Positions 1 through 64,000 of a stretch of DNA of 64,000 bases are shown here, in pieces. The stretch's first letter is position 1. Each line of letters opens with the position of its first letter. Source of the stretch: Lineolata rhizophorae. Its lineage: Eukaryota; Ascomycota; Dothideomycetes; Lineolatales; Lineolataceae. Where the stretch lies: contig MU001681.1 in NCBI GenBank assembly GCA_010093515.1, positions 259,988 through 323,987 on the forward strand, given 5' to 3'. Made by a program: the position numbers and the translations under genes. The notes under the pieces were generated by a model, which saw only the letters and a program-made list of their open reading frames with translations, was not told the DNA's origin and did not search any database.

Positions 1-225
1 CATGTCCAGGATGTGTCCAATGAGTACCTCCTCTTCCCATTGGGTCAGTTTCTTTAGATTGGTGTGGCTTTCTTCCCGAGAAGCTATTCCTGACATTCTG
101 CGATACACAGTCTTGAAGTTGACACCCAAGGCCTTGGCAGCGGCTTTGGGATTGGGGTAAGTGCCTTTCTTGAAAGATTCGATGGCGAGTATGATATCAG
201 ATTCTTTGGAGAGCTTCTTGGGCAT
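1..225 (-). mobile_element. pogo/Fot1-like transposase, N-terminal part, cut by window edge
   Basis: Reading the minus strand from an ATG at 225, 75 codons run without a stop to the window edge. The product begins MPKKLSKESDIILAIESFKK and continues with a helix-turn-helix segment, KAAAKALGVNFKTVYRRM (about residues 26-43), the DNA-binding fold found at the start of pogo/Fot1-type Tc1-mariner transposases and of fungal CENP-B-like proteins. The catalytic DDE domain would lie to the left of the window, so it is not known whether the element is whole. I could not define the terminal inverted repeat; the stretch 270-300 repeats the short string 'ggtgtcact' twice, which may be subterminal. The open frame suggests a fairly young copy. 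Confidence 0.7.
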
Positions 226-860
226 TTTTGGTGGAGAAATTGGTGGGCAAAGTTGATAGGCGCGTCATGGACCCGTCGGTGTCACTAGGTGGTTGGTGTC
301 ACTGCGTGGTGGATTACGTTGCCAGAAACAGTGGCAGATTTATTAATATCAAGGCTCATTGGGACGAAATAGGTGTTCGGTCTAACGTGACGAGCTGAAA
401 GAAGCATGATGACTTTACCCTTCCTATCATTTTTACTTGTTCGATGTTTCCTCAAATCATGAACATTGAAGAGAGCACTTGCATAACACTACATTTGGGT
501 GAGAACGAAATGTCGAATGAAGAGCGCAGAAATTAGGCCAGGTTACGAGGCTCTTTGCAAGTGTAGACAAATGTAAACACACATGGTCCACTACCGCCGT
601 TGTGAGCTAGCACCTTTGGAAAAGTTCTATCTACCAGTATATCCGTCTGCGAGGCTGCCGCACATATTCAAAGGCGCAAATACAAAAACATAGGGTCCAT
701 TGCCCTACCAACACTGACAATTCAGATCAGTCGTAGCTTCCAATAAGGACGAGTACACGTCACCCCGAGAGTTGTTTGCCTCCCCAGCTCACGCCGCTGC
801 GCTCATCTGACCAGTCACCCGTCCCAGGACCATGAGTGAATGATTAAGCTGCCAAGCCCC
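226..860. other. Intergenic, no gene recognised
   Basis: The region between the transposase start and the U2-like promoter holds no supported gene. The first part (about 226-350) is probably the non-coding end of the DNA transposon. The rest is unremarkable in composition. Confidence 0.5.
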
Positions 861-864
861 GGCG

Positions 865-918
865 CTTAGTAACGGGCGGCCAGGCTGGCCGGAAACTTCC
901 TCGACAAAGGTATAAAAG
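865..918 (+). promoter_or_regulatory. snRNA-type promoter of U2-like locus 1
   Basis: Three blocks match the promoter of the second U2 locus in order and nearly in spacing: CTTAGTAA at 865, GGAAACTTC at 891 and TATAAAA at 911. The counterparts are at 26142, 26170 and 26192. Distances between blocks are 26 and 20 bp here against 28 and 22 bp there. The block just after TATA (CCCC.CAAGG.CG followed by a pyrimidine run) is also shared. I infer a proximal element plus TATA arrangement of the snRNA type. Confidence 0.6.
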
Positions 919-964
919 GCCCCTCAAGGTCGCGCCCTCCAACCTTTCTTTTCTTCTTTTCGTC

Positions 965-1200
965 CCCATAAACCTAGGTGAGTGGTCCCCTTCCCCTGTT
1001 TAACAGGTAGGTGGTCCCTGCTCCCCCCCCCCCCCCCCTTCCTCCAGTTCTACACCCCCTTTACGGAGGAGGTGAAAAGGGTCTGGGTCAACCTTCAAAT
1101 GGCCTGGCAATTTTTGGCAATGGCTGGTGAGGCCTTCTGGGTTTGCTCATCCTCGCTGGCATCGTGTCGCTCGTATTGCACTATTTCGGGCTGATGCGAA
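965..1200 (+). ncRNA. U2 snRNA-related RNA locus with non-canonical 5' half
   Basis: The last 90 bases (1111-1200) match the 3' half of the U2 copy at 26342-26431 with 9 differences by eye. They start with the Sm-like UUUUUGG (1111-1117), form a stem-loop III helix (GAGG 1129-1132 with CCTC 1151-1154) and a stem-loop IV closed by GCATC/GATGC. The promoter and a downstream hairpin are shared too. The 5' half is different: no stem-loop I and no GUGUAGUA branch-point-pairing sequence can be found. In their place are a perfect hairpin CCTGTTTAACAGG (994-1006), a run of 16 C (1023-1038) and unrelated sequence. The start is inferred from the TATA spacing of the other copy. It could be a pseudogene with a replaced 5' end or a U2-derived RNA with another role. 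Confidence 0.55.
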
Positions 1201-1224
1201 CTATCTTTGGTCTCTTTTTCATCA

Positions 1225-1255
1225 TTCTTCGTGTCTGGTACGCGTGTCTGAAGAA
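1225..1255 (+). terminator. Conserved 3' hairpin of U2-like locus 1
   Basis: TTCTTC at 1225-1230 can pair with GAAGAA at 1250-1255. The same hairpin, preceded by TCATCA and followed by AGAA, lies at the same place after the other U2 copy (26457-26487). Inferred 3'-end formation signal. Confidence 0.45.
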
Positions 1256-1260
1256 GAAGT

Positions 1261-4200
1261 TCTTGGATCATCGTTCTGCATATTTAGCTAAACATTACTA
1301 AATCGATAATACAGATCAGATGCGTATCGTCATGGTGCTGCTTATATAGGTGGACAGGAGGTTTTGACGCATTTGTGGCGAAGTGTTTGTATACAAGCAT
1401 GCGCACCTTGGGTCTCTGTGGCCGTAGCTAGCAAATACCAACTAGGCCTATACATGACGTGATATAGCTAGCCCCTGATAGATGCATGAGTCCGTAAGAC
1501 GTGTGCTCATATACCACTTTCATGGGCGCGTTGTGGGCAATCTGATGGCTCATCAATCAGAAGGCAAGTAGTTAAGCACGTTGAATGTAAACTTTACTAC
1601 AACCTTAGGAGCTTATGGAAGGATAAATAAAGCTCTTCTTTTCTCTCGACATCCTGTAAGGGCTGTATGGTCGCATGCCTCATGGGAAGGATTAACCTCG
1701 GTGGCGAATATCGCCGCCTGAGCGGAACATCGGTTAAGACAATTGATCTAGGGCAGCACATTGTTCGGCCACTTTTTCTTTTCTTTTTTTTTTCTTTGGC
1801 AGGATACCAGCATGATAAAGAATTAGGCATGACAGAATAGGACTTGCTACGAAGTTTACCATGTTCGAATCTTGGTTTGCGGGCATTCTTCTATCTAGAT
1901 GGGCCGAAAGACTGGGTACACATACGGCTGAAGATGTGTGTGAACACTTTCTACGAATTAACATCCATCACCATCTATGCTCCGGCAACAACAGGCCTCA
2001 CTCAACTGGCTCTACGAAGCCCTCTAACCCGTTTTTGACGTAAGTTGTCTGTGCTTTTTTTTTTAACAAAGTGTGGCCAAACACGGACTTGACCTGACCG
2101 GGATCTCGTTTACACTTCAGAGATGGAGGCCGTTACTTTGCACACTGAACGACACAATAGCTGTGGTATGAGCCTCCTTTCATGGCTAAACGTCCGCTCA
2201 ACAAAACGGCTGTTCTGGCGCTTTCAAAATTGGGTGCGTGATACCTGATCTTCTTATGAGATCCCGATGCGTCCCACTCCCCGGCGCCTCACCAAAAGCC
2301 CTCGTGCTCGGTCTTCAGGTACGTTAAACACCCCATTTCCCTCGGAACGACTTTGATACCACACATCGTGATTTCCCAGGTCATTTGAAGAGATATAGTC
2401 CCTCTTCATACGGAGGAACCAAGGATTCGTTTTCGCCAAAGTCATGCACGCCGCGAATGATTCGCCACCGACATGCCGCGGAAAACATTCAAGCAACTCT
2501 AAGGGTTAAAGACCAGATAATTTGACAGGGATTGTGAGCATCGTCTAGTACGCGCCGAACAAATGAGTTCATATTGCCTTGGTTTATGTATGAGCCAGCA
2601 CATCTTTCCGCTGTTCGTCACCTCAAGTGCAACCGCGAAAGTCCCACGAGTCTATGACCATGCCACAAACCAACGCGCTGGTTCGGAAAATCCCATAATC
2701 TTTTGCAAAATGTCATTAAAAACTCGAGTCTAACCTAATAGCCCGACTACAAGACGGACACCTAAAGCAAGGGTCCTAGGGTACCTAAAGTTCTCAAATA
2801 TCTTCGGTCGCTGCACCTACATTACAGAAGTAAGCACATGGCCCTATTCCCAACACCCGGGTCTTTCCTAAGACAAAAGCGCGTGCTTCAGCTAAACTCA
2901 AAGGCTTTCTAAGTATATCCTGTAACGCATCCGATTAAAGACACCCAAATTAACGCAGACCGTTACATTTCCCCTAAAGCACCTTTCTCCTCTCGAGTCT
3001 CGATATCTCCTGCTATGATATCTTGGCAACTACAAAGACTGCTTCTGCTGAAGTCGAAGCCGGATAATCAGAGCGCGTGTAGATTCTAAACACGTCACGG
3101 TTCTCAAGTCTTATCTTCCCCGCAACCGGCAGCTTAACGATGCAGGGGATATATAAGATACTTGCGTATACTATAAGGGATGCGTAGGGCTTGCAAGAAG
3201 AATAGACCCTCAGGCTGTGATCTACTATGAACAACAACGGTAAGATTGAGAGACTAAGAACAGGGTCAAAAGTCGAGGAGAGAGAGTGGCAACGGAAAAC
3301 GGATTTGCCGCCAGAGCCACGCCCTTGCCTCTATGGTCATTGGTGGATTGGGGGATAATTGCGTATCGTATGCCGACCTTAAGCTTATCCCAGATCGCCG
3401 CTTCGAACCTAGAACGGTCGTTGGCTAAGTTCTTGACAGAACTGAGGTCCACGCTCTGCAGCTTCTCCCCCGTTTCTGACGCATGTTATTCGGATCCCAT
3501 ATCCAGAGTAAGTGAGTTTTACCGCAGTTGTTCTAAGCATAGAGGCTAATATAGTTTCTTATTGGGAGAACATCGAACATCTCAATGTCACAAAACTGGT
3601 AACCACGGGCTTTCGTAGCAACTGTGACGAAGCATACTGATTTCAGAAAGTGAGCTACTCCACGGTCTCCAACTCCTTACGTACGCGCCGTTCAGACACG
3701 TCTACTTAACGGATAGCTGGATAATGAGTAATGGAAAACCCGCAGACGCTTCATCTAGTCGGTGACCTCTAAGTGGTGGCCTTGATAGGTATCTGCCTTA
3801 TAACACCACCAAAAGCATACCTGTATATACGCATCCGCGTACTCCGAAACTTCAACTTGGTAACGGGTTAAGCACTTTCGAAATGTTAGGCGAGATACTA
3901 GTTTTCCAGTTTACACCTTAGACACGAAGATGGCAAGAACGGAAGTACAGTACCGATTAAAGTACGGATCTTCTCTCCTATGACCCAAACATTAGCCTCA
4001 GACTGAACGCATATATCCTTAATTACACCATGCTAAGACTGTCTAGAGTCCTAGAGGCAAGCCTCCGTTCTCCGCCACACCTCACCACCCATCAATCTCA
4101 AGACCACATGGCATACCGCCAACTCCAGTCCATACACCAGTTCACCTTTGGCTAAAACACCTCTACAACCTCCACGCATACGAAGGAAAGAGAAGTCGCA

Positions 4201-4370
4201 TTTCGCGTACAGCTGCATGCTAACCTCAACATATTTACAATTTCTGCTTCTAGGCATATCGACTCAACAAAACCGGCTGAGGGGAAAAAGAAATGAGAAG
4301 GGAAACATTATTAGGGTAGTATAATTCGTAAGCCAGCATAAGAGTATCACAGGGAGCGTTGTTGAACACC

Positions 4371-4405
<35 letters not shown>

Positions 4406-4802
4406 ACCTCCCCCCAAAGAAGGCTAGAACGCGCGCGCACATTTAAGGGTCTCAGAACCTCAACAAACCCCTCCGACACTTCGTCACACCACCAAGAGAT
4501 ACTTCCCCGCACCTCCCGAAACGCTTCATTCCAAACTACGCGGCAACAATCCGAGACACCAAAAAGGACATAAAAATATCCAAGGCCGGCTCCACCCCGG
4601 AGCTCCATGCACACACCTGCCATTACCAGACCTCGACCGCACCGACTCCAAGACTTTCAAACACGCAACACTGCCAACCGCAGCGATAACCGGCACCATA
4701 CGCTCGCATCGAACTCTCTCTGTCTCTCTCGCGGCCAAACAGCCAGCTTTGCAACCCCCTGAAAAAAAAGGGAGCCATAATCCGTTCCCCTTGTCCCGTC
4801 CC
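1261..4802. other. 3.5 kb intergenic stretch without a recognisable gene
   Basis: I see no coding region, RNA gene or intact repeat family here. Open frames are short (87 codons or less in 1261-4260) and overlap one another on both strands. Composition is less GC-rich than around the genes. The segment from about 4540 to 4802 should contain the 3' untranslated part and terminator of the ERG3 gene, which is read leftwards. Confidence 0.45.
4372..4405. repeat. Homopolymer of 34 C
   Basis: An uninterrupted run of 34 C (G on the minus strand) lies about 400 bp downstream of the ERG3 stop. The length may be affected by sequencing error. Confidence 0.85.
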
Positions 4803-5973
4803 TCACTGCGTCTTCTTCGGCTCACGCTCCCCGGGCAAATACGTCCGATCGTCCTCGCCCTCGACCTCCTTGACAATCTTCTCCGTCTCCCTAACCTGCC
4901 TCTCCCACTCCTCCTTGCCCATCTTGTCCTCGCGCCTGAACAGCTCCTCGTTGGGGCGCCTATAGCTGCCGCCCAGCTTGTCCCACAGCGTGGTGAACTG
5001 GCCGTAGTTGTAGTTGAAGTAGAGGTGGTGCATGGTGTGGCAGGCGGCGCCGTTGATGACGGGGTTGTCGGCGACGTACTCGCCGTCGTGTATGAGCACG
5101 GTCCAGACGTTGATGAAGACGAAGAGGACGACGTAGGCGAACTTCTGGAGCGGCAGCACGAAGGGGAAGAAGTGGTAGGGCACCGACTGCAGGAAGCCGT
5201 CGAGCGGGTGGAAGGCGTGCGACGCGTACGGCGTCGGCATGATCCACTTGTGGTGCGGCTTGTGCAGCGTCCGGTACACGCGCGGGTGGTGCAGCCCCCG
5301 GTGAATCCAGTAGATGAGGAAGTCGGTGAAGGCGATGAAGAGCGGGAACTGCACGAAGTTGTACCACAGCCCGGGCCCTTGCGCCGTCGTGTCGTACATC
5401 CTGGAGTAGCCGCGCACCTCGGCCAGGAAGATGGGCGCCGTGAAGACGGCCATGCCCGGCAGCGCCCAGCTGGCCTGCGATATCTCCTGCCGGATCTGGT
5501 CCTTGAGGTACTTGGGGTGGTTCACCGCCGTCTTGTCGAACACGAAGATGTACGAGAGGGTCGCGCAGACGTAGTAGACGACGAGGCCGAAGATCCTGGG
5601 TGCGTGCGCAAGTCAGCTTGTTGGTTCAACTGGCCCCCTTGCTATACCGCTCGGTCAAGCGCCATCCGTCCACCTACCAAGTAATCAAGTACAGCGACAC
5701 AAACTGCCTCCACACATTATCCCGATCCCACTGACTCATCCACGCGTGATCCCCCGGCGCAAAGCTCAGATAGTCGCTCGCGGGGTTGAACTCCCACTGC
5801 TTGTGTCCCTGCATCCCGGCCGAGCCTGCAGCGCTGGGCACCTCGCGCATGCTTGAGAACGTGGCATTGGCAGTAGCAGCCGCGGCGCCCGGCCCGTGGT
5901 AGGGCGCCGGGAGCAGCGCCGCGTATGCGCGGTCGAAGAGGAAGGTGTCGGCGACCTCGAGGACGATGTCCAT
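4803..5973 (-). CDS. ERG3: Sterol C-5 desaturase (Erg3)
   Basis: Two exons, 5973-5678 and 5595-4803, joined across an 82-bp GT-AG intron (5677-5596) that splits a Trp codon; the product has 362 residues. It belongs to the fatty-acid hydroxylase/sterol desaturase superfamily, non-haem di-iron enzymes of the ER membrane. The three histidine clusters are intact: HRGLHH (197-202), HKPHH (210-214) and HTMHH (285-289). The last is followed by the LYFNYNYGQFTTLWDKLGGSY stretch typical of Erg3, which separates it from Erg25-type methyl oxidases. In the family this enzyme puts the C5-C6 double bond into episterol late in ergosterol synthesis. Hydrophobic segments flank the clusters. The start is the first ATG; the N-terminal 90 residues are variable and rich in Ala and Ser. 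Upstream lies a 5.4 kb region without genes. Confidence 0.93.
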
Positions 5974-8900
5974 GATGGCTGCGGAGCTTGCGCGGTGCTA
6001 GCTCTGCCTCCTTTTTGTTCGGTTTGGCAACGAAAAGTCAATTGAGCGGTCAGAGCAACAGCACGGAAGCAATTGAGCCGAAGAGACGCGGGTGCGCAAT
6101 GCGTCGATGCCGATGGGCGGCGTCGTGGTTGTTGGGGCAAGAAAGGCACGAAGGGAAGCGGCTAAGGTGACTGGAATTGCAGGGCTGGCGCCGGGAAAAG
6201 TGTTCCCAGGGACGACGACGGAATACGAGCCGCTGGTTTGCCCCGCCAGGGGCTTTGGCGAAGGCGGTGAAAGGCGCGACGGGAGAGACAGAGCGCAAAA
6301 GAATAATTTCCTCAGGTGCACCGGCGTAGGAGCTCAATCAACCAGATCGCCAGACTGCCCCGCGACAGACAAAGAAAGGAAGAAGAGCAAGCGCTCAAGC
6401 GAGTTCTCCCAAAGCCCGGAACAACCTCCCCTTCACCCTTTCCGCCCTGGCGACGTTCCCAAATATCCGCGCACCTAACTCCGAACCCGAGCGTCGTCAC
6501 CGCCTTCGCGGGTCCCTCACCCCCCGTCCAATAGACTCGCCACGTCCCTGCAGCAGCCTCTCGGCGCGCGGCGGCATCGCACCAACCGCTGCGCGCGAGC
6601 CGGGCCTCGAACGGCGAACCCCTGGCGGCGCCCGCGGGACGCGCCATCTGATAGGCGCGGCCCCGCTCTGCTCTGCGCCGGAAGCTGGGCTGCCGGATCA
6701 GCCCACGCGGATTCGGGCAACGGCCCGCTGGGCTGCCGGGCCCGGATGACCCGCGTACCTATGTGGTGGTCGGGAGCACGCTACTCGAGGCAGTTCGCGA
6801 TGACCGCCTGACGGGAGATCAGGGGGAAGCTGGAAATGAAGAATGGGCTCGTCGATCGGTCAGTTGGGCCATCGCGCGCTTGCAATCGCCCGTCGTGCGC
6901 TGTGCCTCGTCCGTAGTATCTGGCGGGCTGCGAGATGGCTCGCCAAGGGCGTCGAGCGACGCTGGCATCTCGAGTCTCATGAGACAAAAAGTGAACAATC
7001 AAATGGCTCTAATTTCCATTTCTCCATCGTTCCCACCATTACCTGAGTACCTGGTTTAGAAAAGAATCGCCTTGCTACTGTCCTTGTCCTTCGTGCCAAA
7101 TCCTTTTGTGCGTGTCCTAGAGTCGTAATACTGGTTCAAGATCCAGGGCCACTCCAATTGCCACTATTTCCCTTCCGCGTCGCCATCGAACCTCGTCGTA
7201 GTTTCAACACCATGAACTATTCACCATAAACGAGCCTCTCCACCCTACCTCACACTAAACAATTCACGCACCGCAGCATACTACCCAACTCCCCCGAGCA
7301 TCCGCATATTCGATAAGGAACAATGATTCAGATACCTACTTACCTAGCTATCTACTCCCTACCATCATAGTACCAACCCCGCCTCATTCCATCAACCACC
7401 AAGTCCTCACCATCACCAACCCTGACCACCAAGCTGGAACCAAATTCTGAGTCACTAGCGGCCATAACCCATACGTTTGCCTACCCCCTCTGCTCTTCGC
7501 CCACTCACCACCACAACCTTCCAATCTCTCTTTTCCCCACACGCACCTATTTTAAGATTTCCCAACACCCCCAGGGCAAAAAGCCAAGTCGGCAAGACAA
7601 GAGCCTCAGGGCTACCCGTCCCATCAAATCCTTTGCGTCCGTCCCACCCAACCGACCGTCCATCCAGCCGTTCCATCCAACACAAAAAGTATAACACCAC
7701 GATCCTAGCCAAAGGAACACAGAAATATTCAAAGGAGAAAAAAAAAGGAGGAGAAATAGAAAGCGCACGAAGAAAGAGGGAAAAAGAACAAGCCAAGGAA
7801 ACACCACATCAACACTGTGGACAACGGCAGGAGTAAGAGAGGAAAAAAAGAAGAAAAGAGACACTCCACACGACTCACCAAACCCACAACGCACCCCGCT
7901 CAAAACCTCTCCACGGGCATTTCACTTCTCCAACACGCATATTCGTCCTCTCTTTCTCCAGCGGTGAGGAGTGGCATACCATGGCGATATTGGAGGCAGG
8001 GTCGGGGGCTGGCAGCATCGCTTTTTGTGACGCATCTAAGGTCCACGGTAGGGTTCGTAGCTGTCGAAGGCAAAGAGGACTGCGTTAGCGCATCTGACTC
8101 TCTCAAGCATCTCATCGACGCGGCACGGTCTAACGAGCACGCACGGCCGAGGACCCAATGTCGAAAACGAAATGGTAAAGGAAAGAAGAAAAACAGCGGA
8201 TCAAGTAGAGAGCCGAGAAAGAAACGAGATGCGAAAAAAACGACCAAAACAATACAACGAACAAAACCACCTCCCTCCGTCCCCAATGGGAGGTAGAGGT
8301 TGTGCCGAAGGGGAGGATGGGGAGGGGGAAGTGTTGTGTAAGGGAACGGATGAACAAGGACCCTTGCACGGAAGATGCGGAGTAGATGGCCATCCTCAAC
8401 AACCCCAACTGCTCCGTGTTTCCTCGCTCCTTCCATTCCTTACCCATCACCACACCAAACCCCCCCCCCCCCTTCCCAAGCCGATCGTCCGTCCGTACAT
8501 GCGGCCCATCCCGCACCAGCGCACCGCGCCAGCACACGCATGCAAGGCGAGAAAATCGAGTTCACACCGTTGCTCGTCCCGTTGCTCTCTCCGCGCAAAA
8601 GATCCAAGCCCGCAAGAAACAAGTCCCAAGCAGGCAAGACACACGCGCTCATCCACCCACGCTAGCAGGTCAACGGCGCAAGCTTGCCCGAGAAGGAAAG
8701 CCAACCCAGCAGCCGCAACGCGCTCCTCGACGTACGAGGCAGAGCAGGAGGCAGAGAGAACGCTTCGCGGACCCAATCCATCTTGGAGCGGGGACTTGCT
8801 TGCTCAGTCGAGTAATCGAGTACTCGGTGATCGACGCCGTGCGCGTCTCCTCGCGGGAGCCGGCTCCCTTCTCTTCTCGTTGGAGGGATCTCGCATCTAG

Positions 8901-11404
8901 CCGGCTCCGCGCCGCTGACCGCCGCCAAGCTTGCCAGTTCCTTGCGGGTCCGCGCACCAGACAAGCCGACAAACATTGTCCTCATCTCTCGGCTCCGTAC
9001 CTCTATTGGCTCCGGTCCTTCCTCGGCTCCATCCCAGCTTCGCCGCCTGCTGTTACGCTGAACGCCTCCGCAAAGTCAAGACCCGCGCAAGCCAAGCTGT
9101 CAAGCAAAGCAAAGGGAGAACGCATGCGGGTAAGACGGAGGGCGAAGAGCGCTAGGCAACGGCTAGGCTAGCCCAGGAGGGTCAATTAGGTGGGTATCTC
9201 ACCGCAGCAGCATTGCGGCGTAGCCAGCGAGCCATCCAGAAAAGCAACCTCTGCGCGCTTAGACTAGGCAGGAGAGCAGCCAAGAAGTGCCCATACCCGT
9301 TTTGACCGTGCCCGTGCGCCGTCTACCGCTCGCTTCATCCTAGACTGGCTATTGGCCATTGGCCGCCAGCTACGCAGCGTTGACGACGCGGCTGGGTAGT
9401 CCAAGAGAGAAGGAAACAAACAGCAACTAGTGATGTGCGTGCAAGCCCGTCTCGATCGCACGCGTCGTCACCCAGCATCCAGCACCCTCCAGAGGGGGGA
9501 GGGGAAGAACAGTCCACAGACCTAGCTTGCTCGCACTGCAAAGGATGCCGGGTTTACGGCGCTGGAGGGAGCAGGGTAGATCCCGCAAAAGATGTGGGGA
9601 AAAGAAGACAAGGAGATGAGCGAGGAAGATGGACGACAGAGATAAGCCCGCATATAGCACAAGCATCGACTTCTCCTCCGACCCAGAAACAGGGATAGAG
9701 GACTATCGAGCCGGCAGTTAACTAGGGACCTGTGGGCAGCGAGGACAGGTGCTCCATAGTACCTGTGCTGGACTCTTGCTCGGGGAGAAAAACAAGCAAG
9801 CAAAGCCAACAGGGCAAGGAGCCCGGAATTAGGCAGCAAGGACCCAAAGACCACGCAAACACGCCCCTGCTGCTGTTTCCTTCCCTCCCAAGCCCGCATA
9901 CCGCGTGCCGTTGTCAGACGGACAAGGGACCGTGTGCATAGTCTGGCGTGGGGGAACTCGTACGGAGACCCCTACTCCCTCCTTTCCTTAACTCAATACC
10001 AGCCACGGCGTCTAGAGTGGAACCCGGGTGAGAAAAGAACGCCGCCTCGTTCCCTCCCTGTGCCGCCATACAGACGAGATAAGCGGGCCAAGGCAGCACG
10101 CACGAAGCACGAAGCCATATCTCGCATCCGCTTTTGCCTCGCCGCCGCCGCCGCCACCATTGGCGGGGATCCCCTTGACCCAAGGCGAAACGAACCCCCA
10201 GATAATGCAAGACCTCAAATGGCGTCTGGGTATTGGTCGTACCAGTGCCGATCCCCTAAGCAGGGCGCCACGGGAGCCACGTCTCCTCCTTCGCCTAAGG
10301 GGGTGTACATCCGTGCCCGTGCCCCCTCTCCCTTCCCGCGTAACTTTCCGGTGGCAGGGGAGTCGTCGAGGTGGAGGCCTCTGTGCGTCTGCCTGATAAG
10401 AGCAACTGCGGAAGGTCGGACACACAGCCATGTCTTGCCCCACCAGCTAACTAACTAGCCGGGGAATGGAAAAGGAAAGGCTGAAGACGCCTGGAAGGGG
10501 GCGGGGGGGGGGGGGGGGTAGCCAGGCTTGATGGTAGCGGTGGGAGACTTGTCGAAACCCCCCTTGGCAAGAAGGAACAGGACGTCCATGCATCCATTTA
10601 TTTGGCGTGAAGGAAGAAGCCGTCTACCAAGCCAGCCATGGCAGACAGAAACGAACGCCGTGGCTGAAGATGGAAACGCGGGATGCCTCTAAGCATTGGA
10701 ATACCGGAGTCCGAGCTTGGTTGATTGGTTGGTTTGTTGAGAAGGAGAGAGGCTACCTGCCACCTCGCCTGTATCGTCCCACGCCGTGTAGTAGCCACCC
10801 ACTCGGTCTCGTGTAAGACGGAACAACGCATGTTCCACCTAGTGACTCCCCCAAGTTCGACCGAACATGGATGACGAGATGGAGATCGACCTTGCAGCGT
10901 GGGGTTGTCGAAGAAAGTGTTGCGAGCTCTTTGATCTCTATAGCAGCCCAAAGAAGACCCAGAATCCTCAAACGCCGCCGGCAATGACGGGAGGGCTGGC
11001 GTGGGGAGATCCGTGGAGGTGGCTCACACGAGAGCTCAAGGTGCGTGGGGAGGCCGACCCAAGGAGAAAAGAGCTTGACATCGATAGGTGTTGAAAGGAG
11101 GCTCGAATACTAATGACAAGCGATGCCGGGCAGGGCTCCCCTGGCCGCCTCTGGTTGGAAGGCCACACTAGATGCTCGTGTGGGGAAAGCAACCTGACAA
11201 GCAAGCCACAACATAACACAGAATCCGCCAAACCTTCCCAGCAGTGATGGGGCATAGCGTCCCAATGTCGGTCTAGAACCAAGAACAGGAAAAACAGAGC
11301 GTGGGGAAACAGTGGGGGGAACAGTAACACGTGCGCAGTAGATCAAGCCACAAAGAACGTGACCAAGAGAGAAAGAAAAAAAATTTAAAGAACGCAGAGG
11401 AATG
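5974..11404. other. 5.4 kb gene-free region between ERG3 and TUP1
   Basis: Both neighbours are read leftwards, so this holds the TUP1 3' end and the ERG3 promoter. I found no coding region: the many open frames (for example plus-strand 8386-9171) are of low complexity, overlap on both strands and show no domain. Notable composition: purine-rich runs at 7735-7870 and 8160-8250, 13 C at 8460-8472, 16 G at 10503-10518. Confidence 0.5.
10503..10518. repeat. Homopolymer of 16 G
   Basis: A run of 16 G within the gene-free region about 1 kb downstream of the TUP1 stop. Confidence 0.8.
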
Positions 11405-14400
11405 TTAGACAGGCTTGGGATGATCAACATACCTCCAGATGCGCGCACGCATGTCTCCACTGCCCGTAGCGAAGAGCTTGCCTGACGGGCTTGGAGCAAC
11501 CGAGATGACTAAGGCGGGTAAAAGTTTTCACTGTCAGCTCATTGGCCCATCCGTTTCACAGCCCCATGCTCCAGAACATTTTCTGCAGCCCGGCTCCGCC
11601 TGAGGCACGCCCTCAAAAAATTTGGCGCAAAACTTTTCAGACGTCACAAGCCAGGACAGAAAAGAGCCACGTCCAGCCCACGGCGAAACTAAAAGCCTCT
11701 CTCCCATCCACCAGGAATAACATGCAAAGGACCCCACGTCATCTCTTGGAAGCCCCCGTGGGATGAATGCCAAATGGATCTGGCTTGAAGCAAAAGAATT
11801 CTTTTTTTCGTTTGAAAACACTTACCGGAATTTTTATGTCCCTGCAACATCAGCTGCGCGATGCCCGTGCGCGGATCCCAGAACTGGACGCCACGATCCT
11901 TGGAGCCGCTGAGGACCCACTCGCCGTCGGGCGTGAGCGCGACCGAGAGGACGAAGTCCTGCCGTTGAAGATGAGCGCGTTAGTAAGAGTGGGGAAAGTT
12001 GGGGTTTTCTTTGAGCCAGTCCACCACCGCTACCACCACCTCTCCAACCAACATAAGAACGAACAACACAAAACGAAAGAAAAAAAAAAATAGTCACCAC
12101 ATACCTTATGCCCCTCAAAAGTCCTCACACACTTCCCCCCCTTGGGCGCCCCCACCCTCGTCGCCCCACCCATCTCCCACATCTTAATCGTCTTATCCAA
12201 GCTGCCACTGACCAAGTCCCTTCCGTTCGGCGCGAACGCGACGCTGTACACCGAGTCGCGATGCCCCTGCTCGCCCTCGAGCCTCTCGGCCAGGAACCCG
12301 CTCGCCGTGTCCCAGACGCGCACGCTCTTGTCGAGCGAGCCGGCCGCCACGAGCCGGTTGTCGGGCGAGATGGCCACCGTCGTGACGCCGTCCTCGATGG
12401 ACAGCTGCATGATCTGCTGGCTCGTGTCCACGTCCCAGAGGCGCACGGTGCGGTCGCCCGAGCCCGACGCGATCAGCCGCCCGTTGCGCGCGAAGTCGAG
12501 CGAGTAGATGTCCTGCTCGTGGCCCGTGAAGGACGTCTTGATGCTGCCCATGGAGATGTCCCAGACCTGCGTTTTTCGACGCCCGTTAACTAGAAGCCGT
12601 TCCGCCGCCAGGAAAGAAAGCAGAGACTACAAAGGTAAGAAGAAATAACACAACTCACCCTAATAATCTTATCTTCAGCCCCCGTCGCAAGATACCTCCC
12701 GTCCGGGCTAAAGCACACGCTGCGGATGTACAAGTCGCCGTCCTCGGGCAGCGACGGGTCCTGCAGGTGCGCGACGGGCGCGCCCGACTCGACGTCGAAG
12801 ATCTGCGCCGCGCGGTTGCACCCCGTCGCGATGAAGCGCCCGTCGTGGCTGAAGCGCACGCAGCACACCACCGACGCGTGCGGGAGCGTGTGCAGCAGCT
12901 TCACGTCCAGTGACCGTCGGATCTGCGGGTTGTACACCACGTACCAGTCCGACCCATCTGTCTTGAACGCGTCCGACACCTGATCCGGCTCCAGCTCCGC
13001 CAGGCAGTTGCCCACGTTGGGGCCGCCGGCCGTCGGAGGCGGCGGTGGCCGCGCCCCCGGTCCCATGAGCGCCTGCTGTGCGTTTGGCGGCGGCGTCGGC
13101 CGAGGCACCTGCGGAGAGCCTGGCAGTGGCACGGCTGGGTGCTGCTGCGGAGTAGCAGGCCCTGGAGGTCCACGTGCGCCACGCTTAGGGCCAGGAGAGG
13201 CAGTGGGCTGAGGTCCTTGTGGGCCGAAACCTAGTAAATTGCATAGGTAGTTAGCATACTGCATCGTATTAGGAGACATAACTAGGTCTAGTGGTGCAGT
13301 TGCTAATCCAGGGGGGTTCGCCATAGCCCGGCCAAACGTCCCGGGAAGCAAGTGGGAAGTTACTTCCGCTGCCGGCCTCCTCCCATTGACAGACAGGGTA
13401 AAACAGAAGGTGCACGCCATTCTACGTGAGCCTCGGTGCGCAGCTGGGACCTGTTCGAAGCCAACAACCATCGCCAGACCCATTCCTGGATGCACGATAG
13501 CTGCTGAAACTGCAACAGCTTCCCACTACGCCACGCCCACAAACAATAGCACAAGCCTCATCCGCCCCGTTGCCCAACCCAACGCCTCTCTCTCTTGATG
13601 ACATCTCCCAGCCCTACAAAAGAACGGTCCCAAGACTCACCATTCGCTGGCCCTTGCCCGTAGCCCCCAAACGGATGCTGGGGCGGTCCGCCGGGTCCCG
13701 CCTGCGCCGGCGCCGGCCCAGCAGGTCCCGGTCCCGGCGCGGCACCAGCCGGGCCCATGGCCGCGCCATGCTGCGCGGCGCTTAGGTGGGTCGGCAGGCC
13801 CGAGGCTGGCTGAGGCTCTGGCGGGGGCGGCGCCAAGCTCGGATGCTGGCCGGCCTGGCCACCGGCGCCGCCGGCACCGCCCGCCGCATTGCCGGACATG
13901 ATGCCGCCGAAGAGGTTCGAGGGCCCGTGGCCGATGGAGGGCGGCGGCGGTTGGGCGGGCGGGCCGTGCGCCATCGCGTGCGAGCCCGAGGGGCCGCCAC
14001 GGGCTTCGAGTTCGCGCTGGAGACGCGTGATTTCTTCTTCGTACCTACAGGGTGGGTGGAAAGTATAAGCATGGGGCTGCTCCTGGGTAATGGTCTGGTC
14101 CGGGAGTCGGGAGCTTTTTTGGAACGGAGTGTAGAGGCGGGAGCCTTACTTGTTCTTAATTGCAATCTGCTGTTGCTCAAGCTGGTACACTTTCTGGCGC
14201 ACCTGTTCCATCTCCTGGATTTGCAATGTCACTAATTGTGATACGTCAGTATAAGTCAGCGTCGTTTTCCCGCAAGACTGCGGGATTCGGGGACTGGGAG
14301 GCATGGCGTCGAGGTATTGGAGCAAGTTGTAGATGGGTATGAGATTTCAAAGTTAAGGGGATCGGGGACTGTGCGGAGAGGCGTTATAGAGGCCATGCTG

Positions 14401-14852
14401 CCGGGAAACGTGCTGGATGCTACCATGTGCGATTGCGCCGGCTGCAATGTAGCTTGCCATCGGACGCGATTACTTAGCCAAGTAATGGCACCAAAGCAAC
14501 TACCAACTGCATTCGGATACGCCCGGGCTGGCCGTAGCAACGCAAACAGGGTCGCCCAAGATTGTGTTGGGCCCAACGAGACAAGCATTTGCTGCACAGA
14601 TAAAGAGACGATGGGCGCGACGACGTTGGTACATTGCAAAGGGGTAAACAGGTAGCCAAAGCAACCAGCAAAGAAGCTGTGAGGGATGTGCGACGAGAGG
14701 GAAAACAGAAAAGACGAATGGGACTTACAAGACCGCTCAAAGTCGGTCGCGCGCGCGTTCTCCTGGTCGAACTCGGCGCGCACATGATCGAGGAGCTCAT
14801 TGAGCCGATTGTTCGGTGCCGCGGGCACCATTCCGCGGTGAGCACCATACAT
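11405..14852 (-). CDS. rcoA: Tup1/RcoA-type WD40 transcriptional corepressor
   Basis: Seven exons keep reading phase throughout: 14852-14729, 14231-14150, 14044-13641, 13230-12659, 12566-12105, 11958-11826 and 11508-11405, giving 626 residues. Residues 1-90 form the helical Tup1 tetramerisation/Ssn6-binding domain (starts [20 protein letters not shown]; later [20 protein letters not shown]). A linker rich in Pro, Gly and Ala follows (about 90-285), then a seven-bladed WD40 propeller with repeats ending in RVWD, RLWD, KMWE and QFWD and closing on SGDMRARIW. In fungi Tup1 with Ssn6 represses many genes through histone deacetylases and nucleosome positioning, and affects development and carbon repression. 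The introns of 497, 410 and 317 bp are long for this window. The last exon ends in a short tail (RYVDHPKPV) whose first codons contain a perfect GTATGT donor, so an alternative 3' end is possible. Confidence 0.93.
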
Positions 14853-17800
14853 GGTGACGGTGGACGCTCTGCGCGATCGGGTTGGACGGTGTTAGAGGCG
14901 TTTGGATGAAATCGGATTGCCGGATTGACGAGCCGGGCGCTGCTTCTTGAGCCTCGCCGCCTGCGTTATATACGTCCTAGCACGGGCGGCGGAGTATGCG
15001 GAAGAGCGGCGAAGGACGAGCTACAGATAGCCGGCTGTTCGAAATCGGGCGTCGTGGCTGGTGATGCGCGCGCGCGCGGCAAGCTACGTTTGACGGGAGG
15101 GGAGTGCGGTGGTCGGGTCCAGTCGCGGCGATTGCTCCGGAAGAACTTGCAGCCTTGCCTGGACCACACGACGCGAGGAACGGGGAAGGCTCGGTCGCGG
15201 GCGCGCAGCCGTTGCAACCCGCCGCGCAGCTTTGTTTATTGCGGCAGCGAGCTACGAACGACGGAGCGTGCGCCGATGGCGAGTGCGATGGATGGACGGA
15301 CAGGAAGGGCCGAGGTGGATGGTTGTTCCGTCCGCGTCGTTCGCGGAGGCAGGGTGAAGGGAGAAGCAGACGAGAAGGTGAGATGTGCACAAGAGAGAAG
15401 ACGTGCGTTGAAGCTTGCGTCGCCGGGTCGGCGGGCGAGCGAGCACTGGGCACTCGCACTTGGGGCAGGCACTAGGCCCGGCCTCCTCCGCCGTGGGCTG
15501 GGGCCCGGGGCTGGGCGCGCACTGCGAGCGCGAGAGGAGCCGCAGCCGGGCCCGCGGAGCAAGGGGGGGACAAGGTGGGCGCAGGGAGGGGAGCGGGCAC
15601 GGCCAACCTCAACAGCCTCTTCGGTCTCTACTCAACACAAAATCAGGATCACGAGCAGGCAGGCAGTTGCTGTGCCGCACCGAAACCTAGCAGGCTACCC
15701 GCGTGCCGAATTGCGGGCGCACTGTAGCTTCGGGTAGAAGGTTGTAGCACGCACTAGACAATAGGAAGCGGTGCGGGTGGAGATGGAGATGGAATCGATG
15801 GAGATGTGGTGGTGATGATTGTTGTGGCGATGGCGATGATGATTACGAGCGGTGGTGAAAGACGGGATGGTTGGTTGGTGGTGAGCTATACATGGATGAG
15901 GACGAGACGAGGCCGGAATCCTAGGGTAGGGGGACCAGAGTTCGAGAAGAAGCTCCACCCACGCCCACGCTCACAGCATCCGCTCGTCCCCGGCTCCCTT
16001 CCATCACATCCGCCCTCTTCAGGGCCCTTCGCCCGTGGTCCACCCCGGCCTGGTTGCTCCACACGCGGAGCCCGGCTGCAGCAGACCAATCACGCTGCCG
16101 CTGCGGCAGGCAAGGGCCGGCCCTGCCGCCGCCCGCCGTCCCTCGCCGTCTTGCTTCTACCTATAGCAGCTGGATTTGATTCATTGGGAGGGAACGGGGA
16201 GACCGTGGTAATAGTGCAGCGCGTAGGTAGCTAGCGGTGATCGTCGCCGGGTGAGTACAGCTCATCGACCTGCCACACATGCTCTGCTCTATCTCACGAT
16301 ATTAGTGTTCCAGAGCTCTCCTCGAGGAGAAGTTCTTCCTGTTCTACCAGTTCGACGCTTGGCATCCTCACTGGCACCAACCAACATGCGACCAACAAAC
16401 GAACATGGAGAACAAGAGAGACAGGTCCCCACATAATTTCTCTCCCTCATTGTCTTTGCATTTCCACTGTCGCCGGTCTGTTTTCTCCCAGCTGCAGGTC
16501 TTGGGCTTCCGCCGCACGAAACGAAACACGGATGCCAACCATCATTATTGTCCCGGCCTGCTCGCCGCCTCTCGGCTGCGTTTCCGACCGAGCGAAGCCT
16601 GCAAATCCTTGCGCGCGCGCGGCACCGCGCTTTCTGCCGCCACCTTAATAATAGCGAAACAGACTTTTCGTCGTGGTCGGATACGCACTTTCCTGATCGT
16701 TTGGCGCAAGGTACAGTCCACTTTAGGAAACTACTGCATACCCGTATGTATGTGCAGAAGCAAAGGTGCATAGGTGGGTGTGCTGGTGCGCAACTGTCAG
16801 ACTGTCACAGGTCGAAGTACCCTTCCGCAGAAAAACGTCCATGAATCTTTGTCCTCTCGCGGGCCGGGAGAGTTGTGTTGCAGCTCCATGGAACTCGGAG
16901 CGGACACCTACATATATGCACCGGCCTCTGGGGTAAACCGTTTCCATGATCCTCTACCTTGGTACGGAGTATTTCATATTGCCACAGCCGCTATTCTCCC
17001 TCCAGAACAAGAGGAAACGGAACTTCTCTCCGTCAAGCTGTCTTCACGTGTCATCAATCGCACATGTACCTATACTACGTACCGTCCAGTCCGTGCCAGA
17101 AGCCATGGAAACCTCGGCCTCCATACCAACTGCCTAGGTTAGTAGATAATTACGATTGAGAAATATCAACACCATATAACCTTACTCAACCCCACGCAAA
17201 ATCGCCTCTCTCTTACCTTTCCATTCCCACAGCCACACATACACTCGGCTTACAAGCCCCATCACATGACACTCGTGACGAGCACATGATCCCGCTCTCG
17301 CAGCAAGTCGGTGGAGAGACGCGGCGACGCCCGAGGGCGGGCCTTCCTCAGGGCATTGAGCAAGCCACTGCGCTCCCGCCCTCTCGGCCCGGTTCCGAGC
17401 CTAATGATCGGCCCGCCGTGCCATCGTGCCACCGTGACATTGTGCTGCTGTGCCACTGCTACATACGGCGCCGGGAGATGCTCCTGCTGCCGATGGTGCT
17501 TGTCGGGGTGATGTGTGGATTCGGGGTTTCCTATCTCTCGCCTCTGTCTGGAGCTGATGCCATTACATGAGGCGTGCCAAGTAGCGGTGGTGGAAGCGGC
17601 AAAAAGCTGTCGCTTGCTAGTTGCCAGCGTCCGGTGAAGAAACGTACTGTGAGAATGAGGGGCTGCGGCGGTGCAGCTAGGTAGGTAGGTAAGGTTGCAA
17701 AAGCGAAGGCGAGATTGTCACGTTACCACCATGCTACCCGCGGCGGACAACGACAAGCCCACGGACTCTAGCGTAGGGGAAAGGTACGTGGGCGGAGCCA

Positions 17801-19254
17801 TCTAGCGGTGAACGGGGCAGCAAAGGCAGTGCCTCGTTTTGGAGCCCTCTTTTAGACTTTCTTGGTCGTGGTACTAGATAATAAGCCCGATGGCGACGCG
17901 CTTTGTTTAGAAGCTTTTCGGAAGATGCTGGGCATACTCTTGTATGATTTTGTATGAGGATGGAAGGGTACGAGGTGCGCCGCGACGCGAGCGATAGGGG
18001 ACCCTTGAAATGTCTAGGATGGAAAATGACCACGAAGAGTGAAAAGAAGCGGGCCACGTCTTCTACCGCTGCCTTTTCAGCTGGCCTGAAGACAATAATG
18101 ATTGCGCGCCTCATTGATAGTTGACGATGAGAAAGCTTGACCGGCCAAGACGAGCAAGTGAGGCCACATTGCTACGTACTTCCTCCCCACGCGTCCCTTT
18201 CCCTACCCGCGACAACGCCACTGTTGCCGAAACAGACCCCACGAGAAACCCTTCTTTCGAAGACATCTCCGTCCTCAATACTGCACGCTCCGCGCAGAGA
18301 CCCGGGTACATCTTCCCATAGAACTGCCGCTGTGTACAGAGGGTATCATGACGCGTCCGCCTCTCGCCCGCCCCATCGCTCGCGCCCGACGAGCGACCAA
18401 CCTCCACCAACGGCCCGGCCACGCGCCCGCGGCCCCGTCGCTTGCTCGCCCGCTTCATCGGCGCCGTTTCCGAACGAGGGGGACCGCCTGCGCCACTTTT
18501 GCTCTCCGCCAAGGGGGCCAACGCGAAGCGCCTGGCGACATCTATTTTGCTTGCTGAACAATGCAATCCCCCTAAGATCACGCGCCACACGCCACGCGCC
18601 ACCGCCCGCTTCCCGGCGCCCGCTAGATGGGCTCGGTACTAGGTGGGCGCCGCCCGCTAGATGGGCTCGGTACTAGGTGGGCGCCGCCCGCCGGGGCGGT
18701 CCGCTTGGCGGCACAGATGCCGGCGGAGCGGCAGCGCAGCGCGTACGTAGTAGTACACGGACGGGCATCACAGGTGGTGTGATGTCCCTGAGCCGCCCCC
18801 CCGATCATCGAGTCGTTTGGGCCGTTCAATGAACGCGCCGGAAGGGCAGACCTGGATTTTTGGGTCAGCGGGCAGGAAAGGCGGGCAAGCCCGCTAATTC
18901 GAGCAGCGATTGACCGGGACCGTTTACCAAAACGTGTCCAGCCAGGCGGGGCTCGGGAGCGATGCGAGGCTGAGTCTTGCGGTCCGCGGCGCGCCGCCCG
19001 GGCGTGGGGCCTTTGGGCTTGCGTCCCCCCGGTTGGTAGTATGTTCTATTCTGGCCTTCCAGGCCCGGTATGGAGTGGCTCCTCGTTTTTGCCTTGCCGA
19101 TGTCGTGCGCGGTGCGTGGCAGCGTGGGTTACGCCCGCGCGGCAGCCTTGCCCCTTCCCCGGCCTTGCTGGTCTGCTGGTGGGTTGACCCGGGCATCGGG
19201 GGCGGTCTGAGTCGCCCGTGGGAACGGAGGAGCCAGGGAAGACATTCCACCACG
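14853..19254. other. Intergenic region between divergent TUP1 and ccg-9
   Basis: The first kilobase should carry the TUP1 promoter and leader. No gene is supported. Visible structure: purine-rich ATGGAG-like repeats at about 15775-15845, a TACGGAGTA motif at 16963-16971, a tandem duplication at 18617-18684 and strongly GC-rich blocks at 18350-19250. Confidence 0.5.
18617..18691. repeat. Perfect 34-bp tandem duplication plus 7-bp partial third copy
   Basis: The 34-bp unit at 18617-18650 (begins CGCCCGCTAGATGGGCTCGG) is repeated without change at 18651-18684 and its first 7 bases start again at 18685. It lies about 1.1 kb upstream of the ccg-9 start codon. The lack of any difference between copies suggests a recent duplication. 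Confidence 0.9.
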
Positions 19255-19316
19255 AGGTGCAGCGGTGCAGCGGTGCAGCAGCGCGCCGATCCCCTCTGCA
19301 GTATAAAACTGCGAAG
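19255..19316 (+). promoter_or_regulatory. Core promoter of trehalose synthase gene
   Basis: TATAAAA at 19302 sits inside a perfect inverted repeat, GCAGT-ATAAA-ACTGC. Just upstream is a short tandem array of GTGCAGCG-like units (from 19257), and CCCCT (19291) with AGGGG (19315) are stress-response-element-like. The predicted transcript start leaves a leader of about 430 bp. Confidence 0.45.
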
Positions 19317-19641
19317 GGGGCGGGCCGGCAGGGCTGTCTGCTTTCCTCTCCACAGCTTTCAATGAATTGCTTTATGTCTAACAGCATACACTACGCTACG
19401 ACCTAGACTAAACGCACGACTAGAATTCTTGTCTCTTGCTTACCTCTTTTGTTTAATATTAGACTTCGGTCTCCTCTACTAGACGGCTATCTAGAGTTCC
19501 GGCTTGTTGTTCAGGGGTGGCGACCTAGATCTCTCTTCCCGGTTGTATCAAGACGTCACTCTTGTTTCATACTACGCAGGTCATTGGACCCTCGACGCTT
19601 ACCCGAAGGGGCAACGAGCTCTAGCACCTTCCAGTCAACTC

Positions 19642-19667
19642 CACACACACACACACACACACACACA
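19642..19667. repeat. (CA)13 microsatellite in the ccg-9 leader
   Basis: Thirteen CA units, 95 bp upstream of the start codon and probably transcribed as part of the 5' leader. Confidence 0.85.
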
Positions 19668-19761
19668 TCTCTACCAACCCTCAACAACAGGCAACACAGC
19701 CTGATCTTCCTTTTCGACGACTACCTTGACATCCTCAGACGGCCTTCGCACACACAACACG

Positions 19762-22534
19762 ATGTCAGCAACAGACGACCTAAATCTCGACTTCAACGCA
19801 GCAGTGCAGCGCGTTCACCACCGCCGCAAGACGTGGCCCGCGACTGACCTCGTTGACGTCGAGACCATCCGCCATGAATTCAAGGCAGCAAGCTCCGGAA
19901 GGCAAATGAAGCGCATGCAGCGCGCTCAGGAGGAGGGCCATCCCGTCAAGTTGCAGGTAGGTGTGCTTCGACAACTTTCACTTCACCTTTACGTTCTATG
20001 GAACGCTTCTGAGTCACGATGCCTATGACTGGCTTCGATGACGAACGGGTATTCATTTGCTCTTCTGCTATGTTTCTCCTAAACTCCTCCAATCCACATC
20101 CTGTTCGATGACCTCTCTCGCGCATTGCAATCTACACTGTATTCTACGGATCACACTGTATTTTCGAAGCTTTGGAGACGCAATGAGCTCGAATAGGCCT
20201 GTTAAAGTGCGTTTAGAGGTTTCCTTTCATGATTTGATCTGGCAGCTTCCAATCTTGATCGTCGATACCTGTTCTACACTCTCCAGATCCGCTTTAGCTC
20301 CTATGTCTCTTGTATATCAGCTCCGTTCGTTGTCACGCTATCTATGATTCAAGCATATTATCTAATTGAATAACGCGCTAACCAAACTTCTAATTTCTAG
20401 CCCCTCTTTATGGGTATTTCTGCCGCCGAGTCCAACAGCACCCACGTCGACATTGGATTCGCCTCTCATGATGGCACCTACAGCATCGACTTCGCTGTGC
20501 ACACGCTGCCCTCGGGACGGGCTTCGTTCCACAATGGCACGGCCATGCCCGAAGAGCAAGCGACCCAGTTCGCCGACTACTTCATCACCAAGATGCACGA
20601 GTACGAGGAAGAGCACTTGTACAAATTTGTGGCAGCCGGCGTGCCAGCGCGCCTGGTCAAAGTCATACCGCAGCTGCCGAGCCGGCTGTGGGCGGAACTG
20701 GACGTGGTGCCCATGGTATTCGAACGGGGACTGGAGAGCGACGAGGAGGAGCAGCTGGGCGTCGACGAGGAGGCGGATAGCATGGCGCGCAAGGCGCTCA
20801 TGTTCTTCGGTCCCAACAACTTGCCCCGCATCCAGGTCGGGCGCCGCAACGAGGTCGAGGTGGACTCGAACGGCCATGCGCTCATTTCGAGCGTCGAGCA
20901 GTATAGGCAGTCATGCACCGTGGAGACTTGGGAGGCGACTATGAAGATCGTGGATCAGCTCAAGAAGCATGGAACCAAAATCGCGTTCTTCAATACGACG
21001 CCGCAGGGCGGAGGGGTGGCGCTGATGCGTCACGCATTGATTAGGTTCTTGAGACTGGTTGGAGTCAACGCCAAGTGGTAAGTGTGCTCATTGGGATGTG
21101 GTGTACGAAATCTAGCTTGTGATGTGTTGGACGTGTCCTACGAGTACGATGTATTCGTGGTCGCGATACCACCAAACATACACAAGCCAGACTTCAACGC
21201 CAAACATATACCCATCTTACGATTATGTACTTACGCCGACAACTTCCAGGTATGTTCCCAAGCCGAAGCCTGAAGTCTTCCGCATTACAAAGACAAATCA
21301 CAACATCCTGCAAGGCGTGGCTGCGCCGAGTGAGCGTCTCACCCTGGCTCAGCAAGACATTCTCAACACCTGGGCGCACCAGAATGCTACGCGCTACTGG
21401 ACGCAGCATGGTGGTCCCCTGGCGTCTCGCGGCGACGGTGGCGCCGATGTCATCATCATCGACGACCCGCAGATGCCGTCGCTTGTTACCATCGCGAAAC
21501 AGATGGACGCGACGCGCCCCGTGCTGTTCCGGTCACACATCCAGGTTCGGGCGGACCTAGTAGATGCGGGTAACAACCCGACAGCCGAGGTGTGGGACTG
21601 GTTGTGGCACTTCGCACGGCACGCTGATGTCTTCATCTCGCACCCGGTGCGGGCCTTCGTGCCGGCATGCGTTCCCCGTGCGGCCGTGGCCTATATGCCC
21701 GCGACGACGGACTGGCTGGACGGGCTCAACAAGCAGCTCGACCCCTGGGACGTCAGCTTCTATTTGGCGGAGCTGAACGAGCAGGCCCGCAACCAGCACA
21801 TCCCGCTCCTACAGTATCCGGCGCGGCCCTTCGTCGCGCAGATCGCGCGCTTCGATCCCTCCAAGGGCATCCCCGACGTGCTCGCCGCTTACGCGATCCT
21901 GCGCCGCGAGCACATGCGCGGCTGGCCCGCGGAGAAGACGCCGCAGCTCGTGGTGGCGGGCCACGGCGCCGTCGACGACCCGGACGGCACTGCCATCCTC
22001 GACCAGACGCTCAGCGCCATCGACCGCCAGTACGCCGACCTGGCCGACGACATCGTGGTGCTGCGCCTCGGGCCGTCGGACCAGATGCTCGGCGCCATCC
22101 TGCAGAGCGCGCGCGTGGCCCTGCAGCTCTCGACCCGCGAGGGCTTCGAGGTCAAGGTGTCGGAGGCGCTGCACAAGGGCGTGCCCATCGTGGCGACGCT
22201 GGCCGGCGGCATCCCGTTGCAGGTCGAGCACGGCAAGAGCGGGTTTCTGGTTGAGCCGGGGGACGCGAAGGCCGTGGCGGGATATCTGGCGCAGCTGTTT
22301 GGCGACGAGAGCCTGTGGGAGAGGATGAGCGAGTATGCGCGCACGCATGTCAGCGACGAGGTGGGCACCGTTGGAAACGCGCTTGCGTGGCTGTATCTGT
22401 GCGAAAAGGAGTCGAGGGGCGAGAAGGTGGTGCCGGAGGGGAGGTGGGTGGTGGATATGGCGCGGGAGGAGACGGGCGTGGAGTGGACTAAGGGGGAGAC
22501 GAGGCTATCGAGGAATGGGACGGTGACTGGGTGA
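19762..22534 (+). CDS. ccg-9: Trehalose synthase/phosphorylase, GT4 family (CCG-9 type)
   Basis: Three exons, 19762-19956, 20401-21077 and 21250-22534, with introns of 444 and 172 bp; the second intron splits a Trp codon. The product has 718 residues. The N-terminal third resembles Neurospora CCG-9 (starts MSATDDLNLDFNAAVQRVHH; later HVDIGFASHDGTYSIDF). The C-terminal half is a GT-B fold family-4 glycosyltransferase: FVAQIARFDPSKGIPDVL, then the E-x7-E motif in STREGFEVKVSEALHKG and the VATLAGGIPLQVEHGKSGFL nucleotide/phosphate-binding stretch. Family members make or phosphorolyse trehalose using glucose-1-phosphate; the Neurospora gene is clock-controlled. The protein is cytosolic, with no signal peptide. 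The first intron is long, so a small extra exon there cannot be excluded, although the direct join aligns without a gap. Direction of the reaction in vivo is not visible from sequence. Confidence 0.9.
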
Positions 22535-23967
22535 GCGAGAGAGGAAGCAAGTACTTGGGTTATAGACTGGCTGGCGTGTTGAGTAATAGTGATTGTAGAT
22601 TGGGTGCGGATGTTCGGATAGACTGGTAATTGTTGAGTTGTAGGGGGTGGAGTGTTTTCCTAGGGCCTATGAGAGGACAAATCTGCTAATATTGGATGGT
22701 TGTGGGCGTCGATCTGGTGTAAGATCAGGCGTTGCGGCGCTTATGAATGATGGGAAGCATTATTTCCTTAAACACCGGCATATGGGTAGGAGGCGTTGGG
22801 ATCAAAAATTAAGGACTAGTCTTGTATGAGTAATAAAGCATTGGTATCTTCTCCCTCACTGTTTTTGACGTGACCTTTCTTGAGCTGCTCCTACCTTCCC
22901 ACGTGATTACGTATTATCATTCGCATCACCGACTTTCCAGTATTCAAGATGCCATGGCAGCAACAGTACGGAGTGTACGATGATATTTGGTGAGTATGAA
23001 ATTGATATGAAATGAATAGTCTATACCATGAGAGCTAGAATGACTTCTCCTTCACTTGAAAACGCTCTAGATGGACATGATTGGCACTTTATGCTTAATT
23101 TGCGTCTTCCAGCCAGTGCGAAAGTCAGAATATTTTCCCTTGGTGGCGAATGGCGGAAGTGCAGCAGCGTTTACGAATTGCCGTTTCTGGCAGTTGTGGG
23201 GAGGCCATGATGATGGAATGAGGGGCGGAGGCTTGGCTAGTGAGGGGCAGCAGACCGCGTCCGACAATCAGCCAGGCGTCTTTAGGGGCCCTGAACAGCC
23301 CACGTTCTCTCCCGTTTGATTGTTGGGGGGGCTAAACCTGGAAAAATGAGGCGCATGGGAGAGCCGATCGTCAGCATCCCCTTGCATTGTAGTAGCGCTC
23401 GGGAGCCGCGCAGGGCCCAGCTGCAGCGGAACAATCCAACTCGACCAGAGGTGCAGCGGAAGAATTGACCTCCTTTGCCGCCGTGCGCCAAACAATTCTA
23501 GCATGCACTTCGTCGTAGAGCTCAGGCCATTGGGCTTCAAAGCTCCACACACACACGCCGGCGCCCACATTCTTTATCCTTTGCACGTTCCGATCGCTGG
23601 CCGAGCGGAAGAGCAACAGCCTGCTTTGTCGCGGTTCGCGCCGGCCAAGCGGCCGTGACCCTGAGCTTGGGATGGACAGGACTAGGACGGCCCCACCGCG
23701 CCTAAACGGTTAAATGGGAAAAATAGGATAGGCCTCCGCACTGGGGCAACAGCTGCCACCCTATGAGACACGCTGAAGCTGCTTGGTGGTGCGCCAGGTA
23801 CTCGCGGTCGGTGGATATCGTGAGCATACTTAAAGACGAGGTTGCTTCTTACCTTTTGAACTGACAATTGCAGGATATTTGCAGTGAACTCGCACCGGCT
23901 TCCCGTCAACACCTGGAACACACTCTCTCATAACGACTACACAAATCTAGAGTTTTCAACAGCAACT
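22535..23967. other. Intergenic, ccg-9 3' region and GH43 promoter
   Basis: No supported gene. A TACGGAGTGTA string lies at about 22967. A GC-rich block at 23270-23690 has an open but featureless frame on the minus strand and is not called. Confidence 0.5.
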
Positions 23968-24945
23968 ATGGCCTCCGACGACAAGCAGCCCCTCATCACC
24001 AACATCTACACGGCGGACCCGTCCGCCCACGTCTTCAATGGCAAGCTATACATCTACCCGTCGCACGACCGCGAGACAGACATCAAATTCAACGATAATG
24101 GCGACCAATACGACATGGTAGACTACCACGTCTTCTCGCTGTCATCGATCGACGGCCCCGTGACGGACCACGGCGTGGCCCTTACCGCCACCGACGTGCC
24201 TTGGGTCTCCAAGCAGATGTGGGCCCCCGACGCCGCGACCAAGAACGGCAAGTACTACCTGTACTTCCCGGCGCGCGACAGCGAGGGCGTGTTCCGGATC
24301 GGGGTGGCGGTGGGGGACAAGCCCGAGGGCCCTTTCACGCCGCAGCCTGCGCCCATCAAGGGCAGCTACAGCATCGATCCGGCCAGCTTCGTCGACGACG
24401 ACGGCCAGGGGTATCTGTACTTCGGCGGCATCTGGGGCGGGCAGCTGCAGCACTGGGCGGAGGGCAAGTTCAACATCGAGCTGCATCGCGAGACGGGCGA
24501 GCCGACCGAGGGCCCGGCGCTCATGCCGTGCGTCGCGAAGCTGACAGACGACATGCTCGAGTTCAAGGAGCCGGTCCAAGCGGTGCCGATCCTGGACGAG
24601 AACGGAGAGCCCATCGCCGCGAGCGACCACGATAGGCGCTTCTTCGAGGCCGCCTGGATGCACAAGTACAACGGGAAGTACTACTTCTCGTACTCGACGG
24701 GCGACACGCACTACCTGTGCTACGCGATTGGGGACAGCCCCCTCGGCCCCTTCACGTACGGTGGCAGGATCTTGGAGCCGGTCAAGGGCTGGACCACACA
24801 TCATTCCATCTGCGAGTTCCAGGGCAAGTGGTATCTGTTCCATCATGATGCCTCGTTATCGGGTGGTGTCGACCATTTGCGGTGCGTCAAGGCCAGGGAG
24901 CTGTTTTATGACAGCGAGGGGAAGATACATACGACGCCACAATAG
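23968..24945 (+). CDS. Glycoside hydrolase family 43 protein, probably intracellular
   Basis: Single exon of 325 residues. It has the five-bladed beta-propeller layout of GH43 with the three acidic catalytic positions in place: general base D17 in YTADPSAHVF, the pKa-tuning aspartate D137 in SIDPASFVDD, and the general acid E227 in RFFEAAWMHK. Family activities are beta-xylosidase and alpha-L-arabinofuranosidase; which one applies here cannot be told. The start at 23968 (MASDDKQPLITN) places the first catalytic Asp at residue 17, as usual for single-domain intracellular members. An in-frame ATG further upstream (23884) would add 28 polar residues but no signal peptide either. No carbohydrate-binding module is attached. 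A cytosolic role on imported xylo- or arabino-oligosaccharides is an inference. Confidence 0.88.
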   Translation: MASDDKQPLITNIYTADPSAHVFNGKLYIYPSHDRETDIKFNDNGDQYDMVDYHVFSLSSIDGPVTDHGVALTATDVPWVSKQMWAPDAATKNGKYYLYFPARDSEGVFRIGVAVGDKPEGPFTPQPAPIKGSYSIDPASFVDDDGQGYLYFGGIWGGQLQHWAEGKFNIELHRETGEPTEGPALMPCVAKLTDDMLEFKEPVQAVPILDENGEPIAASDHDRRFFEAAWMHKYNGKYYFSYSTGDTHYLCYAIGDSPLGPFTYGGRILEPVKGWTTHHSICEFQGKWYLFHHDASLSGGVDHLRCVKARELFYDSEGKIHTTPQ

Positions 24946-26141
24946 AGGCGGAGAGTGCTAGAAGGCGGTGCATTGACATATTTCAGGCTTGTACATAACT
25001 TTTCATTTAGGTAGCTTCTCCATAAAATTTATGGATGATGCCTGTGATACTCCTCAATTGGTGATCCGTGGCCGCATTTCTACCGTAGATTGTTGAACGC
25101 TGATGCATCGTAGCTGGGCTAGTTGCCATTAAGCTTATGTTGTCCTGTCTAAATTGTTGGATCTGTCCCATTCTAGTCATAGAAATGATTTTGTTTCCAC
25201 ATAAACTACTCTGTCAATGATACCACTGCGACAGACTAAATCTTTTTACGGGGCATCAGCTCGAGCACTTTGCCACATGAGATCAATGCGTACACCTCCA
25301 AAATTGTAAAGCGTAATTTGGTCGTACTTGATCACGGAGACTTGCCTATTTGTGACGGTTCTACTATAGCATCCATCGCAGTGTAGTGAAAATTCTAAAC
25401 GTTCTTTACCTTAGGGCATTTTGGTTCCGTCAATCATCCACTATTTTCACCACCCGCTCGCCATACGTATTTGATACGACACTCCCAAAAGTGGGAATAA
25501 TAATGTGCTAAAGCAAAGGAAGTAGGAACCATTGCGGGTATCTTGCATCAACGCATGTTCGTTAGATATTTCTATACATAAATGGCACTTTCGCGTCTAT
25601 CCTGGAGCCAAGATAAGGGACGTAAATAGCTTCACGACTAACATGCCTGCTTAGCGTAGAATCGCGCGGCAGCACGGGTAGACGGTCCATTGTGCATCGC
25701 CAAATCAGAGCACCCCACGCAGAAAGCAAAATAACTCAGGAGAGTCAACTTCTATCAAACTGACATCCATTAAGACATATGGTCTTGGGAAGAATTTCAG
25801 TGCTTCTGTGGAACAATCGTGAAAGCCTCATGTTCGACATCGCCGTGAATGTGCGCAGTAATTAGACACAAGGCGTCGTCCCACCCCCACCATGGATTAG
25901 AGACTCACCTCAACATCTCAAATCGCCGATGCCGGCCTCTCACGGGGCCAATCACGGGTGAATCACCTTTGCCATCGCCCTGTTCGGTAGGCAGCAACGT
26001 TCTAGACCCTTCGATGCCTTCACCCGGGGCTCACGTAACCTTGGAAACGGCGCCAACTTGACGGAAGCGAGTATTGAGAGCATCACGCCCGAATAGGAAC
26101 GGGCACGGCCCCTCCTACTATCAGGAAGAAACTGTCACGAC
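24946..26141. other. Intergenic between GH43 gene and U2 locus 2
   Basis: AT-richer than the surroundings. No coding region or RNA gene recognised. Confidence 0.5.
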
Positions 26142-26198
26142 CTTAGTAAGAGGCCCTAGCTGAGTTCTTGGAAACTTCGTCGGGAAAAGTATATAAAT
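26142..26198 (+). promoter_or_regulatory. snRNA-type promoter of U2 locus 2
   Basis: CTTAGTAA at 26142, GGAAACTTC at 26170 and TATAAA at 26192 match the promoter of the first locus in order and spacing. The TATA element is about 52 bp upstream of the inferred RNA start. Confidence 0.65.
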
Positions 26199-26243
26199 CC
26201 CCCCAAGGCCGCCCAAACTTCCCTTTCTTTTTTTCTCTTCTTC

Positions 26244-26431
26244 AGCTCTCTCTGCCTTTTGGCTTAGATCAAGTGTAGTATCTGTTCTTTCCGCCGCTTA
26301 ATCGCTGCGTACGGGCCTACGGGTCTACCTGACGTATCGTGTTTTTGGCAACGGCTGGGGGGGCCTTCTGGGCTTGCTCATCCCCACTGGCACTGTGTCG
26401 CTCGTATTGCACTATCTCGGGCTGATGCGAA
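26244..26431 (+). ncRNA. U2 spliceosomal snRNA
   Basis: The strand carries the U2 landmarks in order. Stem-loop I is GCC-TTTT-GGC (26254-26263). TTAGATCAAGTGTAGTATCTG (from 26264) contains the branch-point-pairing GUAGUA (26275-26280). A stem-loop IIa follows, CGCCGC/GCTGCG around TTAATC, then a further hairpin closed by TACG/CGTA. The Sm-like UUUUUGG lies at 26342-26348. Stem-loop III is closed by GGGG (26360-26363) with CCCC (26382-26385), and stem-loop IV ends in GCTGATGCGAA. Length of about 188 nt is normal for fungal U2. In the spliceosome this RNA pairs with the intron branch site. The exact ends are inferred. Stem-loop IV has a C-A mismatch (GCACT against GATGC) where locus 1 keeps full pairing, so I cannot be certain this is the only or main U2 gene. 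Confidence 0.82.
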
Positions 26432-26456
26432 GAACAAACTGTTTTTTTTTTCATCA

Positions 26457-26487
26457 TTCTTCCTACCTCGGGTAGGTGTCTGAAGAA
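26457..26487 (+). terminator. Conserved 3' hairpin of U2 locus 2
   Basis: TTCTTC (26457-26462) pairs with GAAGAA (26482-26487). A smaller hairpin, CCTACC-TCG-GGTAGG (26462-26476), lies inside. A run of 10 T just upstream (26442-26451) is absent from locus 1. The position and outer stem are shared with locus 1, suggesting a 3'-processing element. Confidence 0.5.
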
Positions 26488-27343
26488 GAAAAGTTGGTGT
26501 TTTATCTTCTCTTGCTGGCCAGCATGGGATAACCGAATGAGATCAGGCGTGTATGCTGTGCCCCAAAGAAGTAGAAGTAATGCTTATGCAATTTATCGTG
26601 ATCACTATCGTATATGTTAAGGTGCCCTTGCTCGTGATTGTAGGGACGGTTGTTTCGCACATAGGTATGCAGATTTAGGATGCGAGCAAATTTAATACGG
26701 TTAGTATAGCCCTCGTTTGAACAACAGAAATTTTTCTCAGGGAGTGTGAGTAATAGAGTCTCTGAGGTTAGTATAGTGCTTAATGCTATGAAGGAGCTGT
26801 GGGTTTGGATATACAGTGGAATAGGTGCCTTTGGTGGTGAGATTTGCCACACGCCTTGTGACACCAGCAGAAGTTATGTCCCCGCACAGAATACAATATA
26901 CTATGCTAAAATTGATATACGTCTTCCAAATACACTAGATTGTGGCTTCGTCGTCACTAGATAGCTATTTTGTATCTGTGTTGGTTGCACGCGGTGTTGA
27001 ACGCGTCCTGCACGCTGCGGGTGTACGGCCAGAGCTGCGCGCGGCTCTCGGGGCTTCCACGCGTGAAAGAGCGCTCTTTCCTAGCATAGTAGACTTTGGA
27101 GCTCTCAAGTTACATGCTGGCGGCCTAGAGCTAGCAGGTCGTGACATTCGCGGTCTACTAGTAGTCTTTGTGCTCGAGGCATACATCAACTCGTCTCCAC
27201 GCCTCCTCATCTCCACCCCACCGCAACACAACACAATCTGGCCCCACAAACAAACTCCTTCCGCAAGCTACAGAAACAGCTTGAAATACGTTTTCGCTGT
27301 CTTCGCTTCAGGTCTAATTCGCGTCGGCTTTGCTTCTTTGCAA
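26488..27343. other. Intergenic or leader, no gene supported
   Basis: A stop-free plus-strand frame without ATG runs from 26942 towards the small intron at 27344. It may be leader or a decayed exon. Nothing else recognised. Confidence 0.35.
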
Positions 27344-27437
27344 GTATGTCCATTCCATAACCGCCTACAATATTTCCGGCTAACGTGATCTATTATAGTC
27401 TCAAAATCGTACATCCAAGTCTCACCTTGCCCTCAAA

Positions 27438-27665
27438 ATGCAAAGAACAGGCACTGGACCCATCCAACCGGCTGCCGCTCTGCCTGCCGCCAATACGGCA
27501 TCGGGTTCGGAGCGCCTCAGGCGCTATCTCGAGTTCTCTACGTGGAAGCGCCACGCCGAACAAACCTCGACATCATATCATACAGGCGCAGACGAAGAAA
27601 TGCTTTTCCGACTGTGGCTTGCACGTGAGCACGAGAAGGCCGCGGCGTCTTCAAACGAGAAGTGA
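27438..27665 (+). CDS. Possible small protein gene with a 5'-leader intron, unknown function
   Basis: I do not recognise this product. A textbook fungal intron lies just upstream at 27344-27398 (55 bp: GTATGT donor, CTAACG branch site, TATTATAG acceptor). The exon after it is open from the acceptor, and its first ATG (27438) gives 75 residues, MQRTGTGPIQPAAALPAANT and so on, ending AREHEKAAASSNEK. The product is polar, with no signal peptide, membrane segment or known motif. The splice signals are the main support. The exon upstream is open in more than one frame but has no ATG, so I place the intron in the leader. It could instead be a remnant of a longer gene. Confidence 0.3.
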   Translation: MQRTGTGPIQPAAALPAANTASGSERLRRYLEFSTWKRHAEQTSTSYHTGADEEMLFRLWLAREHEKAAASSNEK

Positions 27666-28422
27666 CAATGTCACGGTAAGTGATGGTAACTCGATAGATT
27701 GTAGGCCTCGTAGCCATGGTGTAGTGTCTATTTGGGCATGCGTATACAACTTCTACGCTGACGTTGTATACAGCTATGCTATCACTAGCTGAACCGCGCT
27801 AACTCTTGCGTTTTTGCATAGATTCCTCGAATTACCGCTCCTTCCCTACTTATAAGGCTACGTGCCCGTTAGATAGCCACTTGTTCAACATAAACCACGT
27901 TCCGACGCTTCCAGACGCCATGCTGCCTCGCTCGTACGTCCTTATACTGTGATACAAATGTAATATGAGAATTCTTAGCTATTTGTACATATATTGAATG
28001 TTTGGATTGTTTAGCCCATGTTGATATACACTTGGGACGCGGAATGCCTCTGGATATGGTGTGGCTACTCCGTCTATTCTCATGTTCTTGATTGTTTTAA
28101 GCCAATACAACGTGTTTGCGTGGCCCACGCGATCTTTATACAGCTCCAATAAGTGCTATACTTCCTATTCTATTGAGAAACTAGTACACATTCAGGTGGT
28201 TATAGAAGTAATCATGAACTCATAATTTTAGTGTTCATTCGTAGCTAACAGCCCGCTTTGACATAAAAGATACCATCACTATACGAAGGTAGCTAGCCCC
28301 AACAGCTTTGCACCGACACCATATTGTTTCAGTTCCACATACAGCGATCCACATCGTCGTGGGTCTGTGCATTCCATCGTCACATATGCTCAACAGCAGC
28401 ATTTGACACCACAATTCCGCCA
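27666..28422. other. Intergenic, no gene recognised
   Basis: AT-rich. It should include the 3' end of the transporter gene, which is read leftwards from the right. Confidence 0.5.
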
Positions 28423-30061
28423 TCAGTACTGGAAAAACACGTCGGGATGGCGATGACTGATATCATCAACCGTATACAGCGCTCTCAACCGATTTGCCTC
28501 CTCCGAATCAAAGTCCCTCCTCTTCTTCACATTCTCGCGCTTGTAATGCCACATGAGTACACCGGAAACGCAAGACGTGAAGACCATGAGCGCCAGCGCT
28601 GATGCATTGCCTTTCCGGTATAGTGGCGGGTCCGAATATGCTTGGTTGCCGCTAATAGCGATGCACTGAGAGATCATGTTGATGATGGCAGCAGCAGAGG
28701 CGCGATATGTGTAGCCTGGATTGTTGATGGCGGTCCAGACGAGGATGATGACGATATTTGGGTAGATGGTGGCGGCACAGAGGCATGTGGCGATGAAACG
28801 ACCGGTGGGAGCATCGAGTGCGAGCAAGAGACAGTAGCCCACGGCCGCCAGGGCGCTGTTGATGCAGATGATGATGCCGCGCTTGCCGAGCTTGTCCGAT
28901 ATGTAGGACGCGACGATAATGCCGACGAGCGCGCACGCGTAGATGATGACGGTCATGAGCTGGCTCCTGACTTCGCTCCAGCCGAAGCCAACGAGGATAG
29001 CCGGTAGGAAGTTGGACAGGCTGCTCACACAGAAGTGCTGCCCCATGTCCACGCAGGAGAGCATCCAGAACTTGGGGTCCAATAGAAGCTTCAAAATCAG
29101 CTTGAGCTGAATCTTGGACTCGCCAGTGTTCTTAGCTGCTCTGGACCGCTTGATAATGACTTCCTTTTCTTCCTGTGTGAAGTATAGTTTCGGCGCCTTC
29201 TCCGGCGTTTTCGGCAGCATCAAAATGATCACGAAACCCCAGCCCATGGGAATCACGCCTTCGATCAGGAAGATCCATCGCCATGCTCTCCACCCGTTTG
29301 CGCCTTCCAGAGTACGCTGTACCGAGTACGCAATCAGCCCGTTGAAGGAGCCCGCGAGCGCGGACGTCGAGTAGAATAGCGCGCCACGTGTCGCCAGTTC
29401 GCGGTATGTGTACCAGAAGGACAAATAGAAGACGGCTCCTTGAACGAAAGCTTCGGCCACGCCAACGAAGGTACGAGTTGCCATCAGGCCACCATAGTTT
29501 TGGACAGTGACAATGAGGGTAGTGACTAAGCCCCATGCGATCATGGCGAGGCCGAACTATGAATGATATTAGCAACCGAGATCAAGTGACACTGCAGAAA
29601 GAAAGCGGCATTACCTGCAGCGGAGGCCCAATCTTCCTGACAAGCAGAGTGCCTGGCAATTGGAAAATGATGTAGCCAACCAGGAAAATACTGGCAGTGT
29701 CTGAATAATTTTTAGGGGTTAGATTAAGCTCCTCGTCCATGCCGGCAATTTTTGCGTTGCCTAGATCGGAGCGGCCCTACACTTCTGTTAGAAGGTAACG
29801 GAAATCGTCATTTGGGAACCGCAACCATACCATTTGAGCAAGGAAGTAGACTGTTGAGAGTAATGGAATTATGATTAGATCCATCTTCCATTTTGCTTTT
29901 CTCTCGATCTTCCGTGCGGCTGCCAGTTCGGTTGGAGACATTCGTTCCCCATAGAACATGTCGTTACCCTCTTCAAACTGCTTCAAGGATACATTCTCCT
30001 GCATCTCGACTGCTCCCGTGGCCGCTGTCTCTTGCTTCGTGTCGTGTAGTCTGTCAGCCAT
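28423..30061 (-). CDS. MFS transporter, anion:cation symporter (Dal5-like) family
   Basis: Three exons, 30061-29831, 29776-29615 and 29556-28423, with short introns of 54 and 58 bp, all in phase; 508 residues. It has a polar N-terminal tail (to about 60) and then about twelve membrane segments. Family features are visible: GRSDLGNAKIAGM after the first segment (in place of the more usual DR-N-GNA), IFQLPGTLLVRKIGPP in the second, and WRWIFLIEGVIPMGWGFVII in the sixth. Members import organic anions such as allantoate, nicotinate, pantothenate or sugar acids together with protons at the plasma membrane. The C-terminus is basic then acidic and ends PDVFFQY. It is divergent from the AtuA-type enzyme gene, from which it is 959 bp apart, and they probably share regulation. 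The substrate is unknown. Confidence 0.9.
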
Positions 30062-31020
30062 GATGGTTCGTGATTGGTTGAAGCACTAGCGAGATAGCTG
30101 CAGAAACAAAAAAAAAGATTTGATGAATTTGCGGAATCGGAAGAGAAATCAAGACATCGGTACAAAAGCTAAAAATTCAGTCCGATTCCGTGACGCTGAC
30201 ATGGCTTTTATAAGGACATATATCGCATTTGGTATTGGAGCATCCAACCAGGTGTTGCGCCAAGCTTTGTATCCCGTACGCCACCAAAATTGCGGGGAAG
30301 CATTTCAGCTGTCCAAACAAAAGAGGCCCGAAAAGAGCGTGCCGCGCGTTTGGCTGAGGCTGAAGAAGCCGCAGTTCAAGTCAACATGCATGTAACGCTC
30401 GGTGTTCATCCTGAGCGAAAATCGGCTCGCTCCTCGTCGGGCGAATTTCGCTCTAGGAACGCGGCTGTGATCCGTGGATCGAGCCGCAGCATGCTGGCGA
30501 ACTAACGCGCTGGTCTTGCGCCACACAACTGCGCTTGACCCCGACCGCTCCCGATCGATTGAAGAAAACAACCACGAGCAAAGCCATCGAGACATTTAAT
30601 TGGTTATAGACCACACCGAGGCAGTGAAAGTGCGGAGAAGATCGCAGTACCAGTGTGAAGCTGCCCACTGCCCTGCGTGTCCAGCCCCGTCTGAACCTTG
30701 ACGCTGGTGCGACTTCGGCCTACGAAACCGAGAGCCGCGAGCATGAGCGAGGTTCGCTCGGGACGCGTTCTGGAGCCTCTGCGCGCGGCTACCGGGGACG
30801 GAAACGGATGTTAAAGCCTCCGGGCCTGTGTAGCGGGGCGTCTTAGCGGGAAGGGGAATGCCCAGGCATCGGTCTGAGTATTCGACTTCCCGTTGCTCCA
30901 GACATGTATATACCGGCCATTCTATCCGGCTTCAAAAGACAACTTCGAAGTCGAACAACATCCAATTCGCCTGCTACCACTACCACTGACTCGTCAGACT
31001 CTGCCGCTATCAATTCCATC
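30062..31020. promoter_or_regulatory. Divergent promoter of transporter and AtuA-type gene
   Basis: A leftward TATAAAAG (plus coordinates 30205-30212) lies 144 bp before the transporter ATG, and a rightward TATATA (30907-30912) lies 109 bp before the enzyme ATG. CGG-CTA-CCG at 30786-30794 is an inverted CGG pair of the kind bound by Zn2Cys6 dimers. Two CCGG boxes lie at 30913 and 30926. The Zn2Cys6 gene of the cluster is a natural candidate to bind here; this is inference. Confidence 0.45.
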
Positions 31021-33185
31021 ATGTCCTCTTCTCTGGAGCCAGTTTGTCACATCGTGACGCCGGTGGGCATGCTCGGTTACGGGCTGGACGCGGCGCAAAC
31101 GGAAGCAGAAGTCTCGCGCTTCAAAGCGACTGGAGTGCCCACGGCGATCATACTAGACTCCGGATCTACTGACGGTGGGCCCTCGAAGCTGGCGTTGGGC
31201 GGCACCTCGGTCCCCCGGTCTTCGTATGTGCGGGACCTGCGGAAGCTGCTGCGATTGACGAGACTCTGCCGCGTGCCGTTGATGTTCACTTCCGCCGGCG
31301 GCGCGGGCACCGATGAAAATGTGCGTGAGATACTTGGTGTGATTGAGGAGTTGGTGGCCGAGATCAAGGATGGGTACGAGAAGTCATCCCCCATTGATCC
31401 ATATCGTACAATGCAAGCGAATATAAGACTCGTAACGGGGGTAACTGACTATTCCACGTAGATCAAACAAGCTCAAGGTCAACGTGCTCTACGCCGGCGT
31501 CCCCAAGGATCTCGTTCGCCAGCGATTGCGCGCCGGCGCTATCACGGGCTGCGGGCCGACCGTCCCGCCCATGACCGAGTCCGACATCGACGACGCGCCC
31601 ATCATCGTCGCGCAGATGGGCCCCGAGCCCCTCGTGGATGCCATGCAGCGCGCGCCCGACTTCGACGTCCTTGTCGCAGGTCGAGCGTACGACCCGTCCT
31701 GCTACATCGCCTTCGCCGACTACTGCTACCGGAAGGACCACCCCAACGGGACAGCTAACGATAAGGACAGCCTGGCGAGGCGCATTGGCGGCATCACACA
31801 CATGGGCAAGATTATGGAGTGTGGCGGCCTGTGCGGCGAGCCTAAGGGGGGCGGGGCCTGTGCCACCGTCTACATGGACGGCACCTTTGACATCGTGCCC
31901 TTGAACCCGTCGTCGAGGTGCACGCCCGTGTCCGTGGCTGCGCACACGCTGTACGAGAAGACCCGGCCGGACAAGCTGCACGGGCCAGGTGGCTATCTCG
32001 ACCTGACGAATTCCAACATGGAGCAGCTCGACGATGGACGAACCGTAAGGGCTCGGGGAGGCGTCTTCTTTTTCTCCAAAGATGAAGGGCGGCGTGTGTA
32101 CCAGGCCAAGCTCGAAGGGGCTAAAAGCGTCGGGTATCGGAGCATCTACGTTGGCGCACACAAGGATCGTGAGTACACAAGCTCCTCTTTGTTGCCAGTG
32201 GCTGGAGACAAGGCGAAATGAACAGACCACTGACCTTTACACTTTACTAGCCATCCTCATTTCTCAAAAGGACTCGTTCCTCTCGACCATCCGCCATTAT
32301 GTAACGATGCAGCACGAAGGCGTGCCCGGAACCTGGGAGCTCGGCTTCCACGTCTACGGTAAGGGCCGAGAGGGGGGTGAGCCGGGCGAGATCTGCCTGG
32401 TGGGCGAGGCTCTGGGCTCGACGCAAGAGCTCGCCGACAGCGTCGCCGCGACTGCCAAGGTCGCAACAATCCACGCCCCTTATTTTGGTCAAAAGGCTAC
32501 CAGCGGCAACTTCGCCTTCGGCATCGGCGGCAAGCAGATCTTTCCGTTGGGCGAGTGTGCCGAGTTCTGCGTATACCACCTGATGGATCTGAAGGACGGC
32601 GAGGAACGTCTTCCTGCTGGAGGCACTGGCCCCCTGTTCCGCATGGAGACCGTCATCTTTGGGGCGGACCAGGGTGTGACTCCATCTTCGAACGGGCAGA
32701 CGCCACCGGTGGAAAATGACACGGCCACTGCGAGCAAGAAAAAGAGCAACATGGACGAGATCTACCGCCGTCTTGCCTCCAAAATGGGGCCGCTTCCACC
32801 GAACCCGACCCTCGGTGATGCCGCTAAGGTAATCCGTTCCAAGAATGCAGGGCCCTATGAGATCACCTTCGATGTTATGTTCGAGCTGGAGGAGGTGTAT
32901 CGTGCCATCAAGGACTCGGCCATTTTGGACGACAACGTCGTGGCCAATTTGTTCGGTATCAGTGCGAATCAAGTCATCTGGTCAGGCTTCTATGACCAGG
33001 CTAGGGCGTATAAGGTGACGATTCCAAGAATAAGGAACGGGAAGCCTGTTCCTTCGGGTGGGTTCATGGAAGATGATGTGCACGGGTCACAAATGTATTT
33101 GCCCCTGATGCACTTCAAGCTGCCCACAAAATTGGGAAACAGACTGCAGGAAATTGTGTCGCGCCATGTCAATTCCAAAATTTAG
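31021..33185 (+). CDS. AtuA-family (DUF1446) enzyme fused to DUF4387
   Basis: Three exons, 31021-31373, 31462-32168 and 32251-33185, with introns of 88 and 82 bp; 664 residues. Residues about 8-470 form the acyclic-terpene-utilisation AtuA/DUF1446 domain: AIILDSGSTDGGPSKLALGG, VPLMFTSAGGAGTDENV, CGPTVPPMTESDIDDAPIIV, LVAGRAYDPSCYIAFADY, MGKIMECGGLCGEPKGGG. After a low-complexity linker (about 535-555), residues about 565-664 match DUF4387: AKVIRSKNAGPYEITFDVMF, then ANLFGISANQVIWSGFYDQA. In bacteria the two are often separate neighbouring genes; AtuA of Pseudomonas is needed for citronellol/geraniol breakdown, but the chemistry is not established. I chose the ATG at 31021 because the upstream in-frame ATG (30904) directly abuts the TATATA box. 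No targeting signal is seen with this start. It is read away from the transporter and towards the regulator gene. Confidence 0.88.
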
Positions 33186-33504
33186 GGAATGTACTTCGTA
33201 AATATAGTGTCCATAGCTGGCCCATCATCTGGAACAGAAGATAGTGTCTGATGAATAATTCAATGTACTATTTTGTTTTCGGAAAAAAAAAAAAATAAGA
33301 GTCACAACTTGAATCTCTCGAGCCCATTGTGTTTGGGAAGGCTCTAGAAGCCAAGTACTATTTGTTTCAAGAAGACAGGAGTCGTAAGACTTGAATCTTT
33401 CGAGCCCTTGCATTCAAAGAAAACTCAAGCCAAAAGAGACGCATAAAAATTACAAACCATTTGCTCCGCAATTGGAAAAGTTTACATAACCCAGGTCACC
33501 TTTT
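33186..33504. other. Convergent 3' region with an imperfect direct repeat
   Basis: This 319-bp stretch separates the stop codons of the AtuA-type gene and the regulator gene. It contains a run of 13 A (33283-33295) and an imperfect 18-bp direct repeat, CTTGAATCTCTCGAGCCC at 33308-33325 and the same with one change at 33390-33407, 82 bp apart. It probably holds both terminators. Confidence 0.55.
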
Positions 33505-35690
33505 TCAACCAAGCATCCCACCCTCTCCTGCCGAGAACAGTTCCCCTGCAACGCCCAGCATATCCATATCGATATCTTCCCATACATTTTGCGGGAAATC
33601 AGTGTTCCACACCCACTCCCCTCCGACCCTCGCCGCCTCCTCCCCAATATACCCAACCTGCTCGCCGCTGGCGCTTCCGCCACTAGCATACGACTGCCCG
33701 GGCGACGTCTCCGGGCTAAGACTCTGCTGCGGGTTCTCCTGATCGTTCTGGAGAAATACACTCTTATTCCTGATCTCGCTGGCGGTGCTAATGCCGTCGA
33801 ACAGAATAGACGCGCCGAGGCGGTCGCTGACCCTGAGGGACGCGATACCCTTAGTCAGCGGCGCGGCTGCCCCGCTACCACGTGACAAGGTCTCGATGCA
33901 TGAGGCCGCGCGCCCGGCCTCGTCCATCGGGTTCCGCGACATGTGCTGCATCTGCGTGTGCACGAGAATGACATGGTTGCGGGCGCGATCGCGGTCGTCG
34001 GGAATATCCCAGGCGCCGAGGGCGAAGAAGCGGATCAGATACATGGCAGCGAAGATGAGACCCTGCATGTAGAACTTGGGGAAGTTGTACGTGTTAGTCT
34101 GCTGCTCCGGCGGCGCGGTCGGTGCCGAGTCCGACGATGACTCAGGCGCGGTGAGGTTGTTGCACAGCGTCTGGATTAGGCGGATGGCGACCCCGAGACC
34201 CTGAGAGAGGGTTACCCGGTGGGAGAATATGGTCGAGTTGCAGACTAGGTTGTCGGGTTCGGCAGTAATTTGCTTGAGCTGGTTGACGGCGATTGTGCCA
34301 TACATGTAGAGCTTGGCCACGAGGAGAAGAGCCTCAGCGCGTGGGCTCCAGCAGTACGAAAAGCGGGACTTTGTCATGTTGAGGTCCTGCTCAAAGATTT
34401 GCGCGATTGACGAGATCATGCTTGCTTCCGTGCTTTCTGAGAGAACCGTTGTGTAATTTGCTACACAACGCTGTATGTCAGCTACAGCAGCAAATCCTCG
34501 AGGGATTGCTGGGTCGCTAATGATTTTGGTGATGCACGCAAGATCCTCGGGAGATCGAAGAGGTGGTAGAAGGCCGTTCGTCTGGCTCAGGCTGTGTAAT
34601 TCGTTAGTCGTGAACCTTCCATTACTGTTCAAATTGCAGAGAATTGCCGGAACAAACCTCGTGGCTACATAAAAACACGCAAGCCAAGTAATTGGTCTCA
34701 TCGGACTGTCCCCATAGACGCCTATTGCTCGAAGAGATGGTGGGTGATTCGGGCGGTGGAGACCCATATGAAGGGCAGCATTGATGGCAACGCCACTTAA
34801 GTTCCAACTCGGATCTCTTGGTTGGTGTTCCACTGGGAGAGGCCACGCGCAAATATAAAGGATTGCTTGGAGAGTGAGTAGGGTAATGGGACTAGAAATA
34901 ACTGCTTTCCCCAAGAAGGTTTGGTATGGCTCAAGAAGTTTTGGCCAGTGCTCCGTGTACATCTGAGGCGATCGTTGGATTGTTATGACGACAATCGTCC
35001 AGAAAAGAAAGGGATTTGACCTTTGGAGGGAGCCAACAGTCATGGAAGGGTCGATGATAGGCATGTGGGGGTAGATCAAAACAGAAAATCTGCTTGCAAT
35101 GAGAATCCCGACATCGAAAATGGAGGCTCCGTACTTCCTTACGTTTCAAATATTGAGGCAACGTCGTCTCGAGAAAAGAAGCAGTCTCCTATCTGCGCTT
35201 CTTGGACATCTACAAAAGCATCCTCGCTCCCACAAAAGGAGCCGCCATGGGACACAGTCGACTCTTTGTGGGAGTTCGAAGACTCTTCAGTGGATTCGCG
35301 TGTAGAGTCGCGTCCTTCGTTCATGGAACGCCTGAAGCTGTTTAACTCTCTCGTCATGTCAACGAGCCGTCTATGAAGAATCAGTTAGAAACCAGAATCA
35401 ATATGCGCAGAAACATCTCTAGATGTGGAGTCATGCATACTGTCGAGCCGGAGTACGGCGAAAGTTTGCATCTACGACGCACTCGAGTTGCCTCGTGACG
35501 CATCTTGAGCATGGTCGTGGGAACGTTTCTTTTGCGTCGCATCGTAACTACAAGGAACCGATCAGCATTTTGCAAGCAGACATAGTTTTCACTTCCGGGA
35601 ATTATCAATACTCACTTTCACTTGCTTGCACTCAGTGCAAGTTCGGACCGGGCGATTCCGCGCGGTGGGGACGGAGGGATACGACGCCAT
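33505..35690 (-). CDS. Zn2Cys6 transcription factor with fungal-specific TF domain
   Basis: Four exons, 35690-35616, 35547-35441, 35370-35143 and 35089-33505, with introns of 68, 70 and 53 bp; phase is kept throughout and the product has 664 residues. The zinc cluster is complete but spans the first intron: CTECKQVKLRCDA followed by CSRCVTRQLEC (residues 18-48). A short coiled segment (QRLVDMTRELNSFRRSM) and a Ser/Glu-rich linker follow. From about residue 133 comes the fungal TF middle-homology domain: FSVLIYPHMPIID, LQAILYICAWPLP, AINAALHMGLHRP. The C-terminus is acidic and hydrophobic (EDIDMDMLGVAGELF), as in activation regions. The order of domains resembles Leu3-type regulators. It lies tail to tail with the AtuA-type gene. 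I infer that it regulates the cluster. Confidence 0.9.
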
Positions 35691-37716
35691 TTTCGCATGC
35701 GATTCGCGCACGCTAGGAAGCGATTCCGGGGCCGATGTTCGCAAGACCTCATCTCTTGTCATTTTGGGGTCGCCCGAAAATATATCACCTACCTATCTGA
35801 CCGGACGACGCTCTTCACTCGACGACAAAAAGGAGGATCTGGTCAACTCAGACGACATCCCCAGGCGGGGCCTAAGAAGCACCGCCCCCACGGCATACCC
35901 CCTGCCGGTCCGTTTTGGCCCCATTGGTCCATCACGCAATACCTCGGCACCTCGACTTGGCAAAAGGTAAAAACGGATTCAAATGATTGATCGAACGGGG
36001 CACTGTGCCTTTTCTGCTACACTTTAGCTTGCGTCTAATTCCAGCGGGAGAGGCTCGTTCTGTCAAACCGCCTTTTCTCATACAACGTAGAATCGGTGGT
36101 CAGAATTTAAGAAGCATGACTTAATCTCCACCTTGCAGTCTGATAGCATCATTGGCCACCACCAGACAAGGGTCCGCCGCTTGCCAAGATCATTCTGTGC
36201 CTCACAGGGCTCAGGTGTCCACGCGGCTGGCGGCTGAGTCTCGCTGTGGTATCCGTATCAAGCAATCGCTAAGCTACGCACTCTCAACAGTAATTTTCCA
36301 CATCCACGGATCTCTTTCAGTGTTCACACGTCAATGTGCGCGCGCTGAAATGCATGACGAGTGGGCGGAGCATCGTCTTTTCGTACGCCGCGCGCTAGAC
36401 AGCGGCATTGCTCACCACCCACAGACTGCGTCCACTTTCGACAGGAGGTGCAAGGCGTACGATGAAGCACCAACGGGCTGGATACATCGTCATCTTAGTC
36501 ATTGAAGGCCTCGGGAGTCGCGAAGGAATGCGAAACAGCCGCATCGACAAGGTTTGAAGATGAGTATGTACATGCTACGTAGTACACCTACGGATTTAAA
36601 GCTGCAACAAGCGCCGAACCCACTTTTATCGGAAGATACCGCCGTTTGCACGTCCCGAAGTAGTGGCATATCGGTATACATATGTATTAGTAAGACCACA
36701 GCCGACTTGCGAATGTCGATCGATTGCCGGGCCATTGGTGTCGTGCGCAATAAAGTTTGGGTCGCAGAACGTCTCATTTAAGAGTGGGGTAGTTTCGCAA
36801 ACTAGACCTTGTTTGCATTTTACGAAGCGACCAATGCGTCCTTACCGCGTGGCGGCATGGGTGAGACAAGGTGGGATTCTCTGCAGGCGTATTTGAACTT
36901 CCATAAAAAAGTGCCGTCTTAAAAACTTCGAACGGGATCGATCGTGGATGGACTCGCAAAACCTGCGGTTTTGGGAATGCATGTCAACCCCTTGCCTATT
37001 TGCGGAAGTGGAACGGAGCTTAAAAGTTGAGACACCAGTATACGAGGAAGTTTGCGGAAGAAGCATCTCTTGAAGCAGCACTATCTCCGGAGTGCAAACT
37101 CGATGCTCACCGTAAATGATCGCGTCAACATTATATAGTGCATTGTGCTCTCATTTCCCGATGTAAAATATGGCGGTACGTACTTTCGAACGCTTGGCAG
37201 GCCTCACAGCCTGCTAACTCAGCATCGTGTATGCGAAGATTTTCGCTGGACATATAGCGATCACTCATAAATCAAGAATAGCCAAAGATAGTATCCTTTT
37301 GCCAAGCTAGAGCTATGTACTACACCACCGCTTCTCAAGCACACGCGCCGCCCGTATCGTTGAGCTAGCTACCAAGCACAGTAAGGTTGAAACCCATGAC
37401 TTTCCATAACCGCTCCGCGGAGTCGGCTGAAAGCCAAACATTCAAGAGAAATAGACACTATCTCCGACCTGAAAAGATAAAATAGAACCCAAGTTCGAAC
37501 CCCGAGCCTGAACATATTGCCGCCAACAGATGTGTATTCGCATACTCCTTCCCTAAACCTTTTAACGCCGCCAGCCGTCAGATACAGGAGCAACAACAGA
37601 TGCACCCAGCCAACAGAATACCAAGCAACCCGCAACCACCGGGTATAAGGAAAAAGACTTCAAAGTAAAAACCCACACAAATCACAACATCCCCCTCTTT
37701 CCCTGCACTACCACCC
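35691..37716. other. 2 kb intergenic, no gene recognised
   Basis: It holds the promoter of the regulator gene at its left side and the 3' end of the CENP-A gene at its right side. No coding region or RNA supported. A tRNA-like string at about 37491 was rejected. Confidence 0.5.
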
Positions 37717-38487
37717 TCAGCCTAACCCACCCCACGCCCCTCTCAACCGTCTCGCTAACTGTATATCCTTCTGCATAATGGTAACCCTCTTGGCATGAAT
37801 CGCGCACAAATTTGTGTCCTCAAATAGATGCACCAGGAACGCCTCAGACGCCTCCTGCAACGCCATAATAGCCTGCGACTGCCAGCGCAGGTCCTTGTCG
37901 ATGACCATGTAGGAGGCGATCTCGCGGACCTGTGGGCGCGGACGGCATTAGTCAGAGAACAAAGGGTAGGGCGAAAGGCGGAAGAACAGGAGGGGAGAAC
38001 TGACCAGGCGCGAGAAGGGTAGCTTTTGAATCAAGAGATCGGTGCTGGCTTGGTAGCGCCGGATTTCGCGCAACGCGAGGGTGCCGGGCTTGTAGCGGCG
38101 CTTCTTGCGCGGAACCGGATCGCCGGCTGCAGGGTGGTGGGGTTAGCTTCTGAGGCGGAATCGGCATCGCGTAGAAGCAAAACATATAAAGATCGCAAGA
38201 CGTCGATCTCGAGAATGACATCGAGACCGCAGCGCAGGCATTCAACCCGGCTTTTCACCTCTAACAAAAGCCTCCAAACCTCAAACACCAAGTAAGCAAA
38301 ACTGCTGGCACGTACGCTCGACACCGCTGACTCTTCGTCCTCCTACAGTCTTTTGGGCCTTGCGACCTGACCCGACGTTCTTGCCTCCTGCGCTGTGCCT
38401 TGGTCGTTTGCTCGGCGTCGCATTGACGTAGCGCATCGGGCCCGGGCGGCCGCCGGGCGGCTTGACCTGCCGTTGGTACGGCGGCAT
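37717..38487 (-). CDS. Centromeric histone H3 variant CENP-A (CenH3)
   Basis: Three exons, 38487-38316, 38126-38005 and 37929-37717, with introns of 189 and 75 bp; 168 residues. The histone fold is unmistakably H3 ([18 protein letters not shown], then [20 protein letters not shown]) and has the CENP-A hallmarks. Loop 1 is longer than in H3 by two residues ([11 protein letters not shown] for the H3 DFKTDLRF region). The alpha-2 helix reads [19 protein letters not shown]. The C-terminus is the fungal [12 protein letters not shown]. The N-tail (about 75 residues) is basic, rich in Pro, Gly and Arg, and lacks the ARTKQTARKS start of canonical H3, as expected. CENP-A replaces H3 in centromeric nucleosomes and seeds the kinetochore. 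The start is the ATG at 38487; I see no reason to prefer another. It is divergent from the derlin gene. Confidence 0.94.
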
Positions 38488-39536
38488 AGCGGTATTCCGT
38501 ACTCTGATTTTCCCTTATCCTCCAAGCGGCGACGACGCCAACGACGGCGACAAGCGGGCGACGATAGCGCTGGTGGCGGCGCAGTAACCTTGGTGGCAGC
38601 AGTGTGGCCAAAGCGCGGAAGGTGGTGAGGATGCTGCGCTGCAGTTCGCTTAGACGACCAGTGCGATGCTCTTAGCAAGTTCAAATGCTCTTGCGGATGC
38701 GCAGGTTGCGGACACTGAGGGCGGTGATTGGGCGTGTAACCGGCGGGCGCGTTGCCTGCGCAAAAAGACCATGTGAAGCGCAGACGCGTGGGTTGCCTCG
38801 GGGAGAATGCGCACAGGACGAGTCCAAGCGAAGACTTCGCGCGACTGGAAGAAACAGACTTGTGTGGGAGATGTGCGCAATTTTGCCTGAATTGAATTGG
38901 CGCCGGAGGGGGCAGTTTCGTGAGGCGTTCGTGGTGGTGACGACGAAGGGTTGTTTGGATATTCGCGACCTTGTTGACGTTCTCCGGCCCGTTGTTCGTG
39001 TTTGGGCCTGGGCGGCCCGCGCAGGCTTAGCGTTCCCCAGAATCCAAATGCACGTGATCGGAGATAATCTGATCAGCCCGAGCCATCTCCGAACTCGCCC
39101 GAGCGGCTTCGTGTCTTTCCGAGCTGCCGACTAGCTCCGTGAGGAACGTCCACCTTTGCCCTCAACATCACCGCAATTGTTCCTAAGAGCCCCTGAGACC
39201 GCGGCACCGCTTGCCTCGTCGGCGCCTTTTTTGCACTCCCTTTCCTCCTTCTTTTTTTTCCGTAAATAAGACGCATGCTGCATAGTCTTAGTGGTTGTGG
39301 TTCCTTGTCGGCTTTCTGTCTTTTCCGCCTCCCACCTCCGATACTCCCGCGTCGCGATCTTGCCGCGTCATCAACGTCGCCGTAGATTTGTCACCCTTTC
39401 TCGCCTGCGCTACTTCATAGATTCCCGCAAGGCCGTGTTAAGCTGTTTCCTAAGCTCGGATACGACCGCCCCCTCGGCCCCTTCGCTCGTTTACCTCAGC
39501 AACTCTACGCCACCCCACCAATCACCCACCTTCATC
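38488..39536. promoter_or_regulatory. Divergent promoter region of CENP-A and derlin genes
   Basis: About 1 kb with no supported gene. A pyrimidine-rich stretch (about 39230-39260) precedes the derlin start. No clear TATA box. An open plus-strand frame at 38685-39134 has no recognisable content. Confidence 0.4.
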
Positions 39537-40471
39537 ATGGCCAACATGCTCGGCGCCAACCAGGCCGACCCGGCCGCGGCGCAGAACAACAACGGCCTCC
39601 TCGGCGCGCACTTCCCGCTCGAGCAATGGTTCTACGAGCTCCCCATCTGCACCCGCACCTGGACCACGGCTACGGTCCTCGTCTCCATCCTCGTGCAGTG
39701 CCGCTTCCTCACGCCCTTCCAGCTCTTCTACTCGTACCGTGCCGTCTTCGTCAAGCGCCAGGTCTGGCGCCTCCTCACTACCTTCTGCTACTTCGGGCCC
39801 CTCAGCCTCGACCTCATCTTCCACGTCTTCTTCCTGCAGCGTTACGCAAGGCTGCTGGAGGAGGAGGCCGGCGGCCTAGGCGCCGCCGTGCCGGGCGCCG
39901 GCGGTCAGGTGGCATGGGGCGGCGCGGCGAGGTTCAGCTGGCTGTTGGCGTACGCGGCGAGCGCGCTGGTGGCGCTCGCGCCGGTGTTCGGGATGCCGTT
40001 CCTCGGCTCCGCGCTGAGCAGCACGCTGGTGTACATCTGGGCGCGCAAGAATCCGGAGACGCGTCTGAGCATCTTCGGCTTGCTGGTGTTTCGCGCGCCG
40101 TTCTTGCCATGGGTGCTTATCGTTTTCTCACTTGTCATGCATGGGAGCGTGCCCAAGGATGAGCTGTGCGGGGCGGCGGTTGGACATGGTGAGTTGCCCT
40201 TTCCCACATTCTTTCGTTTCGTTTGGTGCCTTTACCGCTTCGAAGGTTAACATGCTTGTTGCGTCTAGTGTGGTACTTTTTCAACGACGTTTACCCTTCC
40301 TTGCACGATGGCCACCGCCCGCTCGACCCGCCCGCCTGGTGGTGCCGTCTCTGGGAAGGCCGCCCCCAAGACCATCCCCATGCCGATGAGGACCTCGATA
40401 TGCATAATAATGCTACCGGCGCTGAGCCCGTCATCAACCGCGACATTGCTGCAGCCGGGGCGGGCACTTGA
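39537..40471 (+). CDS. Derlin family (Der1/Dfm1-like) ERAD membrane protein
   Basis: Two exons, 39537-40188 and 40269-40471, joined across an 80-bp intron; 284 residues. It is a rhomboid-like pseudoprotease: LEQWFYELPICTRTWTTATV opens the fold, VFVKRQVWRLLTTFCYFGPL carries the conserved WR, and VWYFFNDVYP is the derlin signature near the last membrane segment. About six membrane segments are visible. No catalytic Ser-His pair is expected or seen. Derlins help pull misfolded proteins out of the ER for ubiquitination and Cdc48-driven extraction. The C-terminal tail after 240 is polar, and I see no obvious SHP box for Cdc48 binding, so it may be nearer Der1 than Dfm1. A loop of about 20 Gly/Ala residues (EEEAGGLGAAVPGAGGQ) between segments is an insertion. 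Confidence 0.9.
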
Positions 40472-42440
40472 GGCGAATTGATGGTGTGACGTGGCACGAT
40501 GGCTACGTGATTTGACGTGATGTACATTGTGGATGTGGACAGGCATATGGGACGGCGTAGAGGTCGAGCTGTGTAATTGTTTTCGGTTCGGATACCCGGG
40601 ATTGGGAATCGAATGAGGCGTTTTTGCTTTTTGCTACTAAAAGAGAGTCTTCTGTTTCTCGTCGACTTGCTACGTCGATTTGCTTCGACATGGGGCATAA
40701 ATGCAGATAGCTGCTTTGTCTTTCTAATAGAACAAATAATTCAAAGTGCTTCGCATGTATTGGTGGGAGCATTCTGATTATACTCTTTGTTGCTGAACGT
40801 GGGCTTTATATCTTGCTGCTATACGTAATATGTGATGTACAGCTATGCTTTTCTGATGCTATCTAATCCCTTGGTGTACAATGGCGTGTAAAGGAAACAA
40901 TCTAGTTCCGATGGTGACGTATGCATTTTACTAACATCGAACTGCCAAAATAACTAAGGTGAGCGTGGAAGACGTAGATGGAATGCTTGATAATGTTCCG
41001 TAGTGTATGACATGTACTAAATAGGGATCCAAGACGCTGCCATGTTTTGGTGTGACTAAAAATACTTCCATTCCACCTATGTCTACTCCTGCCCCTCGTT
41101 GCAGTTTCACGGTGTTGATATTGGCAATACATGAGCACTGCTACGCTGCACGGGCACTTGTGCGTTTACTTCAAATGCCGTCAGCATTATCAAGAGACCC
41201 TTATATAGCTTGTGCATTATCAATGCATCATAATACAACCACTATTTTGATGCAAACACAAAGTACTATCTCATGGTATTTTGTACCACGTTGGCATGCG
41301 ATATAGGTGTAAACGGCCCGCCGATGGTGTAGCGAAAGCTGGCAAAAGTGTTGGACGATTATGTTGCCAGCGCTCGGGCTCTCCGCTGAATCTGAAGTCG
41401 CTTTTTCGATCTAGAGGAGCATCCAATATGCGCCATAGCAACGCCCCAATCAGCACATCGATCTGGTCAGATGTTCCACCGTGACATACTCTAGTTATTG
41501 CTCCATATGGACCGTACAACTGTGCCGCCACACCACTACTGTAACCAACAATCAACACATCATCAAACTGGTGACAGAGAGCCTTGAAGGGTTTCTACGG
41601 ACTCATGTGACAAGATCACTATCATAATTTCGACATGAAGCTAAGGGAAAAAGATAATCTTTCAACATTACAACTAGCAAGCCAAGTTAATACAACGTAA
41701 AAAGAGGGCTTTCAAGCCAGTTATTTACACAAATAGAATATCTTCTGGGCTCACTCACTTGATCTACAAGGTATGCAGGCAAGGATGCTTCTAAACCGTC
41801 AATCATGACCAAAGAAGGAATGAGGAAGAACAGAATCTCCCTAGATATCTAGAAAGAAAAGTCCAAGTAGACGACACTTAAGCAGAAACTACAATAAATC
41901 AAAAGAAAAGCAATCGCAATGGACTCAAAACAGAGCCTTGAAGAATTAAAAAAATCGTAATTGTATCGTAACACCAAAGAAGGGTACAATTTCGCCGCCA
42001 TCAAAATAATCACTTCATAAGCCGTCTCGCTAGTTCCTAAAACTACTCCAAAGAGAGAAAAAAAAAATTAAGAACGAAAAAATCAACAACGCTTCGCCGG
42101 TGACCCCTCAACGCGCCAAGGGCGCTATCCAATACATGACTTTCTAAGAAAACACCGGGTTCTCAAATTGCGCCAACAGCGTGGTCCTAGCCGTCCAAGA
42201 CTTGTACGCTGGCCAAGAACTGTTCCTGTCGCTAGAGATACCTACCCTCACCATGCTAGAGCAACGACACGGCATTTGTCCAGCAAGAGAATAGCGTTCC
42301 ACCAGCACCACCTACACGTTCCGCCATCGAGCACTACATCCCCCGACCGTTCTACACCACTGCTTCATTTCCTCAGCACATAACCAAACCTCATACGAAC
42401 ACAACTTGGCCGTACATCCGCCTTCAAATCTCCGCACGCC
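40472..42440. other. Convergent intergenic region, AT-rich, no gene recognised
   Basis: It lies between the 3' ends of the derlin gene and the large MATH protein gene. The middle (about 41000-42100) is clearly AT-richer than the rest of the window. No coding region, RNA gene or repeat family supported. Confidence 0.5.
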
Positions 42441-45400
42441 TCACGACCCGTAAAACAACTTTATGGCGCTGAGCACCCGCTTCCGGCAAACGGGGCACGT
42501 ATCGACGCGCCTCGCGCACCCCAAGCACGCCATGACGTGACCGCAATCGTAAAACACGGCCTCTTCGCCCTCCTCCCAGCAGATCCTGCACATGCGCTCC
42601 GTCTCCTGCGCGACGCGCCAATGCGTGACGCCCTCGCCATGGCGGCGATTCGCTCGCCACCCGCCAACGTACGTGTTCCCGGTGGCGGCCTCGGTATGCG
42701 TGCCCTGGCCCTGCTGCATGTCGTCGACCCAGTCGCCGTCGTAGGTGTCGCCGTTGGCGAACGTCATGCGGCCTCGGCCATGGCGCCGACCGGCGCGGAA
42801 CGCGCCCTCGTACGCGTCGCCCGAGAAGTAGATGTAGGTGCCGAGACCGTGGGCGAGGCCTTCGACGACGGTGCCCTCGAAGCGTTCCGCGCTGTAGTAG
42901 TCGTTCACGATCGAACCCGTCGTCATTGAGGGGAAATTGCGCCTATCAGACTTGCGACGGAGATACTCGGCGGGGGTTTTGCTCAGGGCCTGCTTGGCCA
43001 AGCGCTCCTTGTCGTCGTCCGACAGTGGCTTTGACGCGATCACAATGGCGTAGCCCGACAGGTCTTCCTGCGTGAAGTTGCGGCGACGGCGCAGAGGGTT
43101 GACGCCGCGAAGGTCTTCCTCCTCCCACAACTCTAGTGTCATGGATTCGCGGTCGACGCCCAACTTCTTCATCGCAAAGTGGTCGATACGGTCGCTCTTT
43201 GGCACCACGTACGTTCCGATAGGAGCCAATGTCTGCTCGACCGGATCCCACCACTTTAGGAAGACGAGAATCTCGGCCACGGTTGGCGCAGCCGTCGGCG
43301 CAAGTGGCGGAGGCGGCGCCACGAGGCCCGTAGGGGGTGGAATTGGCGGAGGGAGGCCGCTACTGAGAGCGGGTGGCGGCGGGATGTTGACCATATCGGT
43401 GACGCCACCCATTTCGGTGTCGATAGGAGGCATAGGCGGGAGGATCGGCTGCTGGTTGTTCGTGGGTGCAGGAATAGGCGGCGGCAGCGGGTCTGACATG
43501 GGCGGCGGCGGCGGCGGCGGCGGCATATCAGCTTCTTCGACAGTCGGCTGCTGTTGGGGCTCCGGCGGCGGCGGTGGTGGAGGCTGAGTACTTTCTGATT
43601 CCGCCATATTTTCGTCACCATCACCATCCGTCTGCGGCGACGCCGCTTCGTCCGCGTCGCTCATGATAGTGTCTTCGCCTTCGCGAGTCGGCTGCGTCTC
43701 GTCCGTCTGCGTAGACGGGTGCTCGGTCTGGTGCCTTTGGCCCTCCCCAGTCTGTGTTTGCACTGCATCAGTGGCCGGCGCTCTCGCCTGCTCTTCGTCA
43801 CGCCGCGGCTGGTCAATTTCGACGTCCATCTGCGCTGACCGCTCAGCACCTTCCTGCTCAACCCGCGCACGCTCGCGCGGCGACAAGTCCCAGCTGCCTG
43901 TCCGATCAGCCGGTGGCGGTGGCGTGCGTCGCGTTGGCTGCTGTGTATTAACCGGCGTCTCCGGCTGTGGCAGGTCCTCGAATGGCACCACGTGAACCCA
44001 CATGCGGCAGTCGTCAAGCTGCTGCTTCGCCTGCACGATGCTCCAGCTATTAACCAATTGATCGCGAACCGTTCCACCCGTGGCGACGAGGTTAGGCCGG
44101 AAAAGGGCATCGCCAAGCGGATCCATGATCCAGAATTTGCATTGACGGGGGTCTTGAACGCCGCCCTTGACAACGCCTGCAAGGACCTTCTGAATGTCGC
44201 CCGACTCGGCGTCATCGGGAATATGCACTTCGTAAACCCATTCATTGGAAGCTGGAGAAAAGCGAGGATCCCAAACGTCAATGAAGCCGGGCCCGGTGTG
44301 CTGTGTGAAAATACGCGAATCGTAAATGAGGAGCGGTTTGGATGATGTCGTCGGCCGGGCCTTGTCGTCAGCTTTGGCGGCAGAGGATTCGTTTTGCGTA
44401 GTCTTGTCGCCATCCGGTGCATTGGAAACGTCTTGACCGCCAGGAGATGGCGCCGACGACTCGGGAGTGACGTCCTCACCGTCGGACTCGTCATCAAACT
44501 GCTCCTTGACCTTGTTGACCTCGTTGACGAGCCAATCACTAGTCTCCCACTCCTCCTTGTCGTTTTTGTCGAACTGCGTCTTTGCAACATCATGGCGTAG
44601 ATACGTGACAACATACGCCACCTCATTGCCGGGGTTCGACGCCTCTGCGCTCGACCAACCCTCGTGTTTGTCCATCGCCTCTTTCCGAGTCAAGCATGTC
44701 ACAGAGCCCGATATGACCCTGTCCTCCTTAACTTCTTGATAACGATAGAACCTGGTTCCAGGACCCTTCGGCCTTACCACGTAGTAATACAGATTCGACT
44801 GCAGGTCCTCTTTCGCTACCATAAAGCCTAGCAGTGCATACTTCGTACCATGCACTTCGATCGACTCATTTAGCTTCACCTTGTTGGTTAGCTTGCGGAA
44901 CTTGCGCAAATTGGTGTCAAACTCGGAGCGCTCAAGCTCCACGTTGAGCACCTCTGGCATCGGCTGGTCCCATGCGAGGAAATGCTTCGATTTGCGTACG
45001 CCATCCTGCACGTCCTCGACGCCCTTAGCCGGGACCCTGTAGCTCGGCTCTGGAAAGCCCACCATGTGTGCGCGGGGCGGTCCAAAGATCTGACGCATGC
45101 GTCCCTCGAATGGCGTGCCAACGAGCTCGTAATCGACCTTGGCGCGGAGCCGCTCCCAGAAACGCACCACGTCGAACTTCTCCAAGCGATCGTCGATACC
45201 GTACCAGTGCAGTGCATCGGTGATGTCGTCAACGAGAACTGGGCTACGATGACCCTCCTGCACCTTGGACCGCATCAGATACAGCACCTTCTGCAAGGCG
45301 CTTATGAGGGGCTTGGGCCGCTGGAAGGGATTCTCGCGTGGATCTGGCACTTGGAAATTGTAAAGGAGGTCTCGGAAAGGCCGGCAATGCATCCAGCCCG

Positions 45401-47250
45401 CGATGGCGGAGATGACGTTGCCTCCCGAGCCATCAGCGAGGCATAGCGCAGCCAGGCCCGTCATAGCTACGCTGTCCCATGGATTATCGGGCGTCGGATG
45501 TTCCCAAAGGCACCCGGTCTCGTCGTGGACGATGCGAACATGAGCTACAAAGGCGAGGGTGTCGTTGCGTAGTAGCGCTTGACGCTGACCACGATGACGC
45601 ATGTTGATCTCGTAAATGGGGCCGTGGAAGCGTGTCCAGCCCCAGTCGGGTGAGTCAGGACAGAAACGATGCAAACAGGTCTTATGGTAGTTGACTCGCG
45701 GTTCTGCAGGATTGTATAGTACGACAGAGACCTGTGCGGCAACGGACTTCCGTTGCAGAGGAGGCTGGATGCCTTTGAGAAGAGGTAGTGGCGTCGAAAT
45801 AGGGGGTCGCTGCGATTGTTGCCGCGATTGTTTCTGGAGAAAGTTAATAGGCGTCGAGGACCCCATAGGCTCCTCGTCACTCATGGTATGGTCGCCATCG
45901 GCGCTGGCGGAGCCGCCAGATTCCGCGGTAGGCCCTGGATTTCCCGCGTCCGCCGAATTACTCTTGTCCGATTTGGCAGGCTCTTCAACATCGTCCTTTT
46001 TCATCACGCTGAGGCAGTCCACGTAGACACTGAGGTAGTCTGACTCGTTGCCTCGCGGGTAGAACTTCATCTGCCACTCATGTCCGCCGACAGTAAAGGT
46101 CGGAGACTTCATCACCAGCTCCTTGTTTGGCTTCTCACGTGTGCCGTTGAAAGGTTTGACGGTCCAGTGCATCATTCCGCTCTCGCCGGGTATATATTCG
46201 GGCTCCTCGAGCGGCGTGAAGGTCTTCTTTTGCCAGTACTCGTCTACGACATTTCATCCGACATTAGCATCAAACGCTTTCAAGCATGACGAAATGCAAC
46301 TACGCCAAAATGGCGTCGAATCAAGTCCAATAGCCGAGACAAGAAAACGGAAACTCACGATCTAAAGCCGAAACCTCCCCTGACTCCTCAATCTCCTTCA
46401 GCTCTTGCTCGTCGGGAGCGCTCTTGTCCTCCGGCAACTCCTGCCATGCGGGAACGCAGTCGTCATCGTCCGAGCTTGCAGTCGTCGCCGTGTCCTCCTC
46501 GGCCTCGTCGACGCCATCCGCCTGCGGCGGCGGCGGCGGCGGCGGAGGTGGCGCATCCTCCCCACGATTATCCTCCTGGCCACTGCCGCGCCGTGCCTGT
46601 GGCGCCGGTTCGGCATCCCCAGCCACGCCATTCGGGCCCTCATTCCGGCTCGCAGCTTCGCTACCACCGGGAGCCTCACCATTGCTGGTAGCGATGCCAT
46701 GCTGCGCCGCGCCGGCCTCGGCGGGAACAGAGCCACCGCTCTGCGTCGGCGCCCCGCCATCGCGCGTCTCCACCGCCGCGTCTTCCATTGCTGTGTCGGC
46801 CGGGACTTGTCCGTCGCGCTGCTGCGTCTCTGTGGCACCCTGCGTATTTCCATCTGTGCCGGCAGTATTCGGAATGTGCTCGTCCGCCGGAGGCGTCGGA
46901 CCCACCGGTGCGCCGTTGGCGACACGGACAGGGGCACCGGGGTCCGCTTGCGCAGGAGGAGGGGAGGCGGCGGACCGGTCGTGGTTCTGGCCGGTGTGTG
47001 GAAGGGTGTTGAGGGGCGTATCCGACTGCGTTGCCGCCGACGACATTGGGGGCGGTGTGGTTTGGGTCGAGGCGTGGAGGTGGTTCGATGTGGTCGAAGG
47101 AGGATGATGGAGCTCGTGAGATGGTTGTTGCTGTAGTGGATGTGCCTGGGTTTGCTGTGGCTCCTGGGAGGGCTGTGCTTGCTGCTCTTGCTCCGGGCCA
47201 AAGAGCAAGGGCGGCCGGTCGATGTTTGCGGTGCTAGCCGTTAGACTCAT
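42441..47250 (-). CDS. MATH / degenerate ubiquitin-protease / MORN / RING protein
   Basis: Two exons, 47250-46359 and 46243-42441, with a 115-bp intron; 1564 residues. Residues 1-290 are disordered and rich in Gln, Pro and Ala, with a run of 10 Pro. A MATH domain starts at about 320 (HWTVKPFN, TFTVGGHEWQMKFYPRGNES). It is interrupted by an acidic linker of about 100 residues and resumes with HKTCLHRFCPDSPDWGWTRF. The next block (WDSVAMTGLAALCLADGSGG) sits where USP7-type proteases have their Cys box but lacks the usual GxTCYxNS, so it is probably inactive. Proline-rich linkers follow, then a USP7-C-terminal-like segment (ILVFLKWWDPVEQTLAPIGTY), about four MORN repeats (1412-1500, such as GDAYEGAFRAGRRHGRGRM) and a C3HC4 RING (1516-1550, CRIC to CPVC). 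I infer a ubiquitin ligase or scaffold. The family is annotated in fungi as MATH and UCH domain protein. Confidence 0.88.
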
Positions 47251-49385
47251 GGCTAGCGATGTAGATATAACCTAGCGAAAGCTTTTGCTCTCAGGGAGGC
47301 TGGTTCTTGTGGTTGCTTCGTGAGGTGCGTGATAGCTTGAGCCCCTGATGATTGCCTAGTGTTCCTTCCAGGGCCGCAGCAGGAAGACTCAACGCATAAG
47401 ATCGAGGATCCAACGGTACAAATAGGGAGAGAACTCGGGCGTCACTGGCAAAAGGCGGATGCAGCGTGGCCGGTGGCGGAGTTGTGTGATGCAGGTGCGA
47501 GGAAGGCGGTGAGCAGCGGAAATTCCCAGACAACGCGCGGGACGAGAGCTCTCGGAACCCGGGACCGCAGATACGGGCTTGACTAGCGGACGTGAAGACG
47601 CAAGACACCCGGCAAGATGGCTGGTGAACTGCAACCCCGGTGCCCGTAAAATTCCGGCAACCTCAATCCAGAAGCAAAGGTAAGGGTAGAGTAAGAAGGG
47701 GGAGAGTGTCTACCGTCTGCCGTGTCGTGGCTCACGAAAAGGCAAAGACAAACTTAACGGCGGAGGCTCTGTTGCTTCTGCCTCCCGCACGGGTGCTAGT
47801 GGGGACCGCGGGTACGTGGCTCTGCGGTGCGAGAGCCGCCCGCTTCGCAGCTGCTGGGCCCGGTACGGGAAAGCTCTCAGCGCTAAACCCGCTTATCGAT
47901 GGGGGGGAGAGTGAGGGGGGCCTGTGTGACAGGGGAGCTATGGCGCACCCTGCCGCTTGCTTTTGGCAAGAGTTAAACGCAGGGATGAAGCCGAGCCGTT
48001 CGAATCGAGAACAGGAGAAGAGAGGGCGAGGTCGGAAGTTGCACCTTGGCGCGGCTGTTGACGTTGTGCAGAGAGAAGAAGATATCGGGGAAAGAAGCAA
48101 GTCGAAATGGTCGTCTAGGACGGCACTTCAACTTGTTCAGTGACACCGTTGTTTGCCCCGGTCTAGAGATGACAGCAGTGTGCACACAAGAAAAACGCAT
48201 ACGCCATCTAGCTGCATGCGCGGGTCCGTCCAAGGCTTTTTGTATGAATGAGTTAGGGGCCGCGCAGCCACCCCCGTACCGATCCTATCGCTATAGTGTT
48301 GAATCCGTCAACAAAGCCCGCCGCCAGGCTTCCACGTTTCCAGCCAGCCGACGGCCGGGCAGCTCAGCGAGAGGAGTGAGGCTGTGATTCAACCGCGGCC
48401 ATGCGCGCCCACGCAGCTATCCCTGCCACCGCCGACACCCCACAGGCGGCCGAGGGGCCTGGCGGCGCCGGCGCCGCCGCGGGGGCTGCTGGCCGGCGCG
48501 CGCAGGCGCGCTAGGGATCGTTCCCGGCGAATGAGGGCGCAAGGTTGCCTCCGTGGTACAAGGCGCCCGTGGAGCCATCTCACATGATCAGCATCTAGGC
48601 ATGCGAATGCAGCCGCCCTGCGCAGGAATTCCGATCGCGACTCATCGCAATCTGTGTGTATTTTGTCGAGGCCGGAGACGGACAGAGAAGCAGTTGTTTC
48701 ATTGTGCGCGGTGTCCCAAACAACATGCGCAGAATCGATGATGCAAAGCATTGTCGTGTTGGCTGCCTATATGTCTGGAAACCTACATGGAGAATGGAAA
48801 CATAGCACTGTGGAGAATAGAGTTTGACGTTATGCCCCTTACTAGCTTAATAGCAAGCTCTCTCATCGCCGGTCCGGACTAGTGCCCGTTGAATCGCTAT
48901 ACTCCACCAGTCCTCCGTACCCGTGCTAACGCCTAATTGTACGCGAGGTGCCACCGGTGCGGCCTCCCCTGCACAATTATTGCCTCGATGCCCGCTCCCG
49001 GCAAGCCTATGTAGGCAGACGCGTGGCTGCAGCAGCCAATCTCAAATGTCCAAAAAGCTGGGTCGCCATATTTCGCCACTGCTGGACGGCCGACAGTATC
49101 ACCTTTGCAGCTTCTGCCTAGACTTCAGCCTTCCAGTCAAGCCTGTCAGCTGTGTCGCACAACCCCCGGCTTCAAGATCTAAACGAATCTCGCCGGCTGT
49201 GCAATTTCGTCATCCCAAGGCTCCGGTCAGCTCGGCAACACGAGTGTATCTATGTACGAACATTGGCCTTGCAGCCTTATGAGTCAAAGCCTGCATTCGA
49301 AATACTTTGTGGGGTATAGCGACCCATTCGTACACTTCGTTGGGCATCAGCTAGTCGTATGGTCGATTGAAGAGGTTTGAGCTTG
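47251..49385. other. Intergenic, promoter side of MATH gene and 3' side of DHS gene
   Basis: No supported gene in 2.1 kb. GC-rich blocks at 48340-48560 give open frames on both strands without recognisable content. Confidence 0.5.
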
Positions 49386-51024
49386 TCATGCGCCACCGTT
49401 TGCGGCTTCAGATTGCTGCGCCTTCGCAAAAGTAGCCGCCACAATCAGCGGAAACGCTATCGTCGCTTCGGCATAAACCTGAACACCACGTTCAATCACC
49501 ACCAGTCAGCCAAACATGCGACAATGAGCAGAAAAAGTCGAAACTCACCTTAACATTCCGCCCATCTGACCGAATCTTTCCCCAGCTAATGGCTTCATCA
49601 GGCCTAGCCCCCGCATCGCTCCCATCAAACTCTTGGGCCGTATTAACATAAACCGCCCAATCGGCGCCATTCCGCATGAGGCACGCATTCGCGATATGAT
49701 GCTTGACCACGCCACCGCCCAATATAATCATACCCGCCTTATTCGCCTTAACCGCCAAGCCATTTATCCTCCTAATGTCGTCAACGATATCGATCCTCAA
49801 CTGCTTCGGCGAAGCCTTGTACGTATGAAAGTAAAGCATGTCACCCAGGCTCCCGTCCGTGAGCGCGGGACAAAACACCGGAATGCCGTTGCGCCACGCC
49901 CAATACAGCACGGAAGACTCGTCGTTGACTTCCTTGCCGAGCCGGGCGGTGACCCTGGACGGCGTCCACCGCAGGACCTCGTCTTCCTCGATTTCGCCCC
50001 GTTTCCACCGCTCCAGGCTCTCCTCCTGCTCGCCCAGCATCGCGTCCAACACGGGCTCGACCCAGTCTTCGAACGCGCAGTAGTTGTCGTTCGGCACCAC
50101 TAGGTTGCCGATCCTGTTCATGCCTTTTGCGCGCAGCGCGGCGCCCGCGTTTCGCGTAAAGCTGCCTAGGTAGTAGGTTGGCGCTAGACACTTGATGATG
50201 TCCTCTTCGACGCCGCCGGCCGTGGTTACAATGGCAGACACGTGCTTGTGTTGGACGAGGTAACGGAGAGTAGAACGTAGGCCGGAGGAGATTAGGTTCG
50301 AGGTGTAGCCGAGGAAGATGGTGGGGCGCGCTGAGGTATCAGGGTCCCGATAAGTGTGCTGTGGAAACAAATGTTAAGCTGGTGCTTTATANNNNNNNNN
50401 NAAAAAAGCCCCGAGCAGTACATCGCCATGAGCGCAAATGAAACAAACGAACGTCAATTGCGCTTGTCCGCCGAATGATTCTGCGTTCTCCTTGAAGCCC
50501 CCAAAGCATCAAAAACCTCGACATCTCCAACACATCACTACCCAACAGACGCTCACCCTCCCCCATCCCCCTCCCAAAAAAAACCCCCCCAAAAAAACCA
50601 AAAAAAACCAAAAAAGAGAGAGAAAGAGAGGGAGAGAGAGAGAGACAGAGATAGAGAGAAAGAGAGAAAGAGAACCAAAAAAAACCGCACCCACCATCTC
50701 CTCGACAATGTCGACCGCCTCGGCCAGCGCGCTCGCCTGGAACCCCATGGTGGCCATGCCGCCGAGCAGCTCGCGCACCGAGACGTCGCGGCCGGCGAAG
50801 GCGTCGAACTCGGGCCCGGCCACGCGCCGCGCGTCCGCGGGCACGGCCTCGGACGGCCTGAGCACCGCGGCCGCGGCGGCGGCATGGTTGGGCGCGGCCG
50901 GGGGGGGTTCCGTCGGTGTGGGCGTGGGCGTGGGTGTGGATGCGGGGTGTTGTTGTTGGGGCGGCGCGGGGGGCGATGCGGTGGGTTGGGCGGTGTTGTT
51001 TTGGGCTGTGGTGGTGGTGGGCAT
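49386..51024 (-). CDS. DYS1: Deoxyhypusine synthase
   Basis: Three exons, 51024-50695, 50358-49549 and 49478-49386, with introns of 336 bp (containing the assembly gap) and 70 bp; 410 residues. The enzyme moves the aminobutyl group of spermidine to one lysine of eIF5A, the first step of hypusine formation. Conserved blocks are all present: [67 protein letters not shown] and [20 protein letters not shown] with the active-site lysine K371. The join [18 protein letters not shown] aligns with other fungal enzymes without a gap, so the N-run hides no coding sequence. I chose the ATG at 51024; an upstream in-frame ATG (51120) would add 32 residues. The N-terminal 50 residues are a Thr/Pro/Ala-rich extension ([12 protein letters not shown]). 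Confidence 0.93.
50392..50401. other. Assembly gap (10 N)
   Basis: Ten N inside the first intron of the deoxyhypusine synthase gene. The true length is unknown. Confidence 0.99.
50615..50673. repeat. GA-rich low-complexity tract in a DHS intron
   Basis: GAGAGAAAGAGAGGGAGAGA-like sequence, preceded by A/C homopolymers (50581-50614). On the coding (minus) strand it is a long pyrimidine tract inside intron 1. It probably explains the assembly gap 210 bp away. Confidence 0.85.
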
Positions 51025-54000
51025 TGGGCTGGGTTGTTTGGGGGTGCTGGTGGAAAGAGGGCAAAGGGGCAGTTTGCGTGCGTCGGGATGTCGGGTGGGT
51101 GGGACGTCTAGCTCTTCCACTTTGCTAGACGTGGACGTCGGAGGGTGTTACGGGTAAAAGAAAAACTGATCTATTTATTAGAAGTTTGCTTCAACGGGGA
51201 GTAGATCTTATAGGCGGGAATCTCCGCTGGGGCTGCTGGTCATGGATAGCGGATTTCTTGGGCCTGTTGGTCGGTTGCCATCGGTTGGCTGCCATTGGTT
51301 AAAGCATGAAAATTAGGACCAAACCCTCAAACGGCGCACTGGTCACGTCCATAGTACGGTACGTTTTTCCGAGAATCTCAAATTAGACACGCCGCTATAT
51401 TTCGAAGGGGCCGGCTCACACTAGCTATTTTGCTTCGCTAACGGAGTCGGCTGTGGGGAAACATGCCCAAAGAAGGTTTTTAGGCGCGCATAATTTCGAT
51501 CCGTCTCGACGCGTAGAGGATGGGCGTATCAGCTATGGTTTGTCCATTCGCATGTCTCTCCTGGACCATTGTACCCCGGATTGTGATCTATGGCACAAAG
51601 GCATTGTGAGTAGCATACAATTGAGGCCTGCAGAAGTTTCAAAAAGGACGTTTTGTTCCCAGGGAACGAACCGCAAATACCTCGAAGCCGGCCCACTTCG
51701 AAAACTGAAAGCGGAGGGTATGAATGGAGATGACGCTAGTGGAAGTTCCCACCGAAATCCCATGACCGATACCACAGTAGGTGCTCCCGTGATGGGCCAT
51801 TCACTCTTATCACTCACTCCTGTCATATTCTCGGCACAGCCAACCTTGATAAGCATCTAGGATTCAAATGGCCACTGGGGCGGGTGAAGCCACGCAAGCC
51901 GGAGAGTTTTGAGGACGTGCCGTCAACAAATAGTCCACGGTTGCAGACGTCCGCTAAGGTTACTACCACGGCTTCCAGCGGGGATCAGCACCAAGGAGTC
52001 CGCGGACTGCTTTGGCGCGTTAATAAGCTGCACAGGTACCATGTGCGAACGGACGCCGGCGGTTTAGGCGGAAGCCAGTTGGAAAGCGCCTGTTCCGCAT
52101 CGCAGAGCACCGAGGAAACCAACCGCCTTCAGCCTTGCCGCTCCCATACCCGAGCGAATGCCGAAATTCTCGGGCATTTCCAGCAAGCGCCCGGACCGTG
52201 CGGAGCAGCACGCGCATCTGACACAGGGAGGGCGTTTCAGCGGGAAAGGCGTGCGGCTGCGGGTCCCGCCCGCGACTTTTCCCAATCGGCCGTTTCGCCA
52301 TGTCGCATCGGACCGGGGCATTTTATGTACAACCCCCCCTAACCCTGTTCGTTCCGTCCCGGACGGAGAGCAGCCATGGACGCCGCAAAACCGGAAAGCG
52401 GCCTCCCCAACCGCAGTGTCGTAGCGGCCTATGTTAGCGCTGTACATAGCACTAGGCCGCGACGCCCTAAAAATGCAAACGAGGGCCGGAGCGGAAAACC
52501 CGTGATCGCCGTTCTTCCATGGTTGCGCTGCTGTATGCACATAAGTATGCACATTATGCGGTCTGCCCAGCGGGTTCGTGCGGCGGCACAAATACCGACG
52601 TGTGTACGCAGCGTCATCTACGCCTGGAGCCGGGAACCAAAGGGTCTACCGACTGTCATACATACGTGGTATGTACATATGTGCACCACTGCGTACGGAG
52701 TAGTATGTCAACGAGAAGCGCGAACCAAGACCCACACAACGGCACGATCGATACCGAGTACATACATACTACTATGTACTTCCCGCTCCTCCTCCATACA
52801 TACGTAGTAGGTAAGCCCGCGACCCCCCCGCCTAGTCCCGCCCACCCGCGTGCCGGCCGCACCCCAACCAGTCCTTGTCCGGGGCGCCAGCCTGGACCCC
52901 ATCTCGAACGGCGCGGCCAATTAGCCGACGCTCGTAGCGGAAGGCGGGCCCTTTTTCTTTCTTTCTTTTTTTTTTTTTGGTCTCTCGTTGCTGCCGCCCG
53001 CCCCCCGTCGCCGGCGGGTCGGGGATCTGGAGTTTTGGGGCTGGGGGAGGGCGGTGCTTTTTTGTATGCGCTGTGAAGGCATGCTGTAGGTGGTGGATCT
53101 GAAGCATTCTGCGGGAATGGGTGGTGGGTTTGTGGTTGAGGGGGAGAGTGCTAGGGCTGGTACGGTTGGAGGGGGAGAGGTGGAGGAGGTGGCGGATGTG
53201 GATGTGGTCTGCCGGCGGGTTGTTTGTTGGTCGTGTCCCGCTGAAATTTTGTAAAGTTTGTTTCTGTTCGACCGGGCGCCGACGCACGCTTTTGTGCGCG
53301 TGTGTGTGTGTATGTGTGTGTGTATGTGTGTGTGTGCGGGTGTGTATTTTCGGGCGGCCCGGTAAGGTTTGGTCCGCTAGCTACGTGCGATGACTTTGGC
53401 GGGATGCGCAGCTCCTGACGAGGGCCTGATGGCGCCCGACGTTTTGAACGCGCCAGAGGATTTTGATGTCTGTGCCGCGGGTCGGATGGAGCATGGGGCG
53501 CCGATGACGACTCGATAAGGAGAGGCGCGCACGCACGTGAAGGCGTAGATTCGGTCTAAACGTGGGAGAGTGGATGTCTCGAACTGGCAGACAAGCCTCA
53601 AGCCTGGGGGTCCTGTCGGAAACAAGAGGTTTGCTTTGCTGGCTGGCGCTTGGCTGTGTGTGGGTTTGCATCCCGGCAGCAGGTTGGCTGCGGTGGAGAG
53701 TGTCGCACGCCGTGACCCGCGAGAAGAACCGTTGCCGGGGCCCCGGTGGTCCTGCCTATGTATGCCGAGTCGGGGCCTGCGGGCAAGTGTGGGCGTTCGA
53801 AAGGGCCAAAGCCAAGCTTGCAGGGCCCCGGCCGTCCTGGGCCTGCTGCACTTTCGATCCCGTCCATCTTGTCCTTGCGCTACCTACGCTTGCACCCACA
53901 ACCTGCTAAGCACCAGCCCGCCCTTTTCTCCTTCGCCAGCCGCGCCGCCGTGCTCTGGGGCGAGCAGCGTTGCCCTCCGGACGGACTCCTGCGGCCGGCT

Positions 54001-55727
54001 CCAGCGGCCTTGCAGCCGCACCGCAGGCACGCGCAGCCCCCCCCGTCCTTCTCGCGTCCGCTTGACGTGCAGCGGCGGCCCGTCCTCTCGTTCCCCGTCC
54101 ATTACTAGGCCGCTTGACACATCTGACGGGCCATCGCTACGCCCGAGTTGCTGCTGCCCTCGCTTCACCTCTTCCGCAGCCCGTCGGCACCTTCTTCACC
54201 ACCACTACCACCACCACCACCACCACCGCACGGCCGCAGATCCCGTGACGCGAGCCGTCCCTTGGCGGCCTTTCGAGATCGCTTGACGCCACTTTCCCAC
54301 CCCCGGACCTCGCTCTCGCCTTCGCATCCGTCCATCTTCCATCTCTGCCTGGCTTTCCCGCCGACGGCGCCAATCTCGGCCTTCGTCCGCGTGCAGCTCG
54401 CGCCTTGCCGCCCGCAACTCGATTGCGCCCTTCTGCGCGAGGCGTGCGTTGCATTTGCCCCTCCGTCCTTCAGACCACGGACCACGGACCACGGGACGAC
54501 GCTCCGCTACCGACGCTCTCGAGAGGCGTTCGACGAGGTTTGTCCCCTTTGCGCCTCCTGCCTACATCGCACCGGCCCAGCCGACGCTTCGCCGTGCCTG
54601 AACCGGCCGCCTCCACCTCCACGCCCGGGCCGCCAGGCCCTTCTCACCACGTAGTTTCATCTCGTGCACGGCTCGTGGCCAGGGTATTTACCGTTGCTTA
54701 CGCAGAGAGGATAACAAGGCACGTGGCTGTTGGCTCCCCCCGTTTCCGTCGCGGCTGCATACGCGCGACGGCCGAAAACCCGCCCGGCCGACCGGGGAAA
54801 AACCTCGCCCATCTCGTCCATCGTCGTCTACTCGCGTCCCCGATCCTCAGATCGACGGGCGAAAAGGGCCAAGCCGCCTCGCGCTCCCCAGGCCGACTGC
54901 GACGCAGAACGCAGGCAGCCCAGCCACTCGCGTCCCCACGGGACCGCGCCCAGCCCTGTGCTCTCGCCTCTCTCGAATCGGGGAAGGGGAGGGGGTTCCA
55001 CCCGGATCGGGGAGGGGGGGTGTGTGCGTGCTGAGGCGCGGGCGGCGCCCCATCTGGCAACCCTTTTCCGTGCAAGGCCCGAGCCACACGGCCGGGGTGA
55101 GTGTGTGGGGGGCGGTGGCTAGTGCGCCTGCCCGCTTTTTTCGTCGCGCGCCCAGCCCCGGGACCCCCGGGCCGCCCGCCAGGGCCCTCGCCGGCAGCCA
55201 AGCCGCGAACCGACACACGCGCGCCTTTGCCGGACGCCAGCACCGGGCCCGTTGCGCGCTAGTCCGCCCCGGGGCATCCAAGCGACCGGCCCGCGGCGCG
55301 CCTGCGCGCACTCTGCATCGCCGTGCTGCTGCGCGCGCCTCGCCAACCGCAGCACTTCGCCTGCTCCAGGCGCTCGCGCTTGCCTCGTAGGGCCTGTGCG
55401 ACCTTCGCGCCTCGCCATCCTTCCTTGGCCTGCGTGTTGCGGCGCGAGGGAAACCGGCAATCTTTTTCCTCTTTGCTACCTCTGCACGAGCCGGCTGGTT
55501 GTTCCGCTGCTGTGCCTGTACGGTCTGCTGTGCCTGTACGGTCTGCGCAACAAGCCCTTCTCTTCTGCCGCGTGGTACCGCCCGTTCCGCCGGTACCATC
55601 TTTTCCCTCGATCCCATTCTCTCCCTCGCCGCCTTTGCATTCGGACCGCGCCTGACCAGGCATGACGAGAGGCTCGCCCGCGGTGGACTGGACATTCTAA
55701 CTGGGACGACCGTCGAACGAGCAGGAC
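51025..55727. other. 4.7 kb region between divergent DHS and SNT1-like genes
   Basis: It should contain both promoters and a long leader for the SNT1-like gene. Pyrimidine-rich, GC-rich DNA dominates 53850-55727. At 52500-52820 several CATACATACG/TACGTATG-like palindromic strings cluster with a TACGGAGTA at 52694. No gene is supported: the open frames are low-complexity and overlap on both strands. Confidence 0.5.
53300..53336. repeat. GT microsatellite with TATG interruptions
   Basis: TGTGTGTGTGTATGTGTGTG-type tract of about 37 bp. Z-DNA-prone dinucleotide repeat in the intergenic region. Confidence 0.85.
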
Positions 55728-58700
55728 ATGGCGTCGCGGTTCTCGAGCGACTCCCGCTACAGGGATCGCTCGCCGCCGCCGCCGCCGTATCGAGACAGGA
55801 GGCAGTCCACGGCGTCGCACAGTGGAGCTGCTGCTGGCGGAAGCGGGCTTGGGGGTGGTGTGGGTGGCGGCGGCGGTGGCGGCAGCGGCGGTGGCGTGAA
55901 CTTCTCGTCACGCAACAGCGACGCGGGCTCGTCTTCCGGCCGAGATGTCCCGCGCGGGCCGAAGGCGGACTCGCGCGGCATGGGGCCCTCGGGCGGAGGG
56001 ACCAGCTCGTCGATACCGCCTCCGTCAGGCCCACGTGGTAGAGGCAGTGGGTTTTCGGGCCAGCTGAGAGACGCGCCGCCGCTGTCGGAGTCGCGGTGGC
56101 GGCCTGATCGGGACCGCGACCGTGACCGCGACCGAGACCGTGATCGAGATCGAGACCGAGATCGAGACAGGGATCGCGACCGGCACCCCATAGATCGGGA
56201 TAGGGATCGCGACCGACACCCTATAGACAGGGAACGAGAACCTCGCCGCGATCGCGACCGCGACAGAGACCGCGACAGAGAACGAGACCGCGAGCGTGAT
56301 GGCCCGAGGGATAGAGACCGGGACCGGGATCGCGACGGTGACGGCATGCGTGGCTATGATCGCTTTCCGGACAGGAGGACTTCACCTAGAGCACGCTCGC
56401 CGGGGCGTGATAGCCGAGACTCACGAGACAATTATGCGCCGCGGGAGCTGGACATCAGCCGCGCGCAGCGGAATTCGAGAGATGGACCGCCATCAGCTGG
56501 ATCGACCTACTCGGACCCGCCGTTGGGAAGTGCGTCGTTTGGTCGCGCAGGATTTGGGCGTGGTCGGGGTCGCGGCGACACGTGGGACCGCTCGCGCGGT
56601 CGCGGAGCCTATCCCGATGATACGTTCCGCCCGAGGAGTCGATCGCCGCGCGCACCGCGTCGAGACAAGGACGACCGAGACTTCGACCGCCGCGACGACC
56701 GCCGGTTTGGCGGGCGCCACGACGACGACAGGCGGGTTTTTCGCGACGCGCTGGATCGGGATCGCGAGCGAGACAGAGAGAGAAACAGGGAGGATAGGGA
56801 GCGCGAACGCCTTCCCCGCGAGCGAGAAACGGAGCGAGACTTGCGCGCGGACCGGGACCGAGACGGAGACCGCGCAAGGCCTCGTGAGCAGAGATTTCAA
56901 TCAAACGCTGATTCCCGACACGAAGGATCTACCGTGGTGCCGACGACGCCGCATCCCCAGCCGTCACATGCGTCTGAGCGTGGCGCCGGCTCCGATGCCG
57001 GTCGCGATCACGAGCCTTCAAGGCGCGCGTCGGTTGCATTGGAGGCAGGGCAGATCAAGCAAACACCTGGCCGCCGCGAGAGCGAGAAGCAGACGGACCT
57101 GTTTGCGAGCAGATTGGAGACGTCAAGGGAAAAGTACGTGCATCGTGGTTCGCCGCCGTTGCAGGTCACTGTGCCTGCCTTCGGCTCCATCCCTTTCGCT
57201 CAGCCGGCAAGGCCGCAGTCGAATGTGTGGAAGGCTCCGCAGCCCGAGGCGAAGCCGCAGGTCCCCCAGCAATCGGCTCCTGCTGTTTCGCCTTCGGCGC
57301 CGCCACCTGCGCAGCAGCAGGCCGCGCGAGCTCCCCCAACGGCTCCGAAGGCATTGGTGGTGCAGCCGCCGACTGGGCCGAAAGCGGACCGTGTCGAGAG
57401 GTCGAGTGTCGAGGCACCGGCCAAAGAAGGGATGAGCAAGCTTGAAGAGGGAGTGAGCAAGACTACCATTCATAGTTCTGCTAGCCCCGCCGAAGACAGT
57501 TCCTCTACGCAAGCGAGGCGGTCGATCGAGCCGCCGACCGCACCCGCGGCTATCCGCCAAGCGTCGGTTGGACCTCAGGGTCCTAGTGCTCGTCCTATCT
57601 CGTCGCCTCAACTCTATGGGAAGGCTCCGCCAACTGCGCCGGCTGGGGCCACGCGGGACGGCTCTCCGGCTACTGGTGCCGTTCCGCCATCTGGTCCGCG
57701 TGCCCTGAGCGCCACCTCACCCAAAGGCATTCCGGCCAACGTTCCCACGGGCCCAAAGGCCGACAGGGGGTTGCCTATGGCTCCCCGTGTACAGCAACAT
57801 GCGCCCTTCGGCCCGCCCACCGCACCCCGTGGGGCGCCGCAGCTTGGGGCGCCGCTCAAGAGCAACCAGTGGGTGCGCCCTGGCGCGCCGCCGTACGTCC
57901 CGCGCCCGCCCGTCGTGCCGGCCAAGCGCGACGCCCCCGCTCTCGCTCCCGAGGAGCGGATGTACGCGGGCCCGTGGGGGGTACCTTCCCGTGCGTCATC
58001 AGAGCGAGCCCCGAGCCACGAGGACGGCGCGGGCCAGTCTGGTTTTAAGAAAATCAAGAGCGAGACGGACATGGAGAAGGTGAAGGAGGTGGCGGCGAAG
58101 GAGAACGAGGCGCGCGCGCAGGGTGCGGGCAAGAAGCAGGGGTCCGCCGCGCCGGAGGCTGTCGCGGAGGAGCCCAGCAAGGAGCGCGAGAGCCCCGCGC
58201 GCGTCCAGCAAGGCGCGGACGCGCAGATGGCGGAAAAGGATGCACTTGTCGAGGAAGGCGAGGCGCGAGCGTCTACGGCGCCGGTTCAGCCGAGCATCGA
58301 GTCGGCGGAGACGCAGCAGCAGCGCGTGGACGAGGACGTGGTGATGAGCTCGGACGAAGAAGAGGAGGACGAGGACGACTTCGAGGACGAGGACGAGCGG
58401 TTCGAGGCCAACCAGGCAAAGTTCCAGCGCGACAAGGCGCTGCTCGAAGCCAAGCTCGTCGACCTCAGCCTCCGGGAGTACCGCGCTCACACGCCGCTGC
58501 GCCATCTCGACGCCCTGGCGCGCATCACGCCTGGCAATCTCCCGACCGAGCTCGGGTCGCCGACAGAGGCTCGGCCCCGCGCTTCGGCGTCCCCGGTTGC
58601 GGCGAAGAAGTCCCCCGTTGTTGCGGAGAGACCGTTACCTCTGGCGGCGGCGGCGGCGGCGGCAGCAGCAGCGGCGCCGCAGCCGGCACAGCCGCAGCCG

Positions 58701-61700
58701 CAGCCGCAGCCTCCCTCTGACTTGCTCACGCCTAAGTTGGAAGAGGCGGAGGATGTGCCGATGGAGGACGAGGTTGCGAAGGCGGAATCCTCTGAGCCTG
58801 CGGAGGAATCAGAAGAGCTGGTGTTGCCGTACCTCGCCAAGGAGCCCCCGACGCCACTGTCAGAAGTTGAACGTGAACGCACTGCTTCGCTCGAAATGAA
58901 CAGCGAGATGATAGCGGCCAGGTTGAAGAAGATGGACCTAGACCGTACTAAGACGCAGGAGCAGCTGGTTGGAGAGTTTACCAACAAGTACATCGAGTGG
59001 AGGATGGATACGATGGAGCTTGACAGGGAACTTGAGGTTTTGAAAGAGCAGAAGGAGCAGATTCACGAAAAGAAGGAAGAGAAGTTGCCGAAGGAGCCTC
59101 CTCCGCCCGAGCTGCCGGATACGAGACATGGGCGCAAGTATAACAGCGAGTACGACCTGGAGCTCGCCATCAAGCAGTCGGTCGAGTCGCACAAGAAAGA
59201 AGAGGAGAAGAAGGAGCGCGAGGCGAAGAGATCGGTTCCGGACATGGACAAGGAGGCCGTCGTCCCGGATCAAATGCGCTTCGAGGATCGCCAGCGCCGC
59301 ATGTTCATATGGACGGACCTACTCATCCGGCCCAAGGCTGTCACGGCGACGTACCAGTTCATTCCTCCCCTCGACAACTTCACCGAGGAAGAGCACAGGA
59401 AGCTCGTGGACCTGTACATCGCCTACCCGAAGAAATGGGGCCGCATCGCGTCGGAGCTGCCCGGCCGCAACTACAAGCAGTGCATCCAGCACTACTACGC
59501 GACCAAGTGGAACAAGGAGTACAAGCCGCAGCGGGCGGTTCGCGGCAAGGGAGGCGCCAAGACGCGCGGCAAAGCCAAGACGGCCGCCCAGCCCCGCAAC
59601 AAGTCCAACGCGCTCATGTCGGACCTCGGCGTCAAGCCCGAGGTCTACCACGGCGACGAGTTCGGCGGCGCCGCCGCCGCCGGCGCCCAGCCCCAGGTCA
59701 GCGAGCGCGGCCGCCCGCGTAGGGCCGCGGCGCCCAAGTTCGGCGAGGTGGATCAGGACACGGTTGATCAGGCTGGCGCGTCGGCCGCTGGCGGGCTCGG
59801 CGGTACACCCGCGAGGAAGACGGAAGTGTCGCGCGCTGGCTTGGATGGGGCGTCGGATCAGCCGCCGGCGGAGAAGGCGACGAGTAGACGGGCCAAGTCG
59901 GCGAGGGAGAAAGGTGGCAAGAGGACAAAGGCGGCGGCGGCGGCGGCGGCGGCTGCTGCTGCTCAGCAGCAGCAACAACAGCAGCAGCAGCAACAGGGTC
60001 AGCAAGGTCAGCAACAGCCGTCGCTGTCTCTCGCCGGTACCCCTGAGGCTGGACCCGCGTTCGCGTCTCCGCAGAAGCCCGCGAGGGGCGAGAAGAAGGA
60101 TCGCGGCGGCGCTCCGCAGCCGAAGGACGAGGACGGTCACATGGCCAAGGGCCCCGAGCAGCTGGTGCCGCAGCCCGTTTTGACACAGCAGACGCTGCAC
60201 GTTGGCTACGTGGCGCCTTCGGAGCAGCCCGTCACGCAGCATGTTGGGGACGAGCAGCATCAACAGCAGCCGCAGCAGCACCAGCAGTTGCCTCATCATC
60301 CGCAGCAACAGCAGCAACAACCGCAGTACCAGCATGTGGCTGGCCCGTCGGCGGGCCCGCCGACTACAATGCCCGGTCCGGTGACGGCGATTCCTTCCGC
60401 TCCTGCCGGCGCTGCTACGGCTGCTCCTGCGGCAGGGCCGTCCAGGGCGCAGGCGGCGGAGCGGCCGAGGCAGGGCGAAGGCGGTCAGGGGAGAGGCGGC
60501 CCGTCGAGCTACTGGTCGGTTGGCGAGCGGGCGGACTTTGAGCGCTACGTTGGCCACTATGGCACGGATTGGGTGACGATTGCGGGGCTCATGCAGACGA
60601 AGACGCCGACTATGGTAAGTGGGCTTTGTTTCGATTTGTCGGTCTCAAAAGAGCATTGGAACTGGAATGCTGATGGTCGTTGTGCTTTTGCAGGTTAAGA
60701 ATCACTACCAGCGTAAGCTTGAGGAAGGCGACCGGGCGCTCGAGCAGGAAGCTCTGGCCGCCAACGAGAGGAGGCGCCGCGGTGAGGATATCGGGCCGCC
60801 GCCGATGCCGACGCACTTGTCGAGGGTTCGTCGTGACACTTCGCATGCGATGCATCCGCGCACGCTCGCGCCGAATCCGGCCGAAATCGCCGACGCGGAA
60901 GCTCAGGCTGGCGGCGCCGCTTCGGGCTCGACGTCTGCTAGCCAGGTTCCCAACGCCCAGTTCATCCAGGTGCCGCACCAGAGATATCAGGTCGTCCACC
61001 CGCCGCAGCAACAGGTTCAGCCTCAGCAGCACGCGCAGACGCAACAACAACAGCAGCAACAGCAGCCGGCTCAACAGCAACAGCAACAGTCGCAGCCTCA
61101 TCAACCACAGCACCAGCACCAGCAGCACCAGCAACACCCGCCACAACAACAGCAACAGCAGCAGCAGCAGCACAGCCACGGCGGCCATACTGCTGCTTCT
61201 CAGGGGCTCTCGCCGAGGCAAATGGGCCCTGCGTCCATAACGGCGCCACCGCAGCCGCAGCCGCAGCCCGTTTCCCAGGCTCAACAAGCCCCTCCGCCTT
61301 CTGGCGCTGCCCAGCGCGGCCACCAGCACGCGCAGGGCCCCCGCAAGGGCTTCTTCTCCGAGCCGTCGTCGTCGTCGCGCGAGAGCAGGCTGCAGCCGCC
61401 GGCCCAGCACGCGGTCAAGCACGCGCCGCCGCAGGCGCCGCCGCATGCGCCGCCGCAGGCGCCTCCGCAGCACCAGGTGCATCATCGGAGGGAGCATTCG
61501 AAGCATCAACAGGTGCATCAGGGAGGGGGGCATCAAGGGGGGCATCAGCCCGAGCCGCAACAGCCACAGCAGCCTCTTCACGAGCGACTGCCCCAGGGTT
61601 TGCCGTCGATGTACATGTCTAATCCAGCCTCTCAAGCTCAGGCCCAGGCCCAGGTGCAGGTGCAGATGCCACACATGAGGCAGTCGGCACCCAAGGAAGC

Positions 61701-63393
61701 AAGTCCGGTCGATACGAGACCGATGCAGATGCCGGCGGGACCACCACCGCCACAGCACATGCAGCAGCAACAACCGCAACCGCAACAGCAGCCGCCTCCG
61801 CCGCCTAGGCCGCAGTCGAATCTTCGTGGGCTCTTGGCGGACCCGCCGCCGCCTCCTGTGTCCCAGGCCCCTCGACCTCATGAGCATCGTCCGCAGACCG
61901 CCGCGGGATCGCCTCCTAGGGAGGAAGCCAGGCCTCACTCGCTTCCTCAGCAGCAGGCGATGCCGCCTCAGGGCCCACCGCCTGGCCACCCTCCGAGCGC
62001 GCCGCCGGCGCCGCCTCCTCAGCACACGCCGACGCCGACGCCGCGGCCGTCGGACCCGCCGCGCAAGTCAAACCTTTCGTCGCTGTTGAACCCCGAGCCG
62101 TCGCAGCCGGAGGAGCCTAGGTCGCGATCGCGGATGAATCGCACGCCCGTGCAGCAGTCGCCGGCGCCTCCGCCGCCCCAGAGCTACTCGCAGTCTAGCA
62201 TCCCGCCTATGCAGACCATGAGTCGGGATTCGCCGTACGGTCGCCTCTCGTATGCGCAGCAGCCGTCGCAGTCGCCTGCTCCGCAGCCCCCTCCCGGGCC
62301 GTCGCGGTCGATCATCGATCTTACTGGTGAGGCGAGGAAGTCGGCCACGAGTTCGCCGTACGCCGGGCCGATGCAGCTGAACGAGCCCATGCCCCATTAC
62401 TTTCCCATGCGCGAACGAATCATGAATCAGCCTCGGCACGCGGCGCCGTCGCCTCCGCCCGGCAGCGACCATCGTGCCGCCGCGTTTGGCCCTATGCAGT
62501 CGCAGGGGCGCCATGTACCCTCTCCGCCCCCCGGACAACATCCCGTCTACTCGCATTCGCGCAACTCGTCGTTCAACCAGCAGCCCGCGGCGCCGCCCCC
62601 GCATCAACAGGTCCAGCAGCAGAGCGCCGGCCCGGCGCCCATGCTGAAGCCCAACCCGTACTCGCAAGTGGCCCCGCCGCCGTCGGCGCCTCAGCACCCA
62701 GCGACGATCCCGCGTCTGCCCGAGCAGCCCCTGCCGGGACCGAGCATGTTCGGCGCGGCGCCAGGTCCGCCACCGGGCCCCCCCCCGCAAGCTCAGGAGC
62801 ATCCGCACGCCCCGCCTCATCACCACCACCACCGCGGCCCCAGCATCAACGACACGCTCCTGAACCGCGACGTGGGCCCGCCGCCGCGCGACCGCGACCG
62901 CGACCACAACCGCGACCAGGCTGGCCCCGTCCACCCGGGCCCCCGCGAGCCCTACCAGATGTCCCCCGTCGCCCGCTTCGGCCACCACACCCCACAGCCG
63001 CAGCAACACGGCGTCGCGCCGCCTCCGCCGCCCCCGCCGCTGCAACAGCAGCAGCAGCAGCCGCCGATGCAGGAGCCCGGCTCGGCGGGCGGCAGCGGGG
63101 TGTATTCGGGGCGGGCGACGCCGCTGGGCCATGCTGGGCATGGCGGTCCGCCGCCGCCGCCTCCGCAGCAGCAGCAACAGCAGAAGCAGCAGCAGCAGCA
63201 AGGTGCCCCGCCGGGGCTCGCGGCGCATCATGCGTATGGAGCGCCGCCGCCGCCGCCGCCGCCGATGCAGCCGGCACTTCTGGATCTGAGGATGGAGGAG
63301 GCGAGGCTGCTGGAGCAGCAGAGGAGGAGGAGGGAGATGGAGTTGCAGAGGGAGGAGGAGATGGGGCGAAGATTGGGGGGGGGGAGGTATTGA
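55728..63393 (+). CDS. SNT1: Snt1/N-CoR-like SANT-domain corepressor subunit
   Basis: Two exons, 55728-60614 and 60694-63393, with a 79-bp intron that interrupts the second SANT domain; 2528 residues. A long disordered N-terminus includes an Arg-Asp/Arg-Glu dipeptide array (about 124-210). An acidic patch (SSDEEEEDEDDFEDEDE, about 880) and a coiled coil (about 1057-1125) precede the first SANT domain (1217-1268: FTEEEHRKLVDLYIAYPKKW, then GRNYKQCIQHYYATKWNKEY). The second SANT domain (about 1594-1640) reads SYWSVGERADFERYVGHYGT and, across the intron, VKNHYQRKL. The last 900 residues are rich in Gln, Pro and His with many polyQ runs. In yeast Snt1 is the scaffold of the Set3 histone deacetylase complex; SMRT/N-CoR are animal relatives. 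A nuclear location is expected. The paired SANT domains and coiled coil fix the family; the tails are too simple to compare. Confidence 0.88.
56100..56340 (+). repeat. Coding array of Arg-Asp/Arg-Glu dipeptides
   Basis: Tandem six-base units coding for alternating Arg and Asp or Glu, with two copies of RHPIDR inside. Codons vary (CGC, CGA, AGA; GAC, GAT), so the array is old at the DNA level or kept by selection on the protein. Confidence 0.85.
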
Positions 63394-64000
63394 GGTGTTG
63401 TTGTATTGCTTGCGCTTTGTTTTCATTTTTCTCTTGTATTCGAGGGCTGTGTGTGACAGCGTTCGGTAGAGTGGCGGAGCGTCCGCGAGCTCTAGGACTA
63501 GGAGCTGGCTGGAAGGGGGTCGCGGTAAGGTGGGGGCGGGTTGCTCTTGGTGCTTTTTTGCTCTCTTGTGTTAGGTACTTTGTTTTCCATCCTTTCTTTT
63601 TTGTTTTCCTGTTCTGCTCTTTCTTATTCTTCCGCATGGGGAGAAAACTTAGGTGATTAGGTGGAGCGGGTATTCGGAGGCGGTCAAAGGGCTTTGTGCT
63701 AGGGGTCCTGAGGTCGGTAAATGCGAGTCGGGGGTCTTGCGTGGGGGCATTGGCGTTTGGCTGCGTCCGTGGGTTCTTGTACATAGTACATGCTGAGTAG
63801 AAAAGTAGATGGGGATGAGCGAATGGAGGGTGCATTCTTACTTTAGGGATCGTGCTTGTGATGGACTCTGTTGGGTTGGTAGCTGGGGTGGGAGTTGTGG
63901 CTGCTGAATGGTGTAAGCTGTAGAAGGGGTTAGGATGGTAAGTAGGTAGGTATTTGCGCGGATTTGCATGGAAATGATCAAAGTGCTCCAAACCATCTGG
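63394..64000. other. 3' region of the SNT1-like gene
   Basis: T-rich DNA follows the stop codon (63400-63430, 63590-63640), consistent with a 3' untranslated region and terminator. No further gene is seen before the window edge. Confidence 0.5.

What the first reader, a model, noticed from the sequence alone, without database searches (positions are those of the whole stretch)
965..26431. Two U2 snRNA-type loci that share promoter, 3' half and 3' hairpin but differ in the branch-point-reading half
The loci at 965-1200 and 26244-26431 share three promoter blocks at matching spacing, a 90-base 3' half (9 differences by eye) and a downstream hairpin. Only the second has stem-loop I and GUAGUA. 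In the first this part is replaced by a CCTGTTTAACAGG hairpin, 16 C and unrelated sequence. U2 without the branch-pairing segment could not do its known job, so the first is either a chimeric pseudogene or an RNA that keeps the U2 protein-binding half for something else. A weak resemblance (GTGAGTGGTC at 978 against GTGTAGTATC) leaves open a highly diverged 5' end.
Basis: partly seen in the sequence, partly recalled or inferred. Interest (0 to 1): 0.75.

Follow-up and report, generated by a model that had tools for sequence, protein, structure and literature searches.

The report
Headless U2 snRNA in fungal family
A fungal gene keeps the promoter, protein-binding tail and end signal of the splicing RNA U2 but has lost the half that reads introns; it sits in an unusually large and varied family of U2 genes, so it is either a recently broken copy or an RNA kept for something other than ordinary splicing.

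Summary
Locus 1 (promoter 891-917, Sm site 1109-1117, stem-loops III/IV 1123-1199, 3' hairpin 1217-1256) is a U2-type gene whose 5' half (about 963-1108) has no detectable U2 content; locus 2 (26242-26437) is a full U2. In the whole genome (30.97 Mb, fungal) locus 1 belongs to a dispersed family: 16 loci with both halves were found and 2 with the 3' half alone. Locus 1 has a perfect family promoter, an Sm site like the Rfam consensus and every 3' stem, with two two-sided compensatory changes. The other headless copy (L090) has no TATA box or family promoter and damaged stems; decayed copy L024 keeps 15 of 26 pairs. So locus 1 is not a long-dead copy. The data do not separate a recently beheaded gene from a maintained headless Sm RNA.

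Two neighbouring facts may matter more. Of 14 well-formed U2 genes, 7 carry GAAGUA in place of GUAGUA, with covarying stems but no detectable matching CTTAC intron class. Two U1-like genes (L074, L091) have likewise lost the U1 recognition end. Expression and conservation in other species could not be tested here.

The parts
891..917 (+). Locus 1 promoter: upstream element GGAAACTTCCTCGACAAAG followed by the TATA box
   Evidence: 0 mismatches to the family pattern; 28 genome hits against 0 for the mirror control
963..1108 (+). Locus 1 replaced 5' half; the start is inferred from the TATA-to-start distance of the other copies (44-66 nt)
   Evidence: no U2 signal; no copy elsewhere in the genome by DNA search apart from promoters (E up to 10, simple repeats skipped); no fold signal (z 0.10)
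978..987 (+).
   Evidence: 9-base run pairable with the U1 5' end counting G-U (6.3% of shuffles as good)
978..1047 (+). Intron-like arrangement GTGAGT...TTAAC...CAG, 70 nt
   Evidence: in 0.9% of 5000 dinucleotide shuffles; removing it would not restore any U2 5' element
995..1007 (+). CCTGTTTAACAGG palindrome / short hairpin
   Evidence: sequence; paired in the predicted fold
1023..1038 (+). run of 16 C
   Evidence: sequence
1109..1117 (+). Sm site AATTTTTGG
   Evidence: matches the Rfam U2 consensus aAUUUUUgg; 14 of the 16 two-halved copies have GTTTTT and 2 have ATTTTT there
1123..1160 (+). U2 stem-loop III with inner hairpin
   Evidence: 10 of 10 outer and 4 of 4 inner pairs formed; two two-sided changes against the family consensus, GC to UG and GC to AU
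1162..1199 (+). U2 stem-loop IV (by analogy the U2A'/U2B'' binding site)
   Evidence: 12 of 12 pairs of the locus 1 fold formed
1217..1256 (+). 3' hairpin element shared by the snRNA genes of this genome
   Evidence: pattern search, 1 mismatch; 31 hits against 4 for the mirror control
26170..26196 (+). Locus 2 promoter
   Evidence: 1 mismatch
26242..26437 (+). Locus 2, full-length U2 snRNA; GUAGUA at 26275-26280, Sm site 26341-26348
   Evidence: Rfam U2 99.3 bits, model 1-192
26449..26488 (+). Locus 2 3' hairpin element
   Evidence: pattern search, 0 mismatches; sequence

Best explanation
Locus 1 is a transcription-competent member of a dispersed, fast-evolving U2 gene family in a filamentous fungus. 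Its 5' half (stem-loop I, branch-pairing stretch, U6-pairing stretch, stem-loops IIa/IIb) was exchanged for unrelated sequence, probably by the same kind of recombination that gives other copies different 5' and 3' histories. Shown: promoter, Sm site, stem-loops III and IV and the 3' hairpin are intact, and the 3' stems have diverged while staying paired. Inferred: it is transcribed from its own promoter, receives an Sm ring and the U2A'/U2B'' proteins on stem-loop IV, and, having nothing to pair with branch sites or U6, cannot act in ordinary splicing. I think it slightly more likely than not that the RNA is made and persists as such a headless U2-like particle, at most a competitor for U2 proteins or Sm assembly, than that it is an unexpressed relic; whether it has been selected for this is open.
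For: Perfect family promoter; Sm site like the Rfam consensus; 26 of 26 pairs of stems III/IV with 9 substitutions against the family consensus (0.4% of random-substitution runs keep as many; 2.9% in the stricter version that drops the one pair absent from the consensus); two two-sided compensatory pairs; native stems III and IV are the minimum-energy fold; 3' hairpin kept. The contrast copies are damaged: L024 15 of 26 pairs, promoter 7 mismatches; L090 17 of 26 pairs, no TATAWA and best promoter match 10 mismatches. End branch in the 3'-half tree 0.20 against a median of 0.15 and 0.49 for L024 (most branches of that tree are unresolved). Separate histories of the halves: L020/L021 97% alike in the 5' half but 74% in the 3' core. 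Two U1-like genes have lost the recognition end too (L074, L091).
Against: No RNA data. The 5' half shows no fold signal (z 0.10; whole RNA z 0.17) and carries a 16-C run, as neutral sequence might. The pairing evidence may date from before the 5' half was lost. The strict p value (2.9%) is modest and two intact-looking promoters were lost in copies that keep both halves (L009 11 and L023 7 mismatches), so the promoter pattern alone does not separate live from dead. No relative in another species could be examined.
Confidence: 0.48

Rival explanations
1. Recently beheaded pseudogene: a working U2 copy lost its 5' half by deletion or recombination so lately that promoter, Sm site, 3' stems and hairpin have not yet decayed. 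It has no function; any transcript is degraded by RNA quality control.
For: The 5' half looks neutral (z 0.10; 16-C run; no copy elsewhere). Family turnover is visible: L024 decayed, L090 a headless relic. In human cells many unstable snRNA variants are transcribed and left to the exosome (passages of PMC7328512).
Against: It must be recent: the 3' half differs from its closest copy at 13 of 95 positions and all its pairs are kept.
Confidence: 0.4
2. Highly diverged but still working U2: the 5' half evolved beyond recognition (GTGAGTGGTC for GTGTAGTATC, CCTGTTTAACAGG for stem IIa), perhaps with an intron at 978-1047.
For: L023 shows that a copy can keep GUGUAGUAU while most of its 5' half changes. 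The intron-like arrangement is in 0.9% of shuffles.
Against: Profile score no better than shuffles (25 of 150 as high); no 5' covariance match; no match to GUAGUA or GAAGUA; splicing 978-1047 out would leave no U2 5' element either. The candidate branch A lies over 40 nt from the CAG, further than the 5-30 nt sought.
Confidence: 0.05
3. A regulatory decoy or a donor RNA: the 5' half carries a 5'-splice-site-like stretch that binds U1 (as in a U1 sponge or a spliced-leader-type RNA), held in an Sm particle by the U2 tail.
For: Longest run pairable with the U1 5' end is 9-10 in locus 1, L074 and L091 and 5-6 in all 16 two-halved U2 loci; shuffles as good 6.3%, 2.2%, 0.8%; 2.1% of random window 90-mers reach 9. 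Duplex with the U1 5' end 14 of 300 shuffles as good.
Against: Noticed after the fact. With Watson-Crick pairs only, the runs of locus 1 and L091 are ordinary (72% and 79% of shuffles as good; L074 1.9%), and the mirror probe reaches 8 in locus 1. Eight duplex targets were tried. In L091 the stretch lies in a hairpin with its own former 5' end. Trans-splicing of this kind is not known to me in fungi (recalled).
Confidence: 0.05

Closest known systems
U2 spliceosomal snRNA (Rfam RF00004)
   Same: Promoter type, Sm site, stem-loops III and IV, 3' hairpin; 3' half 86% identical to the nearest copy, locus 2
   Different: No stem-loop I, no GUAGUA or GAAGUA, no U6-pairing stretch, no recognisable IIa/IIb
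Human snRNA variants and pseudogenes (passages of PMC7328512)
   Same: Variant copies beside working ones, some transcribed but unstable
   Different: That human copies arise by retroposition or duplication and tend to stay recognisable at the 5' end is recalled. Here the copies share only the gene cassette: no flank similarity at E up to 1e-3 among the 17 loci, and the 3' half is the part kept
Nucleomorph U2 snRNAs without stem-loop IV (passages of PMC6461891)
   Same: U2 RNAs that lack one end
   Different: The mirror case: they keep the branch-pairing 5' half and lose stem-loop IV
Dispersed 5S rRNA genes of filamentous ascomycetes (Podospora anserina, 72 full-length dispersed copies; passages of PMC2441463)
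   Same: Small RNA gene cassettes scattered through the genome
   Different: There 5S rRNA; that paper reports 12 spliceosomal RNAs in all (its table says 14 snRNA genes), against 7 U1 and 16 two-halved U2 loci found here

Membership tests
U2 snRNA | Branch-pairing sequence GUAGUA | tested here: not met
   absent in locus 1
U2 snRNA | Stem-loops I, IIa, IIb and U6-pairing stretch | tested here: not met
   no Rfam, family-model or profile match over 963-1108
U2 snRNA | Sm site followed by stem-loops III and IV | tested here: met
   AATTTTTGG 1109-1117; 26 of 26 pairs
U2 snRNA | snRNA-type promoter of this genome | tested here: met
   0 mismatches
U2 snRNA | Assembly with Sm, U2A'/U2B'', SF3 proteins | not testable with these tools
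   needs RNA immunoprecipitation
Pseudogene | Loss of constraint on remaining structure | tested here: inconclusive
   3' stems intact (p 0.004, or 0.029 in the strict version), but a recent loss would look the same; L024 and L090 show decay
Pseudogene | Not expressed | not testable with these tools
   no RNA data held
U12 snRNA | Covariance match | tested here: not met
   no U12 match in locus 1 at E up to 5 nor in the genome at E up to 1
Spliced leader RNA | Short 5' exon and 5' splice site before an Sm site | tested here: inconclusive
   GTGAGT at 978 before the Sm site; GTRAGT lies in the first 35 nt of 2.0% of shuffles
Spliced leader RNA | Leader found at mRNA 5' ends | not testable with these tools
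   no RNA data held

The most novel reading that the evidence does not exclude
This fungus runs a diversified set of U1- and U2-type particles: ordinary U2 (GUAGUA), a second class of seven U2 genes with GAAGUA that would best fit CUUAC branch sites or something other than ordinary introns, and headless U1- and U2-derived Sm RNAs (locus 1, L074, L091) that keep protein-binding parts but not the intron-reading part and act as competitors or regulators of the spliceosome.
Probability: 0.12. Interest if true: 0.85.

Novelty: new variant of a known kind. Interest (0 to 1): 0.6.

Why it matters
The branch-pairing GUAGUA of U2 is held to be nearly universal (recalled). A genome with seven well-formed U2 genes that carry GAAGUA instead, beside seven with GUAGUA, would let one ask directly whether U2 particles can be specialised by their branch-pairing sequence. 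Locus 1 and the U1-like cases ask the complementary question: what a cell does with an snRNA that keeps its proteins and loses its recognition end. Both need RNA data first.

Tried and rejected
Diverged U2 5' half: rejected as unsupported (profile, models). Intron in the 5' half: the arrangement exists but restores nothing. U12-like start: no U12 match. Source of the 5' half elsewhere in the genome: none found (E up to 10; that search skips simple repeats). Structured new 5' domain: z 0.10, and -0.15 without the C run. Small peptide: the 3' half of U2 holds a short frame in the other copies that I looked at too; the changes that I compared by eye against locus 2 do not favour third codon positions (by eye, not counted by a tool). 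CTTAC introns to match GAAGUA: GTAAGT...CTTAC...CAG 99 hits against 128 for the mirror control, while CTNAC gave 836 against 414. Of 87 distinct 5' sites that I read by eye in the truncated list, CTAAC 42, CTGAC 26, CTCAC 12, CTTAC 7 (my notebook entry 2 has 44/25/11/7, which was a miscount; it also says 16 promoter hits belong to U2 genes and locus 1, where 14 is right, and calls the U5 hit dubious, which one search does not bear out). De novo intron pentamer counts were too noisy to use. Pairing of the 5' half with other snRNAs: U2 GUAGUA-class 5' end 7 of 300 shuffles as good, U1 5' end 14 of 300, whole U1 279, U6 62, U6 variant 204, U4 80, U5 125, GAAGUA-class U2 58; eight targets, so nothing stands after correction. 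A shared GTCAACCTT shortly before the Sm site in locus 1 and L017/L019 was seen by eye and not pursued. No relatives in other species could be searched: the genome has none in the set, and the other collections offered are bacterial, archaeal, viral or plasmid (tool descriptions; I did not scan them). Literature: (listings) showed no report of a U2 with GAAGUA or of a U2 3'-half-only RNA in a fungus; the library holds only open-licence papers.
Full report
What is there. The window lies in a 30.97 Mb genome of 48 contigs (window = C12:259988-323987). It is fungal: a fungal-specific transcription factor domain is found in the window, and introns of the GTAAGT...CTRAC...CAG type stand out. I take it for a filamentous ascomycete by recall; no tool named it.

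Locus 2 is a full U2 (99.3 bits). Locus 1 matches U2 only from the Sm site to stem IV (Rfam model 99-185, 32.1 bits, below the gathering score). A model built from 14 U2 copies of this genome raises that to 100.2 bits but still places none of the 5' half apart from a forced 12-base end. A 5'-half profile scores locus 1 no better than shuffles (25 of 150 as high). The 5' half is not found elsewhere in the genome by DNA search (seven further hits, all at promoters) and shows no fold signal.

The family. Rfam U2 finds 17 loci, 16 over the cut-off; locus 1 is the 17th. A search for the 3' hairpin shared by snRNA genes (31 hits, 4 for the mirror control) led to an eighteenth, L090, again with a 3' half only. 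For comparison, U1 gave 7 loci, all below the Rfam cut-off but all with ATACTTACC; U4 1, U5 1, U6 one over the cut-off, one just below it and one chance-level match. The flanks of the 17 loci share nothing at E up to 1e-3, so only the cassette from promoter to hairpin is repeated. Of the 28 promoter hits, 13 belong to two-halved U2 loci and 1 to locus 1; 2 to U1 genes; 1 to L074; 2 to new Sm-type RNA candidates (L081, L085); 9 are unclear. Three two-halved loci (L009, L023, L024) are not among the hits (11, 7 and 7 mismatches).

The 14 well-formed copies behave as structured RNAs: 97.1% of pair cells are standard, 23 cells changed on both sides, 0 of 500 shuffles as high for four of five measures and 2 of 500 for the fifth. 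The relatedness caveat of that tool applies.

The halves have separate histories. L020 and L021 are 97% alike in the 5' half, 74% in the 3' core and 51% beyond it; other pairs range from similar to less extreme. This is why a copy with a foreign 5' half is not surprising in this family. The 3'-half tree is poorly resolved (12 of 14 inner branches open).

Is locus 1 dead? Its promoter has 0 mismatches, its Sm site is AATTTTTGG, and its 3' hairpin has 1 mismatch to the pattern. Against the consensus of the 15 copies other than L024 and itself it has 9 substitutions in 95 positions, and all 26 pairs of its fold are formed, including GC to UG and GC to AU changes on both sides. Random substitution keeps as many pairs in 0.4% of runs; leaving out the one pair that the consensus lacks, and that favours locus 1, in 2.9%. 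By the same strict measure the 15 others range from 0.05% to 46%, so locus 1 looks like them. L024 keeps 15 of 26 pairs, as expected without constraint (95-96% of runs do as well). L090 keeps 17 of 26 (5 gapped), has no TATAWA in the 388 bases held before its Sm region and no promoter match better than 10 mismatches. Thus locus 1 is not an old ruin. But a loss of the 5' half late on its branch would leave the same marks, so function is not shown.

Mechanism. By established knowledge of U2, stem-loop IV binds U2A'/U2B'', the Sm site the Sm ring; the 5' half pairs with branch sites and U6. An RNA with the first and without the second can form part of a particle but cannot read introns. I commit to an expressed headless particle at 0.48 against a recent pseudogene at 0.40. 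Expression, particle assembly and any competition are inferred.

Parallel cases. L091 (C9:747539) matches Rfam U1 over its whole length at 40.7 bits, below the cut-off; the U1 end ATACTTACC is replaced and a hairpin GCCACCTTGGGGGTAGGTGGC lies there by eye. Its TATA box is present, but its promoter has 4 mismatches to the U2-type pattern. L074 (C12:369746) has 1 promoter mismatch and by eye shares only about 20 bases around the Sm site with U1; Rfam finds nothing in it at E up to 0.5; its body folds better than shuffles (z -3.08). Both, and locus 1, hold a 9-10 base stretch pairable with the U1 5' end where the 16 two-halved U2 loci have 5-6. This was noticed after the fact, fails with Watson-Crick pairs alone in two of three, and the mirror probe reaches 8 in locus 1. 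I keep it as a lead only.

GAAGUA. Of the 14 well-formed copies 7 have GUAGUA and 7 GAAGUA; L023 keeps GUAGUA, L024 has GCAAUA. By the known pairing the changed base faces the nucleotide next to the branch A, so GAAGUA fits CUUAC rather than CURAC. No CTTAC class of introns shows above the mirror control (99 against 128), with the limits that only GTAAGT starts and CAG ends were counted. What these genes are for is unexplained. I found no report of such a class in the open-licence library (listings).

Papers: passages of PMC7328512, PMC6461891 and PMC2441463; abstract and outline of PMC4053861.

Noticed in passing
L012, L013, L014, L015, L016, L020, L021 (C8 and C13 of the genome, outside the window): Seven of 14 well-formed U2 genes carry GAAGUA in place of GUAGUA, with covarying stems, and no matching CTTAC intron class was detected.
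   Followed up: partly
L023 (C12:327473-327660, about 3.5 kb beyond the window end): A U2 copy that keeps GUGUAGUAU while the rest of its 5' half is largely replaced; 48.2 bits.
   Followed up: partly
L091 (C9:747539) and L074 (C12:369746, minus strand): U1-like genes that have lost the ATACTTACC end; the first keeps the U1 body, the second only the Sm region.
   Followed up: partly
L089 (C12:373067 region): RNA gene candidate of about 400 nt with a TATA box, several tandem units of roughly 40 nt, an Sm-like site and the snRNA 3' hairpin; no Rfam match at E up to 0.5.
   Followed up: no
L081 (C9:788757-788972, minus strand): RNA gene candidate of about 115 nt with promoter (3 mismatches), strong hairpins on both sides of an Sm-like site and the 3' hairpin; Rfam finds in that locus only the neighbouring U2.
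   Followed up: no
L085 (C13:961924-962666, plus strand): Long RNA gene candidate of about 600 nt with promoter (3 mismatches), 3' hairpin and several stretches like GAAGTATCNTCTAA that recall the U2 branch-pairing region.
   Followed up: no
L074, plus strand (C12:370370): RNA gene candidate of about 300 nt facing away from L074, with the 3' hairpin and no Rfam match.
   Followed up: no
L057 (C17:441854): Second U6-like gene (43.6 bits, cut-off 44) that lacks one A after ACAGAG.
   Followed up: no
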